A DNA stretch of 64,000 nt, from NCBI GenBank assembly GCA_944321945.1, contig CALUNE010000005.1:62001-126000 (forward strand). The letters run 5' to 3'. Shown here one piece after another: positions 1-64,000 of this stretch. This DNA comes from an uncultured Alistipes sp. Lineage in GTDB: Bacteria > Bacteroidota > Bacteroidia > Bacteroidales > Rikenellaceae. Within the stretch, counting starts at the first letter, position 1, and each line of letters opens with the position of its first letter. A program made the position numbers and the translations under genes. The notes beneath the pieces are model-generated. The model made no database searches and was not told where the DNA came from. It saw nothing but the letters and a program-made list of their open reading frames with translations.

Positions 1-464
1 ACAAGCCCGGAGCCCGGGTCGTCGAACGGGCCGCACGCCATGGCGTGGAGGCGTTCGTCTTCGCGCCGAAGGAGTACGCCTCGAAGGCCGACTACGAACG
101 CGAGATCGTCGCGCGGATGGATGCCGCCGGGGTCGAACTGGTCTGTCTGGCCGGTTACATGCGCATCGTGGGCGACGTGCTACTGGGGGCCTATGCCGGG
201 CGGATCATCAACATCCATCCGTCGCTGCTGCCCTCGTTCCGCGGGGCGCACGCCATCGAACAGGCGCTGGAGTACGGCGTGAAGGTCTACGGCGTGACGA
301 TTCACTACGTCGACGCCGAACTCGACGGCGGACGTATCATCGCCCAGCGGGCCTTCCCCTACGAGGGGCACGACATCGAGGAGCTGGAGCCGATGATCCA
401 TGCGGTGGAGTATCCGCTTTATATCGAAACGATTGGAAAATTATTGAACGCAAAAAAAGAATAG
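1..464 (+). CDS. purN: Phosphoribosylglycinamide formyltransferase, 5' end outside window
   Basis: Transfers a formyl group from 10-formyl-THF to GAR in step 3 of de novo purine synthesis (cytoplasm). The frame is open from base 3, so the start lies upstream of the window and the GTG at 45 is internal. About 154 C-terminal residues are visible of a family usually near 190-210. They carry the folate and active-site segments LAGYMRI, INIHPSLLPSF and GVTIHYVD; the His in IHPS and the Asp in the last motif match the known catalytic residues. purH begins 4 bases after the stop, so the two are surely co-transcribed. Nothing unusual is seen. Confidence 0.96.
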   Translation, partial: KPGARVVERAARHGVEAFVFAPKEYASKADYEREIVARMDAAGVELVCLAGYMRIVGDVLLGAYAGRIINIHPSLLPSFRGAHAIEQALEYGVKVYGVTIHYVDAELDGGRIIAQRAFPYEGHDIEELEPMIHAVEYPLYIETIGKLLNAKKE

Positions 465-468
465 GAAT

Positions 469-1998
469 ATGCGAGCATTGATCAGTGTAAGTGACAAGAC
501 GGGTGTGGTGGAGTTCGCCAAGGGGCTCCGTGCACTCGGTTGGGAGGTGATCGCCACGGGCGGCACGATGAAGCTGCTGCGCGAAAGCGGCGTGGAGGTC
601 ATCAACATCAGCGACGTGACGGGCTTCCCGGAGATCTGCGACGGCCGCGTGAAGACGCTTCACCCGAAGGTACACGGCGGACTGCTGGCCCGTCGCGACA
701 ACCCCGAGCACCTGAAGGCGCTGAAGGAGAACGGTATCGAATTCATCGACCTGGTCTGCGTGAACCTCTACCCGTTCCGCCAGACGATCTCGAAACCCGA
801 CGTACGGATGGAGGATGCCATCGAGAATATCGACATCGGCGGACCGTCGATGCTGCGTTCGGCCGCCAAGAACTGGGCCGACGTGACGGTGGTGTGCGAT
901 CCGGCCGATTATGAACAGATCCTCGGGGAGATCCGCGCCACGGGCAATACCGAGCGGACGACGCGTCTGAAACTCTCGGCCAAGGCCTATACCCACACGG
1001 CCGAGTACGACGCCATGATCGCCACCTACATGCGCAAGCAGGCCGGCCTGAACGAAAAACTCTTCCTGGAGTTCGATTTGGTGCAGTCGCTGCGTTACGG
1101 CGAGAACCCGCACCAGGGTGCAAAGTTCTACCGCGAGGAGCATGAGGTGCCCTATTCGCTGGCCTTCGCCCGTCAGCTGCACGGTAAGGAGCTGTCGTAC
1201 AACAACATCCAGGATGCCAATGCCGCGCTGTGCATCGTGCGCGAATTCGACCGTCCGTTCTGCGTGGGTCTGAAGCACATGAATCCCTGCGGCGCGGCCG
1301 TGGGCAAGGATGTGGTCGAGGCCTGGACGAAGGCCTACGAGGCCGACAAGGTGTCGATCTTCGGCGGTATCGTCGCCACGAACTGCACCGTAACGCGCGA
1401 GGCGGCCGAACTGATGAAGCCTATCTTCCTGGAGATCATCATGGCCCCGAAGTTCGACGAGGGGGCCCTCGAGGTGCTCTGCACGAAGAAGAACCTCCGT
1501 CTGCTGGAGGTCAACATGGAGAAGGGCGCCGTGGATCAGAAACAGTACGTGAGCGTCAACGGCGGCCTGCTGGTGCAGGATCTCGACGTGACGACCAAAC
1601 CGGTGACGGCCGACATGTGCGTGACGAAGGTGAAACCCGCTCCGGAGCAGATGGACGACCTGAACTTCGGCTGGCATATCGTCAAGCATGTGAAGTCGAA
1701 CGCCATCGTGGCTGTGAAGGACGGCCGCACGCTGGGCGTGGGTGCCGGTCAGATGAACCGTATCGGCTCGGCCGAACTGGCGCTGAAGCAGGCCCGTGCC
1801 GCCGGTGTGACGGAGGGTATCGTACTGGCTTCGGACGGCTTCTTCCCGTTCGACGACTGCGTGACGATGGCGGCCGAATACGGCGTGACGGCCATCGTGC
1901 AGCCCGGCGGATCGGTGCGTGACGGCGAATCGATCAGCAAGGCCGACGAGAAGGGGATCGCCATGGTCTTCACCGGCGAACGCCACTTCAAACACTGA
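469..1998 (+). CDS. purH: Bifunctional AICAR transformylase / IMP cyclohydrolase
   Basis: Catalyses the last two steps to IMP: formylation of AICAR with 10-formyl-THF, then ring closure. The 509 residues are the normal length. The N-terminal MGS-like cyclohydrolase domain (about 1-140) shows ISVSDKTGVVEFAK, ATGGT and the KTLHPKVHGG loop. The transformylase domain follows, with LRYGENPHQ and the active-site KHMNPCG near residues 268-274; the C-terminus FTGERHFKH is typical. The start ATG sits 4 bases after purN. purD follows after 27 bases, making a purNHD run. Confidence 0.98.
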   Translation: MRALISVSDKTGVVEFAKGLRALGWEVIATGGTMKLLRESGVEVINISDVTGFPEICDGRVKTLHPKVHGGLLARRDNPEHLKALKENGIEFIDLVCVNLYPFRQTISKPDVRMEDAIENIDIGGPSMLRSAAKNWADVTVVCDPADYEQILGEIRATGNTERTTRLKLSAKAYTHTAEYDAMIATYMRKQAGLNEKLFLEFDLVQSLRYGENPHQGAKFYREEHEVPYSLAFARQLHGKELSYNNIQDANAALCIVREFDRPFCVGLKHMNPCGAAVGKDVVEAWTKAYEADKVSIFGGIVATNCTVTREAAELMKPIFLEIIMAPKFDEGALEVLCTKKNLRLLEVNMEKGAVDQKQYVSVNGGLLVQDLDVTTKPVTADMCVTKVKPAPEQMDDLNFGWHIVKHVKSNAIVAVKDGRTLGVGAGQMNRIGSAELALKQARAAGVTEGIVLASDGFFPFDDCVTMAAEYGVTAIVQPGGSVRDGESISKADEKGIAMVFTGERHFKH

Positions 1999-2025
1999 TT
2001 ATTTACGGACCCGAAAAACGAAACG

Positions 2026-3276
2026 ATGATGAATGTGCTGGTGATCGGCGGCGGAGGCCGCGAACATGCCATTGTCGATGCGCTGTCGCGCTCGGCGAAG
2101 GTCGGAAAGATCTACTGCGCACCGGGCAATGCGGGCATCGCCCGTCAGGCCGAGTGCGTGGCCATCCGGGAGACCGCGGTGGAGGAGTTGCGCGATTTCG
2201 CCCGCGAAAAGGGGATCGGTCTGACGGTCGTAGGACCGGAGGTGGCCCTGGCGGCAGGTATCGTCGACTGCTTCCGCGAGGCGGGGCTGCGGATCTTCGG
2301 TCCGACGAAGGCGGCGGCGCGCATCGAATCCTCGAAGGAGTTCGCCAAGGAGCTGATGGCCCGATACGGCATTCCGACGGCCGGGTTCCGCGCCTTCACG
2401 GAGTATGCGGCGGCGCGCGACTACGTGGCCGGACGTCCGTTTCCGGCGGTGCTGAAGTACGACGGACTGGCCGCCGGCAAGGGCGTCGTCATTGCCCAGT
2501 CGATGGAGGAGGCCGATGCCGCCCTGAAGGAGATGCTGCTCGACGACAAGTTCGGCGAGGGCAAGGTCGTGGTCGAGGATTATCTCGAGGGGCCGGAGTT
2601 CTCGTTCATGTGCTTCGTCTCGGGGCACCGCGTCTGGCCGATGGTGCTGGCCCAGGACCACAAGCGCGCCTTCGACGGTGACAAGGGTCCCAATACGGGC
2701 GGCATGGGTGCCTATTCGCCGCTGCCGTTCATCACGGAGGAGGACGAGCGTTACGCCCTGGAGCACATCCTGCAGCCGGTGGCCGATGCGATGGTCGCCG
2801 AGGGGTGCCCGTTCGAAGGGGTCCTGTACGGCGGTCTGATGAAGACGGCCCAGGGCATCAAGGTCATCGAGTTCAACGCCCGCTTCGGCGACCCCGAAAC
2901 GGAAGTGGTGCTGCCGCGCCTGAAGAGCGATATCGTCGATATCTTCTGCGCTGTGGCCGAGGGGCTCGATACGCAGCTCGAGTGGCATGACTTCGCTACG
3001 CTGGGCATCGTTCTGGCCTCGAAGGGTTACCCCGGAAGCTACGAGAAGGGCCATGAAATCAAGGGCCTGGACCGGGTTGAAGGGACGGTTTACCACATGG
3101 GAACGAAGGCCGACGGCGGGCGGATCCTCACCAACGGCGGACGGGTGCTGTTTGTCGTGGGACGCGGAGCCACGCTGGCCGAGGCCCGCGAAGCGGCGCT
3201 GCGCGACGTGAACCGCATCGAGTGCGACAACCTCTTCCACCGGACCGACATCGGACATCGGGCATTTGAAAAATAG
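2026..3276 (+). CDS. purD: Phosphoribosylamine-glycine ligase (GAR synthetase)
   Basis: ATP-dependent ligation of glycine to phosphoribosylamine, step 2 of purine synthesis. The 416 residues fit the family. The N-terminus VLVIGGGGREHAI is the classic PurD signature; an ATP-grasp domain follows with LKYDGLAAGKGV (near 138-150), GPNTGGMGAYSP and EFNARFGDPE, which holds metal-binding residues. The gene opens with ATGATG, so the start could be 2026 or 2029. It sits between purH and folD on the same strand with short gaps. Confidence 0.98.
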   Translation: MMNVLVIGGGGREHAIVDALSRSAKVGKIYCAPGNAGIARQAECVAIRETAVEELRDFAREKGIGLTVVGPEVALAAGIVDCFREAGLRIFGPTKAAARIESSKEFAKELMARYGIPTAGFRAFTEYAAARDYVAGRPFPAVLKYDGLAAGKGVVIAQSMEEADAALKEMLLDDKFGEGKVVVEDYLEGPEFSFMCFVSGHRVWPMVLAQDHKRAFDGDKGPNTGGMGAYSPLPFITEEDERYALEHILQPVADAMVAEGCPFEGVLYGGLMKTAQGIKVIEFNARFGDPETEVVLPRLKSDIVDIFCAVAEGLDTQLEWHDFATLGIVLASKGYPGSYEKGHEIKGLDRVEGTVYHMGTKADGGRILTNGGRVLFVVGRGATLAEAREAALRDVNRIECDNLFHRTDIGHRAFEK

Positions 3277-3290
3277 AATCTGCACAACAT

Positions 3291-4139
3291 ATGGTAATAA
3301 GCGGTAAGGAACTGTCGGCCCGACTGAAGGCCGAAATGGCGGAGCAGGTGAAGACCTTTCCGGCCAAATATGGGCGAGTGCCCCATCTGGTGGTGATCCT
3401 CGTGGGGGACAATCCCGCCAGTGTGAGTTATGTGACGGGCAAGGCGAAGGCCTCGGAGGCGGTGGGAATCCGCAATACGACCATCCGCAAGCCCGAGTCG
3501 ATTACGGAGGCCGAGTTGCTGGACATCATCACGGCGCTGAACCTCGACGACGAGGTGGACGGCATTCTGGTGCAGCTGCCCCTGCCGAAGCATATCGACG
3601 AAAACAAGGTGATCGAGGCGATCGACAAGTCGAAGGATGTGGATGGCTTCCATCCGCTGAACGTGGCGGCGCTGTGGCAGAAACAGCCCTGCACGCTGCC
3701 CTGCACACCGAAGGGCATCATCCAGATGCTGAAGGCCGCCGGGGTGGAGATCGCCGGCAAGCGGGCTGTCGTCATCGGCCGCAGCAACATCGTCGGACTT
3801 CCGGTCTCGAAGCTGTTGCTGGACGAGAACGCCACGGTGACCATTGCCCACAGCCGCACGCGCAATCTCGGTGAGGTGACGCGTCAGGCGGAGATCCTGG
3901 TGGTGGCCATCGGGCGCCCGAAGTTCGTGACGGCCGACATGGTGGCTGACGGTGCGGTGGTGATCGACGTGGGTGTGAACCGCGACCCGGAGACGGGCAA
4001 ACTGTGCGGCGACGTCGATTTTGCGGCTATCGAACCCAAGGCGTCGGTCATTACGCCGGTGCCGGGCGGAGTGGGCCCGATGACGATCTGCTGCCTGATG
4101 GAGAACACGATCGAGTGCTTCCTCAAGCGCCGCAGGTAG
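3291..4139 (+). CDS. folD: Methylene-THF dehydrogenase / methenyl-THF cyclohydrolase
   Basis: Bifunctional NAD(P)-dependent dehydrogenase and cyclohydrolase that makes 10-formyl-THF, the cofactor used by PurN and PurH just upstream. The 282 residues match the family. Visible motifs are SYVTGKAKA with the catalytic Lys near 51, DVDGFHPLN, PCTPKGI, the dinucleotide-binding VVIGRSNIVGLPVS and PVPGGVGPMT. It starts 14 bases after purD, giving a purN-purH-purD-folD unit, and transcription probably ends at the hairpin at 4235-4269. Confidence 0.98.
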   Translation: MVISGKELSARLKAEMAEQVKTFPAKYGRVPHLVVILVGDNPASVSYVTGKAKASEAVGIRNTTIRKPESITEAELLDIITALNLDDEVDGILVQLPLPKHIDENKVIEAIDKSKDVDGFHPLNVAALWQKQPCTLPCTPKGIIQMLKAAGVEIAGKRAVVIGRSNIVGLPVSKLLLDENATVTIAHSRTRNLGEVTRQAEILVVAIGRPKFVTADMVADGAVVIDVGVNRDPETGKLCGDVDFAAIEPKASVITPVPGGVGPMTICCLMENTIECFLKRRR

Positions 4140-4234
4140 TCCGACTGCAAGGGGGGGGGAGCCGAGTGCCTTGCCCCGCCTTGAATGATGCCCATGAAAG
4201 CGGGGTGGCAGTGCCCCCCCCCGAATCGTATGGA

Positions 4235-4269
4235 AAAAAGTCCGGAATCGATGAGATTCCGGACTTTTT
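4235..4269. terminator. Bidirectional intrinsic terminator between folD and the DUF2156-GNAT gene
   Basis: A perfect 15-bp stem pairs 4235-4249 with 4255-4269 around a 5-base loop. The stem has a GTCCGGAATC core and A5/T5 ends, so it can terminate the convergent genes from both sides. Confidence 0.9.
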
Positions 4270-4275
4270 GTGTGT

Positions 4276-5679
4276 CTATTTGCGGTAGGTGGCGGTCAAA
4301 GCCTCGGGAAGCGGTCTGGAGCTGTCGCGCCGCCAGATCATGGCCCGGTCGGTGGCTGTGTCGCCCGTTCCGAAATCGAATCCGTCCTCCGAGACGAAGG
4401 TCGTGGAAACCTCACCCGTGAATCCGAAACGGCCGTAAAACTCCCGGAGCCACGCCTGGCCGGGGGTCGGGATCAGAAAGGCCGCCTCGTCGCCGCGTTC
4501 GGCAATGAGCGCCATGGCCTGCTGCATGAGTTGCGTGGCCAGACCGCGGTGACGGGCCGATTCGGCCGTGGCAACGCCATAGATGTAGGTCGTGCGGCCC
4601 AGTTCTGTGTCGAACGGCAGCAGATGGAGCATCGCCACGGTGCGACCCTCCTCCACGAGGGTCAGCGCCCGCCGCCGCGAGTAGTAGCGCATCAGGAACG
4701 AATCGACGAAATCGTCGTCGTCGCCGAAAGCCTCCTGCCACAGCTGCTTGCAGGCCAGTTCGTCGGGATGCAGATGGATGGCCGTGAACTTGTGCTGGAG
4801 GAAGGTCGGGTGGTAGGAGAGTTTGGCGCGCCGCAGTCCCTCGAGGCCGAGATCTTCCTCGCGGTTGATGAGCGTGAAACGCTCGGGAAGGTGCTGCGCG
4901 AAGAGCTTGTTGATGATCGTGAAGGCGCCGTCGTACTCCGTGTCGGCCTTCTCCATGTGGGTGTCGAACGTGTGGTTGTTGACCGCCGATCCGAAGGTGA
5001 AGGCCACCAGCCGGTCGCCGACGTAGATGCAGCCGCCGCGAAGCCCCAGCTCCTCGAAATGTTCGAAACCGCGCTGCATGGCCCGCTGTTCGGCGCACAG
5101 TTCCGACGAATGGCCCTGTTCCGAGGAGAGCCCTTCGTGCGTCTTCCGCCATTCGCGTTCGAGGGCCATGCACTCGGCCGAACGGTCCGGGGTCAGCTCT
5201 TCGTAGCGGTAGTCGGGGTATTCGGCCTCGAAACGGTTGATATGGTTGCGTTTGGGCTGGTAGCGCCGGCCTGGCAGGGTGCGCAGATCCTCGGCGTTGT
5301 AGACGTAGTCCTCCAGCGCGCGGTCCGATTCGAAGGCGAACTGCCCGGGGTGCATGCGGCGGATCATCTCGCGCCCCTCATCCGTCAGACCGATGATGCG
5401 CAGCCGCTGGCCGTGGGCATGGGCATCTTCGCGCAGCAGCGGGATGATCGGTCCGAAGTCGCCCTCACCGACCGGCTGCATGTAGCCGATGCGCGGGCCG
5501 CCGTCGATCTGGAAGCGGATGACCAGAAAACCCTCGACCTCGGCCCAGGCGCTGTGGTAGACCTCCTGCCAGCAGTACATGTTGGCGAAGGCCAGGTCGC
5601 AGTTGCAGATGTCGGAGGGCATGGTGTAGCGCTCGATGACACTGCGGTCCTCGAGACGTACGGGCTGAAATTCAATCAT
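4276..5679 (-). CDS. DUF2156 (LPG synthase C-terminal-like) protein fused to a GNAT acetyltransferase
   Basis: A soluble protein of 467 residues made of two acyl-transfer folds. The first ~290 residues resemble the C-terminal domain of phosphatidylglycerol lysyltransferases (DUF2156), with the typical RRYQPKRNHINRF segment. From about 295 to 440 there is a GNAT N-acetyltransferase with acetyl-CoA loop ATAESARHRGLATQLM and a GFTGE-type end. Substrates are unknown; neither half has membrane segments. I chose the ATG at 5679 (MIEFQPVRLEDR); the open frame reaches 5790, but that extension is only the overlapping end of the upstream gene. It overlaps that gene by 8 bases, so the two are probably translationally coupled. 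Confidence 0.85.
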   Translation of the reverse strand: MIEFQPVRLEDRSVIERYTMPSDICNCDLAFANMYCWQEVYHSAWAEVEGFLVIRFQIDGGPRIGYMQPVGEGDFGPIIPLLREDAHAHGQRLRIIGLTDEGREMIRRMHPGQFAFESDRALEDYVYNAEDLRTLPGRRYQPKRNHINRFEAEYPDYRYEELTPDRSAECMALEREWRKTHEGLSSEQGHSSELCAEQRAMQRGFEHFEELGLRGGCIYVGDRLVAFTFGSAVNNHTFDTHMEKADTEYDGAFTIINKLFAQHLPERFTLINREEDLGLEGLRRAKLSYHPTFLQHKFTAIHLHPDELACKQLWQEAFGDDDDFVDSFLMRYYSRRRALTLVEEGRTVAMLHLLPFDTELGRTTYIYGVATAESARHRGLATQLMQQAMALIAERGDEAAFLIPTPGQAWLREFYGRFGFTGEVSTTFVSEDGFDFGTGDTATDRAMIWRRDSSRPLPEALTATYRK

Positions 5680-7603
5680 GTACCGTGTAATTCTTGTTTT
5701 CGATATGGCTGTAGTACTGCTGCAGCAGGGCCTGGAAATTCGGCCTGAGGCTGTCGGCCTTCGGGGACTCTCCGACCGGCGAGCCTGCATCGTCGAGCAG
5801 CAGCGTGCCGCCGTCGGTCAGCGCACGGAACTCTCCGTCGTAGCTTACGGACCATTGCGGGCGGCGGGGTTCGTTCAGTACGTCGCGTCCGAAGGCGAAG
5901 TAGGGCTCGCGGTTTCCGATCAGACCCAGCAGGGTCGGCATCAGGTCGAGTTGCTGGGTGATTTCGTCGATCTGGCCGCGCAGGGCGCCATCGGGCGTAT
6001 GGATGAAGGCTAGGATGTGCATGTTCCCGGGGTAGGAGCGGGTCTTGTCGGCAAACTTTTCCGACGAGACGTGGTCGGCCACGAAGACGAAGATCGTGCG
6101 GCGGAACCACTCCTCCTCACCGAAGCGTTCGTAGAAGCGGCGGAAGGCCTGATCGTCGTAGGCCACCCCCTTGTGGATTTTGGTGTATCCATCGGGGAGC
6201 GTGGCAACATACTTTTCAGGTACGACGAACGGGTGGTGCGACGAGAGGGTGAACAGCGAGGCGAAGAAGGGCTCGGGCATCGTGGAGAGCTCCTCGCCGA
6301 AGAATTGCAGGAAGGGTTCGTCCCAGATGCCCCAGTAGCCGTCGAAATCGTCGGTGCCGTGGCGGGCCTCGTAGTCTTCACGGCTGACGAGGCGTTCGAC
6401 ACCGGCCGAGCGGGCATAGGCTCCGAATCCCATCGAGCCGTGCTCCGAACCGCAGAAGAAGGCCGTCGAGTAGCCTTGCCCGGCCAGCAGGGCGGGCAGT
6501 TGCCGGCTTTGTCCCAGCGACTGCGGCATCAGCACGAAGGGGGTGCGGAACGACGGGATGCTTCCCAGCACGGAGGGCATGGCCTGAATCGAGCGTGTGC
6601 CGTTGGCATACATCCGGCGGAAGGTCAGCCCCTCGCGCATCAGCGAATCGAGGAACGGCGTGAAGCCCTTCTGCGGCAGGTCGGCGTAGATCTCCGGGCA
6701 GAGCCAGGCCGAGTGTTCGGCCGACATGCTCTCCAGAATGAAGACCACGATGTTGCGGCCCGCGAGGTTGAGGGCCGTGCTGTCGGCGGGCTGATGGACC
6801 GGCGTGAAGCGCATCGGCAGCTCCTCGTCGGAGAAGTAGCGCGGGAACTTGACGCTCGACGAACTTCCGGCCGTACGCAGCATGCAGAACGGGTTGCTCA
6901 GGATGAGGTTGGCCTTGCTGCTCTCCGAGGTGTAGAGCGTGGCGTTCGAGAGGGTGATCGGGCGCGTCATGCGGGTCATTCCGCCGCGCATGCCGGCGAT
7001 GCTCAGTCCGGCGGCTGCGGCCAGCAGAATCGCTCCGCCGGCGTAGTAGGGCCAGCCGCGGCGCAGCAGACTCTCTTCGTGCACCCGGCGGCGGTAGGCC
7101 CAGGCCAGCAGCACGGTCAGCGCCGCCCATACCAGAACGAGGTACCAGTTTTCGGCCATGAACTTCCCGACGAGCTGCAGCGAATTGTCGTTGTCGGCGA
7201 AGAAGATCTCGTCGGCCGTAAAGCGTTTCTGTGTATAGCGGAAGTAGACCGTGTCGGCGAGGTTCGTGGCTGCGACCAGCAGCGAATTGACCGCGACGTA
7301 GTAGCCGAACATCACACCGCGGTACCAGCGGCGTTCGCGCACGTGGAGCGGCAGCAGCGACAGCAGGATGAACACGCCGTCGGCATAGACCACCGACGAG
7401 GTGTCGAACTTCAGCGCTCCGGCGAGGAGCTGTCCGATCTCACCCGGCGAAAGCGGCCCGATGAGCGCCGCGTTGTAGAGGTAGAAGACCGCGCGGCAGA
7501 TCATCAGCACGGCATACAGCACGATGATCCGCCACACCAGCATGCCGAGCGGTGTGCGGATCAGCCGTCCGGGCAGATTCTCTCTCCGTGCACTCTGTTT
7601 CAT
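5672..7603 (-). CDS. LTA synthase-like membrane sulfatase-fold enzyme
   Basis: Integral membrane protein of 643 residues with about four or five N-terminal helices (roughly 18-48, 70-86, 96-118, 152-170, 188-205), then an outward-facing alkaline-phosphatase/sulfatase domain as in LtaS and OpgB. Metal and catalytic elements include FILESMS (Glu291), NGTRSIQAM with Ser338 as the likely nucleophile, SSHHPF and VADH near the C-terminus. Family members transfer phosphoglycerol or phosphoethanolamine groups to envelope glycans or lipids. Bacteroidetes make no LTA, so the substrate is unknown. It lies downstream of nadC and is coupled to the DUF2156-GNAT gene. Confidence 0.88.
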   Translation of the reverse strand: MKQSARRENLPGRLIRTPLGMLVWRIIVLYAVLMICRAVFYLYNAALIGPLSPGEIGQLLAGALKFDTSSVVYADGVFILLSLLPLHVRERRWYRGVMFGYYVAVNSLLVAATNLADTVYFRYTQKRFTADEIFFADNDNSLQLVGKFMAENWYLVLVWAALTVLLAWAYRRRVHEESLLRRGWPYYAGGAILLAAAAGLSIAGMRGGMTRMTRPITLSNATLYTSESSKANLILSNPFCMLRTAGSSSSVKFPRYFSDEELPMRFTPVHQPADSTALNLAGRNIVVFILESMSAEHSAWLCPEIYADLPQKGFTPFLDSLMREGLTFRRMYANGTRSIQAMPSVLGSIPSFRTPFVLMPQSLGQSRQLPALLAGQGYSTAFFCGSEHGSMGFGAYARSAGVERLVSREDYEARHGTDDFDGYWGIWDEPFLQFFGEELSTMPEPFFASLFTLSSHHPFVVPEKYVATLPDGYTKIHKGVAYDDQAFRRFYERFGEEEWFRRTIFVFVADHVSSEKFADKTRSYPGNMHILAFIHTPDGALRGQIDEITQQLDLMPTLLGLIGNREPYFAFGRDVLNEPRRPQWSVSYDGEFRALTDGGTLLLDDAGSPVGESPKADSLRPNFQALLQQYYSHIENKNYTVHD

Positions 7604-7759
7604 CGCGATTCCGTTTATGTGCCCTCTTTTATGTGCCTCCCGTATGCTCCTTTTTGTGCCTCCCGTGCGCTCCTTGCACCCCTTCCTGTGCGCCCCTGCT
7701 TCCGGTTTGTCTGCGGCCCTGCGGTTCGACTTGCCGGGGTCGGGTCCGTGTGTTTCGGG
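7604..7759. other. GC-rich spacer with short degenerate repeats
   Basis: The 156 bases between nadC and the LTA-synthase-like gene hold several imperfect copies of a TGTGCCTCCCGT / GCTCCTT motif (about 7618-7700). I see no promoter, gene or convincing hairpin. Confidence 0.5.
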
Positions 7760-8614
7760 CTATTCGCAGGCCTTGAGCGACATGTCGAGCGAGCGGATCT
7801 GGTGGGTCAGCGCGCCGACGGAGATGAAGTCCACGCCGCAGGCGGCATAGTCGCGCAGCGTGTCGAGCGTGATGCCGCCGCTGGATTCGGTTTCGCAGCG
7901 GCCGGCTACCTTCTCCACGGCGAGGCGCGTCATTTCGGGGGTGAAGTTGTCGAACATGATGCGGTCGACACCCCCTGCGGCGAAGACCTCGTCGATATCC
8001 TCCAGCGTACGGACCTCGCACTCGATCGGGAGGTTCTTGCCCCGGGCCTTGAGGTATTCGCGGGCGCCGGTGATGGCTTTCTGAATCCCGCCGGCGAAGT
8101 CGATGTGGTTGTCCTTCAAGAGGATCATGTCGAAGAGGCCCATGCGGTGGTTTTCGCCGCCGCCCAGTTTGACGGCCATCTTGTCCAGTACGCGCATGCC
8201 GGGTGTGGTCTTGCGCGTGTCGAGCACCCGGGTGTGGAGCCCTTCGAGGCGCTTGACATAGACGGCCGTCTGGGTGGCCACGCCGCTCATGCGCTGCATG
8301 ATGTTCAGCACGATGCGTTCGGCCTGCAGCAGCGAGCGCAGGCGTCCCGAGACGTAGAAGGCCACGTCGCCGGGCTTCACGCGCACGCCGTCGTCGAGGA
8401 TCTGTTCGAAGTGCATCTCGGGGTCGAGGCGGTGGAAGACGATCCGGGCGATCTCGATCCCGGCGATCACGCCCTCCTGTTTGCACAGCAGGCGCATGCG
8501 TCCGTGTTCGTCGGCGGGGATGCAGCAGAGCGACGTGTGGTCGCCGTCGCCGATATCCTCCTTAATGCAGAGTTCGATCAGTTCGTCCACAAAGGGTTTG
8601 TATTCGGGTTTCAT
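7760..8614 (-). CDS. nadC: Nicotinate-nucleotide pyrophosphorylase (quinolinate phosphoribosyltransferase)
   Basis: Converts quinolinate and PRPP to nicotinate mononucleotide, CO2 and PPi in NAD synthesis. The 284 residues are the usual length. Diagnostic segments are EDIGDGDHTS, QRMSGVAT, LDTRKTTPGMR, KLGGGENHRMGL, LKDNHI and MFDNFTPE, which carry the phosphate- and quinolinate-binding Arg, Lys and His residues. It starts 28 bases downstream of a TAACTTTG -7 element and is first in the run with the LTA-synthase-like and DUF2156-GNAT genes. No nadA or nadB is nearby; nadE lies at 46305. Confidence 0.97.
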   Translation of the reverse strand: MKPEYKPFVDELIELCIKEDIGDGDHTSLCCIPADEHGRMRLLCKQEGVIAGIEIARIVFHRLDPEMHFEQILDDGVRVKPGDVAFYVSGRLRSLLQAERIVLNIMQRMSGVATQTAVYVKRLEGLHTRVLDTRKTTPGMRVLDKMAVKLGGGENHRMGLFDMILLKDNHIDFAGGIQKAITGAREYLKARGKNLPIECEVRTLEDIDEVFAAGGVDRIMFDNFTPEMTRLAVEKVAGRCETESSGGITLDTLRDYAACGVDFISVGALTHQIRSLDMSLKACE

Positions 8615-8642
8615 CTTTCGTGCATGTTTATGGTTTCGCCTG

Positions 8643-8650
8643 CAAAGTTA
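8643..8650 (-). promoter_or_regulatory. -7 element of the nadC promoter
   Basis: TAACTTTG on the minus strand fits the Bacteroidetes sigma-ABfr -7 consensus TAnnTTTG, 28 bases before the nadC ATG. I see no good TTTG -33 box at the expected distance, so this is a half-supported call. Confidence 0.55.
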
Positions 8651-8683
8651 ACACTTCGCAGGCGAACTCCATCCCCGGGAGGG

Positions 8684-9223
8684 TTATTTTTTTACCAGCA
8701 GGAGTCCTTCGTACTCCATGCGGTAGCTTCCGAGTTTGGGTACGCTGCACGTGAAGGCCATGCGGCAGATGATGTCGTTGACTGAGCCCGCGACTCCGGT
8801 AAGCGTGTAGGCGGGCATGTCCTGGTAGCTGTAACCGCCGCCCTCCTGATTCGGGAGCCGGACCTGCGGTATGAGGCTCTCCGATGCGAAGGTGAGCGAA
8901 GCCCCCTCGCCTCCGGTGTAGGGGATGCGGAAGATGCGCATATCCAGTTGAGGCATCTTTTCGGCAAAACGCGTCTGGTGCATGTAGATGACCAGCGTCT
9001 CGCCGCCGCCGGCGAATTCGAACCAGGCTTCCGGGTCTGTGAAGACGTTGCCCTCCGAATCGGTCACCTTGGCTGTTCCGTAGAAGTGCATGTTCCGTCC
9101 GGAGTAGATGCCATTCACAATCTCGGGGTTGCTCGAGGCGTACTGGACGCCTTCGTCGGCTTCGTCGTTGCAGGCGGCCAGCGCAAGGGCCGTCAGGCTC
9201 ATCAGCAGCAGTTTTTTCAGCAT
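8684..9223 (-). CDS. Small lipoprotein coupled to a TonB receptor
   Basis: A 179-residue secreted lipoprotein of unknown function. The signal peptide ends in the lipobox ALAAC (Cys18), followed by an acidic stretch. The mature part is rich in alternating hydrophobic and polar segments and aromatic residues, which suggests an all-beta, possibly calycin-like, fold; this is a guess from composition. It starts one base after the stop of the TonB-dependent receptor (TAA-C-ATG), so translation is almost surely coupled. By analogy with surface lipoproteins paired with TonB receptors, it may bind the receptor's ligand. Confidence 0.75.
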   Translation of the reverse strand: MLKKLLLMSLTALALAACNDEADEGVQYASSNPEIVNGIYSGRNMHFYGTAKVTDSEGNVFTDPEAWFEFAGGGETLVIYMHQTRFAEKMPQLDMRIFRIPYTGGEGASLTFASESLIPQVRLPNQEGGGYSYQDMPAYTLTGVAGSVNDIICRMAFTCSVPKLGSYRMEYEGLLLVKK

Positions 9224-9224
9224 G

Positions 9225-11555
9225 TTAATCGATGTTAAGGGTTAGTGTGAGGCCGAAGGTCCGGGGGCGTCCGCACTGGACGAACTCGTGACCGATCGAC
9301 TTGAAATAGAAGACATTGTAAACCGATCCGGTGAGGTTGCGGCCCCACACGCCGATCGACCAGCGGCGGTGTTCGAACCGGATCGAGGCGTCGACGAGCG
9401 CGTAGAAAGGCTCCGTGAGCGAATTCTGCTCGTTCCACGCGATGGGTCCGGCCCCTTCGACGCCGGCCTGTACGACTACCTCACCCAGCCATTCGATTCC
9501 GGTCGGGCGGCTCCACGTGGCGCGGGCCGAGAGGGTATGCTGCGGAGCGTAGGGGATGCGTCGTCCGGCGTAGTCTTCCGTGCCGCTGCGGTAGCGCACG
9601 AACCGTGCGTCGGTGTATCCCCAGGCGACGTTCAGCGTCAGATCGTGCGTGGGCGAGGCCTGCAGCGAGAGTTCGGCGCCGCGGCTGCGCGAGTGTCCGG
9701 CGTTGGCCATCATGCGCCCCGTGGCCTGGCCTTCGGGGAAGACGGTCAGCTGCTGGTCGCTCACCTCGATCCAGAACAGTGCGAAATCGCCCCGCACGGC
9801 GCCGTCGAGGCATGAGAAGTGGCCGCCGAACTCGAAGTTCCAGCTGTACTCCGGGCGGTAGGACATTCGTTCCGACGACTGTTCGCCCGCGCCCGAGAGC
9901 ATGGCGTTCTGGAGCCGCTCCTGAAGCAGGTCCGAGAACAGCTGCGTATTGAATCCGCCGGACTTGCTCCCGCGGGCAATGGAGAGATAGAGATTGCGCA
10001 TCGGGTCGAAGGCGTAGAGCGCCGTGACCTTGGGCAGCACCTCGAAGTAGGTGTTCGACAGACGGTCCGTGTCGTCGATGGCGATGTGATGAGCCGACGG
10101 TTTGCCGCCAGAGATGCTCAGCGTGTAGTCGAGATCCGCCTGGCTGTGGTATTGCAGCTGCGTGCGCTCCAGATCGACGCGCACCCCGGCCGTCAGCAGC
10201 CAGCGGCCCAGCCGGAGCCGCGATTCGTGATAGAGGGCCGCGCCCCACGTCGGGTTGCGGAACGCCGAGAGCAGCGGCAGTTCGTCGGCCTCGATGCCGT
10301 AGCGGAGCAGATCGGGCATGCGGTTGGCGTTGTCGAGGATCAACCGTTCGATGCCCGTGCGTTTGAAAGTCACCGGCGCCTCCATCCGCTGGTGGCGGTA
10401 GAAGGCAAAGGCTCCGACGAGCCATCCGTAACGCTCCTCGCCCCGCGAACGGAGGATCAGATCCTCGCTCAGCGCGTGTTCGCGCACGGACTGGCGCAGC
10501 GTGAAGTAGGAGAGCGGCGTGAAATCCTGATCGAGCGTCATCGCATCGTCGAGATACTGCCAGGCGGTGATCGACGAGAGGCTGTAACGCTCCCGGTCGA
10601 GGCGCAGCGTCAGACCGTCGCTGATCGTCGTGCGCCGGTAACCGCTCGGATCGTTGTAGGCGATCTGTCCGGGGCGGAGTACCGTTTCGCCCTCTTCGAC
10701 GATCGCTTCGCCGGCGTAGGCGTAGGGGTAGCCGCCCTGTTCGAGGCGTGCGAGCGAGAGCGTGTTGTCGAGCCTCAGTCCGCGGCCGTTGTCCCACTGC
10801 ATCTTCCAGCGGCCGCCGGCCTGCCACTCCCGGTCGCACGTGCGGTGCGTGTATTCGTTTTCGAAGAATCCGTCCGAACGCGTGTAGAAGCCCGTGACGG
10901 AGAATCCCACGTCGGGACGGGGGCGGTAGTAGGTCGAGGCCTTCAGCCGCAGGGTGTTGCCGCTTCCGTACTCGGCCAGCAGCCGCACCCCTTCGTAGGT
11001 GAGGGGCGAGAGCGTGTGGATGTTCACCACCCCGCCCATCGTGTTGCGGCCGTAGAGCGTCGACTGCGGGCCGCGCAGCACCTCGATGCGTTCGATGTCG
11101 GCCAGCTCCGTATCGAAGGCGTTCTTGTTCATCAGCGGGACGTTGTCGACGTTGACGCCGATGACGGGCTGGTCGATCCGAGCGCCGAGCCCCCGCACGT
11201 AGATCGACGAGGTCATGCGTGAACCGTAGTCCGGGGCGTGGAGGTTGGGCACCGCGGCTGCGATCTGCTTGAGGGCCGAGATGCCGCCGCGTTCGACCTC
11301 CCGGCTGCCGAGGATCGACGACGCCACGGCCGTCGAACGCAGCACGGGCCCCTGCTTGATGGCCGTCACCTGTACGCGGTCGACCGTGATCGTCGTGTCG
11401 GCCGCGCCGGTTTCGGCCGCCTCTTGGGACATCGTTCTGGCGGCCTCGGAGGTTATTCTGACGGCTTCGGATGCCCCTTTTTTGGCTTCGGCGGGCATCG
11501 CGGCCAGGGCGGTGAATCCCGCCATCAGCGGAATGAGAACTCCTCGGATCTGCAT
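9225..11555 (-). CDS. TonB-dependent outer-membrane receptor (siderophore/iron type)
   Basis: Outer-membrane 22-stranded active transporter of 776 residues. A signal peptide (about 1-24) is followed by a short linker and the plug (about 62-170) with VTAIK, YVRGLGARIDQPVIGVNVD, IERIEVLRGPQSTLYGRNT and GGVVNI; the barrel ends in FGLTLTLNID. It has no N-terminal carboxypeptidase-like or SusC domain and no SusD partner, so it is more like iron-complex receptors than glycan transporters. The ligand is unknown. The open frame runs far upstream over rlmH and luxR; the ATG at 11555 directly before the signal peptide is the right start. A LuxR-type regulator lies just upstream. Confidence 0.9.
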   Translation of the reverse strand: MQIRGVLIPLMAGFTALAAMPAEAKKGASEAVRITSEAARTMSQEAAETGAADTTITVDRVQVTAIKQGPVLRSTAVASSILGSREVERGGISALKQIAAAVPNLHAPDYGSRMTSSIYVRGLGARIDQPVIGVNVDNVPLMNKNAFDTELADIERIEVLRGPQSTLYGRNTMGGVVNIHTLSPLTYEGVRLLAEYGSGNTLRLKASTYYRPRPDVGFSVTGFYTRSDGFFENEYTHRTCDREWQAGGRWKMQWDNGRGLRLDNTLSLARLEQGGYPYAYAGEAIVEEGETVLRPGQIAYNDPSGYRRTTISDGLTLRLDRERYSLSSITAWQYLDDAMTLDQDFTPLSYFTLRQSVREHALSEDLILRSRGEERYGWLVGAFAFYRHQRMEAPVTFKRTGIERLILDNANRMPDLLRYGIEADELPLLSAFRNPTWGAALYHESRLRLGRWLLTAGVRVDLERTQLQYHSQADLDYTLSISGGKPSAHHIAIDDTDRLSNTYFEVLPKVTALYAFDPMRNLYLSIARGSKSGGFNTQLFSDLLQERLQNAMLSGAGEQSSERMSYRPEYSWNFEFGGHFSCLDGAVRGDFALFWIEVSDQQLTVFPEGQATGRMMANAGHSRSRGAELSLQASPTHDLTLNVAWGYTDARFVRYRSGTEDYAGRRIPYAPQHTLSARATWSRPTGIEWLGEVVVQAGVEGAGPIAWNEQNSLTEPFYALVDASIRFEHRRWSIGVWGRNLTGSVYNVFYFKSIGHEFVQCGRPRTFGLTLTLNID

Positions 11556-11585
11556 CGTCTGTTCGGGTTTTGTGCTTTCCGGCTG

Positions 11586-11617
11586 CAAAGTAACGGCACG
11601 GCGCGCAAAGCTGCAAT
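11586..11617 (-). promoter_or_regulatory. Probable promoter of the TonB receptor gene
   Basis: On the minus strand ATTG, 20 bases, then TTACTTTG: one mismatch in each box of the TTTG/TAnnTTTG consensus, with the -7 box 30 bases before the ATG. Confidence 0.45.
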
Positions 11618-11668
11618 CCTTATTTATGAGGAGCGGACGAAGCGTGTGTATGGGGTTTGGTCGGGGGG

Positions 11669-12244
11669 TCATAGCTCGTCGGGGTCGATCAGACCGGAGG
11701 TCAGGGCATGGATCGTCAGGCCGGCAGTGGTGCGGATGCCGAGTTTTTCCGAGAGGTTGCGCCGGTGGGTGATGACCGTCGTCAGGCTGATTTCGAGCCG
11801 GTCGGCAATCTCCTTGTTGAGGTATCCGCGGGCGATGAGCGTCAGCACCTCGGTTTCGCGCTCCGAGAGGGGACGCTTCGGCTCCGTGCGGGCTGCGAGC
11901 CGGTGTTCGGGGCGGCGGACCTGCTGCTGCATGCGGAGCAGGGCGTGGACGAACGTCTCCTCGTCGGTGTCGACATCGAGCCAGTGCATGCCCGGGCACG
12001 GGTGGCCATTGGTCAGCACGATGGTCCGGCGGCTGCGTTCGCGGAAGAAGTCGGCGTGGGCCGCAAAAAGCGATGCCGTGACGAAGCAGTGGATGAAGCG
12101 GTCGGGATCGGCCTCCAGGTATGCGCGGAAACTCCGCAGCACGACCGTCTCGGCCTGCGGCACGACCCGTTCGAGAATCGAGCGCAACCCCGCACCCACC
12201 AGTACGTGGGGTGTCAGAACGGCTATTGCGGGGGTTGGCTGCAT
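11669..12244 (-). CDS. LuxR-family response-regulator-like transcription factor
   Basis: A 191-residue DNA-binding regulator. The C-terminal ~65 residues form a LuxR helix-turn-helix: LSERETEVLTLIARGYLNKEI followed by the recognition helix around ISLTTVITHRRNLSEKLG. The N-terminal ~110 residues look like a receiver domain that has lost the usual paired acidic residues and phospho-Asp context, so it may not be phosphorylated. It lies 15 bases after rlmH and directly upstream of the TonB receptor and lipoprotein, its most likely targets. No sensor kinase is adjacent. Confidence 0.82.
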   Translation of the reverse strand: MQPTPAIAVLTPHVLVGAGLRSILERVVPQAETVVLRSFRAYLEADPDRFIHCFVTASLFAAHADFFRERSRRTIVLTNGHPCPGMHWLDVDTDEETFVHALLRMQQQVRRPEHRLAARTEPKRPLSERETEVLTLIARGYLNKEIADRLEISLTTVITHRRNLSEKLGIRTTAGLTIHALTSGLIDPDEL

Positions 12245-12259
12245 CGCTATTCGTGATCG

Positions 12260-12733
12260 CTATTCGTGGTGGTAGGGCTCGTTGTTCAGAATGGTGAAGG
12301 CGCGGTAGATCTGTTCGGCGAAGATCGCCCGCACGATCTGGTGGGAAAAGGTCATGCGCGAGAGCGACAGCCGGGCGTCGGCCCGGGCATAGACCTCGTC
12401 GGAGAATCCGTAGGGGCCTCCGATGACCAGCACCAGGCGTTTCAGACCGCTGTTCAGCCGCTTCTGCAGCCACAGGGCGAACTCCACCGAGCGATATTCC
12501 GTGCCGCGTTCGTCGAGCAGCGTGACGTAGTCGCCGTCGGCTATCTGGCGCAGGATGGCTTCGCCTTCGGACGTGCGTTGCTGCTTGACGCTCAGGCTTT
12601 TCGTGTTGCGCACGTCGGGCAGCGTCGTCACCGCGAACCGGCAGTAGTGGTTCACCCGCCGGGCGTAGAGCTCGACCAGCGAGGCAATCTCCTTCGAGTC
12701 GGTCTTGCCGATGACGATCAGTTCGATGTTCAT
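12260..12733 (-). CDS. rlmH: 23S rRNA (pseudouridine1915-N3)-methyltransferase
   Basis: SPOUT-class SAM-dependent enzyme that methylates pseudouridine 1915 in 23S rRNA helix 69. The 157 residues match the family: N-terminus MNIELIVIGKT, then the knotted SAM-binding region LVLVIGGPYGFSDEV and the C-terminal LSRMTFSHQIVRAIFAEQIYRA and YHHE. The ATG at 12733 is chosen; the frame continues to 12856 but only overlaps the previous gene. It starts 5 bases after the stop of the GH2-like gene, so it depends on that gene's promoter. Confidence 0.96.
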   Translation of the reverse strand: MNIELIVIGKTDSKEIASLVELYARRVNHYCRFAVTTLPDVRNTKSLSVKQQRTSEGEAILRQIADGDYVTLLDERGTEYRSVEFALWLQKRLNSGLKRLVLVIGGPYGFSDEVYARADARLSLSRMTFSHQIVRAIFAEQIYRAFTILNNEPYHHE

Positions 12734-12738
12734 GGTGT

Positions 12739-14076
12739 TCAGAGGTCGCTGTTCCACTCGCCGCCGGCATCGGAGTAGATGACCGGGCGTGCCTTTTCGA
12801 CCGACTTGAGCCATTCGTAGGCTTTGTACATGTTGTAGCCGTTGCCCGAGGGGCATCCCAGGTCGTAGGCCACCACGCAGGTGAAGTTACGCGAACGGTA
12901 GTACATCGACTTCACGCGTTCGAGGTATTCGTCGACCAGCCGCGGGTCGTTCGACGGCGTACCGCCCACCCGGCGGTCATCGCGCCGGTCGGGGGCGTCG
13001 ATCGCCGCACGGTCGATGACGTAGAGTCCCAGCTGATCGCACAGTTCGTAGAACCACACCGGTTGCGGATAGCTCGGACAGATCGTATTCTTGCCCTTGG
13101 CCTTCAGCGCCTTGAGCTCCGAGAGGGTGGTTTTGCGGTCGGCGGCGGCGTTGTATTCGGCCCTGACCGTCTTGAGTTCCTTGCCCAGGCGCATCAGCCG
13201 GCCGTCGATGAGTTCCGTCTTGCCGAATCCCACCTTCAGGGGCATGTACTCCTTGTAGACGCCGTTGCGGCGCGTGAAGAGCATCACGCTGTAGAGGGGC
13301 GGGTTCTTGGCGGAGGCCTCCCATTTGTTGTCGTAGGTGTGGTAGATCAGCGGCGTGTAGCGCACCGTGTCGGTCGACCGGCCGGGGATGGTGACCTCCG
13401 TCATGTTGAATTCGAGCAGTTTGCCCTGCGGCGAGTAGATGTCGTATCCGACGGTGACCGGTTCGTCGTAGTTGTAGGCGTTGCAGGCGATGATCTTCAG
13501 GTCGAGCATGCCGAAATCGCGGCCCAGTGTGTCGGGCACCAGTGCGATCTCGAAATCGGCGATCGACCGGCGGTTCTGATAATAGAGGTAGCTGTTTTCG
13601 AAGATCGGGCGACGGACGCCCTCTCCGTCGATGGGCATGCGGCGGGCATGCATCAGTACGCGGAAGTTGTTGACACCCTGGCGCACGTAGGGGGTCAGAT
13701 CGAACTCCGAGGGGGTCAGCGGATCGTTCACCTCGGCCACCTGCCGGTCGTTGAGCCACAGCGAGTACCCGGTGCCGGGGTTTTCGAGGTGGAGGAAGAC
13801 GCGTCCGTCGGTCCAGGCGAACGGAATGTCGATCTTGGCGCCGTAGAAGGCGCTGATCTCACCCACCGATTCGGTGATCAGTTCCGGACGGAAGGCCATC
13901 CAGTAGCCGCCGGCTTCGCGGTTGCGGGCATCGGCGTCGTGGCGGGCGTCGTAGGGGACCACCTCCGTGCGGTAGATTCGTCCGCCCTCGGCCAGGGGGG
14001 CGGGATCGGAGGTCTGCTGGGCCGCGGCCGCCAGGGTGCAGGCTGTCAGGGCAGCCGTCCATATCGTTCGTTTCAT
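12739..14076 (-). CDS. Truncated, probably inactive GH2-like (beta-galactosidase-fold) secreted protein
   Basis: A 445-residue exported protein (signal peptide about 1-20) that follows the GH2 plan: sugar-binding jelly roll (about 50-190), Ig-like domain (about 200-300), then only the first part of the TIM barrel. Residues normally conserved are altered. The SHYP-type His segment reads CPSYPQP, the Glu of the strand before it is Arg (YVIDRAAI), and the acid/base loop, usually LGNESG, reads LGCPSG near 406-411. The chain ends at the RPVIYS strand, before the nucleophile. It keeps a clean frame, signal peptide and promoter, so it looks like a retained pseudoenzyme rather than a decaying gene. 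First gene of a run with rlmH. Confidence 0.78.
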   Translation of the reverse strand: MKRTIWTAALTACTLAAAAQQTSDPAPLAEGGRIYRTEVVPYDARHDADARNREAGGYWMAFRPELITESVGEISAFYGAKIDIPFAWTDGRVFLHLENPGTGYSLWLNDRQVAEVNDPLTPSEFDLTPYVRQGVNNFRVLMHARRMPIDGEGVRRPIFENSYLYYQNRRSIADFEIALVPDTLGRDFGMLDLKIIACNAYNYDEPVTVGYDIYSPQGKLLEFNMTEVTIPGRSTDTVRYTPLIYHTYDNKWEASAKNPPLYSVMLFTRRNGVYKEYMPLKVGFGKTELIDGRLMRLGKELKTVRAEYNAAADRKTTLSELKALKAKGKNTICPSYPQPVWFYELCDQLGLYVIDRAAIDAPDRRDDRRVGGTPSNDPRLVDEYLERVKSMYYRSRNFTCVVAYDLGCPSGNGYNMYKAYEWLKSVEKARPVIYSDAGGEWNSDL

Positions 14077-14101
14077 CGTGTGCTGGGATATATAACTCGG
14101 A

Positions 14102-14132
14102 CAAAGGTACTTTTTTTTTGTCAAATCGCAAA
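14102..14132 (-). promoter_or_regulatory. Promoter of the GH2-like/rlmH unit
   Basis: Minus strand TTTG (14129-14132), 19 bases, TACCTTTG (14102-14109): a full match to the Bacteroidetes consensus, 25 bases before the ATG. It overlaps the divergent asnS promoter. Confidence 0.75.
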
Positions 14133-14147
14133 TAATGGCTAACTTTG
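14117..14147 (+). promoter_or_regulatory. Promoter of asnS
   Basis: TTTG (14117-14120), 19 bases, TAACTTTG (14140-14147): a full consensus match, 32 bases before the asnS ATG. Its -33 box lies inside the divergent promoter. Confidence 0.8.
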
Positions 14148-14179
14148 GCAATTCGGAAAAACGTGTGAACTGAAATCCT

Positions 14180-15568
14180 ATGAAAACGCAGAGAATCGCA
14201 GAAATCCTCAAATCGGGAGTCGTGGATACCGACATCGTCGTCAAAGGCTGGGTGCGCACCAAGCGCGGCAACAAGAACGTGGCGTTCATCGCCCTGAACG
14301 ATGGGTCGTGCGTAAACAACATACAGGTAGTGGTCGATCTGTCGAAGATCACCGAAGAGCAGTTGAAACCCATCACCACGGGTGCCTGCATCCGGGTCGA
14401 CGGACGGCTGGTGGCTTCGCCCGGCGCCGGTCAGGGTGTCGAGGTCCAGGCCGAACGGATCGAGATCTACGGCACGGCCGATCCCGATACCTATCCCCTT
14501 CAGAAGAAGGGCCACTCGCTCGAGTTCCTGCGTGACATCGCCTACCTGCGCCCGCGTACCAATACGTTCGGCGCCGTGCTGCGTATCCGTCACGCCATGG
14601 CCTACGCCATCCACGAGTATTTCAACAAGAACGGATTCTACTACTTCCATACGCCGATCATCACCGCTTCGGACTGCGAAGGGGCCGGCGCCATGTTCCA
14701 GGTGACGACGCTCGACCTGGAGAACCTGCCCCGCAACGAGCAGGGCAAGGTCGACTATACGAAGGACTTCTTCGGCAAGTCGTGCAATCTGACCGTCTCG
14801 GGTCAGCTCGAAGGCGAGCTGGGCGCCCTGTCACTGGGCCGCATCTACACCTTCGGCCCGACGTTCCGCGCCGAGAATTCCAATACGCCGCGCCATGCCT
14901 CGGAGTTCTGGATGATCGAACCCGAAGCGGCGTTCTACGATCTGGAGGATGACATGGAACTGGCCGAGGACTTCCTCAAATACCTGATCCAGTATGCGCT
15001 GGACAACTGCAAGGAGGACCTCGAATTCATGAACAAGATGTGGGACAAGGGGCTGATCGACCGGCTCAAGTTCGTGCTCCACAACGACTTCAAGCGTCTT
15101 GACTACACCGAGGGTATCGAAATCCTCAAGGCGTCGGGCCGCAAGTTCGAATTCCCGTGCGACTGGGGCTGCGACTTGCAGTCGGAGCACGAGCGCTACC
15201 TGGTCGAGGAGCACTTCAAGCGCCCGGTGATCCTGATCAACTATCCGAAGGACATCAAGGCCTTCTACATGAAGCAGAACGACGACGGCAAGACCGTACG
15301 CGCCATGGATGTCCTCTTCCCGGGCATCGGCGAGATCATCGGCGGCTCGGAGCGCGAGGCCGACTACGAGAAGCTGAACCGCCGCGTCAAGGAGCTCGGC
15401 ATGAACGAACGCGAACTGTGGTGGTACCTCGATACGCGCCGCTGGGGATCGGCTCCCCACTCGGGCTTCGGACTGGGATTCGACCGTCTGCTGCTGTTCG
15501 TGACCGGTCTGACCAACATCCGCGACGTACAGCCCTTCCCGCGTACGCCGCTGCACGCCGATTTCTAA
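14180..15568 (+). CDS. asnS: Asparaginyl-tRNA synthetase
   Basis: Class IIb aminoacyl-tRNA synthetase that charges tRNA-Asn. The 462 residues are the normal size. An N-terminal OB-fold anticodon-binding domain (about 1-115) includes [20 protein letters not shown]; the catalytic domain has motif 2 around [20 protein letters not shown] and motif 3 [14 protein letters not shown] near the C-terminus. It stands alone with its own promoter, divergent from the GH2-like gene, and about 300 bases from rpoN. Confidence 0.98.
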
Positions 15569-15874
15569 CCGAACGCCTGCCCGCGTAGCCCGGCGGATGC
15601 CTGCGACGGTCGTCCTCCGGGGACGTGGAGTGCCGGCCGGATGTGCACGGCGTCCGGGGGCAGCTCCGCGGAACTTGCGGGTCCGGTATTGAGTGCCTTG
15701 AAAGAAGGTAGAGGGGTTGGTCCTTGTGAGCCCCGGTGTGTGAGGGGAATGCCGCTTTCGAACGCTGCCGTGTGCGGAACGGTCGACATGCACCTCCCCG
15801 CGAATGTGAGAAAACCCGAACAAACCCGAAATGAAGAGACCAAATGAGAAGGTGATTCTTAATTTGGATTCGAT
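15569..15874. other. GC-rich spacer between asnS and rpoN
   Basis: About 300 bases without a supportable gene or terminator. Near its end there is a small direct repeat (AACCCGAA at about 15813 and 15823). A TTTG-ended near-consensus box ends only 8 bases before the rpoN ATG and is probably not a promoter. Confidence 0.5.
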
Positions 15875-17299
15875 ATGGCAATCAATCAGAAACAGGTACT
15901 GTCGCTTCAACAGAAGCTCTCTCCGCAACAGATTCAGATGATCAAGCTGCTGGAGCTGCCCACCGTGCAGCTCGAACAGCGCATCAAGCAGGAGATCGAG
16001 GACAACATCGTCCTCGAAGAGGAGGACCGCCCGGCCGAGGACGAGGATCAGCAACCGCAGGAGATCTCCGTCGACGAATACCTGCGCGAAGACGACACCC
16101 CCTCCTACAAGAGCCACATCAACAACTTCTCGAAGGACGACAAGCAGCGTCCGGTCTACCTGACCGAGGGCCGCTCGCTGCAGGAGTATCTGGTCGAGCA
16201 GCTGGGCTTCCGCAACCTCTCGGAGCGCGACATGCGTCTGGCGGTCTATCTGGTGGGAAGCCTCGACGAGGACGGCTATCTGCGCCGCGATCTGGAGTCG
16301 GTGGCTGACGACATCGCCTTCACGGTCGGTATCGAGACCTCGGCCGAGGAGTTGGAACGCATCCTGGACATCATCCACGATCTGGAACCGGCCGGCATCG
16401 GAGCCCGCGATCTGCGCGAATGTCTGCTGTTGCAGATCGATCAGCTGCCGCTCAACACGCGTCCCCGCAAACTGGCCCGCAGGATCCTCTCCGACTATTT
16501 CGAGGAGTTCGTCAAGAAGCATTACGAGAAGCTCATCGCCCGGCTGCAGGTCTCGGAGGACGACTTCCGCGAGGCCATTGCCGAGATCAAACGCCTCTCG
16601 CCCAAACCGGGCAATCTCTATGCCGAAGGCGGTACGGATACGACACCTTATATTATTCCGGACTTCATTCTCGACTATCAGGACGGACACTTCAACCTCT
16701 CGATGAATTCGTACAACGTCCCCGAGGTGCGGATCAACCGCCGTTACGTGGAGATGATCCGCGACATGGTCGGTCCGGACGGCAAGGTCAAGGAGCAGGA
16801 CAAGGAGGCGCTGCAGTTCGTCAAGAACAAGATCGATTCGGCGAAGTGGTTCATTTCGGCCATCAAACAGCGTCACGACACGCTGATGCGCACGATGCAG
16901 ACCATCCTCGACTACCAGCAGGAGTATTTCAAGGACGGCGACCGTTCGAAGCTCCGCCCGATGATTCTCAAGGACATCGCCGACCGCACGGGGCTCGACG
17001 TCTCGACCATCTCGCGCGTGGTCAACAGCAAGTATGTGCAGACGCAGTTCGGAATCATTCTGCTCAAGTCGCTCTTCTCGGAGGCGATGCAGACCGAATC
17101 GGGCGAGGAGGTCTCGAGCTACGAGATCAAACACATCCTCCAGCAGTGTATCGACGGCGAGGACAAGCGTCATCCGCTGACGGACGAGACGCTGATGGAC
17201 ATTCTCAATTCGAAGGGATACCGCATTGCCCGGCGTACGGTGGCCAAATACCGGGAGATGCTGGGTATTCCGGTGGCGCGTCTGCGCAAACAGATCTGA
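15875..17299 (+). CDS. rpoN: RNA polymerase sigma-54 factor
   Basis: Alternative sigma factor recognising -24/-12 promoters with the help of AAA+ activators. The 474 residues show all three regions: the glutamine/leucine-rich activator-interacting region (about 5-45, QQKLSPQQIQMIKLLELP), an acidic linker (about 48-75), the core-binding domain, and the C-terminal RpoN box ARRTVAKYRE at about 452-461. No sigma-54 activator is encoded in the window. The downstream PAP2-like gene is separated by a repeat-containing spacer. Confidence 0.98.
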   Translation: MAINQKQVLSLQQKLSPQQIQMIKLLELPTVQLEQRIKQEIEDNIVLEEEDRPAEDEDQQPQEISVDEYLREDDTPSYKSHINNFSKDDKQRPVYLTEGRSLQEYLVEQLGFRNLSERDMRLAVYLVGSLDEDGYLRRDLESVADDIAFTVGIETSAEELERILDIIHDLEPAGIGARDLRECLLLQIDQLPLNTRPRKLARRILSDYFEEFVKKHYEKLIARLQVSEDDFREAIAEIKRLSPKPGNLYAEGGTDTTPYIIPDFILDYQDGHFNLSMNSYNVPEVRINRRYVEMIRDMVGPDGKVKEQDKEALQFVKNKIDSAKWFISAIKQRHDTLMRTMQTILDYQQEYFKDGDRSKLRPMILKDIADRTGLDVSTISRVVNSKYVQTQFGIILLKSLFSEAMQTESGEEVSSYEIKHILQQCIDGEDKRHPLTDETLMDILNSKGYRIARRTVAKYREMLGIPVARLRKQI

Positions 17300-17330
17300 C
17301 CGGGTGCGGCCCGAGGACCGGCAGCGAGCA

Positions 17331-17510
17331 GAAAGTACCGGGGCGGGGATGAAGTACCGGGGCGGGGATGAAGGGCCGGCCGCAAAAATACCGGCAGCAA
17401 GGATGAAGACCCGGGGTGAGAAGAAGGGACGGCGGTGAGCAGGAAGCACCGGAGCGGGGATGAAGGGCCGGCCGCAAAAACACCGGCAGCAAGGATGAAT
17501 ACCCGGCGGC
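17331..17510. repeat. Tandem ~92-bp direct repeats in the spacer after rpoN
   Basis: A block of about 66 bases at 17351-17416 recurs at 17443-17508 with few substitutions; the spacing is 92 bases. Both copies run GAAG(T/C)ACCGG(G/A)GCGGGG then ATGAAGGGCCGGCCGCAAAAA. A truncated extra copy of the first ~18 bases lies at 17333-17350. No open frame uses them convincingly; they end about 60 bases before the next start codon. Confidence 0.85.
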
Positions 17511-17567
17511 ATGAATGCAAGAATGGAAGGTCGGTGCGGGCGTCCTGGATTTTTAAGTGACGAAACG

Positions 17568-18176
17568 ATGAATTATCGAAAAATAGCCAATTTGCTCTCG
17601 TGGGTATTGCACCCGTTTCTGCAACCGATCTATCTGATGGCGGTGCTGCTCACGATGACCACCTTTGCCCATTACACCACTGGCATGAAGTTCTATCTGA
17701 TGTGGGTGGTGGTGCTCTATGCGGTCATCATTCCCCTGCTTGCGCTCGGGGTGCTGCACTCGCTGGGACGGATCTCCGATTTCCGGGTCGACGACCGCCG
17801 CGAACGGATTCTGCCGCTGTTGATCGGGGCGGTCTGCTATGTGCTCTGTGCCGTCACCTTCGCGAAGATCCCTTCGGCGATCTTCCTGCGCAAGTTCATG
17901 GTTGCGGCCGCCTGCTGCGAGTTGATGTGTCTGGTGGTGTCGCTGCGCTGGAAGATCAGTCTGCACCTGACGGGTATGGGGGCGCTGGTGGCCCTGCTTG
18001 TGGTGATGAACATCGTCGGGGTGGGCAACATGCTCATTCCGCTGATGGTGACGATTCTTTGTGCCGGGGCGTTGGCGTCGGCCCGTCTCTATCTGGGGTG
18101 CCACAACGGAGCCCAGGTCCTGGCGGGATTCTGCGGCGGATTTGCGGTGGCGCTGCTTGCCGTACTGTTTCTCTGA
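17568..18176 (+). CDS. PAP2-like polytopic membrane protein
   Basis: A 202-residue inner-membrane protein with about six hydrophobic helices. It keeps the outline of the PAP2 (type 2 phosphatidic acid phosphatase) family: a basic first motif VDDRRERILP (about 74-83), KISLHLTGMG (129-138) in place of the SGH motif, and ARLYLGCHNGAQVLAG (172-187) for the third motif with its His. Several classical catalytic positions differ, so activity is uncertain. The start at 17568 (MNYRKIANLL) is preferred; the open frame begins at 17511 within the spacer repeats. It ends just before a strong terminator. Confidence 0.75.
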   Translation: MNYRKIANLLSWVLHPFLQPIYLMAVLLTMTTFAHYTTGMKFYLMWVVVLYAVIIPLLALGVLHSLGRISDFRVDDRRERILPLLIGAVCYVLCAVTFAKIPSAIFLRKFMVAAACCELMCLVVSLRWKISLHLTGMGALVALLVVMNIVGVGNMLIPLMVTILCAGALASARLYLGCHNGAQVLAGFCGGFAVALLAVLFL

Positions 18177-18229
18177 CCAAAAACTTCCGGATCGCAGGGC
18201 GGATTGCCGGCGAATCCGGACGGCTCGAC

Positions 18230-18266
18230 GAAGAGCGGATCGAAAGTCCGCTCTTCTTTTTTTTTG
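18230..18266 (+). terminator. Intrinsic terminator after the PAP2-like gene
   Basis: GAAGAGCGGA (18230-18239) pairs with TCCGCTCTTC (18247-18256) over a 7-base loop and is followed by ten T residues. Confidence 0.93.
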
Positions 18267-18290
18267 TACCCGCGGAATCGCTCCGAGCGG

Positions 18291-18308
18291 GGTGTGTGCG
18301 TACACACC
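18291..18308. promoter_or_regulatory. Inverted repeat upstream of susC, candidate operator
   Basis: GGTGTGT, four bases, ACACACC, centred about 80 bases upstream of the susC -7 box. The position suits an activator site, for instance for the AraC-type output domain of the HTCS, but no second copy was found near 35700. Confidence 0.4.
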
Positions 18309-18348
18309 GGCCATAAATGTATGATTGTTTCAATCAGATGTACGCGAG

Positions 18349-18382
18349 TTTCAGTCCCTCGGCGGGGCTTGACTTAATTTTG
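18349..18382 (+). promoter_or_regulatory. Promoter of the first PUL operon
   Basis: TTTC (18349-18352), 22 bases, TAATTTTG (18375-18382). The -7 box is a full consensus match; the -33 box is weak, as expected for an activated promoter. Confidence 0.6.
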
Positions 18383-18493
18383 TAATGCAAATTTACTAAC
18401 CAGACAACCGATGAAGCGAAAAAACTGAACCAACCGTATCTCATTCGATCCTTGCCTGAAGCGAGGAATGAACTGCAACCTAAACCAATCAGT

Positions 18494-21400
18494 ATGAACA
18501 AATCTACCAAGCAAACCAATTCCGGAACGGGACGTTGCGGCCTTTTGCGGCACGTGTTTCTTGTTCTGGCGCTGTGTGCTCTGCCGGTTGCGGAGGTCTT
18601 GTCCGCACCTGTCGGGGCAACCCCTCCGGCCCAGGCCGGCAGGAACTATCGGATCACGGGATCCGTGGTCGATGCGGCGGGGGTTCCGATCATCGGGGCC
18701 AACGTCATCGTCGAAGGCACCACGACCGGTACGACGACCGATGTGAAGGGTGCATTTACGCTGGAGGTGCCTCTCAAGGGGACGATCCAGATCTCCTACC
18801 TGGGCTATCGCACGCAGACGGTCGCCCTCACCGGGCAGACCAATTATATGATCACCCTGCAGGAAAACGCCACGGCACTGCAGGATGTCGTTGTGGTCGG
18901 TTACGGTGTCCAGCGCAAGGAGAGCGTCGTGGGCGCCATCTCCCAGGTGAAGGGCGATGCACTGGTCGACGCCGGTGTTTCGAACATCACCAATGCCCTG
19001 GCCGGCAAACTCTCGGGCGTGACGACCATTCAGACTTCGGGCCAGCCCGGTCAGAACGACGCGGAGATTCTGATTCGCGGTGTTTCGAGTTTCAGCAACT
19101 CCAGTCCGCTGGTGCTGGTCGACGGTGTCGAGCGCGACTTCTCGACGATCGATCCGCAGGAGGTGGCCAACATTTCGGTGCTGAAGGATGCCTCGGCGAC
19201 GGCCGTCTTCGGAGCCAAGGGCGCCAACGGCGTCATCATCGTGACGACCAAGAGCGGCCAGGAGGGCAAACCCCGGATGGACTTCTCCTTCTCGACGGGT
19301 TTTGCCATGCCGATCAACACGCCCGAACATATCGACTCCTATCGGACGATGTCACTGATGAACGTGGCCAAGATGAACGACCAGCAGTTCTCGTCGCTGA
19401 CCTCGCAGGAGATCCTCAACGAGTACCGCAATCCCTCGACGCGGCTCAATTCGCTGCGTTATCCCGATGTCAACTGGCTCGACGAGATGACCGATTCGTT
19501 CGCCTCGACGATCAATGCCAACTTCAACATCCAGGGCGGTACGCGTTTCGTGAAGTATTTCGCCTCGGTGGGCTATGCGCACGAGGGTTCGATCTTCAAG
19601 GGCATTCAGGACGGGAAGGTCGATTCGCGTTACTACTACAACCGGTTCAATTTCCGCACCAACCTCGATTTCAACGTCACGCGCTCGACGATCGTTTCGT
19701 TCAAACTGGGCGGCAACGTCGGCATCAAGAACAAGCCGCAGCCGCAGGACGGCGACGACGGCATGTGGAAGTACATCTTCGGCAGCAGTACGGCCAAATA
19801 CCCGATGTACTATCCGTCATGGGTGCTTGAGGAGGTTCCCGATCTGGATTATCCCGACGCTTCGGGCGACCGTCTGATCAGCGAGGCCGACCAGACCACC
19901 GGCAACCCCTATTATCAGATGATGCGCGGCCGCTTCATCCAGCTGACCGACTCGAAGCTCTTCTCCGACATCATCATCAATCAGAAACTCGACTTCATCA
20001 CCAAGGGGCTTTCCGTGCAGGGCAAGGTCTCGTTGAGCACCTACTACAAATATACGACCCTGCGCACGGAATACGACCGTCCGGCGTGGTATCTGGACTT
20101 CGACAAGATCGGTACGGACGAGAATCCCTGGCGGCGGACCGGCGACAACGGCTATCTCTACGTGCCCAATCCGATGTACACGACGGCCGGCAACGCCCTG
20201 CAGGACGGCTACTATCTGGATCTCTACTACGATCTGTCGCTCAATTACAACCGCACGTTCGGACGGCACAACGTCACCGGACTCTTTCTCTTCAACCGTC
20301 AGGAGCAGGACAAGGGGTCGGACTTCCCGTACTACAACGAGGCGCTGGTGGCCCGCGTGACCTACGACTTCGCCCACAAGTATCTGGTCGAACTCAACAT
20401 GGGTTATACGGGTTCGGAGCGTTTCGCACCGGGCAACCGGTTCGGATTCTTCCCTTCGGGCGCCGTGGGTTGGGTCCTCTCCGAGGAGCGCTTCTTCGAG
20501 CCGCTGAAACCCTGGTTCAGCAAGTTCAAGATCCGTTATTCGCAGGGTCTGGTCGGCAGCGACTACGCCAACAACCGCTGGCTCTACATGAGCGAATATT
20601 CGAAGGACGGCAACGGATACATCGTCGAGGACAAGATCGCCAACAGTTCGGTGCAGTGGGAGCAGGCCATGAAGCGTGACCTGGGTATCGAGATGGGCTT
20701 CTTCAACGACGACCTGCATCTGACGGTCGATCTGTTCGACGAGAAGCGCACGAAGATGCTCATTTCGGTGGACAACACCACGCCGATGTGGATCGGCAAC
20801 ACCTCCAAGGAGCTGAACAAGGGTGAAATCAAGAAACACGGTCTGGAACTTGAACTCACCTATCGCCGGCAGCTCAACCGCGACTGGACGCTCTTCCTGG
20901 GCGGCAACTTCTCGTTCAACGAGAACCGCATCCTCTATACCGACGACCCGCTCTATGCACTGCCTCATCAACAGAAGATCGGTACGGCGCTGGGCGCCCA
21001 GCTGAGCGGCGCCTATCTGATCGGCAACGGCTATCTGACGTCGGTGGATGACATCCACAGCAACTTTTTGCCCGGATCGGTGAGCGACGTGGTGGTCGGC
21101 GACTACAAGTTCCTGGACTTCACGGCCGACGGCCAGATCGACAAGGATGACCTGGCCCGCATGGAGGGTTCGCTCTATCCGCCCATCGCCTATGCCTTCA
21201 ATGCGGGATTCAAGTGGAAGGGGCTCGACGTGAACATCCTCTTCCAGGGTTATGCCAAGAAGTGGGTCAATTTCGACCAGATGTACGAATGGGAGTTCTA
21301 CAAGGGCAACTACCGGACGCATCTTTCGTCGCTCGACTACTGGTCGCCGTCGAATCCCACGGGCAACCATGCCGCCGTACACTATTCGTCGTCGAACTTC

Positions 21401-21706
21401 GCCAACATGAGCTGGTCGGGTTACAACGAGAGCGCCACGACGGGCGGTTACAATGCCAAACTGGCGGGACGTTCGTGGCGGCGGGCCGACTTCCTGCGTC
21501 TGAAGGAGGTTTCGATCAGCTACACCTGGCGCGGACCGAAGATCAGCCAGGCTCTGGGCGTGGAGGCGTTGAAGGTCTATGCCACGGGCAACAACCTGCT
21601 GACCTTTACCGACCTGCTCGAGGGCGATCCCGAAAGCAAGTATCTCGTATGGGGCCAATACCCGCAGATGATGACCGTCAAGCTGGGTCTTCAGGTTTCG
21701 TTCTAA
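18494..21706 (+). CDS. SusC-type TonB-linked glycan transporter 1
   Basis: Outer-membrane transporter of 1070 residues that imports oligosaccharides with its SusD partner. After a signal peptide (cleavage near residue 36) comes a carboxypeptidase-like regulatory domain (about 53-135, ITGSVVDAAGVPIIGANV), then the SusC signature region DVVVVGYGVQRKESVVGAIS, the plug with ILIRGVSSFSNSSPLVLVDG and DASATAVFGAKGANGVI, and a 22-strand barrel ending MTVKLGLQVSF. I use the ATG at 18494, directly before the basic signal peptide N-region, rather than the in-frame start at 18452. susD1 follows after 18 bases. First gene of the PUL. Confidence 0.96.
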   Translation: MNKSTKQTNSGTGRCGLLRHVFLVLALCALPVAEVLSAPVGATPPAQAGRNYRITGSVVDAAGVPIIGANVIVEGTTTGTTTDVKGAFTLEVPLKGTIQISYLGYRTQTVALTGQTNYMITLQENATALQDVVVVGYGVQRKESVVGAISQVKGDALVDAGVSNITNALAGKLSGVTTIQTSGQPGQNDAEILIRGVSSFSNSSPLVLVDGVERDFSTIDPQEVANISVLKDASATAVFGAKGANGVIIVTTKSGQEGKPRMDFSFSTGFAMPINTPEHIDSYRTMSLMNVAKMNDQQFSSLTSQEILNEYRNPSTRLNSLRYPDVNWLDEMTDSFASTINANFNIQGGTRFVKYFASVGYAHEGSIFKGIQDGKVDSRYYYNRFNFRTNLDFNVTRSTIVSFKLGGNVGIKNKPQPQDGDDGMWKYIFGSSTAKYPMYYPSWVLEEVPDLDYPDASGDRLISEADQTTGNPYYQMMRGRFIQLTDSKLFSDIIINQKLDFITKGLSVQGKVSLSTYYKYTTLRTEYDRPAWYLDFDKIGTDENPWRRTGDNGYLYVPNPMYTTAGNALQDGYYLDLYYDLSLNYNRTFGRHNVTGLFLFNRQEQDKGSDFPYYNEALVARVTYDFAHKYLVELNMGYTGSERFAPGNRFGFFPSGAVGWVLSEERFFEPLKPWFSKFKIRYSQGLVGSDYANNRWLYMSEYSKDGNGYIVEDKIANSSVQWEQAMKRDLGIEMGFFNDDLHLTVDLFDEKRTKMLISVDNTTPMWIGNTSKELNKGEIKKHGLELELTYRRQLNRDWTLFLGGNFSFNENRILYTDDPLYALPHQQKIGTALGAQLSGAYLIGNGYLTSVDDIHSNFLPGSVSDVVVGDYKFLDFTADGQIDKDDLARMEGSLYPPIAYAFNAGFKWKGLDVNILFQGYAKKWVNFDQMYEWEFYKGNYRTHLSSLDYWSPSNPTGNHAAVHYSSSNFANMSWSGYNESATTGGYNAKLAGRSWRRADFLRLKEVSISYTWRGPKISQALGVEALKVYATGNNLLTFTDLLEGDPESKYLVWGQYPQMMTVKLGLQVSF

Positions 21707-21724
21707 TCAAAAATACAATCGACC

Positions 21725-23590
21725 ATGAATACCGGAAAACAGATATGGAAGCGACTTTTCGTCGGGACGATGCTGCTCTTTGCGGCTGCGGGGATGACCT
21801 CGTGTCTGGAGGAGTATCTGGACAAGGCGCCCGATGCCGGCCTTGACGAGAAGGAGGTTTTTTCGAAATATGCCAACTTCAAGAGCTATTTCTACGCGGT
21901 CTACAACGGAGCCAATTTCAACATCAAGGCCCACTATCCGCTGTGGTTCGCGGGCAACAACCAGAAATTCACGATGGAGGGTCTGACCGACATGTGCGAC
22001 ATGACGCGTATCCAGCGCTGCCAGCCCGGCAAGATGGGCGACGGTTCGCAGGTGACGTGGGCCGTGGGCTACAACTCGGATGCCGCCTCGAAGACGGCCA
22101 AGGTGCCCTATTCGTGGAAGGTGATCCGCGTCTGCAACATGGCTATCGAGAAGATCGACATGCTGCAGGATGCCACCGAACGCGAAAAGGAGGATCTGCT
22201 GGCCCAGGCCTATTTCGTGCGGGCCTACACCCACTTCGAGATGTTCCGCCTCTACGGTTCGCTGCCCTACATCGACAAGGTGCTGGGTTCGGAGGACGAG
22301 TGGGATCTTCCGCGGCTGACCGATTACGACTATTGCCAGCGGGTGGCTGCCGATTTCAAGACCGCGGCCGAACACTTCGACAAGGCGGGGCTGATGCGTC
22401 GTGACCCGGCTTCGGGTTCGGGCCACCTGGCCGCACCCGACCAGGACAAGCCCAACGGTGTGACGGCTCTGGCCATGCGGGGACGCGCACTGCTCTATGC
22501 GGCCAGTCCGTTGAGCAATCCCGGGTTGGACAAAACCCGCTGGGAAGAGGCTGCCGTGGCCAACTGGGAGGCCTATCAGGCCGCTTACGAGTATGGTTAC
22601 CGGCTGCTTTCGAAGGCCGACTATACGAAGAACTTCTACGGTACGAAATACACCAACGAGCAGCTTTGGGGCTATTCGACGGGCAGCACGACCAACTACA
22701 ACAACGAGCGTGTACAGGCCTTCGTTCCGTACTGCTTCTCGAACAACGGCTTCAGTTCGGGACAGTGCCCGACGCAGAATTTCGTCGACAAGTTCGAGAC
22801 GGCGGGCGGTTATCCGCTCAATACGCCCGAGCAGCGGGCCGCAGCCGAGGCGGCCGGCGAATACAACGAGCAGAATCCCTTCGTCAATCGCGATCCGCGG
22901 CTCGATTTCGTGGTGATCTACAACCAGAAGCCGCTGCGGGGCTACGGCAATGCGTCGCTCTATGTCAACGAGAACGGAAGTCTTCCGTCGGGATCGCTGC
23001 TCAAGAAGAAGGACAACAGCTCGGACGGCGTCTCGGAGACCTACTACTACGAGCAGAAACGCACGGGCAATCTCTCGAACAAGGGGGAGCAGAACGTGAT
23101 CCTCACCGATCCGATCATCCGTCTGGCCGAGGTGCTTCTCAACTATGCCGAGGCGGCGAACGAGGCCTGGGGTCCGACGGGCGCGGCTCCGGGAGCCGAC
23201 ATGACGGCGCTCGATGCCCTGAATGCGGTGCGGGCGCGTGTGGAGATGCCTCCCGTGCGCGACGAATACACGGCCTCGACCGAGACGCTGCGTCCGCGCA
23301 TCAAGAACGAACGCGCCGTGGAACTTTGCTTCGAGGGCTACCACTACTATTGCGACATCCGCCGCTGGAAGGATGCTCCGGAGTTGGGGCGTACGCGTCT
23401 GACGGGCATGCGGGTGACCAAACTCGCATCGGGCGCCACGACGGCCTATCCCACGGGATTCCGCTACGAGCGTTTCGAACTCCCCTCCAACCGGCAGATT
23501 GCCTGGAAAAACGACGGCATGTACTACATCCAGTTCCAGACGAGCGATCTGCTGAAGATGAAGAATTACATCCCCAATGAGGCGTGGTAG
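21725..23590 (+). CDS. SusD-like surface glycan-binding lipoprotein 1
   Basis: Forms the lid of the SusC1 transporter and captures glycan at the cell surface. 621 residues; lipobox MTSC (Cys near 27) followed by acidic residues, as in surface-exported lipoproteins. SusD hallmarks are visible: an N-terminal YLDKAPDAGL, TPR helices with AQAYFVRAYTHFEMFRLYG, and a C-terminal RIKNERAVELCFEGYHYYCDIRRW segment. It lies 18 bases after susC1, and the second SusC begins 25 bases after its stop. Confidence 0.95.
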   Translation: MNTGKQIWKRLFVGTMLLFAAAGMTSCLEEYLDKAPDAGLDEKEVFSKYANFKSYFYAVYNGANFNIKAHYPLWFAGNNQKFTMEGLTDMCDMTRIQRCQPGKMGDGSQVTWAVGYNSDAASKTAKVPYSWKVIRVCNMAIEKIDMLQDATEREKEDLLAQAYFVRAYTHFEMFRLYGSLPYIDKVLGSEDEWDLPRLTDYDYCQRVAADFKTAAEHFDKAGLMRRDPASGSGHLAAPDQDKPNGVTALAMRGRALLYAASPLSNPGLDKTRWEEAAVANWEAYQAAYEYGYRLLSKADYTKNFYGTKYTNEQLWGYSTGSTTNYNNERVQAFVPYCFSNNGFSSGQCPTQNFVDKFETAGGYPLNTPEQRAAAEAAGEYNEQNPFVNRDPRLDFVVIYNQKPLRGYGNASLYVNENGSLPSGSLLKKKDNSSDGVSETYYYEQKRTGNLSNKGEQNVILTDPIIRLAEVLLNYAEAANEAWGPTGAAPGADMTALDALNAVRARVEMPPVRDEYTASTETLRPRIKNERAVELCFEGYHYYCDIRRWKDAPELGRTRLTGMRVTKLASGATTAYPTGFRYERFELPSNRQIAWKNDGMYYIQFQTSDLLKMKNYIPNEAW

Positions 23591-23615
23591 TGTTAATCGT
23601 ATAAAGAGAACGTCT

Positions 23616-26600
23616 ATGAAATATATTGCATCATTGAAGTCGAAATACCGCACCTGGTCGTGCGTCCTGCTTGTCGCCCTGCTGGGGCTGGGCGGTACGG
23701 CGGTCGAGGCGCGGCCGGCCGACCCGAAACGGATCGATGTCGCCCTGACGATCGTCGACCGCAACGGTCGGGCCATCCCCGGGGCCGAGGTCTCGGTGAA
23801 CGAGGGCGGCCAGCACCTCACGGCCGACGAGAACGGCCGGATCCGTTTCACCGCGTCGGCCCGCGACATGGTCTCCATCTCGAAGGAGGGCTACACGCCG
23901 AGCCATCTGCTGGCCGGGGCGCTCGTCGATTCGAAGCAGGTGACCCTGTCGGACGAACAGCTGCTGGCCAGCGAGACCGACAATCTGCCGATGCCCTTCG
24001 GCATGCAGAAGAAACGCTGGTCGGTGGGCAGCACCATCGTCATCCGCGGCGAAGATCTCGAGAAATACTCCTCGACCGACATCCGCAACGCTCTGACGGC
24101 CATTGCCGCCGGCGTGGAGGTGACCGAGCGGTTCGGCGGTCCGGGGGTCAATCCGCTGGAACATATCGGACAGTACGGCGCCTCGACGCGCATCTCGGTC
24201 ACCTCGCGGGGCAATCAGATGATCTACATGGTCGACGACATCCCGGTCCAGATCGACGAGACTCCGCTCGATCCGCAGCAGATCGAATCGATCACCATCG
24301 TGCGCGACGTGCTGGAGAAGACCCTTTACGGACCTTCGGCGGCCAACGGTATCGTCTACATCCGCACCAAGCGCGGCAAATACAACGACCGCTATCTGAA
24401 CGTCGAGGTCGAAGGCGGTGTGAACACCGTCGACCGCATGCCGGAGTATGTCGGTGCGGCCGACTATGCACGGCTGAACAACATCGCCCGCAACAACAGC
24501 GGTCTGGAGATGCTCTATACGCGTGACGACGTGGCGGCCTATGCCCGCAACGACGCCTACGACCAGTGGCATCCGAGCGTGAACTTCCGCGACATGATGC
24601 TCAAGAACACGATGTACTACACGAAGGCCAACGTCTCGTCGGGCGGCGGCAACGACTACCTGCGCTACTTCGCCTATCTGGGCTACGCCGGCGAGGACGA
24701 CATCTACAAGATCGGTCCGCAGGCCGGATACAATCGTGTGAACATCAACGCCAACCTCGACATCAAGCTGCACCGCTACATCCGGGCGCGTTTCGGTCTG
24801 ATCTCGACGATGGGCATCCGCCGTTCGGCAAACTACGGCTACAGTTCGAACTATTCGTCGGAGGATGCCTCGTCGAACACGACCCTCGGCGTGACGGAGT
24901 TCCCCGACATCATCAGCGACATCCACACGACACCGGCGCTGTCGTTCCCGATCTATGCCAACAACGATCCGACGCTCGAATCGCCCTGGTATGCCGTCTC
25001 GACGCTCTACAAGCAGAACCCGATCGCCAACATCCTCGAGAACGGCGCCTATACGGAGACCATCCGCAAGGGGCTGGTCAACGTGGGTATCGACATCGAT
25101 CTGTCGTTCCTCACGCCGGGCCTCACGTCGATGTCCTACGGCGCCTACGATGCGACGAATCTCGTGCGTCTGGGTACGGCCGAGGATTATGCGGCCTACA
25201 TCCTCAACAAGGGAATCGACGAGAACGGTTACGATGCGATGATCCCCGAACAGAGCAGCAGCCACAGCGTCAAGGCCATGTCGCAGAAGACCCGCCTGCT
25301 GGACTACTTCTCCAACCGCTTCTATTTCGTGCAGAAGTTCGCCTACGACCGTACGTTCGGGCGTCATGCCGTGCAGGCGACGGCCTCCTATCTGATCACG
25401 AAACGTTCGCAGAAGTTCATCACCGAACACCGCCGCGAGATGGATTTCGTCCTCGGTGCCGGTTATGCCTACGACGGGCGTTACCTCGTGCAGGCCGCCT
25501 GCAACTGGCAGGGAACCTATTCGCTGCTGAACAACCGCTGGTCGACTTCGCCCTCCGTCGGGGTGGGGTGGATCCTCTCCGAGGAGCGTTTCATGCGTGA
25601 CGTGCGTGCGATCGACTTCCTGAAGCTGCGCGCCGAGTGGGGCCTGCTCCACTACGACAGTGCGACCTCGGCCAACCGCGACGTGGACAACTACAAGTGG
25701 GACAATTCGGGCCAGAAGTTCGGCCCGCACTCCAACAACCAGTGGTTCGGCAGTACGGTGAGCGATGCCGTTGACCGCCTCTACCCGCAGATGCTCGGCA
25801 ATCCGAACCTGCGTCTGGAGCGCCGCAAGGAGCTGACCGTCGGCATCGACGGCATGGCGTTCCGCCGCCGGCTGAACTTCTCGCTGAACTACTACAACAT
25901 CCTGCGCGACGGCCCGATCACCGAGTTGCAGAACATGCTGCCGCTTCTGGCCGGCGTATCGGGCGGCGCCCTGTGGATGAACTACGAGAAGACGCGCTAT
26001 CAGGGTTATGAACTCTCGCTGGGGTGGAACGACCGTCACGGCGACTTCTCCTACTCGATCAACGGATGGGCCTCGGCCCAGGCCTCGAAGGTGCTGCGCG
26101 CCGACGAACTCGACTACAAGGAGGCCTACCGCTCGAAAGTGGGGTATTCGGCCTCCTCGATCTGGGGTCTGCGCTGTCTCGGCCAGTTTGCCACGGACGA
26201 GGAGACGCAGCTCGTGCCGCAGCTCTTCGACGACGTGCTGCAGGCCGGCGACCTCAAGTACGAGGACATGAACGGCGACGGTCAGATCGACGACAACGAC
26301 TTCTGTGTGATCGGCAATTCGGTGCCGAAGCTGATCTACGGCGTGCATGTGAACCTCCGCTACCGGGACTTCGACCTCACGGTGACCGGTACGGGCCGCG
26401 CCTTCTACGACCTGGCTCTGACGAACGACTACTTCTGGAACGGCTGGGGCGACGGCAACTACTCGAAATACACGCTCGAGCATGCGGGCGATCCGACCCA
26501 TCCGCGCCTGACCTACAACAAGGTGAACAACAACTACAAGACCTCGACCTACTGGCTGACCGACGGCGGATTCTTCAAGATCCAGAGCCTCGAACTGGGC

Positions 26601-26783
26601 TACGAACTTCCGGTCAAGCGGTTGAGCCTGTCGACGATTCGTCGCATGCGGGTCTATCTGCGGGGCAACAACCTGTGCACCTTCTCGCGGATCAAGGATG
26701 TCGATCCCGAGGCCATGAGTTCGGGTCTGACGAACTATCCGCTCATGCGGACCTTCGTGGCCGGTATCAAGTTAACCTTCTAA
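23616..26783 (+). CDS. SusC-type TonB-linked glycan transporter 2, divergent
   Basis: 1055 residues with a signal peptide (about 1-34), a short Ig/carboxypeptidase-like domain (about 40-110, IDVALTIVDRNGRAIPGAEV), a plug (about 140-270) and a barrel ending in AGIKLTF. It differs from SusC1: the VVVVGYG signature is replaced by GSTIVIRGEDLEKYS, and the plug reads YMVDDIPVQIDETPL rather than VLVDG. It still has a dedicated SusD (gap 4 bases), so it is a second transporter of the same locus. The start at 23616 (MKYIASLKSKYR) is preferred over the in-frame ATG at 23577, which overlaps susD1. Confidence 0.93.
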   Translation: MKYIASLKSKYRTWSCVLLVALLGLGGTAVEARPADPKRIDVALTIVDRNGRAIPGAEVSVNEGGQHLTADENGRIRFTASARDMVSISKEGYTPSHLLAGALVDSKQVTLSDEQLLASETDNLPMPFGMQKKRWSVGSTIVIRGEDLEKYSSTDIRNALTAIAAGVEVTERFGGPGVNPLEHIGQYGASTRISVTSRGNQMIYMVDDIPVQIDETPLDPQQIESITIVRDVLEKTLYGPSAANGIVYIRTKRGKYNDRYLNVEVEGGVNTVDRMPEYVGAADYARLNNIARNNSGLEMLYTRDDVAAYARNDAYDQWHPSVNFRDMMLKNTMYYTKANVSSGGGNDYLRYFAYLGYAGEDDIYKIGPQAGYNRVNINANLDIKLHRYIRARFGLISTMGIRRSANYGYSSNYSSEDASSNTTLGVTEFPDIISDIHTTPALSFPIYANNDPTLESPWYAVSTLYKQNPIANILENGAYTETIRKGLVNVGIDIDLSFLTPGLTSMSYGAYDATNLVRLGTAEDYAAYILNKGIDENGYDAMIPEQSSSHSVKAMSQKTRLLDYFSNRFYFVQKFAYDRTFGRHAVQATASYLITKRSQKFITEHRREMDFVLGAGYAYDGRYLVQAACNWQGTYSLLNNRWSTSPSVGVGWILSEERFMRDVRAIDFLKLRAEWGLLHYDSATSANRDVDNYKWDNSGQKFGPHSNNQWFGSTVSDAVDRLYPQMLGNPNLRLERRKELTVGIDGMAFRRRLNFSLNYYNILRDGPITELQNMLPLLAGVSGGALWMNYEKTRYQGYELSLGWNDRHGDFSYSINGWASAQASKVLRADELDYKEAYRSKVGYSASSIWGLRCLGQFATDEETQLVPQLFDDVLQAGDLKYEDMNGDGQIDDNDFCVIGNSVPKLIYGVHVNLRYRDFDLTVTGTGRAFYDLALTNDYFWNGWGDGNYSKYTLEHAGDPTHPRLTYNKVNNNYKTSTYWLTDGGFFKIQSLELGYELPVKRLSLSTIRRMRVYLRGNNLCTFSRIKDVDPEAMSSGLTNYPLMRTFVAGIKLTF

Positions 26784-26787
26784 AGCG

Positions 26788-28605
26788 ATGACGATGAAAC
26801 GAATCTATCAGATATTGACGATCGCCGCAGCGGGCGGACTCTGCGCATGCAGCGATTTTCTGGATCCCTATCCTTCGGCGATCCGTTCCGAGGAGTACGT
26901 GCTGTCGAATCCCACGACCATGCAGGGCCTCATCGGCAAGTGTTACGACTACATGTCGCAGAATTACGACAACAACGAGGGGGCCTATCTGGACTGTGCG
27001 ACGGACAATGCCGTGCGGACCTCGACCACGGATGTGATCCGCCGCTTTGCCATCGGCGTGACCAGCCCGACGAACGACCCCTTCCAGACCTATTGGGAGC
27101 GCGATTACCAGGGCATCTACAACACCAACATGTTCCTCAAGGACAATCGCGGTCTGAACATGCGCTACATGCTCGACGAGCATCTGGACGAACTGCTCCG
27201 CAACCGCCTCTGGGGCGAAGCCTATGCTCTTCGGGCGTGGTTCCAGTGGGATCTGCTGCAGAAGTTCGGCGGACGCGGGACGGACGGCCGTCTGCTGGGC
27301 TATCCCATTCTGCTCGAGCCGGTGAAGATCTGGGAGATGACCCCCGAACAGATCCGCGATCTGACCGTCGAGCGCAACACCTACGATGAATGCGTGGCCC
27401 AGATTCTGAAGGATTGCGATTCGGCCTACAAGTATCTGCCCATTGCCCACCGCGACTTCCTGGTTCCGGATCAGGACGACCGCCGCGTGCTCGGCGCCCA
27501 GAACTGGGGCCGCATGGACGGCATCACGACCGTGGCCATCAAGGCGCTGGTCTATCTGACGTGGGCCAGCCCGCGCTTCAATCCCGACGGCGACATGTCG
27601 CGCTGGCAGAAGGCTGCCGAGTATGCCAAGCAGGTCATGGACTTCAAGATGACGGTCGACAACGTTTCGGGCGGATTTTCGGTCGACCGAGCCGTGGACT
27701 GGTGCGATCCGAACAATCCGGAGATCATCTTTGCCTCGCGTTACAAGTCGGGCAACGACGATCTGGAGCGGGCCTTCTATCCGGGCGGCTTTCAGGGCAA
27801 CGGCACGATGGGTGCCACGCAGGATCTGGTCGATGCCTTCGGCATGGCCGACGGCTATCCGCTGGGTGAGTCGCCCAACTATGCCTACGATCCGGCCAAT
27901 CCCTACGAAAACCGCGATCCGCGCTTTTACAGCGTCATCTTCTACAACAACCGTTCGGTGGTGACCGGAACCACGGGCAAGACCTATACGTTCGAAAACT
28001 GGTCCAACGGAGGCAAGGATGCCGCCGGCACGAGTTCGAAGAATTCGCTGACGAACTACCACATCAAGAAGTTCGTCTACATGGGTCTGAACTGGTCGGA
28101 GAGCTCCGTGAACCGGATGCCTCACTCGAAGTTCTTCATCCGCTGGGCCCACATGGTGCTGGCCTTTGCCGAGGCGGCCAACCAGGTCGGCGGTCCGAAT
28201 GCCCCGATCGACGGCCTGACGGCCAAACAGGCCATCGCCTACCTGCGCAGCCGCACGACCTACGACGGTGCCGAGGGAATCGTCGAGGATCCCTATCTGG
28301 ATCAGGTGGCTCTTTCGGGGCGCGAGGCTTTCGACCGCTTCCTGCGCAACGAACGTCGCATCGAGACCTGTTTCGAGGGGACGTGGTTCTTCGATCTGCG
28401 CCGCTGGACGACGACGCTCGGCGAGCTGAACCGCGACGTCCACGGCGTTGAGGTGACGCGCAAGGACAACGGCGATTTTGAATACAATTTCGACAAGGTC
28501 GTCGAAAAACGGCTCTTCACTTCGGCCTATCTTCCCATCCCCTACAAGGAGATGCTCAACGTCAAGGGCCTCATTCAGAACGAAGGCTGGGAAAACTGGC
28601 AATAG
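26788..28605 (+). CDS. SusD-like surface glycan-binding lipoprotein 2
   Basis: Partner of SusC2; 605 residues with lipobox LCAC (Cys near 21) and SDFLDPYPSA at the mature N-terminus. It has the SusD TPR pattern EAYALRAWFQWDLLQKFGG and a C-terminal FLRNERRIETCFEGTWFFDLRRW. Only 4 bases separate it from susC2. It is not close to SusD1 by eye, which argues for two different binding specificities rather than a recent duplication. Opening codons are ATG ACG ATG; the start could be 26794. Confidence 0.95.
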   Translation: MTMKRIYQILTIAAAGGLCACSDFLDPYPSAIRSEEYVLSNPTTMQGLIGKCYDYMSQNYDNNEGAYLDCATDNAVRTSTTDVIRRFAIGVTSPTNDPFQTYWERDYQGIYNTNMFLKDNRGLNMRYMLDEHLDELLRNRLWGEAYALRAWFQWDLLQKFGGRGTDGRLLGYPILLEPVKIWEMTPEQIRDLTVERNTYDECVAQILKDCDSAYKYLPIAHRDFLVPDQDDRRVLGAQNWGRMDGITTVAIKALVYLTWASPRFNPDGDMSRWQKAAEYAKQVMDFKMTVDNVSGGFSVDRAVDWCDPNNPEIIFASRYKSGNDDLERAFYPGGFQGNGTMGATQDLVDAFGMADGYPLGESPNYAYDPANPYENRDPRFYSVIFYNNRSVVTGTTGKTYTFENWSNGGKDAAGTSSKNSLTNYHIKKFVYMGLNWSESSVNRMPHSKFFIRWAHMVLAFAEAANQVGGPNAPIDGLTAKQAIAYLRSRTTYDGAEGIVEDPYLDQVALSGREAFDRFLRNERRIETCFEGTWFFDLRRWTTTLGELNRDVHGVEVTRKDNGDFEYNFDKVVEKRLFTSAYLPIPYKEMLNVKGLIQNEGWENWQ

Positions 28606-28627
28606 AAATCCAAAACCGCATAGAAAC

Positions 28628-29620
28628 ATGAAAAAATATCTGTTCATATCGCTTGCCGCCGTGCTGGGGCTGACCTCCTGTTACGACGATTATGTCAAGG
28701 ACAACCCGACACAGGCCGTCGGATTCGCCAATCAGACCGACGTACGTTCGGTGATCGTGGGCGAAGGCATGAAGTTCTCGACGGGGGTGGCGCTGGGCGG
28801 CATCATCGAGAACGACCGAAACCGTCTGATCAACTACGAAATCGACTACTCGCTGGTCAACGACGAGACGCTGGCCGCCATGAAGGCCCACATGTTCTCC
28901 TACATCCAGGATCTCTGCAAGCCGATCGATGCGCTGGAGGGGCTTCCGGCCGACGAATATACGCTGCGGCCCGACGGCGGTGCCGACGGCGTGGTGCTGA
29001 TCCGCGAGGGGTCGCACCTGGGCCAGATCGTGATCAAGGTCGACTCGGTGAAGTTCCTCTCGGACGTGACACGCACGACGCCCCGCTACGTCATTCCGCT
29101 CCGTCTGACCTCGGGCAACGACACCGGTCTGATCGAGGGCAAGACCACCTCGGTCATCGGGGTCCGCTATGAGAACATGCTCTTCGGCAACTACTGGCAC
29201 GGGGGTGAGACCGTCGTGACGGATGCATCGGGACGCGAGGTCAACCGGATTTCATATTATACGACCGTTCCGCAGGCCGACACGAAGGTCTGGACGCTGT
29301 CGACTGTCGAGCCGATGGCCCTGACGGCCAATGCCGTGGGCAGCGAACTCAACGGCAGCGACGCCCAGCTGAAGATTATCCAGGGTTCCGACGGTGCGAT
29401 TACCGTGGCATCGGTCGACGGCGCCCGCTACGAGGTGCAGCCCGACGGCGATTGCTCGTTCAATCGGGCCCGGTTGCTGCAGGATCGGCGCATCTATCTG
29501 AAATACAAGTATGAAAAGGATGGGATGACCTATCATGCCACCGATACGCTGACGTTCCGCAATCGTGTGCGTGACGGTGTGAACGAGTGGCAGGACGAGA
29601 ATCCCGAGAACTACAAATAA
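28628..29620 (+). CDS. DUF1735/DUF4361-type surface lipoprotein
   Basis: 330 residues, lipobox LTSC (Cys18). The N-terminal half resembles the DUF1735 (BT_3987-like) domain, with AVGFANQTDVRSVIVGEG and a beta-sandwich pattern; the second half, starting near GNYWHGGETVV, resembles DUF4361. Proteins of this type sit after susD in many PULs and are thought to bind glycan at the surface. It follows susD2 by 22 bases and precedes the first agarase-like enzyme by 5 bases. No catalytic motif is seen. Confidence 0.82.
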   Translation: MKKYLFISLAAVLGLTSCYDDYVKDNPTQAVGFANQTDVRSVIVGEGMKFSTGVALGGIIENDRNRLINYEIDYSLVNDETLAAMKAHMFSYIQDLCKPIDALEGLPADEYTLRPDGGADGVVLIREGSHLGQIVIKVDSVKFLSDVTRTTPRYVIPLRLTSGNDTGLIEGKTTSVIGVRYENMLFGNYWHGGETVVTDASGREVNRISYYTTVPQADTKVWTLSTVEPMALTANAVGSELNGSDAQLKIIQGSDGAITVASVDGARYEVQPDGDCSFNRARLLQDRRIYLKYKYEKDGMTYHATDTLTFRNRVRDGVNEWQDENPENYK

Positions 29621-29625
29621 CGACG

Positions 29626-31074
29626 ATGATGATCATGAAACGATATGGAATCTTCCTGCTCCCGGCGCTGCTGGCCGTGGGAAGCCTCGCGGCCAAAGCG
29701 CCCGAATACCGGCAGGTCCAGGCGCGCGAGAATGCCCGGAAGACGGAGTGGAAGAGTTACGAAACGAAGACGGTCGATCGTCTTGCGGGCTTTAATCCCC
29801 GCAGGTCCGACCCCCGGCAGGATGAGTTCGGCGGCTGGATGGTCGACCGGCAGGAGGCGACGGGATTCTTCCGCACCGAAAAGATCGGCGACCGCTGGTG
29901 GCTGATCGATCCCGAGGGGTATCCCTATCTGGCCAAGGGCATTGCGGTCTTCTCGATGGGCGGTTCGGATCGTCAGCGCGAGGCCCTTGCCGAGAAATTC
30001 TCGACGCCCGAAGCCTGGGCCACGTCGCAGCAGGCGATGCTGCGCTCCTACGGATTCAATTCGCTCGGGGCATGGTCGGCCGTCGACGTGGTGCGCCGGA
30101 CCGAGCATCCGATGCCCTACACGGTGATTGTCAGCCCGATGGGGGCCTACCACTCGCAGCATCGCAAACGTTTCGGCGGCAAGTACAAGCAGGCCGGCTG
30201 GCAGGGCTATCGCTTCGATCTGGCGATGGTCTTCGATCCGGGATTCGATGCCGTGATCGACGGCGTGATGAGCCAGGTGGCCAAATACCGCGACGACAAG
30301 TACTTGGTGGGCTACTTCACCGACAACGAGCTGCCGTGGGTCAACGATGCGCTGGACCGTCATCTGACGTTGCTGGCTCACGACGAGGATGCCTATCTGA
30401 CGGTACGCCGCTGGTTCGAGGAGCGTCGGGGCAAGGATGCCCGTGTCGAGGATATCACCGACGAGGATCGCCGGGCCTTCATGGCCTTCTACTTCGAGAC
30501 CTACATGCGCAAGGTAACGGCCGCACTGCGCAGGTACGACCCCAATCATCTCTATCTGGGCTGCCGGTTCAACCAGCATCGCCAGGAGATGGCCAGTCCG
30601 GAGATCTTTGCCGTGGCCGGGAAGTACATGGATGTCATCTCGATCAACCACTACCGGCTGTGGGAACCCCGGGCCGACTGGATGGCCAACTGGGAGAAGT
30701 GGTCGGGCAAACCCTTCCTCATCACGGAATTCTATACGAAGGGTGAGGATTCGGGGCTTCCGAACAATACGGGGGCGGGGTGGAACGTCCGCACGCAGGC
30801 CGATCGCGGCTGGTTCTACCAGAATTTCGTGCTGGAGCTGCTGCGCAGCGGCAATTGTGTGGGGTGGCACTGGTTCACCTACATGGACAACGATCCGCAG
30901 AACCTGAAGACCGACCCCTCGAACCGCGATTCGAACAAGGGGGTCGTGGCGTGGGACTTCACGCCCTATACCGTTCTGCTCGACGAGATGAAACAGCTCA
31001 ACGACTGTACCTACCGGCTGACGCAGTATTTCGATGCGCAGAAGGCCAAAGCCAAACGTGAAATGAACCGATAA
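29626..31074 (+). CDS. Agarase-like (GH50-like, clan GH-A) glycoside hydrolase, apparently periplasmic
   Basis: 482-residue secreted enzyme with a signal peptide ending near SLAAKA and no lipobox, so probably periplasmic. The fold follows beta-agarases of GH50: GFFRTEKIGDRWWLIDPEG, GYFTDNELPW with Glu235 as likely acid/base, YLGCRF, SINHY, LITEFY with Glu368 as likely nucleophile, and a final VGWHWFTYMDND. Family assignment is by motif only; GH50 members cleave agarose, but gut relatives may have other beta-glycan targets. Three nearby ATGs (29626, 29629, 29635) make the start uncertain by up to three codons. It is a paralogue of the next gene. Confidence 0.8.
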   Translation: MMIMKRYGIFLLPALLAVGSLAAKAPEYRQVQARENARKTEWKSYETKTVDRLAGFNPRRSDPRQDEFGGWMVDRQEATGFFRTEKIGDRWWLIDPEGYPYLAKGIAVFSMGGSDRQREALAEKFSTPEAWATSQQAMLRSYGFNSLGAWSAVDVVRRTEHPMPYTVIVSPMGAYHSQHRKRFGGKYKQAGWQGYRFDLAMVFDPGFDAVIDGVMSQVAKYRDDKYLVGYFTDNELPWVNDALDRHLTLLAHDEDAYLTVRRWFEERRGKDARVEDITDEDRRAFMAFYFETYMRKVTAALRRYDPNHLYLGCRFNQHRQEMASPEIFAVAGKYMDVISINHYRLWEPRADWMANWEKWSGKPFLITEFYTKGEDSGLPNNTGAGWNVRTQADRGWFYQNFVLELLRSGNCVGWHWFTYMDNDPQNLKTDPSNRDSNKGVVAWDFTPYTVLLDEMKQLNDCTYRLTQYFDAQKAKAKREMNR

Positions 31075-31085
31075 ACGACAACGCC

Positions 31086-32558
31086 ATGATCAAGATCCTG
31101 AAATATTCGTTGTTGCTCTGCGGAGCCGTGCTGATGGGTGCCGGCTGTGCGGAGGACCAGACTTATGCACTGCCCGAAGTCTATCCGGCGGAGCCCGACG
31201 TTCCGGAGGATGTGGAGCCGCCTCATGAGGTGCGGGCCCGCAAGGACAAGAATTCGTCGTGGGGCGACTACCTCGCCTATACGGTGGATCGCATTTCGGG
31301 TTTCGTTCCGGGGCAGGATCCCGAAACGGACAAGTACGGCGGCTGGAAGGTCACCTCGCTGGCGGCGACGGGCTTCTTCCGCGTGGAGCAGTTTGCCGGT
31401 CGCTGGTGGCTGGTGACCCCCGAAGGCAATCTCTATCTGTCGAAGGGGGTGGCGGTCTTCTCGACGGGCGGTTCGGACCGTCAGGCCGTGGCCCTCAAGG
31501 AGAAGTTCGGCTCGGTGAGCAACTGGGCCAAACAGGAGACCTCGAAGCTCAAATCGCTGGGCTTCAACTCGCTGGGAGCCTGGTCGAATGTCGAGACGGT
31601 GCGCGGTCTTGCAGAGCCGATGCCCTATACGGTGATCGTCAGTCCGATGGGCAAGCTCAACAGCTACATCAAGTCGTCGGGCGAAGAGGCCGATGCTTCG
31701 TGGTCGGGCTGGGAGGGCTATCCCAACGACTTTGCCATGGTCTTCCATCCGAAGTTCGACGAGTATGTCGAGAGCGAGATCTCGACCATCGCCAAATACA
31801 AGGATGATCCCTACTGCATCGGTTACTTTACGGACAACGAGATTCCGTGGAAGGACTATGCGCTGGACCGCTGCCTGGAGGCGTGGCCCGAGACCCACGT
31901 GAACCACCAGAAGGCGCAGGAGTGGCTCGACGCCCGCAAGGGCAAGGTCGGCGCCAAACTCTCCGAGGCGACGGATGCCGACCGCCGGGCCTTCATCGCC
32001 TACTGCATGGAGATCTACCTGCAGAAGGTAACGGCGGCCATCAAGAAGTTCGATCCCAATCACTTGTATCTGGGTTGCCGCTTCAATCAGTGGAACTACG
32101 AACTCAAGAACGATGCGATCTTCGCAACGGCGGGGCGTTACATGGACGTCATCTCGATCAACCACTACCAGAAGTGGGAACCCGATGCCACGGCCGAGCA
32201 GAACTGGGCTTCGTGGTCGGGCCGTCCGTTCCTGGTGACGGAGTTCTACGTCAAGGGCGAGGATTCGGAGCTCCCGAACAACACGGGTGCGGGATGGAAC
32301 GTCCGCACGCAGGCCGAACGGGGCTATTTCTATCAGAACTTCGTACTGGGGCTCATCCGCAGCAAGGCGTGTGTGGGGTGGCACTGGTTCACCTACATGG
32401 ACAACGATCCCGAAAATGAAAACACCGACCCTTCGAACCGCGATTCGAACAAGGGCATGGTGACCTGGAACTTCGAGGATTACGAGCCCCTGCAGGAGAA
32501 CATGCAGGCGATGAACGAGAATGTGTATCTGCTGACCCGTTTTTACGACAAGCAATAA
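31086..32558 (+). CDS. Agarase-like (GH50-like, clan GH-A) glycoside hydrolase, surface lipoprotein
   Basis: 490 residues with lipobox GAGC (Cys near 21) and an acidic, proline-rich linker to about residue 50, so likely tethered at the cell surface. The catalytic domain aligns throughout with the preceding protein: GFFRVEQFAGRWWLVTPEG, GYFTDNEIPW (Glu252), YLGCRF, SINHY, LVTEFYVKGED (Glu386), VGWHWFTYMDND. The Glu-to-Glu spacing (134) matches that of its paralogue (133). A plausible division of labour is surface cleavage here and periplasmic processing by the paralogue. It starts 11 bases after that gene. Confidence 0.8.
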   Translation: MIKILKYSLLLCGAVLMGAGCAEDQTYALPEVYPAEPDVPEDVEPPHEVRARKDKNSSWGDYLAYTVDRISGFVPGQDPETDKYGGWKVTSLAATGFFRVEQFAGRWWLVTPEGNLYLSKGVAVFSTGGSDRQAVALKEKFGSVSNWAKQETSKLKSLGFNSLGAWSNVETVRGLAEPMPYTVIVSPMGKLNSYIKSSGEEADASWSGWEGYPNDFAMVFHPKFDEYVESEISTIAKYKDDPYCIGYFTDNEIPWKDYALDRCLEAWPETHVNHQKAQEWLDARKGKVGAKLSEATDADRRAFIAYCMEIYLQKVTAAIKKFDPNHLYLGCRFNQWNYELKNDAIFATAGRYMDVISINHYQKWEPDATAEQNWASWSGRPFLVTEFYVKGEDSELPNNTGAGWNVRTQAERGYFYQNFVLGLIRSKACVGWHWFTYMDNDPENENTDPSNRDSNKGMVTWNFEDYEPLQENMQAMNENVYLLTRFYDKQ

Positions 32559-32570
32559 AAAGATCCGATT

Positions 32571-33923
32571 ATGAAAACGAGATTCAATATGTGCGCCGTA
32601 CTTTTGGGCGTGCTTCTGCTGGGGGGTTGCGAGGAGGCGGTCGAACCGCTCCACCACACGGCTCCGCAGGTGAACTTCCCGCTCGGGACCACGACGCTGA
32701 CGGCCACCGTCGGCGAGCCGGTCGAATTCCAGGCCGTCATCGAGCAGGGCGACCGGCTGACGTGCAGCTGGTATGTCGACGATCGGCTCGAGGCCTCGAC
32801 GCCGGCATTCACCTATGTATTCCGCACGCCGGGAACGTTCGACGTGCGCTTCGAGGCCCGCAACGGCGCGGGTACGGTCTCCAGAACATATGACGTGACG
32901 GTTTCGGATGTCCTGGAGATGTCGCTTTCGGTGGGCGATTCGACGCGCATCGAGCGTCTGCAGATGGACAATCTGCGGGTTATGGCCATCGTGACGGCCG
33001 GTTCGGACGTGCGGCACGAATGGTCGGTCGACGGGGCGGTCCTCTCCGACAAGGCCTATTTCGATTCGTTCGTGCTCTCCGAGGCCCGGGTCTACCGGGT
33101 CTCCTACCGGGGTGAGAATACGGCCGGCAGCTTCTCGAAGGCTTTCGACGTTCAGGTGCTGGAGCGCCCGTTGCAGATCGAGTTCTCGAATACCGACGCC
33201 TCGATCTCCTGCCAGCAGGGCGAGACGGTCTCCATCACGGCAACGGTGACCTTCGGCGGCACGGGCGTACAGCACGAATGGACCGTCGACGACGAGACGG
33301 TTTCGACCGATGCCGCATTCAGCCATGCCTTCTGGGGGGAGGGCCCCTTCACGATCGGGTATCGCGGTGTGAACGCCAAGGGCGAGACCGTAACCCGTCA
33401 GTGGACGGTCAACATCCTGGCTTCGGGTCTGCTGCTCGACGACTTTGAGGGCTACACGTCGCTGACGGCATGGTGGCGTACCGGCGAGAACGATCCGGGT
33501 GTGACGGTCGAGGACAACCCCAAGCCCTCGGGCATCAACACCAGTGCGAAGGTCATGCGCGACAAGGTGAACGGTACGGGCTCCACGTCGGGGTACTTCA
33601 CGCTGGAGACCTCGAAGATCCTCGAAGGCCGCGGCATCGACGTCTCGAAGTGTACGGGCATCCGCTTCAAGGTCTACCTGGGCAAGAACAAGTACTATCC
33701 GCGTGTGGACATCGGCGGTACGAAGTACGCTCCGGTCAGCGAACCGCAGTTCAAGGACGAGTGGGAGGTGCTCGAGTACCGGTTCCCGTTCAACCTGGAT
33801 CCGACGAAGATCATCCAGTTCCGGCCGCTGCTGCAGCAGAACGGCAGCAACATCGCCTCGGGAGCCGTGACCGAAACCAACACGCGCGAGGTCTATATCG
33901 ATGATATCGAATTCCTGGAGTAA
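32571..33923 (+). CDS. PKD-repeat surface lipoprotein with C-terminal glycan-binding-like domain, 1
   Basis: 450 residues; lipobox LGGC (Cys20). Three Ig/PKD-like repeats (about 30-115, 118-205, 207-292) each contain a V-x-H/S-x-W-x-V-D core, for example VQHEWTVDDETVS. They lead to a ~155-residue C-terminal domain that starts LLLDDFEGY and ends VYIDDIEFLE, the pattern of a jelly-roll carbohydrate-binding module. No catalytic residues are apparent, so a surface glycan-binding protein is the likely role. Its close relative follows after 19 bases. Confidence 0.78.
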   Translation: MKTRFNMCAVLLGVLLLGGCEEAVEPLHHTAPQVNFPLGTTTLTATVGEPVEFQAVIEQGDRLTCSWYVDDRLEASTPAFTYVFRTPGTFDVRFEARNGAGTVSRTYDVTVSDVLEMSLSVGDSTRIERLQMDNLRVMAIVTAGSDVRHEWSVDGAVLSDKAYFDSFVLSEARVYRVSYRGENTAGSFSKAFDVQVLERPLQIEFSNTDASISCQQGETVSITATVTFGGTGVQHEWTVDDETVSTDAAFSHAFWGEGPFTIGYRGVNAKGETVTRQWTVNILASGLLLDDFEGYTSLTAWWRTGENDPGVTVEDNPKPSGINTSAKVMRDKVNGTGSTSGYFTLETSKILEGRGIDVSKCTGIRFKVYLGKNKYYPRVDIGGTKYAPVSEPQFKDEWEVLEYRFPFNLDPTKIIQFRPLLQQNGSNIASGAVTETNTREVYIDDIEFLE

Positions 33924-33942
33924 ATCGAAAAACGCAGAAAAA

Positions 33943-35637
33943 ATGAAATACTGGATCAAACAAACGCTTTTGTTGCTGCTCCTCGGCGCGGGCTGGGGCT
34001 GCGGCGACGATACGACCGAAACGACGGATGTTCCGGTCGCCCCGCAGGTGAGCTTCACGGTGACCGATGAAGAGATGTCGGTGGTGGTTGACGACGCCGT
34101 GCGTTTCGAGGCCCGGGTGGAGACGCCGGGGCCGATCCACTGCAACTGGTATGTCGACGACCGGCTGCAGGCCTCGACCCAGACGATGACCTATGTGTTC
34201 CGTCAGGTCGGTACCCATACGGTGCGTTTCGAGGCCTATAACGAGGCCGGACGCGTCGAGAAGAGCTATACGGTGCATGCGGCGGGTGTGCCGCTGCAGG
34301 TTGAGTTCTCGAACGACGAGGAGACGATCGGCTGCATGCCGGGCGATGAGATCCGTCTGACGGCTACGGTGGTCGGCGGTGACAAGCAGGTGCGCCATAC
34401 GTGGAAGGTCGGCGACGAGACTCTCTCCGAGACGGCCGAATTCGCCCATGTCTTCGAGCAGATGGGGTCGTTCGAGATCCGCTACGAGGGGGTCAACAGC
34501 GACGGCATGCGTGTAGAGAGGAGTTGGACGGTCGTGGTCGACGAGCTGCCGCTCGAGATCGGTTTCTCGGTGAGCGACGAGACGATCCGCTGCGAACAGG
34601 GCGGCCGGGTGACGATCACCGCTACGGTGAAGAATGGCGCCACGGGCCTCGTCCAAACCTGGAAGGTCGGTGACGAGACCCTCTCCGAGACGGCCGAGTT
34701 CAGCTACGAATTCGCGGAGGCGGGCACCTTTGTCGTCACTTACGAGGCCCGCAACGGCAAGGGTGAGACAGTTGCGCGGCAGTGGACGGTCGAGGTGGCC
34801 GAACTGCCGCTGGCGGTCGAATTCTCGGTGACGGATGCGGCCATCTCCTGCAAGCAGGGTGAAGAGGTCGTGATTACGGCGACGGTGACGGCCGGCGGCT
34901 CCACGGGTGTTCGGCACGAGTGGAAGGTCGACGACCGGACGGTCTCCACGACCGCCGAGTTCCGGCAGTCGTTTGCCGAGATCGGCTCCCTCGTGGTGAC
35001 CTACACGGCCACGAACGGCAGGAATGAGACGGTGACCCGCACGTGGACGGTGACGGTCACCGATGCGAATGCCGGTTACATGTTCGAGGACTTTGAGTCG
35101 CGGGATGCGCTGCCCGGACACTTCATCAACGGCAATGCGGCCATCGAGGGCGCCACGGTGAAGGACAACCCTTACAAGACGGATGTCAATCCGAGCAACC
35201 GCGTGCTGAGTGACCACCTGCTCAAGGAGACCGGTACGTCGGGATATTTCGACATGGGCTTCTCCCACCTGCAGAACCGCTCGAAGTATCGGGCCATCCG
35301 TGTGAAGGTCTATCTCGGAGAGAATCACTACTATCCGCGGCTGAAGATCGCCACGCTGGCCGGTTCGCCCAACAAGCTGCCCAGCTCGATCAACGGCGTG
35401 GCATTCCCGAGCAACAGCGCCTCCGAGGCGGAGTGGCGGTCGCTCATCAGGACCAATGACTGGAATATTCTGGTCTACGACCTGATCGACTGCGGTTTCG
35501 GGGCCGTGAACTTCGAGAACATCACTTCGGTCCAGTTCCGTCCGTTGTCGCAGTTCGACGGCTCGAACTGCAGCGGTTTCGATGCAACGACCAACAACCG
35601 AACGGTCTACTACGACGATATCGAATTCCTTGAGTAG
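33943..35637 (+). CDS. PKD-repeat surface lipoprotein with C-terminal glycan-binding-like domain, 2
   Basis: 564 residues; lipobox GWGC (Cys17). Four PKD-like repeats (about 30-112, 113-203, 204-293, 294-383) precede a C-terminal domain starting MFEDFES and ending VYYDDIEFLE, related to that of the preceding protein. Repeats 2 and 3 share an identical 15-residue stretch, TWKVGDETLSETAEF. It has one more repeat than its neighbour, so the two may hold their binding domains at different distances from the surface. The start at 33943 is used because the frame before it only overlaps the previous gene. Last gene before a terminator. Confidence 0.78.
   Translation: MKYWIKQTLLLLLLGAGWGCGDDTTETTDVPVAPQVSFTVTDEEMSVVVDDAVRFEARVETPGPIHCNWYVDDRLQASTQTMTYVFRQVGTHTVRFEAYNEAGRVEKSYTVHAAGVPLQVEFSNDEETIGCMPGDEIRLTATVVGGDKQVRHTWKVGDETLSETAEFAHVFEQMGSFEIRYEGVNSDGMRVERSWTVVVDELPLEIGFSVSDETIRCEQGGRVTITATVKNGATGLVQTWKVGDETLSETAEFSYEFAEAGTFVVTYEARNGKGETVARQWTVEVAELPLAVEFSVTDAAISCKQGEEVVITATVTAGGSTGVRHEWKVDDRTVSTTAEFRQSFAEIGSLVVTYTATNGRNETVTRTWTVTVTDANAGYMFEDFESRDALPGHFINGNAAIEGATVKDNPYKTDVNPSNRVLSDHLLKETGTSGYFDMGFSHLQNRSKYRAIRVKVYLGENHYYPRLKIATLAGSPNKLPSSINGVAFPSNSASEAEWRSLIRTNDWNILVYDLIDCGFGAVNFENITSVQFRPLSQFDGSNCSGFDATTNNRTVYYDDIEFLE
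34399..34701. repeat. Intragenic duplicated PKD segment
   Basis: The 45-base stretch at 34399-34443 recurs at 34657-34701 with four differences, all at third codon positions. It marks a fairly recent duplication of a ~258-base PKD unit. Confidence 0.85.
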
Positions 35638-35663
35638 CCGGCTCGTTCGGACATGAGTACAAC

Positions 35664-35697
35664 AGGCCTCCGCCCGTCTTGTGACGGAGGCCTTTTT
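35664..35697 (+). terminator. Intrinsic terminator inside the PUL
   Basis: AGGCCTCCG (35664-35672) pairs with CGGAGGCCT (35685-35693), with a further GTC/GAC pairing inside the loop, followed by T5. It separates the PKD genes from the GH3 gene. Confidence 0.85.
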
Positions 35698-35701
35698 CAG
35701 T

Positions 35702-35709
35702 TAAATTTG
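35702..35709 (+). promoter_or_regulatory. -7 element of the GH3/GH2 operon
   Basis: TAAATTTG, a full TAnnTTTG match, lies 5 bases after the terminator and only 11 bases before the GH3 start at 35721 (14 before 35724). That implies a very short leader. The -33 region falls inside the terminator (TCTTG near 35677-35681) and is poor. Confidence 0.5.
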
Positions 35710-35720
35710 TAACCGGAAAT

Positions 35721-37916
35721 ATGATGAAGAGAGCGATTGCTGTCAGTCTGTTGGTTGGGAGTGCATGCCTGTGCTCCTGCGCGGACCAACCCGTGTACAG
35801 GGACCCCGAGGCACCCGTGGAACGCCGCGTCGAGGATCTCCTGGCACGGATGACCCTCGAGGAGAAGGTGATGCAGGTCACCCAGTGGACCTATGGCAAG
35901 AACATGAATGTCAACAATGTGGAACAGGAGATGAAGGCCGTGAGCCCGATGATCGGATCGTTGCTCTACCGCAGCACGAGCGCCGCCTTCTACAACCAGG
36001 TGCAGCGCAAGGCCATCGAAGAGTCGCGATTGGGAATTCCGATCCTGTGCGGATTCGACGTGATTCACGGTTATCGGACGATCTTCCCGATTCCGCTGGG
36101 ACAGGCGTGTGCGTGGGATGTGGAGAAAACCGGGGAGTCGTGCCGGATAGCGGCGCGTGAATCACGTCTTTCGGGCGTGCATTGGACCTTTTCCCCGATG
36201 GTGGATGTGGCCCGCGACGCCCGTTGGGGCCGTGTCAGCGAGGGCTACGGCGAGGATCCCTATCTGAACGGTGTGATGGGTGTGGCCGCCGTGCGGGGCT
36301 ACCAGGGCGACGATCTTTCGAAGAGCGATGCGATGGCCGCCTGTCTGAAGCACTTCGTCGGATATGCCTACTCCGAGGGGGGACGCGACTATCACTATAC
36401 GGAGATTTCGCCGCAATCGCTCTGGGAGACGGCCCTGCCGCCTTTCGAGATGGGAGTGAAGGCCGGGGCCGCCACGGTGATGAGCGCCTTCAACGATATC
36501 AGCGGCATTCCGGCCTCGGCCAACCGCTATACGATGACCGAGATTCTGCGCGACCGGTGGGGGTTCGACGGCTTTGTCGTTTCGGACTGGAACGCCGTTG
36601 AACAGCTCAAGGCGCAGGGCGTGGCGGCCGACGATGCCGAGGCCTGTCTCAAGGCGTTGACGGCCGGTCTGGACATGGACATGGTGGACGATGTCTACCG
36701 GCGTTCGCTGCCGGGGTTGATAGCCGACGGAACTCTCCCGGAAGAGGTGCTCGACGAGGCTGTTCGACGCATCCTGCGGCTCAAGTTCCGCATGGGGCTC
36801 TTCGAGCATCCCTATGTCGAGGAGTTGCCCGATTCGGTGCGTTATCTGCGGCCCGAGGCACGGGCCGTGGCACGGGAGCTGGCGGCCGAGAGCATGGTGC
36901 TGCTCAAGAACAAGGAGGCGGTGCTTCCCGTTCGCGGCGAGGTGAAACGCATCGCCCTGTTGGGCCCGATGGCCGACAACCGGGTCGATCTGATGGGCTC
37001 GTGGTGGGGTCAGGGCGTGGCCGACGATGTGGTGACGATCCTCGAGGGGTTGCGGGCCGAATTCGCCGGCAAGGCCGAGATCGTCAGCTGTGCGGGATGC
37101 GGTTTCGACGGTGACGACCGCTCGCAGTTCGCCCGGGCCCGGGCTCTGGCCCGGCAGTCCGATCTGGTTGTCCTCTGCATGGGCGAGAAGCGCAACTGGA
37201 GTGGCGAGAACGCTTCGCGGGCCAGTCTGGCACTGCCGGCCATTCAGGAGGAGTTCATCCGAGAGATGGCTCGTACGGGACGTCCGACGGTGGTGCTGCT
37301 TTCGTCGGGCCGTCCGGTCGACGTCCGCGGTTTCGAGTCGGAGGTCGATGCGCTGATGGCCATCTGGCAGCCCGGAACCGAGGGCGGCAATGCCGTGGCA
37401 CAACTGCTTTCGGGCAAGGTCAATCCGTCGGGACGGCTGGCCATCACCTTCCCGCTGTGTGCCGAGCAGCAGCCCGTCTACTACAACCGTCGTCAGGCGG
37501 CGCGTCCGCGCTCGGGCCGTTATCAGAATCTGCCGCACGATCCGATGTACCCCTTCGGTTACGGACTGAGCTATACGACCTTTTCGTACGGAACGCTTCG
37601 TCTGGAGCGTACGACGCTGCACCGCGGCGAGCGGCTTGCGGCCGAGATCGAAGTGACCAACGATGGAACGTGCGACGGCAAGGAGACCGTACTGTGGTAT
37701 GTCTCGGATCCCGTGGCGAGCATCTCGCGGCCGATGCGGGAGCTCCGTCACTTCGAGAAACAGTCCATTCCGGCCGGTGAGAGCCGTGTGTTCCGTTTCG
37801 AGATCGATCCCGAACGCGACCTGTCGTTCCCGGATGCGACCGGCGAGCGGCACCTCGAAAACGGAACGTTCGTGCTGGAGGTCAACGGCCGGCGCGTCGA
37901 ATTCGAACTGATCTGA
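35721..37916 (+). CDS. GH3 beta-glycosidase, lipoprotein (BglX-like)
   Basis: 731-residue exo-acting hydrolase that removes beta-linked terminal sugars; GH3 members of this layout are mostly beta-glucosidases. The signal peptide ends in LCSC. Domains: (beta/alpha)8 barrel (about 35-370) with the nucleophile in GFVVSDW (Asp289), alpha/beta sandwich (about 385-600) with acid/base candidate Glu in NWSGENASR, and a C-terminal FnIII-like domain starting after YPFGYGLSYTTF. Other family marks are GFDVIHGYRTIFPIP, KHFVGY and the EGYGEDPYL segment. It opens the second operon of the PUL, 22 bases before the GH2 gene. The start may be the second ATG (35724). Confidence 0.94.
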   Translation: MMKRAIAVSLLVGSACLCSCADQPVYRDPEAPVERRVEDLLARMTLEEKVMQVTQWTYGKNMNVNNVEQEMKAVSPMIGSLLYRSTSAAFYNQVQRKAIEESRLGIPILCGFDVIHGYRTIFPIPLGQACAWDVEKTGESCRIAARESRLSGVHWTFSPMVDVARDARWGRVSEGYGEDPYLNGVMGVAAVRGYQGDDLSKSDAMAACLKHFVGYAYSEGGRDYHYTEISPQSLWETALPPFEMGVKAGAATVMSAFNDISGIPASANRYTMTEILRDRWGFDGFVVSDWNAVEQLKAQGVAADDAEACLKALTAGLDMDMVDDVYRRSLPGLIADGTLPEEVLDEAVRRILRLKFRMGLFEHPYVEELPDSVRYLRPEARAVARELAAESMVLLKNKEAVLPVRGEVKRIALLGPMADNRVDLMGSWWGQGVADDVVTILEGLRAEFAGKAEIVSCAGCGFDGDDRSQFARARALARQSDLVVLCMGEKRNWSGENASRASLALPAIQEEFIREMARTGRPTVVLLSSGRPVDVRGFESEVDALMAIWQPGTEGGNAVAQLLSGKVNPSGRLAITFPLCAEQQPVYYNRRQAARPRSGRYQNLPHDPMYPFGYGLSYTTFSYGTLRLERTTLHRGERLAAEIEVTNDGTCDGKETVLWYVSDPVASISRPMRELRHFEKQSIPAGESRVFRFEIDPERDLSFPDATGERHLENGTFVLEVNGRRVEFELI

Positions 37917-37938
37917 CAAACGATAAATCAAACCCGAA

Positions 37939-39771
37939 ATGAAACCTTTGTATTTGCTGATGTTTGCCGCCCTGGGTGCGGCGATGCCCGCCGTGGCGGG
38001 CGAGGAGGCTCCGGCTCCGCAGATCGTCAATGTGGACGACCGCGAGGGCTTTTCGCTCGACGGCGTGTGGCGGAGCATTGTCGATCCCTACGAGAACGGC
38101 TATTACGACTATCGTCGCAAACCGCTGAGCGACAAGGCGTCGTACTTCGCCGACGAGGACTTCGACAAGGACCGGACCAAACTTTTCGAGTACAATTTCA
38201 ACACGGACCGCACGCTGCTCGTCCCCGGTGACTGGAATACGCAGCGTCCGCAACTCTACTACTACGAGGGTACGGTCTGGTACCGTACGTTGTTCAACTA
38301 CCGGCCGCGGCCCGACCGCCGCACGTTCCTCTACTTCGGGGCGGCCAACTACGAGACGATCGTCGGTCTGAACGGTCACAAGATCGGCCGGCACGTGGGC
38401 GGATATACGCCCTTCAACTTCGAGATCACGGATCGTGTGGCCGAGGGTGAAAACTCGCTGGTGGTCAAGGTCGACAACAAGCGTCGGGCCGACGGAGTCC
38501 CGACCCTCAATTCCGACTGGTGGAACTACGGCGGACTGACGCGCAGCGTACGGATCGTCGAGACGCCGCTGACCTTCATCCGCGACTATTTCGTGCAGCT
38601 GAAGAAGGGTGACAACCGGACGATTGCGGGTTGGGTGCAACTCGACGGCGAGCAGGCCGAGCAGGAGGTCGTGGTGGAGATTCCCGAGCTGAAGATCGCC
38701 CGTCGGATCCGGACCGATGCCCGGGGCTATGCCTCCTTCGAGGTGAAGGCCTCGCCGACCTACTGGTCGCCGGAGAATCCCAGACTTTACGACGTTCGGA
38801 TCGTTGCCGAGACCGACACGGTGCATGACCGGATCGGATTCCGCACCATCGAGACCCGGGGGACGAAGATCCTGCTCAACGGACGGGAGATCTTCTGCCG
38901 CGGCGTTGCGATTCACGAGGAGATGCCCTACGCGACCAGCGGCCGAGCCTTCAGCGAGGAGCAGGACCGCATTCTGCTGGGATGGGCCAAGGAGATGGGC
39001 TGCAATTTCGTGCGTCTGGCCCACTATCCGCACAACGAGGCCATGGTGCGTGCGGCCGAGGAGATGGGGCTTCTGGTGTGGTCGGAGATCCCGGTCTACT
39101 GGACGATCCAGTGGGAGAACCCCGAGACCTATGCCAATGCCGAGGCGCAGCTGACCGACATGATTGCACGCGACAAGAACCGTGCGAACGTGGTTATCTG
39201 GTCGGTGGCCAACGAGACACCTCACGGCGAGGCGCGTCTGGAGTTTCTGCGCAAACTCATTACGCGGGCGAGAACGCTGGACCCGACGCGTCTGGTGAGT
39301 GCCGCCATGGAGAAGACCGCTCTGGAACCCGGCCTGCTGACCGTCAAGGATGATCTGGCCGACCTGGTCGACCTGATCAGCTTCAACCAGTATGTGGGAT
39401 GGTACGACGGTACGTCGGAGAAGTGCGACCGTGTGAACTGGACGTTCGATATCGAGAAGCCGGTCTTCATTTCGGAGTTCGGCGGCGGCGCGGTTTACGG
39501 TCGTCACGGCGCGCGGACCGAACGCTTCACCGAGGAGTACATGGAGGATCTCTACGAGCGCAGTGTGGCGATGCTCGAGCGGATGCCGGGTCTGGCCGGT
39601 GTGACGCCCTGGGTGCTGAAGGATTTCCGCTCGCCGCGGCGGCAGATGGTGGGTATCCAGGACGATTTCAACCGCAAGGGGCTCATTTCGGATCAGGGCG
39701 GACGCAAGAAGGCCTTCTTCGTGATGCAGAGGTGGTACGAGAAGCTCCGCAAGGAGTATGAGAACCGATAG
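37939..39771 (+). CDS. GH2 glycoside hydrolase with beta-glucuronidase-type N-x-K motif
   Basis: 610 residues with a signal peptide (about 1-21) and no lipobox, so periplasmic. Jelly-roll sugar-binding domain (about 65-215, WYRTLFNYRPRP, NSDWWNYGGLTR), Ig-like domain (about 220-315) and a complete TIM barrel. Acid/base Glu426 lies in WSVANETP and nucleophile Glu513 in FISEFGGG. Near the C-terminus FNRKGL gives Asn578-x-Lys580, the pair that contacts the glucuronate carboxylate in beta-glucuronidases. beta-Glucuronidase is therefore the favoured activity, with beta-galactosidase the alternative. It contrasts with the inactive GH2-like protein at 12739. Confidence 0.88.
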   Translation: MKPLYLLMFAALGAAMPAVAGEEAPAPQIVNVDDREGFSLDGVWRSIVDPYENGYYDYRRKPLSDKASYFADEDFDKDRTKLFEYNFNTDRTLLVPGDWNTQRPQLYYYEGTVWYRTLFNYRPRPDRRTFLYFGAANYETIVGLNGHKIGRHVGGYTPFNFEITDRVAEGENSLVVKVDNKRRADGVPTLNSDWWNYGGLTRSVRIVETPLTFIRDYFVQLKKGDNRTIAGWVQLDGEQAEQEVVVEIPELKIARRIRTDARGYASFEVKASPTYWSPENPRLYDVRIVAETDTVHDRIGFRTIETRGTKILLNGREIFCRGVAIHEEMPYATSGRAFSEEQDRILLGWAKEMGCNFVRLAHYPHNEAMVRAAEEMGLLVWSEIPVYWTIQWENPETYANAEAQLTDMIARDKNRANVVIWSVANETPHGEARLEFLRKLITRARTLDPTRLVSAAMEKTALEPGLLTVKDDLADLVDLISFNQYVGWYDGTSEKCDRVNWTFDIEKPVFISEFGGGAVYGRHGARTERFTEEYMEDLYERSVAMLERMPGLAGVTPWVLKDFRSPRRQMVGIQDDFNRKGLISDQGGRKKAFFVMQRWYEKLRKEYENR

Positions 39772-39779
39772 CCGATGAG

Positions 39780-39837
39780 CGAAACGCCATCCGGGACGCT
39801 GTCCGGCTCTGATGCCGGGCGGCGTTTCGTGCGATTT
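39780..39837 (+). terminator. Possible terminator at the end of the GH2 gene
   Basis: CGAAACGCC (39780-39788) pairs with GGCGTTTCG (39821-39829), with CCGG blocks inside that can stack further. The T run after it is weak (four T at 39834-39837), so it may only attenuate. Confidence 0.45.
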
Positions 39838-39902
39838 TCGGATTCCGAAGTCGCATTTTTGGACGAAAAATCGTATCTTGCATATCGGAACCGCACCTTG
39901 TA

Positions 39903-42900
39903 ATGCGTAAACTATTCGTCATCATATGGATCTGCTGTTGGGGGGTTGGAGCCATGCCGGCCGGGGCAGAACCTCCTCAGGAGGCCGTATTCCGTCATTT
40001 GGGAATCAGCGAGGGGTTCAATCAGACCAACGTTACGGCCCTGTATCAGGATGAGACCGGAACGATCTGGACGGCGGGTATCGGCGGCGTCTCCCGATAT
40101 CGGGGGCTTCTACCCGAGGATCCCTTTCTCGAGCAGGATACGGTGTCGGTGCTGCAACCGATGAACGTCCGCGGAATCTACGGCGAGCAGCGTGGACGCA
40201 TCTATTTCTATCAGTTGCGCGACATCGTCGAATATGACATCCGCAAGGAGACCTTCCGCCAGCTTTTTACGGAACATCAGCTCGACGGCCGGCAGATTTC
40301 GGCCGTCTGCGTCCGTGACGGACGGGTTTATGCGGCCGCCGGCGACCGGATCCTCATCGCGGGTCCCGACGATCGGTATGAGGAGCTGCTGCTGCCCGCC
40401 ATGAGTGAGGTTTCGGCGCTGGTTCGTCTTTCGTCGGGCGAACTCTACGCGGGAACGCTCTATTCGGGCCTCTATCGGATTCTCGGCCCGGGCGAGGCGG
40501 AGTGTGTCCTGCGTACGGGGAGCAAGATCATCTCGCTGTTCGAGGACAGCCGGCACAACCTGTGGATCTGTACCCGCAGCGAAGGACTTTACCGGCTCGA
40601 TCCCCACGGCGGACTGAGCCGGTTTGCACACGATCCGGCGGATCGCGGATCGCTGGCCGACAACTACGTGCGCTGCATCTGCGAGGACGACGAGGGACGC
40701 CTCTGGATCGGCATGATGTTCGGACTGGACTGCTACGATCCCCGTACGGATGCCTTCTACCACTTCGGGCGTTCGGACAATCCGCTCAACGGCATGCGCA
40801 ATCTGACGGTCGAATGCATCATGAAGGACCGCCGGGGGGCCATCTGGTTCGGATCCTTCTATACGGGGGTCTCCTATTTCGATCCGGGCGAGGAGCCCTT
40901 TCATGTGATACCGGTCGACGGCGACGATACGACATGGACCATCGTCGCGGACGTGACCTCCGACAAGCGGGGCAACATCTGGGCCGCCACCTCCGACAAG
41001 GGCCTCTATTTCTACGACCGGATCCGGCGGCAGGGGCGGTTCTTCAACATGGGCAACAGTGCCATCCCGAGCGACAACGTCAAGCGTGTCTGCTACGAAG
41101 CCCGTCACGACCGTTTGTGGCTGGGGATGTTCATGGGCGGCGTCTGTGTCTATGACGTGGCCACGGGACGTTTCACGGGAATCCCGATGATCGACGAGAA
41201 CGGCCGTTCGGAGAATACCGAGATTGTCCACGATCTGGCCGTCGACGGCGAAATGCTCTACGCCGGAACCTATGCCGGCGTCTATCGGATCGACATGCGC
41301 AACGGCCGTTCGGAGAAGATCCTCAATCTGCCGCGTGTCTTCAATGTCCTGGTCGGCAACGGCCGGTTGTATGTCGTCACCGGTCAGACCCATTTCCGGG
41401 TTTTCCGTCTCGATTCGACGGGGCGTTGCGAACCCGAGTTCAGCCGCATCATCCGGGGCAACATGATCACATCGCTCTTCGGCGACAGCCGGGGCCGGGT
41501 GTGGGTCGGCACGACACGCAGCGGTGCGTTGCTTTACGAAACCGACCGGCAGGAGTTCCGGATCTTCGACAAGGCTTCGTGCGGGCTGGAGAGCAATCTC
41601 GTGAGTTCGATCGCCGAGACGGCCGACGGACGGATGCTTCTCGGTACGAATACGGGCTTTTCGCTGCTCGACGTGGCGCTTCGCCGGAGCGAGAACTACA
41701 ACACACAGGACGGTTTTCCGCTGTTGTCGCTCGAAAACGGCTGCCTGCGCCGCAGCGGGCAGGGTATGATTCTCTGTGGCGGGGTCGACGGCATCGTGGC
41801 CTTCGACGAACGGAAGGTGGGGGTTTCGGAGAAGCCGCTCCACATCTATTTCGCTTCGCTGGCCGTCAACGAACATACGGTTCATGCCGGTGACCGCACG
41901 GGCATCCTCCGCGAGGCGATGCCCTATACGGCCTCCATTTCGCTGCGTCACCGGCACAGTCTGGTCGACATCTTCCTCGGAACCGATAACTCGGGCAACT
42001 TCAACGTCCGCGACTACCAGTACAAACTCGAGGGTTTCGACGAAAACTGGCGGGTTCTCGACGGCCGCAACATCCGTTACATGAACCTGCCGCCGGGCCG
42101 TTACACGTTGTCGGTGCGCAACCGTCCCACGAAACTCCTGGGCGGGGATGCGCGTATCGATCTTGCTATCCGGGTCTATCCGCCCCTCTATGCGAGCTTC
42201 GGTGCCTATCTCTTCTACGTGCTGTTGATCATGGGCGGTACGGCACTCGTCTTCCGGGCCTACTATGCGCGCAAACAGCTCGAACAGTCGCTGGCCATGG
42301 AGCGCATGGAGAAGGAGCATCAGGAGCAGGTCACACAGTGGAAACTGGTCTTCTTCACCAATATTTCGCATGAATTCCGCACGCCGTTGACACTGATGCT
42401 CGGACAACTCGATCTGATCGTGCGGCAGCAGCTTCCGGAAGGGCTGCGCAATTATCTGATGAGTGTGCGGCGCAATGCGCTGCGGCTGCGCGATCTGGTC
42501 AACGAACTGATCGATTTCCGCCGGCAGGAGCAGGGCTACATGTCCCTGAAGGTCAGCCGGCAGGATCTGGTGGGTTATCTGCGCGACGTGTGCGACGCCT
42601 TTACGGAGTATGCCCGTATCAAGCAGATTGCGCTGGAGTACCGGCCCGCGATGGAGAACCTGCCGGTATGGTTTGATCCGGTTCAGCTGCAGAAGGTCTT
42701 CTACAACCTGATCAGCAACGCCTTCAAACATACCGACCGAGGCGGACGCATCGAGGTGACGCTCACCTCTTCCGACGATCGGGCGATCATTCAGGTCAGC
42801 GATACGGGTCACGGCATCGATCCGCAGCTGTTCGACACGATTTTCGAGCGGTTCTACCACCACGATGCCTCCTCGCAGGATACGGGTGTCGGCATCGGGC

Positions 42901-43889
42901 TGGCCTTGACGAAGGGAATCGTTGAACTTCACGGCGGCCGGATCACCGTCGAGAGCCGTGTCGGGGTGGGCTCGACCTTTACGGTCACACTCTGCTGCAA
43001 TCCCGATTTTACGGGACGGAGCAACGTCGAGGTGGTCGAGAATCCGGAGCCGGTTCATGCGCCGCAGCGGCCGGTTGCGGGTTTCGTTCCGGTCCCCGAA
43101 CAGATTCCGACTTCGGGTGATCTTCCGCAACTGCTGGTTGTGGAGGATGACGACGAACTGCGCGGCATGTTCGCCACGATCTTTTCGCAGTCGTACCGTG
43201 TGGCCCTGGCCGCCAATGGAGCCGAGGGGCTGCGGCGGGCACGGGAGTTGCAGCCCGATTTGATTGTCAGCGACGTGCTGATGCCCGAGATGTCGGGTAC
43301 GGAGATGTGCGCGGCGCTCAAGGGCGATTTCGCCACGTGCCACATCCCGATCATCCTGCTTACGGCCCTGGGTTCGGCCGAACAGCGTATTTCGGGTCTT
43401 GAGAGCGGTGCGGACGACTACGTGACCAAACCTTTCGACATGGATGTGCTGCTGGTCAAGTGCAACGGCATCGTACGCAACCGCCGGTTGTTGCAGCGCA
43501 AGTTCCTCGAGGCGCGCTCCGAACCCGTCGAGGCGGAAAAGCTGTCCAGCAATTCGATGGACGAGGCTTTCGTCGAGAAGGCGCTCAAGCTGATCGGCGA
43601 TCATCTCGACAGTGCCGACCTGGGAGTGCCGTTGCTCTGTCGCGAACTGGCCATGAGCCGTACGGCGCTTTTTTCCAAGATCAAGGGGGTGTTCGGCCAG
43701 ACTCCCGTCGAGTTGATTCAGAGCCTTCGTCTGCGGGAGGCGGCGCGGATGCTGCGTGAGAATCCCGAACTGAAGATCATCGAGATAGCTGACCGGGTGG
43801 GCATCAATTCGCTGCAATATTTCGGCAAGCTCTTCAAGACCCATTTCGGGTGTACCCCCTCGGAATTCCGGAGCCGCAGGGAGGCCTGA
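39903..43889 (+). CDS. Hybrid two-component system sensor kinase/response regulator (HTCS)
   Basis: 1328-residue one-protein signalling system in the inner membrane that senses a PUL breakdown product in the periplasm and activates the locus. Order: signal peptide (about 1-22), two-part beta-propeller built of repeats like GTIWTAGIGGVSRY, RLWIGMMFGLDCY and RVWVGTTRSGALLY (about 30-660), Y_Y_Y domain (about 690-760), one membrane helix (about 763-788), histidine kinase with His823 in FFTNISHEFRTPLTLM, an ATPase domain (VFYNLISNAFKHT, GVGIGLALTKGIVELHGG), receiver with phospho-Asp1124 in LIVSDVLMPEM, and an AraC helix-turn-helix (about 1225-1325). It is complete. It follows the GH2 gene by 131 bases and likely has its own promoter, which I could not define. 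Confidence 0.96.
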   Translation: MRKLFVIIWICCWGVGAMPAGAEPPQEAVFRHLGISEGFNQTNVTALYQDETGTIWTAGIGGVSRYRGLLPEDPFLEQDTVSVLQPMNVRGIYGEQRGRIYFYQLRDIVEYDIRKETFRQLFTEHQLDGRQISAVCVRDGRVYAAAGDRILIAGPDDRYEELLLPAMSEVSALVRLSSGELYAGTLYSGLYRILGPGEAECVLRTGSKIISLFEDSRHNLWICTRSEGLYRLDPHGGLSRFAHDPADRGSLADNYVRCICEDDEGRLWIGMMFGLDCYDPRTDAFYHFGRSDNPLNGMRNLTVECIMKDRRGAIWFGSFYTGVSYFDPGEEPFHVIPVDGDDTTWTIVADVTSDKRGNIWAATSDKGLYFYDRIRRQGRFFNMGNSAIPSDNVKRVCYEARHDRLWLGMFMGGVCVYDVATGRFTGIPMIDENGRSENTEIVHDLAVDGEMLYAGTYAGVYRIDMRNGRSEKILNLPRVFNVLVGNGRLYVVTGQTHFRVFRLDSTGRCEPEFSRIIRGNMITSLFGDSRGRVWVGTTRSGALLYETDRQEFRIFDKASCGLESNLVSSIAETADGRMLLGTNTGFSLLDVALRRSENYNTQDGFPLLSLENGCLRRSGQGMILCGGVDGIVAFDERKVGVSEKPLHIYFASLAVNEHTVHAGDRTGILREAMPYTASISLRHRHSLVDIFLGTDNSGNFNVRDYQYKLEGFDENWRVLDGRNIRYMNLPPGRYTLSVRNRPTKLLGGDARIDLAIRVYPPLYASFGAYLFYVLLIMGGTALVFRAYYARKQLEQSLAMERMEKEHQEQVTQWKLVFFTNISHEFRTPLTLMLGQLDLIVRQQLPEGLRNYLMSVRRNALRLRDLVNELIDFRRQEQGYMSLKVSRQDLVGYLRDVCDAFTEYARIKQIALEYRPAMENLPVWFDPVQLQKVFYNLISNAFKHTDRGGRIEVTLTSSDDRAIIQVSDTGHGIDPQLFDTIFERFYHHDASSQDTGVGIGLALTKGIVELHGGRITVESRVGVGSTFTVTLCCNPDFTGRSNVEVVENPEPVHAPQRPVAGFVPVPEQIPTSGDLPQLLVVEDDDELRGMFATIFSQSYRVALAANGAEGLRRARELQPDLIVSDVLMPEMSGTEMCAALKGDFATCHIPIILLTALGSAEQRISGLESGADDYVTKPFDMDVLLVKCNGIVRNRRLLQRKFLEARSEPVEAEKLSSNSMDEAFVEKALKLIGDHLDSADLGVPLLCRELAMSRTALFSKIKGVFGQTPVELIQSLRLREAARMLRENPELKIIEIADRVGINSLQYFGKLFKTHFGCTPSEFRSRREA

Positions 43890-43930
43890 GCTCTTCGTCG
43901 CTCCCTGCGGACGGATCCCTCCCCGCAGTT

Positions 43931-43969
43931 GCAAAAAAACGGATCCACATTTGTGGATCCGTTTTTTGC
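43931..43969. terminator. Bidirectional terminator between the HTCS gene and gdhA
   Basis: CGGATCCAC (43940-43948) pairs with GTGGATCCG (43953-43961), and A7/T6 tracts extend the stem. It suits the convergent HTCS and gdhA genes. Confidence 0.92.
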
Positions 43970-44044
43970 GTGTTTGTGGTCGGAAGGGCCTGTTTTAAAT
44001 CGGGAATCTTGCTCTTCCGCTGCCTGGATGAGGCGCCGTGGGCC

Positions 44045-45400
44045 CTATACGCAACCCTGGGCCAGCATGGCGTTGGCCACCTTCATGAAGCCGCCGATAT
44101 TGGCGCCCACCACGTAATTGATGTATCCATCGGGTTCGGTGCCGTACTGAACGCAGACCGAATGGATGTTCTTCATGATGGCTTTCAGACGGGCGTCAAC
44201 CTCCTCGGGGGTCCATGTCAGACGCATCGAATTCTGGGTCATTTCGAGGCCCGACGTAGCCACTCCGCCCGCATTGGCGGCCTTGCCCGGCGCGTAGAGC
44301 AGCTTGTGAAGCTGGAAGACGCGGATGGCTTCGGGTGTCGAGGGCATGTTGGCCCCTTCGGCCACGCAGATACAGCCGTTGTCCACGAGCATCTGGGCCT
44401 CGTCGCCGTTCAGTTCGTTCTGCGTGGCGCACGGCATGGCGATGTCGCACTTCACGCTCCACGGACGCTCGCCCGGGTAGTAGGTCGCCGACGGATAGCG
44501 CTCGGCATACTCCTTGATACGTCCGCGGAAGATGTTCTTCAGCTCCATGACGTAGTCGAGTTTTTCGGGGCTGATGCCTTCGGGGTCGTAGATGTAACCC
44601 GACGAGTCGGAGAGCGTCACCACCTTGGCGCCCAGCTCCGTGGCCTTCATGCAGGCGTACTGGGCCACGTTGCCCGATCCGGAGATGCAGACCGTCTTGC
44701 CCTGGAACGAATCGCCGCGTGTGGCGAGCATCTCCTGGGCGAAGTAGCAGGTGCCGTATCCCGTGGCTTCGGGTCGCAGCGGACTGCCGCCCCAGTCGCG
44801 GCCCTTGCCGGTGAGCGTGCCGGTGAACTCGTCGCGCAGACGCTTGTACTGGCCGAACATGTAGCCGATTTCGCGGCCGCCGACACCGATGTCGCCAGCC
44901 GGCACGTCGGTATCCTGACCGATATGACGCTGCAGTTCGGTCATGAACGACTGGCAGAACTTCATCACCTCGTTGTCCGACTTGCCCTTGGGGTTGAAAT
45001 CCGAGCCGCCCTTGGCGCCGCCCATCGGCAGGGTGGTGAGGCTGTTCTTGAAGGTCTGCTCGAAGGCCAGGAACTTCAGGATCGAGAGGTTTACCGACGG
45101 ATGGAAGCGGATGCCGCCCTTGTAGGGGCCGATGGCGCTGTTCATCTGGATGCGGTAACCGCGGTTGATTTCGATTTCGCCCTTGTCGTTGAGCCACGCT
45201 ACGCGGAACATGATGACCCGTTCGGGTTCGGCGATGCGTTCGAGAATCTTCATCTTCTGCAGAATCGGGCTGGCGACGATATGCGGAGCCAGCGACTCGG
45301 CCACCTCGCGGACGGCCTGATGGAACTCCGGTTCACCCGGATTGCGGGCGATGAGCCGGGCCATGAAATCTTCGACGTATTGTCGGGCTTGTTCGTTCAT
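44045..45400 (-). CDS. gdhA: Glutamate dehydrogenase, NADP-type family
   Basis: Interconverts 2-oxoglutarate plus ammonium and glutamate. The 451 residues fit the hexameric short form. Motifs: NRGYRIQMNSAIGPYKGGIRF, the catalytic-lysine region PMGGAKGGSDFNPKGKSD, VPAGDIGVGGREIGYMFGQY, the Rossmann segment ISGSGNVAQYA and CVAEGANMPST. NADP preference is inferred from family resemblance. The ATG at 45400 (MNEQARQYVEDF) is chosen; an in-frame extension to 45472 covers the promoter. Monocistronic, ending at the terminator at 43931-43969. A 14-bp palindrome lies upstream. Confidence 0.96.
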   Translation of the reverse strand: MNEQARQYVEDFMARLIARNPGEPEFHQAVREVAESLAPHIVASPILQKMKILERIAEPERVIMFRVAWLNDKGEIEINRGYRIQMNSAIGPYKGGIRFHPSVNLSILKFLAFEQTFKNSLTTLPMGGAKGGSDFNPKGKSDNEVMKFCQSFMTELQRHIGQDTDVPAGDIGVGGREIGYMFGQYKRLRDEFTGTLTGKGRDWGGSPLRPEATGYGTCYFAQEMLATRGDSFQGKTVCISGSGNVAQYACMKATELGAKVVTLSDSSGYIYDPEGISPEKLDYVMELKNIFRGRIKEYAERYPSATYYPGERPWSVKCDIAMPCATQNELNGDEAQMLVDNGCICVAEGANMPSTPEAIRVFQLHKLLYAPGKAANAGGVATSGLEMTQNSMRLTWTPEEVDARLKAIMKNIHSVCVQYGTEPDGYINYVVGANIGGFMKVANAMLAQGCV

Positions 45401-45441
45401 AGCGTTTCGGTTTTTACAGGTTTTACGATCGTTTGCGGTCA

Positions 45442-45473
45442 TAAAATTAAGAAATCCGACGCTATTTTGCAAG
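45442..45473 (-). promoter_or_regulatory. Probable gdhA promoter
   Basis: Minus strand CTTG (45470-45473), 20 bases, TAATTTTA (45442-45449): one mismatch in each box, 41 bases before the ATG. Confidence 0.45.
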
Positions 45474-45488
45474 TTCTTTAAGAATTTC

Positions 45489-45502
45489 GTAAAATATTTT
45501 AC
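45489..45502. promoter_or_regulatory. Perfect 14-bp palindrome upstream of gdhA, candidate operator
   Basis: GTAAAATATTTTAC reads the same on both strands and lies about 16 bases upstream of the proposed -33 box, a typical activator position. It sits in an A/T-rich patch, so chance is not excluded. Confidence 0.45.
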
Positions 45503-45573
45503 ATATCACTCTGCCGCATTTGCTTACGGTCTGCGGGGTAGCGATCCGCGTGATCTGCCAATCCGTAACGAAA

Positions 45574-45602
45574 AATGACGGATTCGCGGTGAATCCGTCA
45601 TT
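45574..45602 (-). terminator. Terminator of the DUF4923 gene
   Basis: AATGACGGATTC (45574-45585) pairs with GAATCCGTCATT (45591-45602) over a 5-base loop. Read on the minus strand it ends in a T-run. A second A/T-rich inverted repeat (TTGAAAAA/TTTTTCAA, 45601-45617) abuts it on the gene side. Confidence 0.8.
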
Positions 45603-45648
45603 GAAAAATTTTTTCAAAAAATTTTGTTTTGCGGTCTGCGGAAGCCGC

Positions 45649-46248
45649 TTACTTCGAGAATGCGAATCCGAGGTAGACGTTTTCGTACTTCTTGAGCAGC
45701 GCAACGACCGTCGAGAGCGAAGAGACCTTGCTGCCGAGCGTCGTGACCAGATTCACCAGTTTGGTGACCGGGAAGACGAGCAGCAGATCCGAACCGCTGA
45801 TGTAGGCGTGGCCCTCGACCGAGCCGAGGTTGAACTTTCCCTTGGCGAAGCGGAGCGTCACCACGTGGGTGTCGGCGTTGTAGTCGTACGTACCCGCAAG
45901 TTCGTGTTTGCCCAGCACGGCCGTGAAGGTGCTGTCGGCCTGTTCGAAGGTGAACGATCCTGCTCCGGACTGGATACCGGCCAGGGCATAGGCCTTTTCG
46001 AGTTTCTCGACGATGGTCGATTCGAGGGCTGCGGCGCCGAGATCCGAGACCATGTCTTCGCCCTCGAACTTCACGCCGGGGCCCGTGTAGTTCCACGTTC
46101 CGGCCAGGGCATACTGGGTCAGTTTGCCGTCGGTGGCCTCATCGACGACCGTCGTGGCGATTTTTTTCAGGGCGTCCTTCCAGTCCTGGGCGGCGGCCGG
46201 AGCGACCGTCAGCAGGGCAACCAGCGGAATCAGGAGTTTCTTTATCAT
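45649..46248 (-). CDS. DUF4923 family secreted protein
   Basis: 199-residue exported protein of unknown function, typical of Bacteroidales. A signal peptide (about 1-20, ending APAAAQ) is followed by a lipocalin-like all-beta body: two repeats beginning LAGTWNYTGPGVKFE and ELAGTYDYNADTHVV suggest a barrel of short strands, and a helical insertion (about 60-90) joins them. It ends in GFAFSK. I prefer the ATG at 46248; the long upstream frame is out of register with nadE. Separated from nadE by 56 bases, it is the last gene of the run. Confidence 0.85.
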   Translation of the reverse strand: MIKKLLIPLVALLTVAPAAAQDWKDALKKIATTVVDEATDGKLTQYALAGTWNYTGPGVKFEGEDMVSDLGAAALESTIVEKLEKAYALAGIQSGAGSFTFEQADSTFTAVLGKHELAGTYDYNADTHVVTLRFAKGKFNLGSVEGHAYISGSDLLLVFPVTKLVNLVTTLGSKVSSLSTVVALLKKYENVYLGFAFSK

Positions 46249-46304
46249 ATTCGTATCGTTTTTAGAGGGCAGGCCTTCCGTGCGGAAAGGCAGCCCGGGT
46301 TGGA

Positions 46305-48230
46305 TTAGAGCGATTCGATTTCGCGCAGCCACACCTCGGCCGAGGCATCCGACGGCATGCGCCAGTCGCCGCGCGGCGAGAGGGTGACCGAACCGACCTT
46401 CGGGCCGTCGGGCATGGCCGAGCGTTTGAACTGCTGCGAGAAGAAGCGTCGGAAGAAGGTCTTCAGCCATTTGAGGATCGTTTCGCGGTCGTAGCTCCCT
46501 TCGAAGGCCACCTCGGCCAGCAGGAGGATCTTCTCCGGGCCGTAGCCCAGCCGGAGGAAGTTGTAGAGGAAGAAGTCGTGGAGTTCGTAGGGGCCGACGA
46601 GATCTTCGGTCTTCTGGGCGATCTTGCCGTCGGCGTCGGCCGGCAGCAGTTCGGGGCTCACGGGCGTATCGATGATGTCGAGCAGCGTAGCGCGCGTTGC
46701 GGGATCTATCTCCGTGTCGGCGACCCACTTGACCAGATGGCGCACGAGGGTCTTCGGCACCGAGGCGTTGACGCCGTACATCGACATCTGGTCGCCGTTG
46801 TAGGTGGCCCATCCGAGGGCCAGTTCCGAGAGGTCGCCCGTTCCGACGACCAGTCCGCCCTCCATGTTGGCCACATCCATCAGGATCTGGGTCCGTTCGC
46901 GGGCCTGGGCGTTTTCGTAGGCGGCCGAACGGTCTGCGGGGTCGAGACCGATGTCGCGCATGTGTTGCAGACAGGCGTCGCGGATCGGGATTTCGCGGAC
47001 CGTGACGCCCAGACCGTGCATCAGTTCCAGGGCGTTGTGGTAGGTGCGGTCCGTGGTGCCGAAGCCGGGCATCGTGATGCCGATGATGCCGGCGCGGTCG
47101 AGTTTCAGCAGATCGAACGTGCGGACGGTCACCAGCAGTGCCAGGGTCGAATCCAGCCCGCCCGAGATGCCGACGACGGCCCGTTCGCAGCGGGTGTGGC
47201 GCAGCCGCTGGGCCAGTCCGTGCGACTGGATGCGGAAGATCTCCTCACAGCGTTCGCTGCGATGCTCCTCGTCCTTCGGCACGAACGGCATCGGGTCGAT
47301 GTCGCGGTCCGGGACGGCGGCGCGCAGCCCCTCGGGGATCTCCATCTCGATGACGGTGTTTTCCGAGGCGGCCTCGTTCTGGCGGAAGGTGGTGTTGCGG
47401 CGGCGTTCGAACTCCAGCCGCTGGATGTCGACGTCGGCCACGACGAGTTGCTCTTCGGTCGAGAAGCGTTCGGCTTCGCGCAGGATCGTGCCGTTTTCGG
47501 CGATCAGACCGTTCCCGGCGAAGACCAGATCGGTCGACGATTCGCCGAATCCGGCCGAGACATAGACGTAGGCTGCCAGCGTACGGGCCGACTGCTGGGC
47601 CACCAGACTGCGGAGGTAGAGGTGCTTGCCGGCCAGTTCGGGCGAAGCCGAGAGGTTGAAGATCACCTTGGCGCCGTTCAGGGCCAGTTGCGACGAGGGC
47701 GGGATCGGGGCCCAGAGATCCTCGCAGATCTCCACGCCGAACTCCGCGCCGTTGATCTCGAACGTCAGATCGGCCCCGAAGTCGATCATCCGGTCGCCCA
47801 CGGCGATCTGTTCGTCGGAGATTCCGGCTCCCGATGCGAACCAGCGGTCTTCGTAGAACTCCGCGTAGTTGGGGATGTAGCTTTTCGGCACGACACCGAG
47901 CATCTTGCCCTGGGCCATCACCACGGCGCAGTTGTAGAGCGTCGAACCGTGGCGCAGCGGGGCTCCGACGATGAGTGCCAGCGGCAGTTTGCGGGTAGCC
48001 TTTGCCAGCCGCACGAGCGCCTCCTCGGCCGCATCGAGCAGCGCGGGCTGCAGCAGCAGGTCGCCGCACGTGTAGGCCGTCATTCCGAGTTCGGGGAAGG
48101 CCACGATCTCCACGCCGCGGCGTGCGGCCTCTTCGGCCAGAGCCGCCGTGTGTTCCATGTTCCAGGTGCAGTCGCCGACCCGCAGCGCAGGGATGGCGGC
48201 CGCCACCTTCAGAAATCCGAATTTGTCCAT
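46305..48230 (-). CDS. nadE: Glutamine-dependent NAD+ synthetase
   Basis: Last step of NAD synthesis: amidates deamido-NAD with ammonia channelled from glutamine. 641 residues. The N-terminal nitrilase-type glutaminase domain (about 1-290) has the full triad Glu47 (FPELG), Lys116 (VPKSYIPNY) and Cys169 (EICEDLW). The synthetase domain (about 320-640) has the ATP-pyrophosphatase loop SGGLDS near 356-361 and GTGDLSELALGW. The ATG at 48230 (MDKFGFLKV) is used instead of a TTG three codons upstream. With nadC the window holds two steps of the same pathway, about 38 kb apart. Confidence 0.97.
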   Translation of the reverse strand: MDKFGFLKVAAAIPALRVGDCTWNMEHTAALAEEAARRGVEIVAFPELGMTAYTCGDLLLQPALLDAAEEALVRLAKATRKLPLALIVGAPLRHGSTLYNCAVVMAQGKMLGVVPKSYIPNYAEFYEDRWFASGAGISDEQIAVGDRMIDFGADLTFEINGAEFGVEICEDLWAPIPPSSQLALNGAKVIFNLSASPELAGKHLYLRSLVAQQSARTLAAYVYVSAGFGESSTDLVFAGNGLIAENGTILREAERFSTEEQLVVADVDIQRLEFERRRNTTFRQNEAASENTVIEMEIPEGLRAAVPDRDIDPMPFVPKDEEHRSERCEEIFRIQSHGLAQRLRHTRCERAVVGISGGLDSTLALLVTVRTFDLLKLDRAGIIGITMPGFGTTDRTYHNALELMHGLGVTVREIPIRDACLQHMRDIGLDPADRSAAYENAQARERTQILMDVANMEGGLVVGTGDLSELALGWATYNGDQMSMYGVNASVPKTLVRHLVKWVADTEIDPATRATLLDIIDTPVSPELLPADADGKIAQKTEDLVGPYELHDFFLYNFLRLGYGPEKILLLAEVAFEGSYDRETILKWLKTFFRRFFSQQFKRSAMPDGPKVGSVTLSPRGDWRMPSDASAEVWLREIESL

Positions 48231-48304
48231 CTTGTGCAATGTTTCCGGTTGCCGGGAGCCCGTTTCGGGAGTTGCACCCGCTCCGGGGAGCCCGGTTCAC
48301 GCGC

Positions 48305-49522
48305 TTATTCGGCCCAGAGCTGTGCCAGATTCAGAATCACCTGCTGGGCCTTGCGCATCGTCGTCAGCGAGCAGTATTCGAACTTGCCGTGGAAGTTCAT
48401 GCCGCCGGTGAAGAGGTTCGGGCAGGGCAGCCCCATGAACGAGAGCCGGGCGCCGTCCGTACCGCCGCGGATGGGACGTACCAGCGGCTTCACGCCGGCC
48501 ATCTCCATGGCCTTCAGTGCGCGGTCGATCAGCTGCGGATGGGGCTCGACCATCTTGCGCATGTTGAAGTACTGGTCCTTCATCGTGAGGGTCAGCACCT
48601 CGTCGCCGTACTTCTTCTTCAGCAGGTCGACGCACGCCCACAGGAAGACCTTCTTCTGTTCGAAACGGTCGGCGTCGTGGTCGCGGATGATATAGCTCAG
48701 CGAGGCGTGCTCGACCGTGCCGTTCACGCCGACGCAGTGGTAGAAGCCCTCATAGCCTTCGGTGTATTGCGGGCGTTCGGCCGGCGGCAACAGCGTCTGC
48801 AGTTCGCAGGCCACGTCGATGGCGTTGATCATCTTCGCCTTGGCATAGCCCGGGTGGACGTTGCGGCCCTGGATTTCGATCTTGGCGCTGGCGGCGTTGA
48901 AGTTTTCATATTCGAGTTCGCCCTCCATGCCGCCGTCGACCGTGTAGGCGAAATCGGCTCCGAAGGCCCGCACGTCGAAGAAGTCGACGCCGCGTCCCAC
49001 CTCCTCGTCGGGCGTAAAGCCGATGCGGATCTTGCCGTGCTTGATCTCCGGGTGGGTCATCAGATACTCGGCGGCGGTCATGATTTCGGCCACGCCGGCC
49101 TTGTCATCGGCGCCGAGCAGCGTCGTGCCGTCGGTGTGGATCAGCGTGTGGCCCTTGAAGAACGCGAGCTCCGGGAAATCCTCGACGCGCATCGTCAGGT
49201 GGCCGTTCAACACCAGATCACCGCCGTCGTAATCCTCCACCACGCGGGGCTTGACCTCCTTGCCGCTCATGTCGGGCGACGTGTCGACGTGGGCGATGAA
49301 GCCGATGACCGGCGCATGCTCGCATCCCGGTGTGGCGGGCACGGTGCCCATGACGTAGCCGTACTGATCCATCGTCACGTCGGTCATTCCGAGCGTCTGC
49401 ATTTCGTCGCGCAGAGCCTCGAGCAGCACCTTCTGCTTCTCGGTCGAGGGGAAGGTCGTACTCTCCTCCGACGACTGGGTGTCGTAGGAGACATATTTCA
49501 GAAATCGTTCCTTGAGATCCAT
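48305..49522 (-). CDS. pepT: Peptidase T (tripeptide aminopeptidase)
   Basis: Cytoplasmic dizinc M20 peptidase that removes N-terminal residues from tripeptides. 405 residues, the usual length. Metal-binding segments: GFIAHVDTSPDMSG (His78, Asp80), LLGADDKAGVAEI (bridging Asp with catalytic acidic residues following), FTPDEEVGRGVDFFD and a C-terminal GGTDGARLSFMGLPCPNLFTGG with a zinc-binding His shortly after. It follows the OPT transporter on the same strand (153-base gap), suggesting peptide import and hydrolysis as a unit, and precedes nadE by 74 bases. Confidence 0.97.
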   Translation of the reverse strand: MDLKERFLKYVSYDTQSSEESTTFPSTEKQKVLLEALRDEMQTLGMTDVTMDQYGYVMGTVPATPGCEHAPVIGFIAHVDTSPDMSGKEVKPRVVEDYDGGDLVLNGHLTMRVEDFPELAFFKGHTLIHTDGTTLLGADDKAGVAEIMTAAEYLMTHPEIKHGKIRIGFTPDEEVGRGVDFFDVRAFGADFAYTVDGGMEGELEYENFNAASAKIEIQGRNVHPGYAKAKMINAIDVACELQTLLPPAERPQYTEGYEGFYHCVGVNGTVEHASLSYIIRDHDADRFEQKKVFLWACVDLLKKKYGDEVLTLTMKDQYFNMRKMVEPHPQLIDRALKAMEMAGVKPLVRPIRGGTDGARLSFMGLPCPNLFTGGMNFHGKFEYCSLTTMRKAQQVILNLAQLWAE

Positions 49523-49675
49523 ATTTTTTCGTGTTTTTGTGTATAAATCATTTGTCGGGGGCGTTTGCTGTCCGCTCTCCTGTTGGGCGCGGCCCGTTTC
49601 AGGGTTGAGGTGCGGCCCGAGTGATGAGCGGGACCGTCGGTGCCCGTTTTGTGGCGATTTGCCTGCCGGGAGGGG

Positions 49676-51682
49676 TTACTCCTCCTTACGGGCGCGGAGC
49701 GTATGCCACGAGAAGTAGCCGATCAGCACCAGATACATCACCAGCCCCAGCCATTCGGCGGCGTTCGACGAGGCCCAATCCGAGAGGAACCAGTCGACGT
49801 TGGCGAACTTCAGAATGGCGCTCACCACGCCCATCAGCGCGCCGCCGGCGATGAAGCCCGAGGCGATCAGCGTACCGCGGTCCAGCCGGGCCTTGTTGAG
49901 AGCCGTATCCTTCGAGCGGTTCGAGACGAACCAGGCGATCAGTCCGCCCACCACCAGCGGGGCGTTCAGATCCATCGGGATGAACATACCCAGTGCGAAG
50001 GCCAGGGCCGGCACGCCGATGGCCGTCAGCACCAGCGCCAGCGCCGCACCGCAGAAGTAGAGCATCCAGGGGGTCTGTCCGCCGGTCATCAGCGGCTGGA
50101 TGACCGCCGCCATGGCGTTGGCCTGCGGAGCGACCAGCGCCCCCTCGCCCACGAAGCCGTAGGACTTGTTCAGCACGATCATCACGCCGGCGACCGTGGC
50201 TGCCGAGACGAACGTGCCGAGGAACTTCCAGGCCTCCTGCTTTTTGGGGGTGGTTCCGAGCCAGTAGCCGATCTTCAGGTCGGTGATGAAGCCGCCGGCC
50301 ATCGAGAGGGCCGTGCAGACCACGCCGCCGATGATCAGCGCGGCGGTCATGCCCGTCGTGCCGTTCAGTCCCACCGAAACCAGCACCAGCGACGAGAGGA
50401 TCAGCGTCATGAGCGTCATGCCCGAAACGGGGTTCGAACCCACGATGGCGATGGCATTGGCGGCCACTGTCGTGAAGAGGAACGCGATGATGAAGACGAT
50501 CAGGATTGCCGTGACGGACTGCAGCCAGTTGTCGAGCAGTCCGAAGTGGAAGAAGACGAAGACGCAGATCAGCGTGGCGATCAGAATCGAGAGGATGCGT
50601 TTCATCGGGATGTCGCGCTGGGTGCGTTCCGTGGCGGCGACGGCGGTTTTGCCGCCCCCGAATTCCGAGACGGCCAGCCCCACGGCCTGACGGATGATCT
50701 TCGACTGGCGTACGATGCCGATGATGCCGGCCATGGCGATGCCGCCGATGCCGATCGGTTTGCCGATGAACGTGTAGAGGTTTTCGGCCGAGAGCAGAGC
50801 CGAGGGGTCGGCCAGCAGTTTTTCATTCGTCACGCCCAGCAGCGAGGCCAGCGCCGCGGGGTCCATGGCCCCGGCCAGCGAGCCGACCACCGGTACGATG
50901 ACGAACCATACGAGGCACGAGCCGGCGGTGATGATCAGCGCATATTTCAGCCCGATGATGTAGCCCAGGCCCAGCACGGCGGCCGAGGTGTTCAGACCGA
51001 AGACGACCTTGAACTTGTCGGCGGCGATCTGTCCCCAGGTGCAGATGCGCGTCGAGACGGCGTCGGTCCACAGTCCGAATGTCCCGACGACGAAGTCGTA
51101 TATGCCGCCGATCAGACCGGCCACGGCGAGCAGTTTGGCCTGATTGCCGCCCTTTTCGCCCGAGACGAGCACTTCGGTGGTGGCCGTCGCTTCGGGGAAG
51201 GGGTACTTGCCGTGCATCTCCTTGACGAAGTACTTGCGGAAGGGGATCAGCAGCACGATGCCCAGCAGGCCGCCGAAGAGCGACGAGAGGAAGACCTGCC
51301 AGAAGGCGGCATCCAACCCGAGGATGTAGAGGGCCGGGAGGGTGAAGATGGCGCCAGCGACGATGACGCCCGACGAGGCGCCGATCGACTGGATGATGAC
51401 GTTCTGTCCGAGCATGTTCTTTTTGCCCAGGACGGAGCCCATGCCGACGGCGATGATGGCGATCGGAATGGCGGCTTCGAAGACCTGTCCGACGCGCAGT
51501 CCGAGGTAGGCTGCGGCGGCCGAGAAGATGACGGCCATCACCACGCCCATCGTCACCGAGTAGGGCGTGACCTCCTTCGGGGTTGACGAGGCGGGCATGA
51601 CCGGCTGATAGGTTTCGCCGGGCTTGAGTTCGCGGTAGGCGTTTTCGGGCAGTGACGTGCGGGGAGTTTCTTCCTGTTTCAT
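49676..51682 (-). CDS. OPT-family oligopeptide transporter
   Basis: 668-residue polytopic inner-membrane transporter, probably proton-coupled uptake of small peptides (some OPT proteins carry metal chelates). About 15 hydrophobic segments span the protein; family motifs include YSVTMGVVMAVIFSAAAAYLG, the region around IPIAIIAVG near the start and YPFPEATATTEVLVSG. The ATG at 51682 (MKQEETPRTSL) is chosen; the open frame to 51787 has no support. pepT lies directly downstream, which favours peptides as the substrate. Confidence 0.92.
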   Translation of the reverse strand: MKQEETPRTSLPENAYRELKPGETYQPVMPASSTPKEVTPYSVTMGVVMAVIFSAAAAYLGLRVGQVFEAAIPIAIIAVGMGSVLGKKNMLGQNVIIQSIGASSGVIVAGAIFTLPALYILGLDAAFWQVFLSSLFGGLLGIVLLIPFRKYFVKEMHGKYPFPEATATTEVLVSGEKGGNQAKLLAVAGLIGGIYDFVVGTFGLWTDAVSTRICTWGQIAADKFKVVFGLNTSAAVLGLGYIIGLKYALIITAGSCLVWFVIVPVVGSLAGAMDPAALASLLGVTNEKLLADPSALLSAENLYTFIGKPIGIGGIAMAGIIGIVRQSKIIRQAVGLAVSEFGGGKTAVAATERTQRDIPMKRILSILIATLICVFVFFHFGLLDNWLQSVTAILIVFIIAFLFTTVAANAIAIVGSNPVSGMTLMTLILSSLVLVSVGLNGTTGMTAALIIGGVVCTALSMAGGFITDLKIGYWLGTTPKKQEAWKFLGTFVSAATVAGVMIVLNKSYGFVGEGALVAPQANAMAAVIQPLMTGGQTPWMLYFCGAALALVLTAIGVPALAFALGMFIPMDLNAPLVVGGLIAWFVSNRSKDTALNKARLDRGTLIASGFIAGGALMGVVSAILKFANVDWFLSDWASSNAAEWLGLVMYLVLIGYFSWHTLRARKEE

Positions 51683-51982
51683 GGGGGAGTTTTGCGAAGT
51701 TTTAGTCGGTTTGATTCCTGTTTTCGGAGGGGTGCTTTTCTCGGGAAGGGCGGCAGTCTCTGGACGGACGATGCGGTCGGATGGCACCGGTCGGGTTTTG
51801 TCCGGAGATTGACTGCGTCAGGACCCGATGTGCTTCGGGATCGGCCGGATTCCGGCTCGGGCGGAGCTGTGTTTCGGGGAGCCGTTCTTGGTCGGAGGCT
51901 TGGGCGGACCGGTCCGGAACGGATCCGGAGTCCGGTTGGCCTGCATCCGGGGATGGGTCGGGGCCGGTGTGATTCGGGGCGG
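51683..51982. other. GC-rich spacer between the MazG-like and OPT genes
   Basis: 300 bases without a supportable gene, promoter or hairpin. The sequence is repetitive in CCGG/CGGA words, like the other long spacers of this window. Confidence 0.5.
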
Positions 51983-52309
51983 TCAGCGGTTGTCGCCGCT
52001 GCCCGAGATCTGGTGGCGCTGCATGCGCGAGCGGAGTTTTTCGACGTTCATGCGGGCCACCTCGTCCAGTTCGTAGCCCAGGTCGCGCGACAGCGTGGCG
52101 CAGTACCACAGCACGTCGCCGATCTCCTTGACGATTTCGAGCCGTTTTTCGGGGGTGAACTCCTTGTGTCCGTCGCGGATCACCTTCTTGACCTTGTCGG
52201 CCACTTCGCCGGCTTCGCCCGTCAGACCGAGCGTGGGGTAGACGATGCGGCTGTCTTCGGGATAGATGGCCGTTTCGAGAGCGTGTTGCTGATATTCGTT
52301 CAGTGTCAT
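51983..52309 (-). CDS. MazG-like nucleotide pyrophosphohydrolase
   Basis: 108-residue all-alpha NTP pyrophosphatase of the MazG superfamily, single-domain type. It has the metal-binding helix motifs GLTGEAGEVADKVKK (E-x-x-E) and EIGDVLWYCATLSRDLG (the later Glu/Asp pair). Such enzymes hydrolyse noncanonical NTPs; the exact substrate is not evident. The start is MTLNEYQQHAL at 52309; the open frame continues to 52420 inside murF and is not used. It lies 46 bases after murF. Confidence 0.9.
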   Translation of the reverse strand: MTLNEYQQHALETAIYPEDSRIVYPTLGLTGEAGEVADKVKKVIRDGHKEFTPEKRLEIVKEIGDVLWYCATLSRDLGYELDEVARMNVEKLRSRMQRHQISGSGDNR

Positions 52310-52336
52310 GGAAAATGCGTTTTGGATTATCGGGAA

Positions 52337-52344
52337 CAAAAATA
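52337..52344 (-). promoter_or_regulatory. Possible -7 element before the MazG-like gene
   Basis: TATTTTTG on the minus strand fits TAnnTTTG, 27 bases before the ATG, but no -33 box is seen and the patch is A/T-rich. Confidence 0.35.
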
Positions 52345-52355
52345 CAAAAAAATCG

Positions 52356-53612
52356 TTACAGCAGGTCGAGGATCTTCTCCAGACCGATGCCGTGCGAGCC
52401 CTTGACCAGCACCAGCGCATCGGTGACGGGATCCGTCTGCAGCAGATGGCGCAGCTCCTCGCGCGAGGGACACAGCGTCACCCGCACGGGTTTTTCGGGC
52501 AGTGCGGCGTAGGCCCGGGCAAACTCCCCGCCGACGAGGATCAACTCCGTCTCGGGGTCGCGGGTTGCCTGACGGATGACCGTGCCGTGTTCCGAGAGGG
52601 ACCATTCGCCCAGTTCGAGCATGTCGCCCAGAATCAGCACCCGTCGTTTGCGGTCGCCCAGCGGCTCGTCGAGCAGATTCTCCACGGCGGCGCGCATGCT
52701 GCCCGGATTGGCGTTGTAGCAGTCGGCGATGACCGTGTTGTGCGGGGTTTCGATGCGCTGCGAGCGGTGGTTGTCCGGCACGTAGTCGGCCACGGCGCGG
52801 CGGATCTCCGCGTCGGGAACGCCGAACCAGCGTCCGACGGCCACGGCAGCCGCCACGTTGAAGCGGTTGTAGCCCCCCTCGAGATGGCTTTCGAATCCGT
52901 CGGCCACCGATGCCGGGTAGTACTCCACGGCCAGTGTTTCGCGTTCGGCGGCCATCGCATGGAGCGTCTCGTCGTCCGCCCGTACGAAGGCCCGTCCGCC
53001 GTGAGCGGCCAGGTAGTCGAACAGTTCGCCCTTGCCGCGGCGCACCCCTTCGGAGCCTCCGAATCCGCCCAGATGGGCCCGCCCGATGTTGGTCAGCAGG
53101 CCGTAGTCCGGTTCGGCGATCTCGGCCAGACGGGCGATCTCGCCGCAGGCGCTGGCCCCCATCTCGACGATGCCGAACTGTGTCGTGTCGTTCATGGCGA
53201 GCAGCGTCAGCGGCACGCCGATGTGGTTGTTCAGGTTGCCGTGCGTGGCGTAGACCGCAAAGCGGGCGGCCAGCACGCGGCTGACGAGCTCCTTGGTCGT
53301 CGTCTTGCCGCTGCTGCCCGAGATGGCCAGAATCGGGATGCCGAGCGTGTGCCGGTGCAGCCGGGCCAGCTCCTGCAGGGCCGTCAGCGTGTTGTCGACC
53401 AGTCGCATGCGCGGGTCGGAGAGCGCCGCCGGATCGTCGATGACGGCCGCTGCGGCCCCCTTCTCGAGGGCCTCCGCGGCGAAGCGGTTGCCGTCGAAGT
53501 TGGCACCCCGCAGGGCAAAGAAGATCGAACCCGGCTCGATGTGCCGGGTGTCGGTCGAAACGCGGGGGTGCGAACGGTAGAGATCGTACAGATCAGATAT
53601 GCTTGTCACCAT
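52356..53612 (-). CDS. murF: UDP-MurNAc-tripeptide D-alanyl-D-alanine ligase
   Basis: Adds D-Ala-D-Ala to UDP-MurNAc-tripeptide, the last cytoplasmic step of the peptidoglycan stem. 418 residues, a little short for the family (about 430-450). N-terminal UDP-binding domain (1-90, VSTDTRHIEPGSIFFALRG), central ATPase with P-loop SGSSGKTTTK (98-107), EMGASACGEIARLA, TNIGRAHLGGFGG, and C-terminal domain with DCYNANPGSM and ILGDMLELG. It overlaps the upstream gene by 20 bases, so the two are translated together. It stands outside the usual mur/fts cluster. Confidence 0.96.
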   Translation of the reverse strand: MVTSISDLYDLYRSHPRVSTDTRHIEPGSIFFALRGANFDGNRFAAEALEKGAAAAVIDDPAALSDPRMRLVDNTLTALQELARLHRHTLGIPILAISGSSGKTTTKELVSRVLAARFAVYATHGNLNNHIGVPLTLLAMNDTTQFGIVEMGASACGEIARLAEIAEPDYGLLTNIGRAHLGGFGGSEGVRRGKGELFDYLAAHGGRAFVRADDETLHAMAAERETLAVEYYPASVADGFESHLEGGYNRFNVAAAVAVGRWFGVPDAEIRRAVADYVPDNHRSQRIETPHNTVIADCYNANPGSMRAAVENLLDEPLGDRKRRVLILGDMLELGEWSLSEHGTVIRQATRDPETELILVGGEFARAYAALPEKPVRVTLCPSREELRHLLQTDPVTDALVLVKGSHGIGLEKILDLL

Positions 53613-54666
53613 TGTGGAATTTCACTTCATCGATGAACTTCTTGATATTCTGCTCCTCGGCGCGGGGGCAGATCATCAGCACGTCGTCCGTATCGACGAC
53701 GATGTACTCCTTCAGGCCGCTGATGACGGCGATCTTGCCCTTGGGCAGCGAGACGATCGACGAGCGCGTGTCGTAGAGGTAGCACCCCTCGTCGGGGATG
53801 GCGTTGGCATAGCGGTCCTTGCGCGAATGCTGGTAGACCGAGCCCCAGGTTCCGACGTCGCTCCAGCCGAACTCGCCGCAGCGCACGTAGACGTTGTCGG
53901 CCTTCTCCATGATGCCGTAGTCGATCGAGATGGCGCGGCACTCCGAGAAGGCGATCTCCACGACGCGGCGTTCGTCGGGGGTTCCCACAACCTGCATCAC
54001 GCTGCTGAAGAGGGCATGGTGCTCCGGGAGGTACTTTTCGAAGGCCTCGATGATCGAGCGGACCTTCCAGATGAAGATGCCCGAGTTCCAGTAGAACTCG
54101 CCGCACTGGATGAAGGTCTGGGCCAGTTCGAGATTGGGCTTTTCGGTGAAACACTTCACCTTGCTGATGGGTTTCGAGTCCGAGACCTGGATATATCCGT
54201 AGCCCGTGTCGGGGCGGGTGGGCTTGATGCCCACGGTCATCAGCGCGTCGTGCTCCGAGGCGAAGTCGATGCACTCCTGGATGATGGCGCGGAAGTCGTC
54301 CTCGTTGAGGATCAGGTGGTCCGACGGGGTGACGATCATCTCGGCCTCGGGGTTGATCTTCATCAGCGTGTAGGCCGCATAGGCGATGCAGGGGGCCGTG
54401 TTGCGTCCGACGGGTTCGCAGAGCACCTGCCGTTCGTCGATCTCGGGGATATGCTCCAGAACGAGCTTCTTGTATTTGTCGTTGGTCACCACGAGGAAGT
54501 TCTCCGCGGGGACGATTTTTGCAAAGCGTTCGTAGGTGTGGCGGATGAAGGATTTTCCGGTCCCGAGGATGTCGAGGAACTGTTTGGGCATCGACTGCCG
54601 GCTCTTGGGCCAGAAACGGGTCCCGATGCCGCCCGCCATGATGACACAATATTTATTGCTTGCCAT
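53593..54666 (-). CDS. manC: Mannose-1-phosphate guanylyltransferase
   Basis: Makes GDP-mannose from mannose-1-phosphate and GTP for capsule, LPS or glycoprotein sugars. 357 residues: the nucleotidyltransferase domain alone, without the C-terminal isomerase domain of long ManC proteins. Signature GGIGTRFWPKSR (12-23), QFLDILGTGKSF, EPVGRNTAPCI, TPSDHLI, CFTEKPN and NSGIFIWK. The C-terminal ~90 residues form a left-handed beta-helix-like extension. It has a -7 box 27 bases before the ATG and drives murF by overlap. Confidence 0.95.
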   Translation of the reverse strand: MASNKYCVIMAGGIGTRFWPKSRQSMPKQFLDILGTGKSFIRHTYERFAKIVPAENFLVVTNDKYKKLVLEHIPEIDERQVLCEPVGRNTAPCIAYAAYTLMKINPEAEMIVTPSDHLILNEDDFRAIIQECIDFASEHDALMTVGIKPTRPDTGYGYIQVSDSKPISKVKCFTEKPNLELAQTFIQCGEFYWNSGIFIWKVRSIIEAFEKYLPEHHALFSSVMQVVGTPDERRVVEIAFSECRAISIDYGIMEKADNVYVRCGEFGWSDVGTWGSVYQHSRKDRYANAIPDEGCYLYDTRSSIVSLPKGKIAVISGLKEYIVVDTDDVLMICPRAEEQNIKKFIDEVKFHNGDKHI

Positions 54667-54692
54667 AAGTTATTATATGGAGTTAACTTCGA

Positions 54693-54700
54693 CAAAGATA
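54693..54700 (-). promoter_or_regulatory. -7 element of the manC/murF promoter
   Basis: TATCTTTG on the minus strand, full TAnnTTTG match, 26 bases before the ATG. The -33 box would fall in the divergent pssA promoter and is not clear. Confidence 0.6.
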
Positions 54701-54712
54701 AAAATATTTTAG

Positions 54713-54720
54713 TAACTTTG
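54713..54720 (+). promoter_or_regulatory. -7 element of the pssA promoter
   Basis: TAACTTTG, full consensus, 33 bases before the ATG. TTCG 21 bases upstream (54688-54691) may be a weak -33 box. Back to back with the manC promoter. Confidence 0.65.
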
Positions 54721-54753
54721 CCGCCTATTGGAGTGATTAATTTCTGTCCGGGA

Positions 54754-55473
54754 ATGAAGATCAAACTGTTCACGATACCCAATCTGCTGACGCTGGCCAA
54801 CCTGCTCTGCGGCTCGGTGGCGACGGTTGCGGCCCTGGCCTGGGGCGAGTTGACACTGGCATTTGCGCTGGTCGTGCTGGCCGCCGTATTCGACTTTTTC
54901 GACGGTTTCGTCGCGCGGCTGCTGCATCAGGATTCGCCCATCGGTCTGCAGCTCGATTCGCTGGCCGACGACATCTCCTTCGGACTGGCCCCCGCGGCGG
55001 TGATGTATGCCCTCTACGCCGCGATGCCCGGACACTGGCTCCCCGACGGGGCGGCGGCTCTGGTGGTCTTCCTCTATGCGGCCTGCGGAGCGCTCCGCCT
55101 GGCCCGCTTCAACGTCGACGACACGCAGCGTGCGGAGTTCCTCGGACTGCCGATCCCGGCTGCGGCGATGCTCTGTGCCTCGCTCGGGCTGCTGGCCGAA
55201 CACTATGGGGTGATCATCTCGCGTGAAAGCCTCGTGCTGGTAGCGCTGGGCGCCGCCTGGCTGATGATCTCCGACCTGCGGATGTTCACGCTGAAGTTTC
55301 ACGGTTTCGGCTGGGCCGGCAACGAATTGCGCTATGCATTTCTGGCCGTGAGCGCCGTGCTGCTTCTTGTGCTGGGAGGCCGCGCCATCCCGCTCATTGT
55401 CGTCGTCTACATCCTCGTCTCGGCCGTAAAACACTTCATGGAACCCGCAAAAGACTGTGGGAAAGTGAAATAG
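54754..55473 (+). CDS. pssA: CDP-diacylglycerol-serine O-phosphatidyltransferase
   Basis: Makes phosphatidylserine, the precursor of phosphatidylethanolamine, in the inner membrane. 239 residues with about seven or eight hydrophobic helices. The CDP-alcohol phosphotransferase motif D-x2-DG-x2-AR-x8-G-x3-D-x3-D is complete, with Asp47, Asp50, Asp68 and Asp72. RLARFNVDD and LGLPIPAAA support the type II PssA subclass. The start at 54754 (MKIKLFTIPNLLTL) is chosen; the frame upstream is antisense to manC. No psd gene is in the window. Confidence 0.95.
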   Translation: MKIKLFTIPNLLTLANLLCGSVATVAALAWGELTLAFALVVLAAVFDFFDGFVARLLHQDSPIGLQLDSLADDISFGLAPAAVMYALYAAMPGHWLPDGAAALVVFLYAACGALRLARFNVDDTQRAEFLGLPIPAAAMLCASLGLLAEHYGVIISRESLVLVALGAAWLMISDLRMFTLKFHGFGWAGNELRYAFLAVSAVLLLVLGGRAIPLIVVVYILVSAVKHFMEPAKDCGKVK

Positions 55474-55504
55474 TTGCAAAATTAAAAATTTTTAATTATC
55501 TTTG
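55473..55504 (+). promoter_or_regulatory. Promoter of the porin gene with a palindromic spacer
   Basis: GTTG (55473-55476), 20 bases, TATCTTTG (55497-55504), 26 bases before the ATG. The spacer contains AATTAAAAATTTTTAATT (55480-55497), a perfect 18-bp palindrome that touches the -7 box. Confidence 0.7.
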
Positions 55505-55530
55505 CCGCGGATTTCCGCTCTTTATACGTG

Positions 55531-57669
55531 ATGTCGAGATTTTCGAACCGCATATCGCTCCTGCTTCTGACCGGTCTGCTGCTTGCCGTCCCCGCGGTCG
55601 TGCACGCCCAGTTCGATGCCGGTACCCTGCAACGGGCCATGCAGAACGGTCAGAACACCAGCCTCTACGGATCGAACCCCTACGAACAGACCGAAGGCGA
55701 GGAGGGCGAACAGCAACCCCAGGACACCACCAAAAAGGAGCGTAAAATCCGCAAACCACTCGAGTCGTATTTTTTCAACGACTCGATCCGCGCGCTGAAC
55801 AACTTCATGTGGCACGTGAAGCGCGACTTCAACCGCGTGGAGATCGGACCGCTGGATACCATGCTCACCGATTACCGGATCGACTATCCGTTCTATCGCG
55901 AGGATGTGGGCGACATCGCACAGGGAGCCCTCGGGCAAACGTCGCTGCCGCTGAACTATTTCCGACGACCGCAGTTCTTTGACTTCAGTTTTGCGAGCCC
56001 CTACTACGCGTATACCTACAACATGGAGAACGTCCCCTTCTACAACACGAAGCGGCCGATGATCCGGATGAACTACGCGGAGTCGGGTCAGAAGCGTTAT
56101 CGCGAGGAGAATTTCGGCATCATGGTGGCCCAGAACATCTCGCCGACCACGGGCTTCAACGTCGACTACAAGTCGCGCGGAACCCGCGGCCTGTATCTCT
56201 GGTCGCGCACCAAGAACCACAACCTCTCGCTGGCCTTCAGCCATACGGGCCGCCGCTATTCGATCCATGCGGGTTACTACAACAACCACATCGAACAGCA
56301 GGAAAACGGCGGCGTGGTCGGCAAGTGGGCCATTGCCGACACGACGTTCAGCATGCCGTCGGGCGTGCCGATGCGTCTGGCCGATGCCGAAGCCAAAAAT
56401 GTCTATCGCAACAACGCCTTCTTCGTGACGCAGTCCTACGGCATTCCGCTGCAGCGTCTGACCGAGAGCGACTTCTCGATGGCCGGACTTTCGGCCGTCT
56501 ACATCGGCCACTCGTTCGAATACAGTTCGTGGAGCAAGGTCTACAGCGACCTGAACAAGCCCTACACCAACGAACGCGACCATCGCGACGAAAACGGCAA
56601 CTTCGTCTCGGCCGAACACAACTATTACGACCACTGGTATATCAATCCGGTGGAGACGCGCGACTCGATCTACGAACGGGTCATCTCGAACCGTGTCTTC
56701 GTCCAGGCACAGCCCTGGGACCGCAACGGGGTGGTGGGAACGATCGACGGCGGCGTCGGCCTCGACCTGCACACCTACTCGCAATTCGAACTCGACGATT
56801 ACCTGACGGGCCGGTATACGACCGTGCGCAAGACCAGCTGGTTCGCATACGGCTCCGTCAGCGGCAAGATAAAGAAGTATGTCGACTGGGACGGGAACCT
56901 GAAGTTCTACCCGTCGGGATACAGAGGCGGAGATCTGAGCGTGGGTGCGCACCTCGCTCTGACGGGCTATCTCCGCGGACACCCCCTGATTCTCGAAGGC
57001 CGCTTCTCGATGGAGCGCCGCTCGCCAACCTACTGGCAGGAGAATCTATTCTCGAACCATTATATATGGAACACTCCTTTGAACAAGGAGAATGAGACTC
57101 GGTTGGAGGTGAAGTTTTCGGTTCCCGACTTCGCATTCGAAGTGGGCGGCTGGCAGGGCGTCGTGACGGACAAGATCTACTATGGATCGGACAGCAACGT
57201 CGCCCAGCATGCAGGAAGCGTAAGCCTCACGAGCGTGTATGCCCGCAAGGATTTCCGCCTCGGCGGACTTCATTTGGACCACAGGGTATTGTTGCAGTGG
57301 AGTACGGATCAAGAAGTTGTACCCGTGCCGCTTTTGAGCGCCTTCCTCTCGTATTACTACGAGTTCTGGGTGGTGCGCAATGTACTGCGCCTGCAGATCG
57401 GACTGGACGGACGCTACAATACGCGTTATTATGCTCCGAGTTACAATCCGGCACTGTCGGTGTACTACAACCAGCGCGAAGAGGAGGTGGGGAATTATCC
57501 CTACGTGGATGCCTTCGTGATGGCAAAGTGGAAGAGAATGCGGATCTTTCTGAAGTATCAGCATGTGAACAAGGGCCTGTTCGGGAACGGCGAATATTTC
57601 TCGGCAGCCCGTTACCCGCTCAATCCGGGCATGTTCAAGATCGGCATCTCCTGGGGATTCTATGATTAG
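55531..57669 (+). CDS. Putative porin, outer-membrane beta-barrel
   Basis: 712-residue outer-membrane protein of the Bacteroidetes putative-porin type. Signal peptide about 1-26 (ending VVHAQ), a low-complexity acidic linker (about 30-70, EGEEGEQQPQDTTKK), then a long barrel with alternating aromatic strands such as YAYTYNMENVPFYN and YYEFWVVRNVLRLQIG, ending KIGISWGFYD with an aromatic before the last residue. The substrate is unknown. An in-frame GTG lies just before the ATG at 55531. The segment near 57040-57320 uses more A/T-ending codons than the rest. The lytic transglycosylase gene follows after 44 bases. Confidence 0.85.
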   Translation: MSRFSNRISLLLLTGLLLAVPAVVHAQFDAGTLQRAMQNGQNTSLYGSNPYEQTEGEEGEQQPQDTTKKERKIRKPLESYFFNDSIRALNNFMWHVKRDFNRVEIGPLDTMLTDYRIDYPFYREDVGDIAQGALGQTSLPLNYFRRPQFFDFSFASPYYAYTYNMENVPFYNTKRPMIRMNYAESGQKRYREENFGIMVAQNISPTTGFNVDYKSRGTRGLYLWSRTKNHNLSLAFSHTGRRYSIHAGYYNNHIEQQENGGVVGKWAIADTTFSMPSGVPMRLADAEAKNVYRNNAFFVTQSYGIPLQRLTESDFSMAGLSAVYIGHSFEYSSWSKVYSDLNKPYTNERDHRDENGNFVSAEHNYYDHWYINPVETRDSIYERVISNRVFVQAQPWDRNGVVGTIDGGVGLDLHTYSQFELDDYLTGRYTTVRKTSWFAYGSVSGKIKKYVDWDGNLKFYPSGYRGGDLSVGAHLALTGYLRGHPLILEGRFSMERRSPTYWQENLFSNHYIWNTPLNKENETRLEVKFSVPDFAFEVGGWQGVVTDKIYYGSDSNVAQHAGSVSLTSVYARKDFRLGGLHLDHRVLLQWSTDQEVVPVPLLSAFLSYYYEFWVVRNVLRLQIGLDGRYNTRYYAPSYNPALSVYYNQREEEVGNYPYVDAFVMAKWKRMRIFLKYQHVNKGLFGNGEYFSAARYPLNPGMFKIGISWGFYD

Positions 57670-57713
57670 CGTGCTGTTCTGCGCGGTATGAGCTGCCCGC
57701 AAAACAACCTTTT

Positions 57714-58406
57714 ATGCTGAAAAAGACTGTTTTAACGTTTGCGTTCTTAACTGTTTTTACGACATTTTACGGCTTTAACGCCCATTTCGGCACCTCCGTG
57801 ACGGACGACGTGCTGAACGATGCGGCCGTAAGCGACTGCCTCCCTCTTGCCGAAGGGAAGTATGTCATCTCGGCCTATGACAACCTGATTCGCCGCATCA
57901 GCGAGGAGGAGGGACACGACTGGCGTCTGATGAGCGCCATCGCCTACCATGAATCGCGCTTCATGCCCGATCTGACCTCGCGCAGCGGGGCTTGCGGACT
58001 GATGCAGATCATGCCCTCGGTAGCCCGGCAGTTCGAGATCCCGACCGATCGGATTGCGGATCCCGAGACCAATGTCTGGCTGGCCAACAAACTGATGACG
58101 GAGATTCAGTCGACCCTCCGCCTTCCGGAGGGAACCCCTGAGAAGGACCGCATGAGCATCGTGCTGGCCTCCTACAACGGAGGTATCGGCCATGTGAGCG
58201 ATGCGCGGCGGCTGGCCCGTCTCAACGGCGAAAACCCCAATTCGTGGGAAGTCGTTTCCCGCTATCTGACCCTCAAGTCGCAGCCCGAATACTACGAGAA
58301 CGAGGTGGTCAAGTGCGGACGCTTCACCGGCAGCCGTCAGACGCTGGCTTATGTGAACGACGTGATAGGACGCTACGACAAGTACTGTCGCATTGCCGGG
58401 AGGTAA
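57714..58406 (+). CDS. Lytic transglycosylase (SLT domain)
   Basis: 230-residue exported peptidoglycan-cleaving enzyme. The signal peptide or anchor (about 1-22) precedes an SLT/MltF-like domain (about 55-200) with catalytic Glu80 in AYHESRF, followed by SGACGLMQIMPSVA and ASYNGGIGHV, the usual GLMQ and YN motifs. It ends with the FTGSRQTLAYVNDVIGRY segment. The start MLKKTVLTFA fits a signal peptide. It probably belongs to the porin operon and stops shortly before a strong terminator. Confidence 0.93.
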   Translation: MLKKTVLTFAFLTVFTTFYGFNAHFGTSVTDDVLNDAAVSDCLPLAEGKYVISAYDNLIRRISEEEGHDWRLMSAIAYHESRFMPDLTSRSGACGLMQIMPSVARQFEIPTDRIADPETNVWLANKLMTEIQSTLRLPEGTPEKDRMSIVLASYNGGIGHVSDARRLARLNGENPNSWEVVSRYLTLKSQPEYYENEVVKCGRFTGSRQTLAYVNDVIGRYDKYCRIAGR

Positions 58407-58423
58407 TTCTCGACAGATAATTG

Positions 58424-58462
58424 AAAAGCGGCGCTTCGGATTTCCGAAGCGCCGCTTTTTTC
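58424..58462 (+). terminator. Intrinsic terminator after the lytic transglycosylase gene
   Basis: A perfect 17-bp stem pairs 58424-58440 with 58443-58459 (core AGCGGCGCTTCGGA); the minimal 2-base loop probably opens to a few more bases. T-run follows. Confidence 0.93.
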
Positions 58463-58767
58463 GTGTGAGCGGGGCCGGGTTGCTGCCGGGGCTGTTTCGC
58501 AGGACTTCCTGACTGGGCCGGGTATTTCTGACCGGGCGCCGGCTTTCCGGTGGACCGGCCGGATTGGAGCTCCGCTCTCCGGTCTGTTCCCGGACCGGGC
58601 TTCCTGCCCGCGCGGCTCGTTGCCGGACGACGGGGAGGTTTGCCGGGGCTGTTTCACTGCTGCCTATCGACCGGGCGCGGGCCCTTTCCTCCGGGCCGCG
58701 CCTTCGACCGGCTGGCTGTTTCCGGGCCGTCTGCCTGCCTCACGCCCCCTCCCTCAGCCGGCCGGGA
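58463..58767. other. Low-complexity GC-rich spacer with CCGGGC-type repeats
   Basis: About 300 bases between convergent genes, built from scattered CCGGG/GGCCG words. TGCCGGGGCTGTTTC occurs twice (about 58485 and 58639). No conserved coding pattern or promoter is seen. Confidence 0.6.
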
Positions 58768-60522
58768 CTATTCACCGCCGGTCACCGGGGTGTAGATCAA
58801 TTCGAAATCGTCGACCCACATGACACTCTGACTGCTGCCGATGAAGTAGTCGCCCCAGCGCGAGGCCGAGCAGACCACGATCAGATGGGTCGGTTTGCGG
58901 TCGGTCGAGGTGTACTCGATCGGGATGGTGATCTGGGTCCACTCGTCAACACTCTCCGTGAAGAACCGGGCTCCGTATCCGATCACATCTTCGCCCTTGG
59001 GGTTGAAGAAGGTCTTCACGTCGCGCGTGTCGATGCTCACCGGACTGGCATCCGAACCGAAGGGCTGTCCGCCGTTCGAGTCGTTTCCGGCGCCGTCCTT
59101 GCCCATTCCGTACTTCTCCTTGGTCCAGGTGCCGAGAGCGATGTAGATTGATCCGTTGTCGGTGTCACCTGTCTGGATGGTCTCGCCGGCGGGAAGGTTC
59201 GATCCCATCATGTTGATCTTTCCGGGCGTATATTTCATCCAGACGCGCAGGGCCGTGGGACGCAGCGTGAAGGGCTGTCCGAAGTTCACCACGCCGTTGG
59301 TGCCCTTCGTGGCGGCGAATTCACCCGTGAAGAGGTTGCCGGCGGCTAGCTTGATGAGTACTTTCGTACTTGCCAGACGGGCCGATTTCGTACCCGTGGA
59401 TCCGGGACGGACCGTCGATTCGTCGGGAGTGGTGACGTTGTCCTTGTCGCTGAGTGTGGTCGAGCCGTTGTTGCCCGAGGCCCAGAACGGCGCGATGGGC
59501 TTGCCGGCCTCGTCGGAGAGGAACGGCAGCCACGGATTGCCCGGTTTGGACCACTCCTCCAGTCCGCTGTTGGGCATCTGCTCGACCCCTTCGGTGGTGA
59601 CGGTCGTGGGGTCACTCTCGTCGCTGCCGCAGTAGGACTTGAACTGATAGGTGGTCAGCGGTGCGGCGGCAAAGGCGGCCGAGAAGGTCCCGTCAACGAT
59701 CTTCACATCGGGCACTTCGCTCCATTCGCCTTCGGTTCCGACGCGGTAGCGGAAGCCCATGGGCTGTCCGGCGATACCCGATCCGCGGAGCCATACGACG
59801 CCCGACCACGCATCGACGGCCTCCGTGGAGACGCTGCGATCCGTCGGCAGGACGTAGAGGATCCAGCGTTCGGTGCGTCCGTGGCAGCTTACGTCCACGA
59901 AGTGGGGCGTGCCGAGCGTCGGATCGTCGGCGTCGGGCGAGCTGAAATCGAGTTTCGACAGCTCCTCGATCGTCGGGGAGTAGGTCGTGGTGACGGTTTC
60001 GGTCGACGCGGGGCCGAGTTTGAGTTCGGTGATGGTCACCCGGCTGCGGTCGGCATCCTTGGCGACGTAGGCCTTGGCGATGCGGTTTGCGGTGTCGAAC
60101 TCCGGCGAGCCGATCTGCCCCTCGACGCGGAAGCTCATCGGGATCTCCTGCTTGGCGACGATCTGCCAGTCGTAGTCCTGATAGAGGCTCAGGGTGACGT
60201 AGAGCGGCGTGCGCAGGTCAAACGTGCCGGTCAGCGGTTGCGACGGACGGATGTTGTCGAGGAACGTCTGCCGGTCGATGTGCGTATTGTGGGGGGTGAC
60301 GGCGTAGCTCACCTTGTCGATGCGGACGTTGCGGATGTCAGTAGCTTCGTCCAGCGTGATGTTTACCGTGCGGGTCGTCAGATCGATGTTCGTCAGCGAG
60401 AAGCCCTCGCCGCTGATGTCGTTGATGGCCACCTCGACCGTCGGGTAGGGGATGTCGTTGGTGATGCACGACACTCCGGTGAGCATGGCTCCGGCGAGCA
60501 GGTAGCAGAGAAGTCGTTTCAT
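58768..60522 (-). CDS. PCMD-domain surface lipoprotein
   Basis: 584 residues, lipobox GVSC (Cys near 19). The N-terminal ~235 residues form two beta-rich domains, followed by an Ig-like segment (about 240-310) and a C-terminal PCMD-type domain (about 320-580). That domain contains PNSGLEEW at its start, AGNLFTGEF, LRVWMKYTPG and a closing SVMWVDDFELIY, resembling a jelly-roll carbohydrate-binding module. PCMD stands for putative carbohydrate metabolism domain; no function is proven and no catalytic residues stand out. Last gene of the run, 3 bases after the barrel gene. A related protein lies at the window's end. Confidence 0.8.
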   Translation of the reverse strand: MKRLLCYLLAGAMLTGVSCITNDIPYPTVEVAINDISGEGFSLTNIDLTTRTVNITLDEATDIRNVRIDKVSYAVTPHNTHIDRQTFLDNIRPSQPLTGTFDLRTPLYVTLSLYQDYDWQIVAKQEIPMSFRVEGQIGSPEFDTANRIAKAYVAKDADRSRVTITELKLGPASTETVTTTYSPTIEELSKLDFSSPDADDPTLGTPHFVDVSCHGRTERWILYVLPTDRSVSTEAVDAWSGVVWLRGSGIAGQPMGFRYRVGTEGEWSEVPDVKIVDGTFSAAFAAAPLTTYQFKSYCGSDESDPTTVTTEGVEQMPNSGLEEWSKPGNPWLPFLSDEAGKPIAPFWASGNNGSTTLSDKDNVTTPDESTVRPGSTGTKSARLASTKVLIKLAAGNLFTGEFAATKGTNGVVNFGQPFTLRPTALRVWMKYTPGKINMMGSNLPAGETIQTGDTDNGSIYIALGTWTKEKYGMGKDGAGNDSNGGQPFGSDASPVSIDTRDVKTFFNPKGEDVIGYGARFFTESVDEWTQITIPIEYTSTDRKPTHLIVVCSASRWGDYFIGSSQSVMWVDDFELIYTPVTGGE

Positions 60523-60525
60523 GCG

Positions 60526-61413
60526 TTATTGCTTTTTCTTGTCCCACATGTGGATCGTCATACCGATGTTGATGGCCAGGATGTTGAGTTTGAACTTCAT
60601 GTTCGAGGCCTCGCGGGTTCCGATCTTGTTGCCCAGCTCGTCGCGCTGGTTGACGGTGGTATACTGGATTCCGCCCAGTCCGAACGACAGTGTCGCGCAG
60701 ACGTTCGGGAAGATGTAGACCGCCGCTCCCGGATTAAACGCCAGTTTGAGCTGCGTATTGTCGCTGTAGGTCTGTTTTATTTTGCCTTCCGACTCGTAGG
60801 AGAAGCGCGACGTACCGGTCGAGACCGAGAGTTCGAACTCGGCGAAGAGTCCGAAGCGCCCTCTGGGGTCGAGACCCGCGTAGGAGCGGTGGAAGATTCC
60901 GAACGAGTAGTTGTTGCTCTTGAAGTCGAGATAGGGGATGTTGAGCGAGACGTCGTTGGCTTCGCCCAGGTCGAAGATGCCCCCCTTGTCGAGCGTGCCG
61001 CTCATGTAGTTGTAGCCGAAGCGGGCGCCCAGACAGCGGTTGTCGCGGTAGAAGTATCCGACGAAGGGCTTGATGGTGGCTACCGAACCGTCGGCGTTGA
61101 TGTTGTCCAGGATGAGCAGTACATCCGTGTCGTCGCTCGAGAGCGTTCCGTAGGAGGCTGTCAGGCCCATGATCACTTCGCCCTTGTAGGCGAATTTGAG
61201 TTTGTCGATTTCGCGGTCGATACGACGGCGTGTGGGGAGAAAGTGCTGTTTCGGCGTGATGACCGAGGGGTCGGTCAGGGTCTTGGCCAACGGCGACGAC
61301 AGGCTGTCGGTTGCGGGGGCTTCGACCGGAGTTGCGGGGGCTTCGGCACGGCTCTGGCCCAGGGCCGGGAGCGCGATGCAGAGAGCGGCGAGTATGTGGA
61401 AGATCCGTTTCAT
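60526..61413 (-). CDS. Outer-membrane beta-barrel protein A
   Basis: 295 residues with a signal peptide (about 1-19), a Pro/Ala-rich linker (about 22-60) and a body of amphipathic strands, probably an 8-12 strand barrel. Segments such as YKGEVIMGLTASYGTLSSDD, IKPFVGYFYRDNRCLGARFGY and FKLNILAINIGMTIHMW are typical. It is similar in layout to the next barrel protein upstream (61426), including the near-terminal motif NMKFKLNIL versus QMNFKVNIF, so the two are paralogues. It is coupled to the PCMD gene by a 3-base gap. Function unknown. Confidence 0.75.
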   Translation of the reverse strand: MKRIFHILAALCIALPALGQSRAEAPATPVEAPATDSLSSPLAKTLTDPSVITPKQHFLPTRRRIDREIDKLKFAYKGEVIMGLTASYGTLSSDDTDVLLILDNINADGSVATIKPFVGYFYRDNRCLGARFGYNYMSGTLDKGGIFDLGEANDVSLNIPYLDFKSNNYSFGIFHRSYAGLDPRGRFGLFAEFELSVSTGTSRFSYESEGKIKQTYSDNTQLKLAFNPGAAVYIFPNVCATLSFGLGGIQYTTVNQRDELGNKIGTREASNMKFKLNILAINIGMTIHMWDKKKQ

Positions 61414-61425
61414 GTCATTCCGGGT

Positions 61426-62379
61426 TTAGAGGTAGAAGGCCACGCCGAGGCCGATCGAGAAGATATTGACCTTGAAGTTCATCTGGCTCACGTTGCGTTC
61501 GCCGACACTGACCTGGTTGTGGACCTGTTCGGTGTGGTCGAAGGTGATACCCATCACGCCGACGTTCACCTCGACGGCCATGTTGTTCGTGGCGAAGGCG
61601 ATGATTCCGGGCGAGATGCCGAGCGAGAAGGTGTAGCCGGTCTGATAGGTGCCTTTCACGGGCGATCCGTTGGCGAACCGGGCTTCGGTGCCGCCGCCGG
61701 CCAGCGACATTTCGTTGTAGAGGGCGAAGCGCTTGTTGCGACCCAGCGGGATGTACTGGCGCCAGATGGCAGCCACCTGGTAGGAGTGCTGCAGGGCGTA
61801 GTAGTCCTGTACGTTGAGATTGACGTTCGAATCCTCGTCGCCGAAGTTGATCGAGGCCTTGTCGAGTTTGAGCAGCGTGCGCGAGTAGATGAAGCGTCCG
61901 CCCAGAGCCATGTTGTTACGGAAGGCGTAGGCGATCATCGGGCTGACCTTGAAGGTGTAGCCCTTCGAGTTGATGCCCTCGACGACCAGAAACTGGTAGC
62001 TCTTGTTGGTGTGGGTCGAGTAGGAGGCCGTACCGCCGAAGATCCACTGGCCTTTCGGTACGAAGAGGTTGTGTGTATCGGTCAGACCGCGGCGGCTGCG
62101 CATTTCGTTGATCGTCAGCGGTTGGCGTTTGGCCGGCACGTTCCCGCTGCGGAGCGTGTCGGCGTTGTCCGTGGAGGGCCGTTGCCGGGCCGGGAGCAGC
62201 TCGGTGCTGTCTGCGGCGGGCAGCTCCCGGGTGCTGTGTGGGGCAGTACTGTCTGCGGGAACCGGTTTTCGGGCCGGGACCATCTGGGTACTGTCTGCGG
62301 CGGGCAGCTCCCGGGCGTGGAGTGCCGGAGCCGGGAGAGCCAGTGCCGCAAGCAGCAGTAGAATGAATATCGGGCGCAT
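61426..62379 (-). CDS. Outer-membrane beta-barrel protein B with repeat linker
   Basis: 317 residues. The signal peptide (about 1-23) is followed by a repetitive linker (about 24-75) with two copies of RELPAADST and related PARKP/PARQR words, then a barrel domain with GQWIFGGTASYSTHTNKSYQ, SPMIAYAFRNNMALGGRFIYSR and the terminal MNFKVNIFSIGLGVAFYL, which ends in a C-terminal aromatic-hydrophobic pair as expected for BAM-assembled barrels. The ATG at 62379 is chosen; the open frame extends well upstream, antiparallel to nothing and out of frame with the next gene. Paralogue of barrel A, 12 bases apart. Confidence 0.75.
   Translation of the reverse strand: MRPIFILLLLAALALPAPALHARELPAADSTQMVPARKPVPADSTAPHSTRELPAADSTELLPARQRPSTDNADTLRSGNVPAKRQPLTINEMRSRRGLTDTHNLFVPKGQWIFGGTASYSTHTNKSYQFLVVEGINSKGYTFKVSPMIAYAFRNNMALGGRFIYSRTLLKLDKASINFGDEDSNVNLNVQDYYALQHSYQVAAIWRQYIPLGRNKRFALYNEMSLAGGGTEARFANGSPVKGTYQTGYTFSLGISPGIIAFATNNMAVEVNVGVMGITFDHTEQVHNQVSVGERNVSQMNFKVNIFSIGLGVAFYL
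62207..62315. repeat. 25-bp direct repeat in the linker of barrel protein B
   Basis: CTGTCTGCGGCGGGCAGCTC plus CCGGG is identical at 62207-62231 and 62291-62315, offset 84 bases (28 codons), so the copies are in frame; a partial third copy lies near 62249. Confidence 0.85.
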
Positions 62380-62396
62380 GTTCAGGCGTTTTGTCG

Positions 62397-64000
62397 TTAG
62401 TAAACCCATTGGAAATCGTCGGCCCAGAGGTGGTTCGTCTGGCATCCGTTGAAGTAGTCGCCATAGGCGTTGGCGGCGCATGAGATCACGAGCGTGTAGT
62501 TGCTCGTGGGGGCGGCCGCCTCCTTGTCGTACCAGAAGATCCGGAGGGCATCTCCGGTCGAGATCAGGCTGTTGCCTTCGGTGCTCTGGTCGATCCACAT
62601 CGAACCGTAGCCGAGGATCCGACCCTCGCTCACGGCCTGGGGGCCGCTTGCGGGATCCCACGTCCCGCTGTTCGTGCACGAACCGCTCAGCGAGAAACTC
62701 GACGAGACTTCGTGACGGGCGTCCCATTCGACGATGGCCACGTAGATCCGGGCGCGGTCCTGGCTTCCGATGGCAAGCGGGCCGTTTCCGGAGTTGTTGT
62801 CGACCGTACCGACCGCCGCGTGATAGTTCAGCCGCAGGGCCTTGGGGCGGGCCGTGAAGACATAGGGCTGGCCGAATCCCACGGTACCCGTGAATCCGCT
62901 CATGCGGAAGGTGCCGCTGAAGAGGTTGCCGGCCGCCATGGCCATGATGTAGTAGGTCGATTGCATGTTGGCGTAGTGGTTGCCGTCGATCGCACCCTGC
63001 GTGCAGAGCGAACCGGTGTTGCTGTTGTTGCCGCTGCCCCAGAACGAGGTCGACTGGTTGTTGGTCGTGAAGCAGCTCAGCGAACCGTTCTCCATGTCGC
63101 CGTCCGGGATGGCGGGGCCTGCGGCCGTGGTGAACGAGGTCTGGCTTTCGAGACCGTCCGTCACGGCGCGGCATTCGTATTCTCCGCCGGCCCAGATGCC
63201 CGTACCGGCTTTCGGGGTGTAGACCGTCTGGTCGTTTTCGTTGGTCGACTCCTCCCATTCGGCCCGGAAGGTGGCCGTCCAGTATCCGTCGCCGGAGTTC
63301 GTTCCGGCCATTTCCAGCCACTGGCCCTCTTTCTGCCGCAGCCCGAAGGTAACGTTCGAGGCTGCCGGGTCGAATATCCGGGCGCGCAGCGTGACGCTGT
63401 TGTTCCACAGGTCGCAATCTGCGGCCGAGGGCGTCAGGATGCCTTGCAGCGCGAAGATGCATTCGGCATCGCCCTGCCCGCCGCCGTTGTCGGTCACCTC
63501 GAAGCGAAGCGGATAGTCGCCGCCTGTGCATCCGGCGAAGAATTCGTCCGAGAGGGTTACCGTCAGGGCGTTTTCGGCCGTCTTTACGACGGTGAGGCCG
63601 GCCGTTGCGAGGGTTGAAGCCTCGGCCAGCAGGTCGTAACGCTGCTCTGCGAAGATCAGTGCGGCCGAGGTGGTCGGTTTGACGGTCGAGATCAGGAATC
63701 GTTTCTCGCCGCCCGTATACTGCTGCGGTTCGGAGATCTGGAATCCATCCCCCTCGATGGTGGGATCGGGGCTCCAGATGATCGTGTCGTCGAAGTCGTC
63801 GGTCGAATCGTCGACGCGGATGGCCACGGCCTCGATGAAGCCCGGCAGGTCGGGTGAGAAGCGGAACGTGAGCGTATAGCGGCTTGCGGCCTTCACGCCG
63901 GTGATCGTGCCGCTCTGTTCGATCGTGCCGCGCGACGGGTGCTCGCCGCTGAACTTCCAGGCGAGCGACTCGACCCCTTCGGGGAGCGTGAAGTAGCCCG
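62397..64000 (-). CDS. PCMD/DUF4493-like surface protein, 5' end outside window
   Basis: The frame stays open to the window edge, so the N-terminus and any lipobox are missing; the GTG at 63896 is internal. About 534 residues are visible. The first part resembles DUF4493-like beta domains (GYFTLPEGVESLAWKFSG near the edge), then comes an Ig-like domain (about 170-275 of the visible part) and a C-terminal PCMD-type domain with IPDGDMENGSL, AGNLFSGTFRMSGF and a closing LWADDFQWVY. It parallels the protein at 58768. The barrel B gene starts 17 bases downstream, giving the order PCMD, barrel, barrel, PCMD. Confidence 0.8.
   Translation of the reverse strand, partial: GYFTLPEGVESLAWKFSGEHPSRGTIEQSGTITGVKAASRYTLTFRFSPDLPGFIEAVAIRVDDSTDDFDDTIIWSPDPTIEGDGFQISEPQQYTGGEKRFLISTVKPTTSAALIFAEQRYDLLAEASTLATAGLTVVKTAENALTVTLSDEFFAGCTGGDYPLRFEVTDNGGGQGDAECIFALQGILTPSAADCDLWNNSVTLRARIFDPAASNVTFGLRQKEGQWLEMAGTNSGDGYWTATFRAEWEESTNENDQTVYTPKAGTGIWAGGEYECRAVTDGLESQTSFTTAAGPAIPDGDMENGSLSCFTTNNQSTSFWGSGNNSNTGSLCTQGAIDGNHYANMQSTYYIMAMAAGNLFSGTFRMSGFTGTVGFGQPYVFTARPKALRLNYHAAVGTVDNNSGNGPLAIGSQDRARIYVAIVEWDARHEVSSSFSLSGSCTNSGTWDPASGPQAVSEGRILGYGSMWIDQSTEGNSLISTGDALRIFWYDKEAAAPTSNYTLVISCAANAYGDYFNGCQTNHLWADDFQWVY

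Follow-up and report, generated by a model that had tools for sequence, protein, structure and literature searches.

A Bacteroidales PUL with two SusCD pairs, paired GH50 enzymes and a beta-glucuronidase-type GH2: a candidate system for a glucuronate-containing polysaccharide

BpGH50 (BACPLE_01683, PDB 5T3B) belongs to a gut Bacteroidetes subfamily of GH50 and has no CBM-like domain. Its gene sits in an algal-polysaccharide PUL of B. plebeius. A crystal structure represents this gut group, yet the enzyme is described as inactive on agarose and NeoDP4 (for PUL and activity, excerpts of PMC8260779). Other GH50 enzymes are beta-1,3-glucanases, i.e., PaBglu50A (GH50_2) and Fsa16295Glu (GH50_3) (PMC11079163), and VadG925 is reported to be a GH50 beta-galactosidase, as cited in PMC11079163.

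The window analyzed here is a 64,000 nt stretch of DNA from an uncultured Alistipes sp. It has a PUL at positions 18494–43889 that consists of 12 genes, all on the + strand and separated by small gaps or overlaps (Table 1). The genes encode two SusCD pairs, a DUF1735-like lipoprotein, two GH50 enzymes, two PKD lipoproteins, a GH3, a GH2 and a hybrid two-component regulator. Adjoining susC and susD genes, glycan-active enzymes and a local regulator are thus present in one cluster, as is characteristic of SusCD-type PULs. On the 5' side lie genes for a class II tRNA synthetase (PF00152) and for RpoN, along with an unmatched frame of 221 residues; the 3' neighbor is a glutamate dehydrogenase gene on the - strand. 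All genes named in an earlier note on this DNA were found on the + strand, and SusC1 has the ATG at the position that note had given, with the frame open upstream as far as a TTG at 18452.

Table 1. Coordinates and supporting matches of the 12 genes of the PUL
Feature	Positions	Strand	Evidence
SusC1, TonB-dependent transporter	18494..21706	+	TIGR04056 E 1.2e-245; ATG at 18494
SusD1 lipoprotein	21725..23590	+	PF07980 E 4.9e-39; lipobox-like N-terminus
SusC2	23577..26783	+	TIGR04056 E 4.9e-152; 24% identity with SusC1
SusD2 lipoprotein	26788..28605	+	PF07980 E 2.6e-41; lipobox-like N-terminus
DUF1735/BT_3987-like lipoprotein	28628..29620	+	PF08522 24.5 bits, slightly below cut-off 25.9; LTSC lipobox
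GH50a	29635..31074	+	5t3b E 7.2e-65, 222.6 bits; signal peptide without lipobox
GH50b, lipoprotein	31086..32558	+	5t3b E 7.4e-59, 202.7 bits; 56% identity with GH50a
PKD lipoprotein 1	32571..33923	+	PF00801 E 3.9e-16; PKD/Ig-like domains, beta-rich C-terminal part
PKD lipoprotein 2	33943..35637	+	PF00801 E 9e-24, 3 stretches
GH3, beta-glucosidase-type	35721..37916	+	PF00933 E 1.9e-66; best PDB match 3u48 E 1.5e-169
GH2, beta-glucuronidase-type	37939..39771	+	6d1n E 9.5e-280; NRK motif at residue 578
HTCS regulator	39903..43889	+	propeller, Y_Y_Y, HisKA, HATPase, receiver, HTH_18 (Pfam)

The two SusCD pairs, which the earlier note called unrelated, are distant paralogues; SusD1 and SusD2 have 25% identity, close to the 24% of the SusC proteins. 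The profile score of the DUF1735-like protein falls just short of the cut-off, but the protein is kept in 20 of 78 related loci (from the best 80 of 382 GH50 relatives). It is probably a surface glycan-binding protein or a spacer. PKD lipoprotein 1 is also a probable glycan-binding protein. Its structure model has a pLDDT of 90 and a pTM of 0.50, the latter leaving the domain arrangement unsure. A fold search with the PKD protein gave chiefly Ig-domain matches and therefore names no ligand; a mixed-linkage-glucan SGBP is listed weakly.

Neither GH50 protein has a Pfam match. Both show catalytic-domain homology to 5t3b and to agarases and have the two glutamates of GH-A catalysis, acid/base and nucleophile, which bears out the two GH50-like enzymes read earlier from the sequence. 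The best agarase scores, 132.1 bits (GH50a) and 96.7 bits (GH50b), are well below those against 5t3b, i.e., the proteins are closer to BpGH50. The model of GH50b (pLDDT 93) has 5t3b as Foldseek rank 1. Across the 52 of 86 sequences aligned for the model and the tree, E252 and E386 of GH50b are invariant, and so is a lysine, K456, where agarase Aga50D has a valine at the aligned place. R752 and E757 of Aga50D (numbering counted from F742) are replaced by E445 and S450 in GH50b and by L and S in GH50a. The marks of the GH50 beta-agarases (GH50_1), R752/E757 and an N-terminal CBM-like domain, are lacking in these 490-residue enzymes. The tree, made by a quick method with no bootstrap, has long branches for L008 and for one L069 copy. 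No match for GH50b was found in phage records. The N-termini suggest that GH50a is probably periplasmic and GH50b probably at the cell surface. Because the two enzymes group with BpGH50, which is reported inactive on agarose, the earlier term "agarase-like" holds for fold and family and likely does not describe their activity.

The GH2 aligns with beta-glucuronidase 1 of B. uniformis (6D1N) over residues 14–607 with 932 bits, the NRK region included, and its two best PDB matches are both beta-glucuronidase 1 entries. The N-x-K motif noted previously is this NRK, which is aligned with DFNRKGL of 6d1n. NxK is a carboxylate motif and a mark of GH2 beta-glucuronidases. The closest NCBIfam family is PRK10150, at 244.1 bits and below the equivalog cut-off of 544. 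For the GH3, several PDB matches that rank after 3u48 are named beta-glucosidase.

The arrangement of this PUL recurs in 22 of 78 GH50 neighborhoods compared; only the best 80 of 382 GH50 relatives were kept, so these counts describe the closest ones. The sister loci (L012–L023, L027–L030, L042, L046, L049, L069–L071) are uncharacterized. Where the contig allows, their order is SusC-SusD-SusC-SusD-DUF1735-GH50-PKD, and chance gene order is excluded because the order is common to these 22 loci. GH2 and GH3 are variable, as is the GH50 copy number, and some loci have extra uxuAB, GH5, a fimbrillin-like protein or a lyase-like protein. The latter, which has no NCBIfam match, we take to resemble PL38. 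No characterized PUL with a matching gene set was found in one open-licence library of papers, and the earlier note likewise could not match the combination to a known locus, but it is not singular.

A GH2 of at least 45% identity is present in 24 of the 78 GH50 loci (best 80 of 382 relatives), two of them from Verrucomicrobia. It was not seen in 5 of the 22 sister loci (L014, L015, L023, L030, L042), whose contigs continue; the window-type GH2 is present in 16 of 18 window-type genomes searched. A GH3 of at least 50% identity is found in only 8 of 22, L013/L142 counted. GH50 and this GH2 also occur together beside unrelated SusCD pairs: four loci whose SusC/SusD differ from those of the window carry a GH10-GH50-GH3-GH2 set. 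Named carriers of this set include Parabacteroides sp. Marseille-P3160 and Dysgonomonas sp. BGC7. In a comparison of 393 Bacteroidales genomes, the GH2 is present in 8 of 11 GH50-positive genomes and in 30 of 382 others (p = 5e-7, uncorrected for genome size and kinship; p = 3.7e-6 without the window's genome). The GH50 and GH2 surveys were taken as the same 393 genomes from their equal count and matching handles. Three of the 11 GH50-positive genomes are without this GH2, and most genomes with this GH2, 30 of 38, have no GH50. The regions fetched around 20 of 42 listed GH2 places gave no GH50 hit and showed mixed contexts with no common polymer.

The genes uxuB and uxuA represent the glucuronate branch of uronate catabolism. 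Among the 22 sister loci, four have both genes next to the PUL (L046, L016/L143, L018/L153 and L020/L154), and in L018 and L020 uxuA ends 24–26 bp before susC1 in the same direction. All four UxuA proteins pass the PF03786 cut-off; UxuB passes the NCBIfam cut-off in L046 and L143 and was assigned by similarity in L018/L153 and L020/L154. In L035 and L053, uxuAB is ~5 kb from GH50. The chance of the uxuA linkage is estimated at P about 1e-3, a rough value in that related genomes are treated as independent. The window itself does not contain uxuAB, and the longer flanks fetched for 9 window-type loci showed no uxuAB in 6 cases. UxuA, UxaC and altronate-dehydratase families were not found in the window's own genome, which is 77.65% complete, and UxuA has no match in 4 of 18 window-type sister genomes searched (those of L019, L021, L022 and L028, of unstated completeness).

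The GH2, with its NxK and nearest relation to beta-glucuronidase 1, the uxuA/uxuB linkage in sister loci, the co-occurrence of GH50 and GH2 and the closeness of the GH50s to BpGH50 together suggest, with somewhat better than even confidence, that the PUL targets a beta-linked polysaccharide containing beta-D-glucuronic acid, which would form branches or take turns with a neutral hexose along the chain. Of the sugars proposed previously for a beta-glycan target, i.e., galactose, glucose or glucuronate, this supports the last, with galactose possible and not singled out. In the scheme that we infer, down to where and in what sequence the enzymes act, which neutral sugar is involved and every specificity, the surface lipoprotein GH50b and the DUF1735 and PKD binding proteins would capture and cut the chain, and the two SusCD pairs would take up different fragments. 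GH50a would shorten these in the periplasm, where the GH2 would take off non-reducing beta-glucuronate and the GH3 would cleave remaining beta-glucosides. The scheme resembles the logic of agarose breakdown (GH50 then GH117), with a glucuronidase replacing the anhydrogalactosidase. A further proposal, possible but doubtful, is that the BpGH50-type clade has a new activity, as retaining hydrolases that cleave a polymer of repeating glucuronate-hexose units at a beta-linkage next to glucuronate, with the carboxylate read by K456. In that case a system that degrades such a polymer would be described here for the first time, kept across many Bacteroidales, and GH50 alone would have passed to Kiritimatiellota and Lentisphaerota.

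A beta-1,3- or mixed-linkage glucan target, with GH50 as beta-glucanase, GH3 as beta-glucosidase and GH2 trimming only an occasional uronate, is unlikely but is the strongest of the other readings. It agrees with the GH50 beta-1,3-glucanases, the beta-glucosidase matches of the GH3, the weak SGBP match and a second GH50 site in the window's genome, beside GH5, GH16 and GH3. However, no GH16 match is found among the locus proteins, and the window GH50s lack the R752/E757 equivalents that Fsa16295Glu retains. Five sister loci (L019, L021, L022, L028, L046) have GH50 and GH2 with no GH3 within the fetched stretch, a pattern opposite to the one that a glucan locus would require, and the uxuAB linkage is left unexplained.

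Slightly less probable is a plant arabinogalactan or gum, where GH50 would act on glucuronate-capped beta-galactan side chains after arabinose removal by other loci. Arabinogalactan proteins typically carry terminal beta-glucuronate, a plant-eating host is named in the titles of 7 of 22 sister loci, and VadG925 offers a precedent for a GH50 beta-galactosidase. Against this, the locus proteins have no arabinosidase family or GH35 match, and a galactan does not fit with the GH10 carried by the second PUL type.

That the uronate is beta-D-galacturonate instead of glucuronate is improbable. A GH2 annotated for beta-galacturonate, 7vqm, is a good match and the third-best distinct PDB sequence, and the four sister genomes without a UxuA match would fit; the two top PDB matches and the branch to which uxuB/uxuA belong favor glucuronate. 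The observations that run counter to the glucuronate reading are the uxuA absences, the GH2 that mostly occurs without GH50, the GH50-positive genomes without this GH2, the sister loci without GH2 or GH3, and the 7vqm match.

A horizontally acquired agar or porphyran locus is very improbable: the GH50 fold and distant agarase similarity would allow it, but both GH50s belong to the BpGH50 type, with R752 and E757 replaced, and BpGH50 lacks the CBM-like domain and is reported inactive on agarose and NeoDP4. In agreement with the earlier note, no sulfatase, lyase, GH16 or GH86 family match was found in any of the 12 proteins (Pfam). The agarolytic set (GH16 or GH86 endo-enzyme plus GH117) is absent from the Pfam matches of all 12 and the NCBIfam matches of the 10 scanned. 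A host glycosaminoglycan was rejected as substrate because the 12 proteins have no lyase, sulfatase or hexosaminidase family match.

The locus gives the BpGH50-type clade a recurring genetic setting and partners, i.e., GH2, GH3 and glucuronate catabolism, through which the function of gut GH50s becomes testable. GH50 in gut and rumen genomes should not be annotated as agarase. The agarases Aga50D, AgWH50C and PfGH50B have the GH50 barrel and catalytic residues in common with the window GH50s but are longer (~750 residues). Fsa16295Glu and PaBglu50A are GH50s that act mainly on substrates other than agarose, as the window GH50s probably do. BpGH50 itself, the top sequence and fold match, is like the window enzymes in length class, GH-A glutamates and NKG motif; unlike it, the window enzymes are paired, and their locus has a beta-glucuronidase-type GH2 but no sulfatases.

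The locus comprises 12 co-directional genes that begin with the ATG at 18494 and are separated by gaps of at most about 130 bases or by a short overlap (see table). Its G+C content is 60.5% vs 61.6–62.4% in the flanks, and both flanks are ordinary. The genome assembly is 2.23 Mb in 24 contigs and is 77.65% complete. The best-supported reading, somewhat better than even in our estimate, is that of a polysaccharide utilization locus (PUL) for a beta-linked polysaccharide containing beta-D-glucuronate. The neutral sugar, the linkages and the position of glucuronate (chain or branches) are uncertain. The fifth gene encodes a DUF1735-like lipoprotein; the title of a 2024 paper terms DUF1735 a likely membrane-bound spacer (PMC11216935). 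On the upstream side there is also a LacZ-like GH2 frame, whose 550 residues end inside the barrel. Its match to the long GH2 families covers just their first half (profile up to about 480 of 1,007), and it is either a beta-galactosidase, truncated or decayed, or an unusual short protein.

Features of the window and of two further GH50 clusters on contig 1 of the same genome
Feature	Position	Strand	Remarks
LacZ-like GH2 frame	12739-14391	-	
Class II tRNA synthetase	14180-15568		upstream flank
rpoN	15875-17299		upstream flank
Frame of 221 residues			after rpoN, upstream of locus; without match
PUL	18494-43889	+	SusC1, SusD1, SusC2, SusD2, DUF1735-like lipoprotein, GH50a, GH50b, two PKD lipoproteins, GH3, GH2, HTCS regulator
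Glutamate dehydrogenase		opposite to locus	downstream of locus
PCMD-domain protein (putative carbohydrate metabolism domain)	58768-60522	-	
PCMD-domain protein	62397-63896	-	
Second PUL	L009:3900-16107		SusC, SusD, GH5, GH50, metallophosphatase-GH16 fusion, GH3
Cluster with third kind of GH50	L008:2545-18947		GH50, GH31, GH2-malectin, SASA esterase, FGGY kinase, isomerase-like protein, sugar transporter

A scan of public genomes with the two GH50s gave 382 relatives, of which the best 80 were kept, representing 78 loci (L-numbers). All 78 were compared with the window proteins, and similarity to SusD2, DUF1735 or PKD proteins defined a window-type locus. This arrangement is found in 22 of the 78. 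The usual order is SusC-SusD-SusC-SusD-DUF1735-GH50(s)-PKD(s), after which GH3, an extra GH50 and GH2 occur in some loci and not in others. Among these best 80 relatives the closest named one is L012 from an uncultured Alistipes (GH50b identity 87%), and its genes after the HTCS, with translations judged by eye, resemble those of the window: glutamate dehydrogenase, a small secreted protein and NAD synthase. Titles of seven window-type loci name a plant-eating host (horse, sheep, yak, roe deer twice and water buffalo twice); the remaining 15 titles mention no such host. Any GH50 match was found in only 3 of 61 genomes searched (36 of the same genus, 24 of the same order and the window's own); the locus is therefore accessory. 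L047 and L049 come from the same Rikenellaceae genome; these two contigs look like the ends of a single window-type PUL split by assembly and were left unjoined.

The GH2 of the locus is, judged by its matches, of the beta-glucuronidase type. The top match is 6d1n (E 9.5e-280), with the structure title B. uniformis beta-glucuronidase 1, and an NRK motif is present. The third-best distinct PDB sequence, 7vqm, is a GH2 named for beta-galacturonate. The score is far below the NCBIfam cut-off for classical beta-glucuronidase, and the claim is therefore limited to "beta-glucuronidase-type". A GH2 of at least 45% identity is present in 13 of the 22 window-type loci, or 14 with L013, whose GH2 and remaining cluster lie on another contig (L142). 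The contig stops short of the GH2 place in L027, L049 and L071. No GH2 of this identity was seen in L014, L015, L023, L030 and L042, with L014 carrying one at 28% only. Counted over whole genomes, this GH2 is present in 16 of 18 window-type genomes searched.

Genes for D-mannonate oxidoreductase (uxuB) and mannonate dehydratase (uxuA) accompany the PUL in four loci: L046, L016/L143, L018/L153 and L020/L154, where paired handles denote one locus. All four UxuA proteins pass the PF03786 cut-off. UxuB passes the NCBIfam cut-off in L046 and L143, and was assigned in L018/L153 and L020/L154 by 67–68% identity to that of L046. The genes are upstream of susC1 in L018 and L020 (uxuA 24–26 bp away, in the same direction), after GH2 in L046, and after GH3 in L016, beyond a divergent regulator-like gene. 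Longer flanks of nine of the 22 loci have uxuAB in three and none in six, on the sides seen. UxuA is found in 23 of 28 genomes bearing window-type or related loci, in one case as a fragment of 41 residues; it was not found in 4 of 18 window-type genomes (those of L019, L021, L022 and L028). The window's own genome, 77.65% complete, gave no match to UxuA, UxaC or the altronate family. An assembly gap is a likely cause of the lack of a UxuA match: next to uxuB-uxuA on a contig of the nearest relative is a stretch with an 89% match to a small contig (3,870 bases) in the window's genome, which ends about 7 kb short of where the relative has these genes. Some 2.5 kb from uxuB the relative has a gene that also matches contig 2 of the window's genome (70–75%), so that gene order there may differ.

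A survey of 393 Bacteroidales genomes (E of 1e-70 or better for GH50, 1e-150 or better for GH2) found GH50 in 11, GH2 in 38 and both in 8. The Fisher p value is 5e-7, or 3.7e-6 without the window's genome, uncorrected for genome size and kinship. Such a GH50 is lacking in 30 of the 38 GH2-bearing genomes and none was seen in 20 fetched GH2 regions; the GH2 clade therefore has a role with other glycans as well. Six loci share another SusC and SusD, and all six have GH10 directly before GH50; this GH10 matches xylanases. The order HTCS-SusC-SusD-GH10-GH50-GH3-GH2 is found in four of the six (L051, L062, L064 and L065), and neither GH3 nor GH2 was seen in the other two, which are Belliella loci. 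GH50 and GH2 are also adjacent in two Verrucomicrobia loci (L082 and L088). This recurrence with unrelated transporters is as expected for a functional unit. The presence of GH3 argues for glucose as the neutral sugar, but several sister loci lack it. The odds of the glucuronate reading are slightly lowered by the lack of a UxuA match in four sister genomes and by the many sites at which this GH2 occurs with no GH50. The odds of its version with a new activity for the BpGH50-type GH50s, which we consider rather improbable, are likewise slightly lowered. Searches of one open-licence library brought up no described PUL with the same gene set.

The GH50s of L031, L033, L045 and L052 (two Kiritimatiellae, one Lentisphaerae and one unnamed bacterium) cluster with the Bacteroidales GH50b clade, and no window-type Sus genes were seen there, which suggests horizontal transfer. 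The second PUL of the window's genome has an agarase-like GH50 of 640 residues, distinct from GH50a and GH50b, and its metallophosphatase-GH16 fusion looks unusual. The third kind of GH50 is about 31–33% identical to GH50b.

Both GH50s of the locus carry the glutamates of clan GH-A; in GH50b these are E252 and E386, which together with K456 are invariant across the aligned relatives (52 of 86 available). A lipobox is present in GH50b and not in GH50a, suggesting that GH50b is located at the surface and GH50a in the periplasm. The best solved-structure match of both is BpGH50 (5t3b), at 222.6 bits for GH50a and 202.7 for GH50b; agarase structures score at most 132.1 and 96.7 bits, respectively. 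The predicted GH50b model (mean pLDDT 93) likewise has 5t3b at rank 1 in Foldseek, with a TM of 0.78 by query length, followed by agarases at 0.63–0.67. In the 4bq2 alignment GH50b has NKG vs NVG in the agarase. Aga50D R752 and E757 are, in a passage of PMC11079163, among the active-site residues retained by a beta-1,3-glucanase GH50. At these places GH50b has E445 and S450 (4bq2 alignment, counted from F742) and GH50a has L and S. Excerpts on BpGH50, the nearest studied relative, describe it as inactive on both agarose and NeoDP4 (PMC8260779) and as having no CBM-like domain (PMC8551122).
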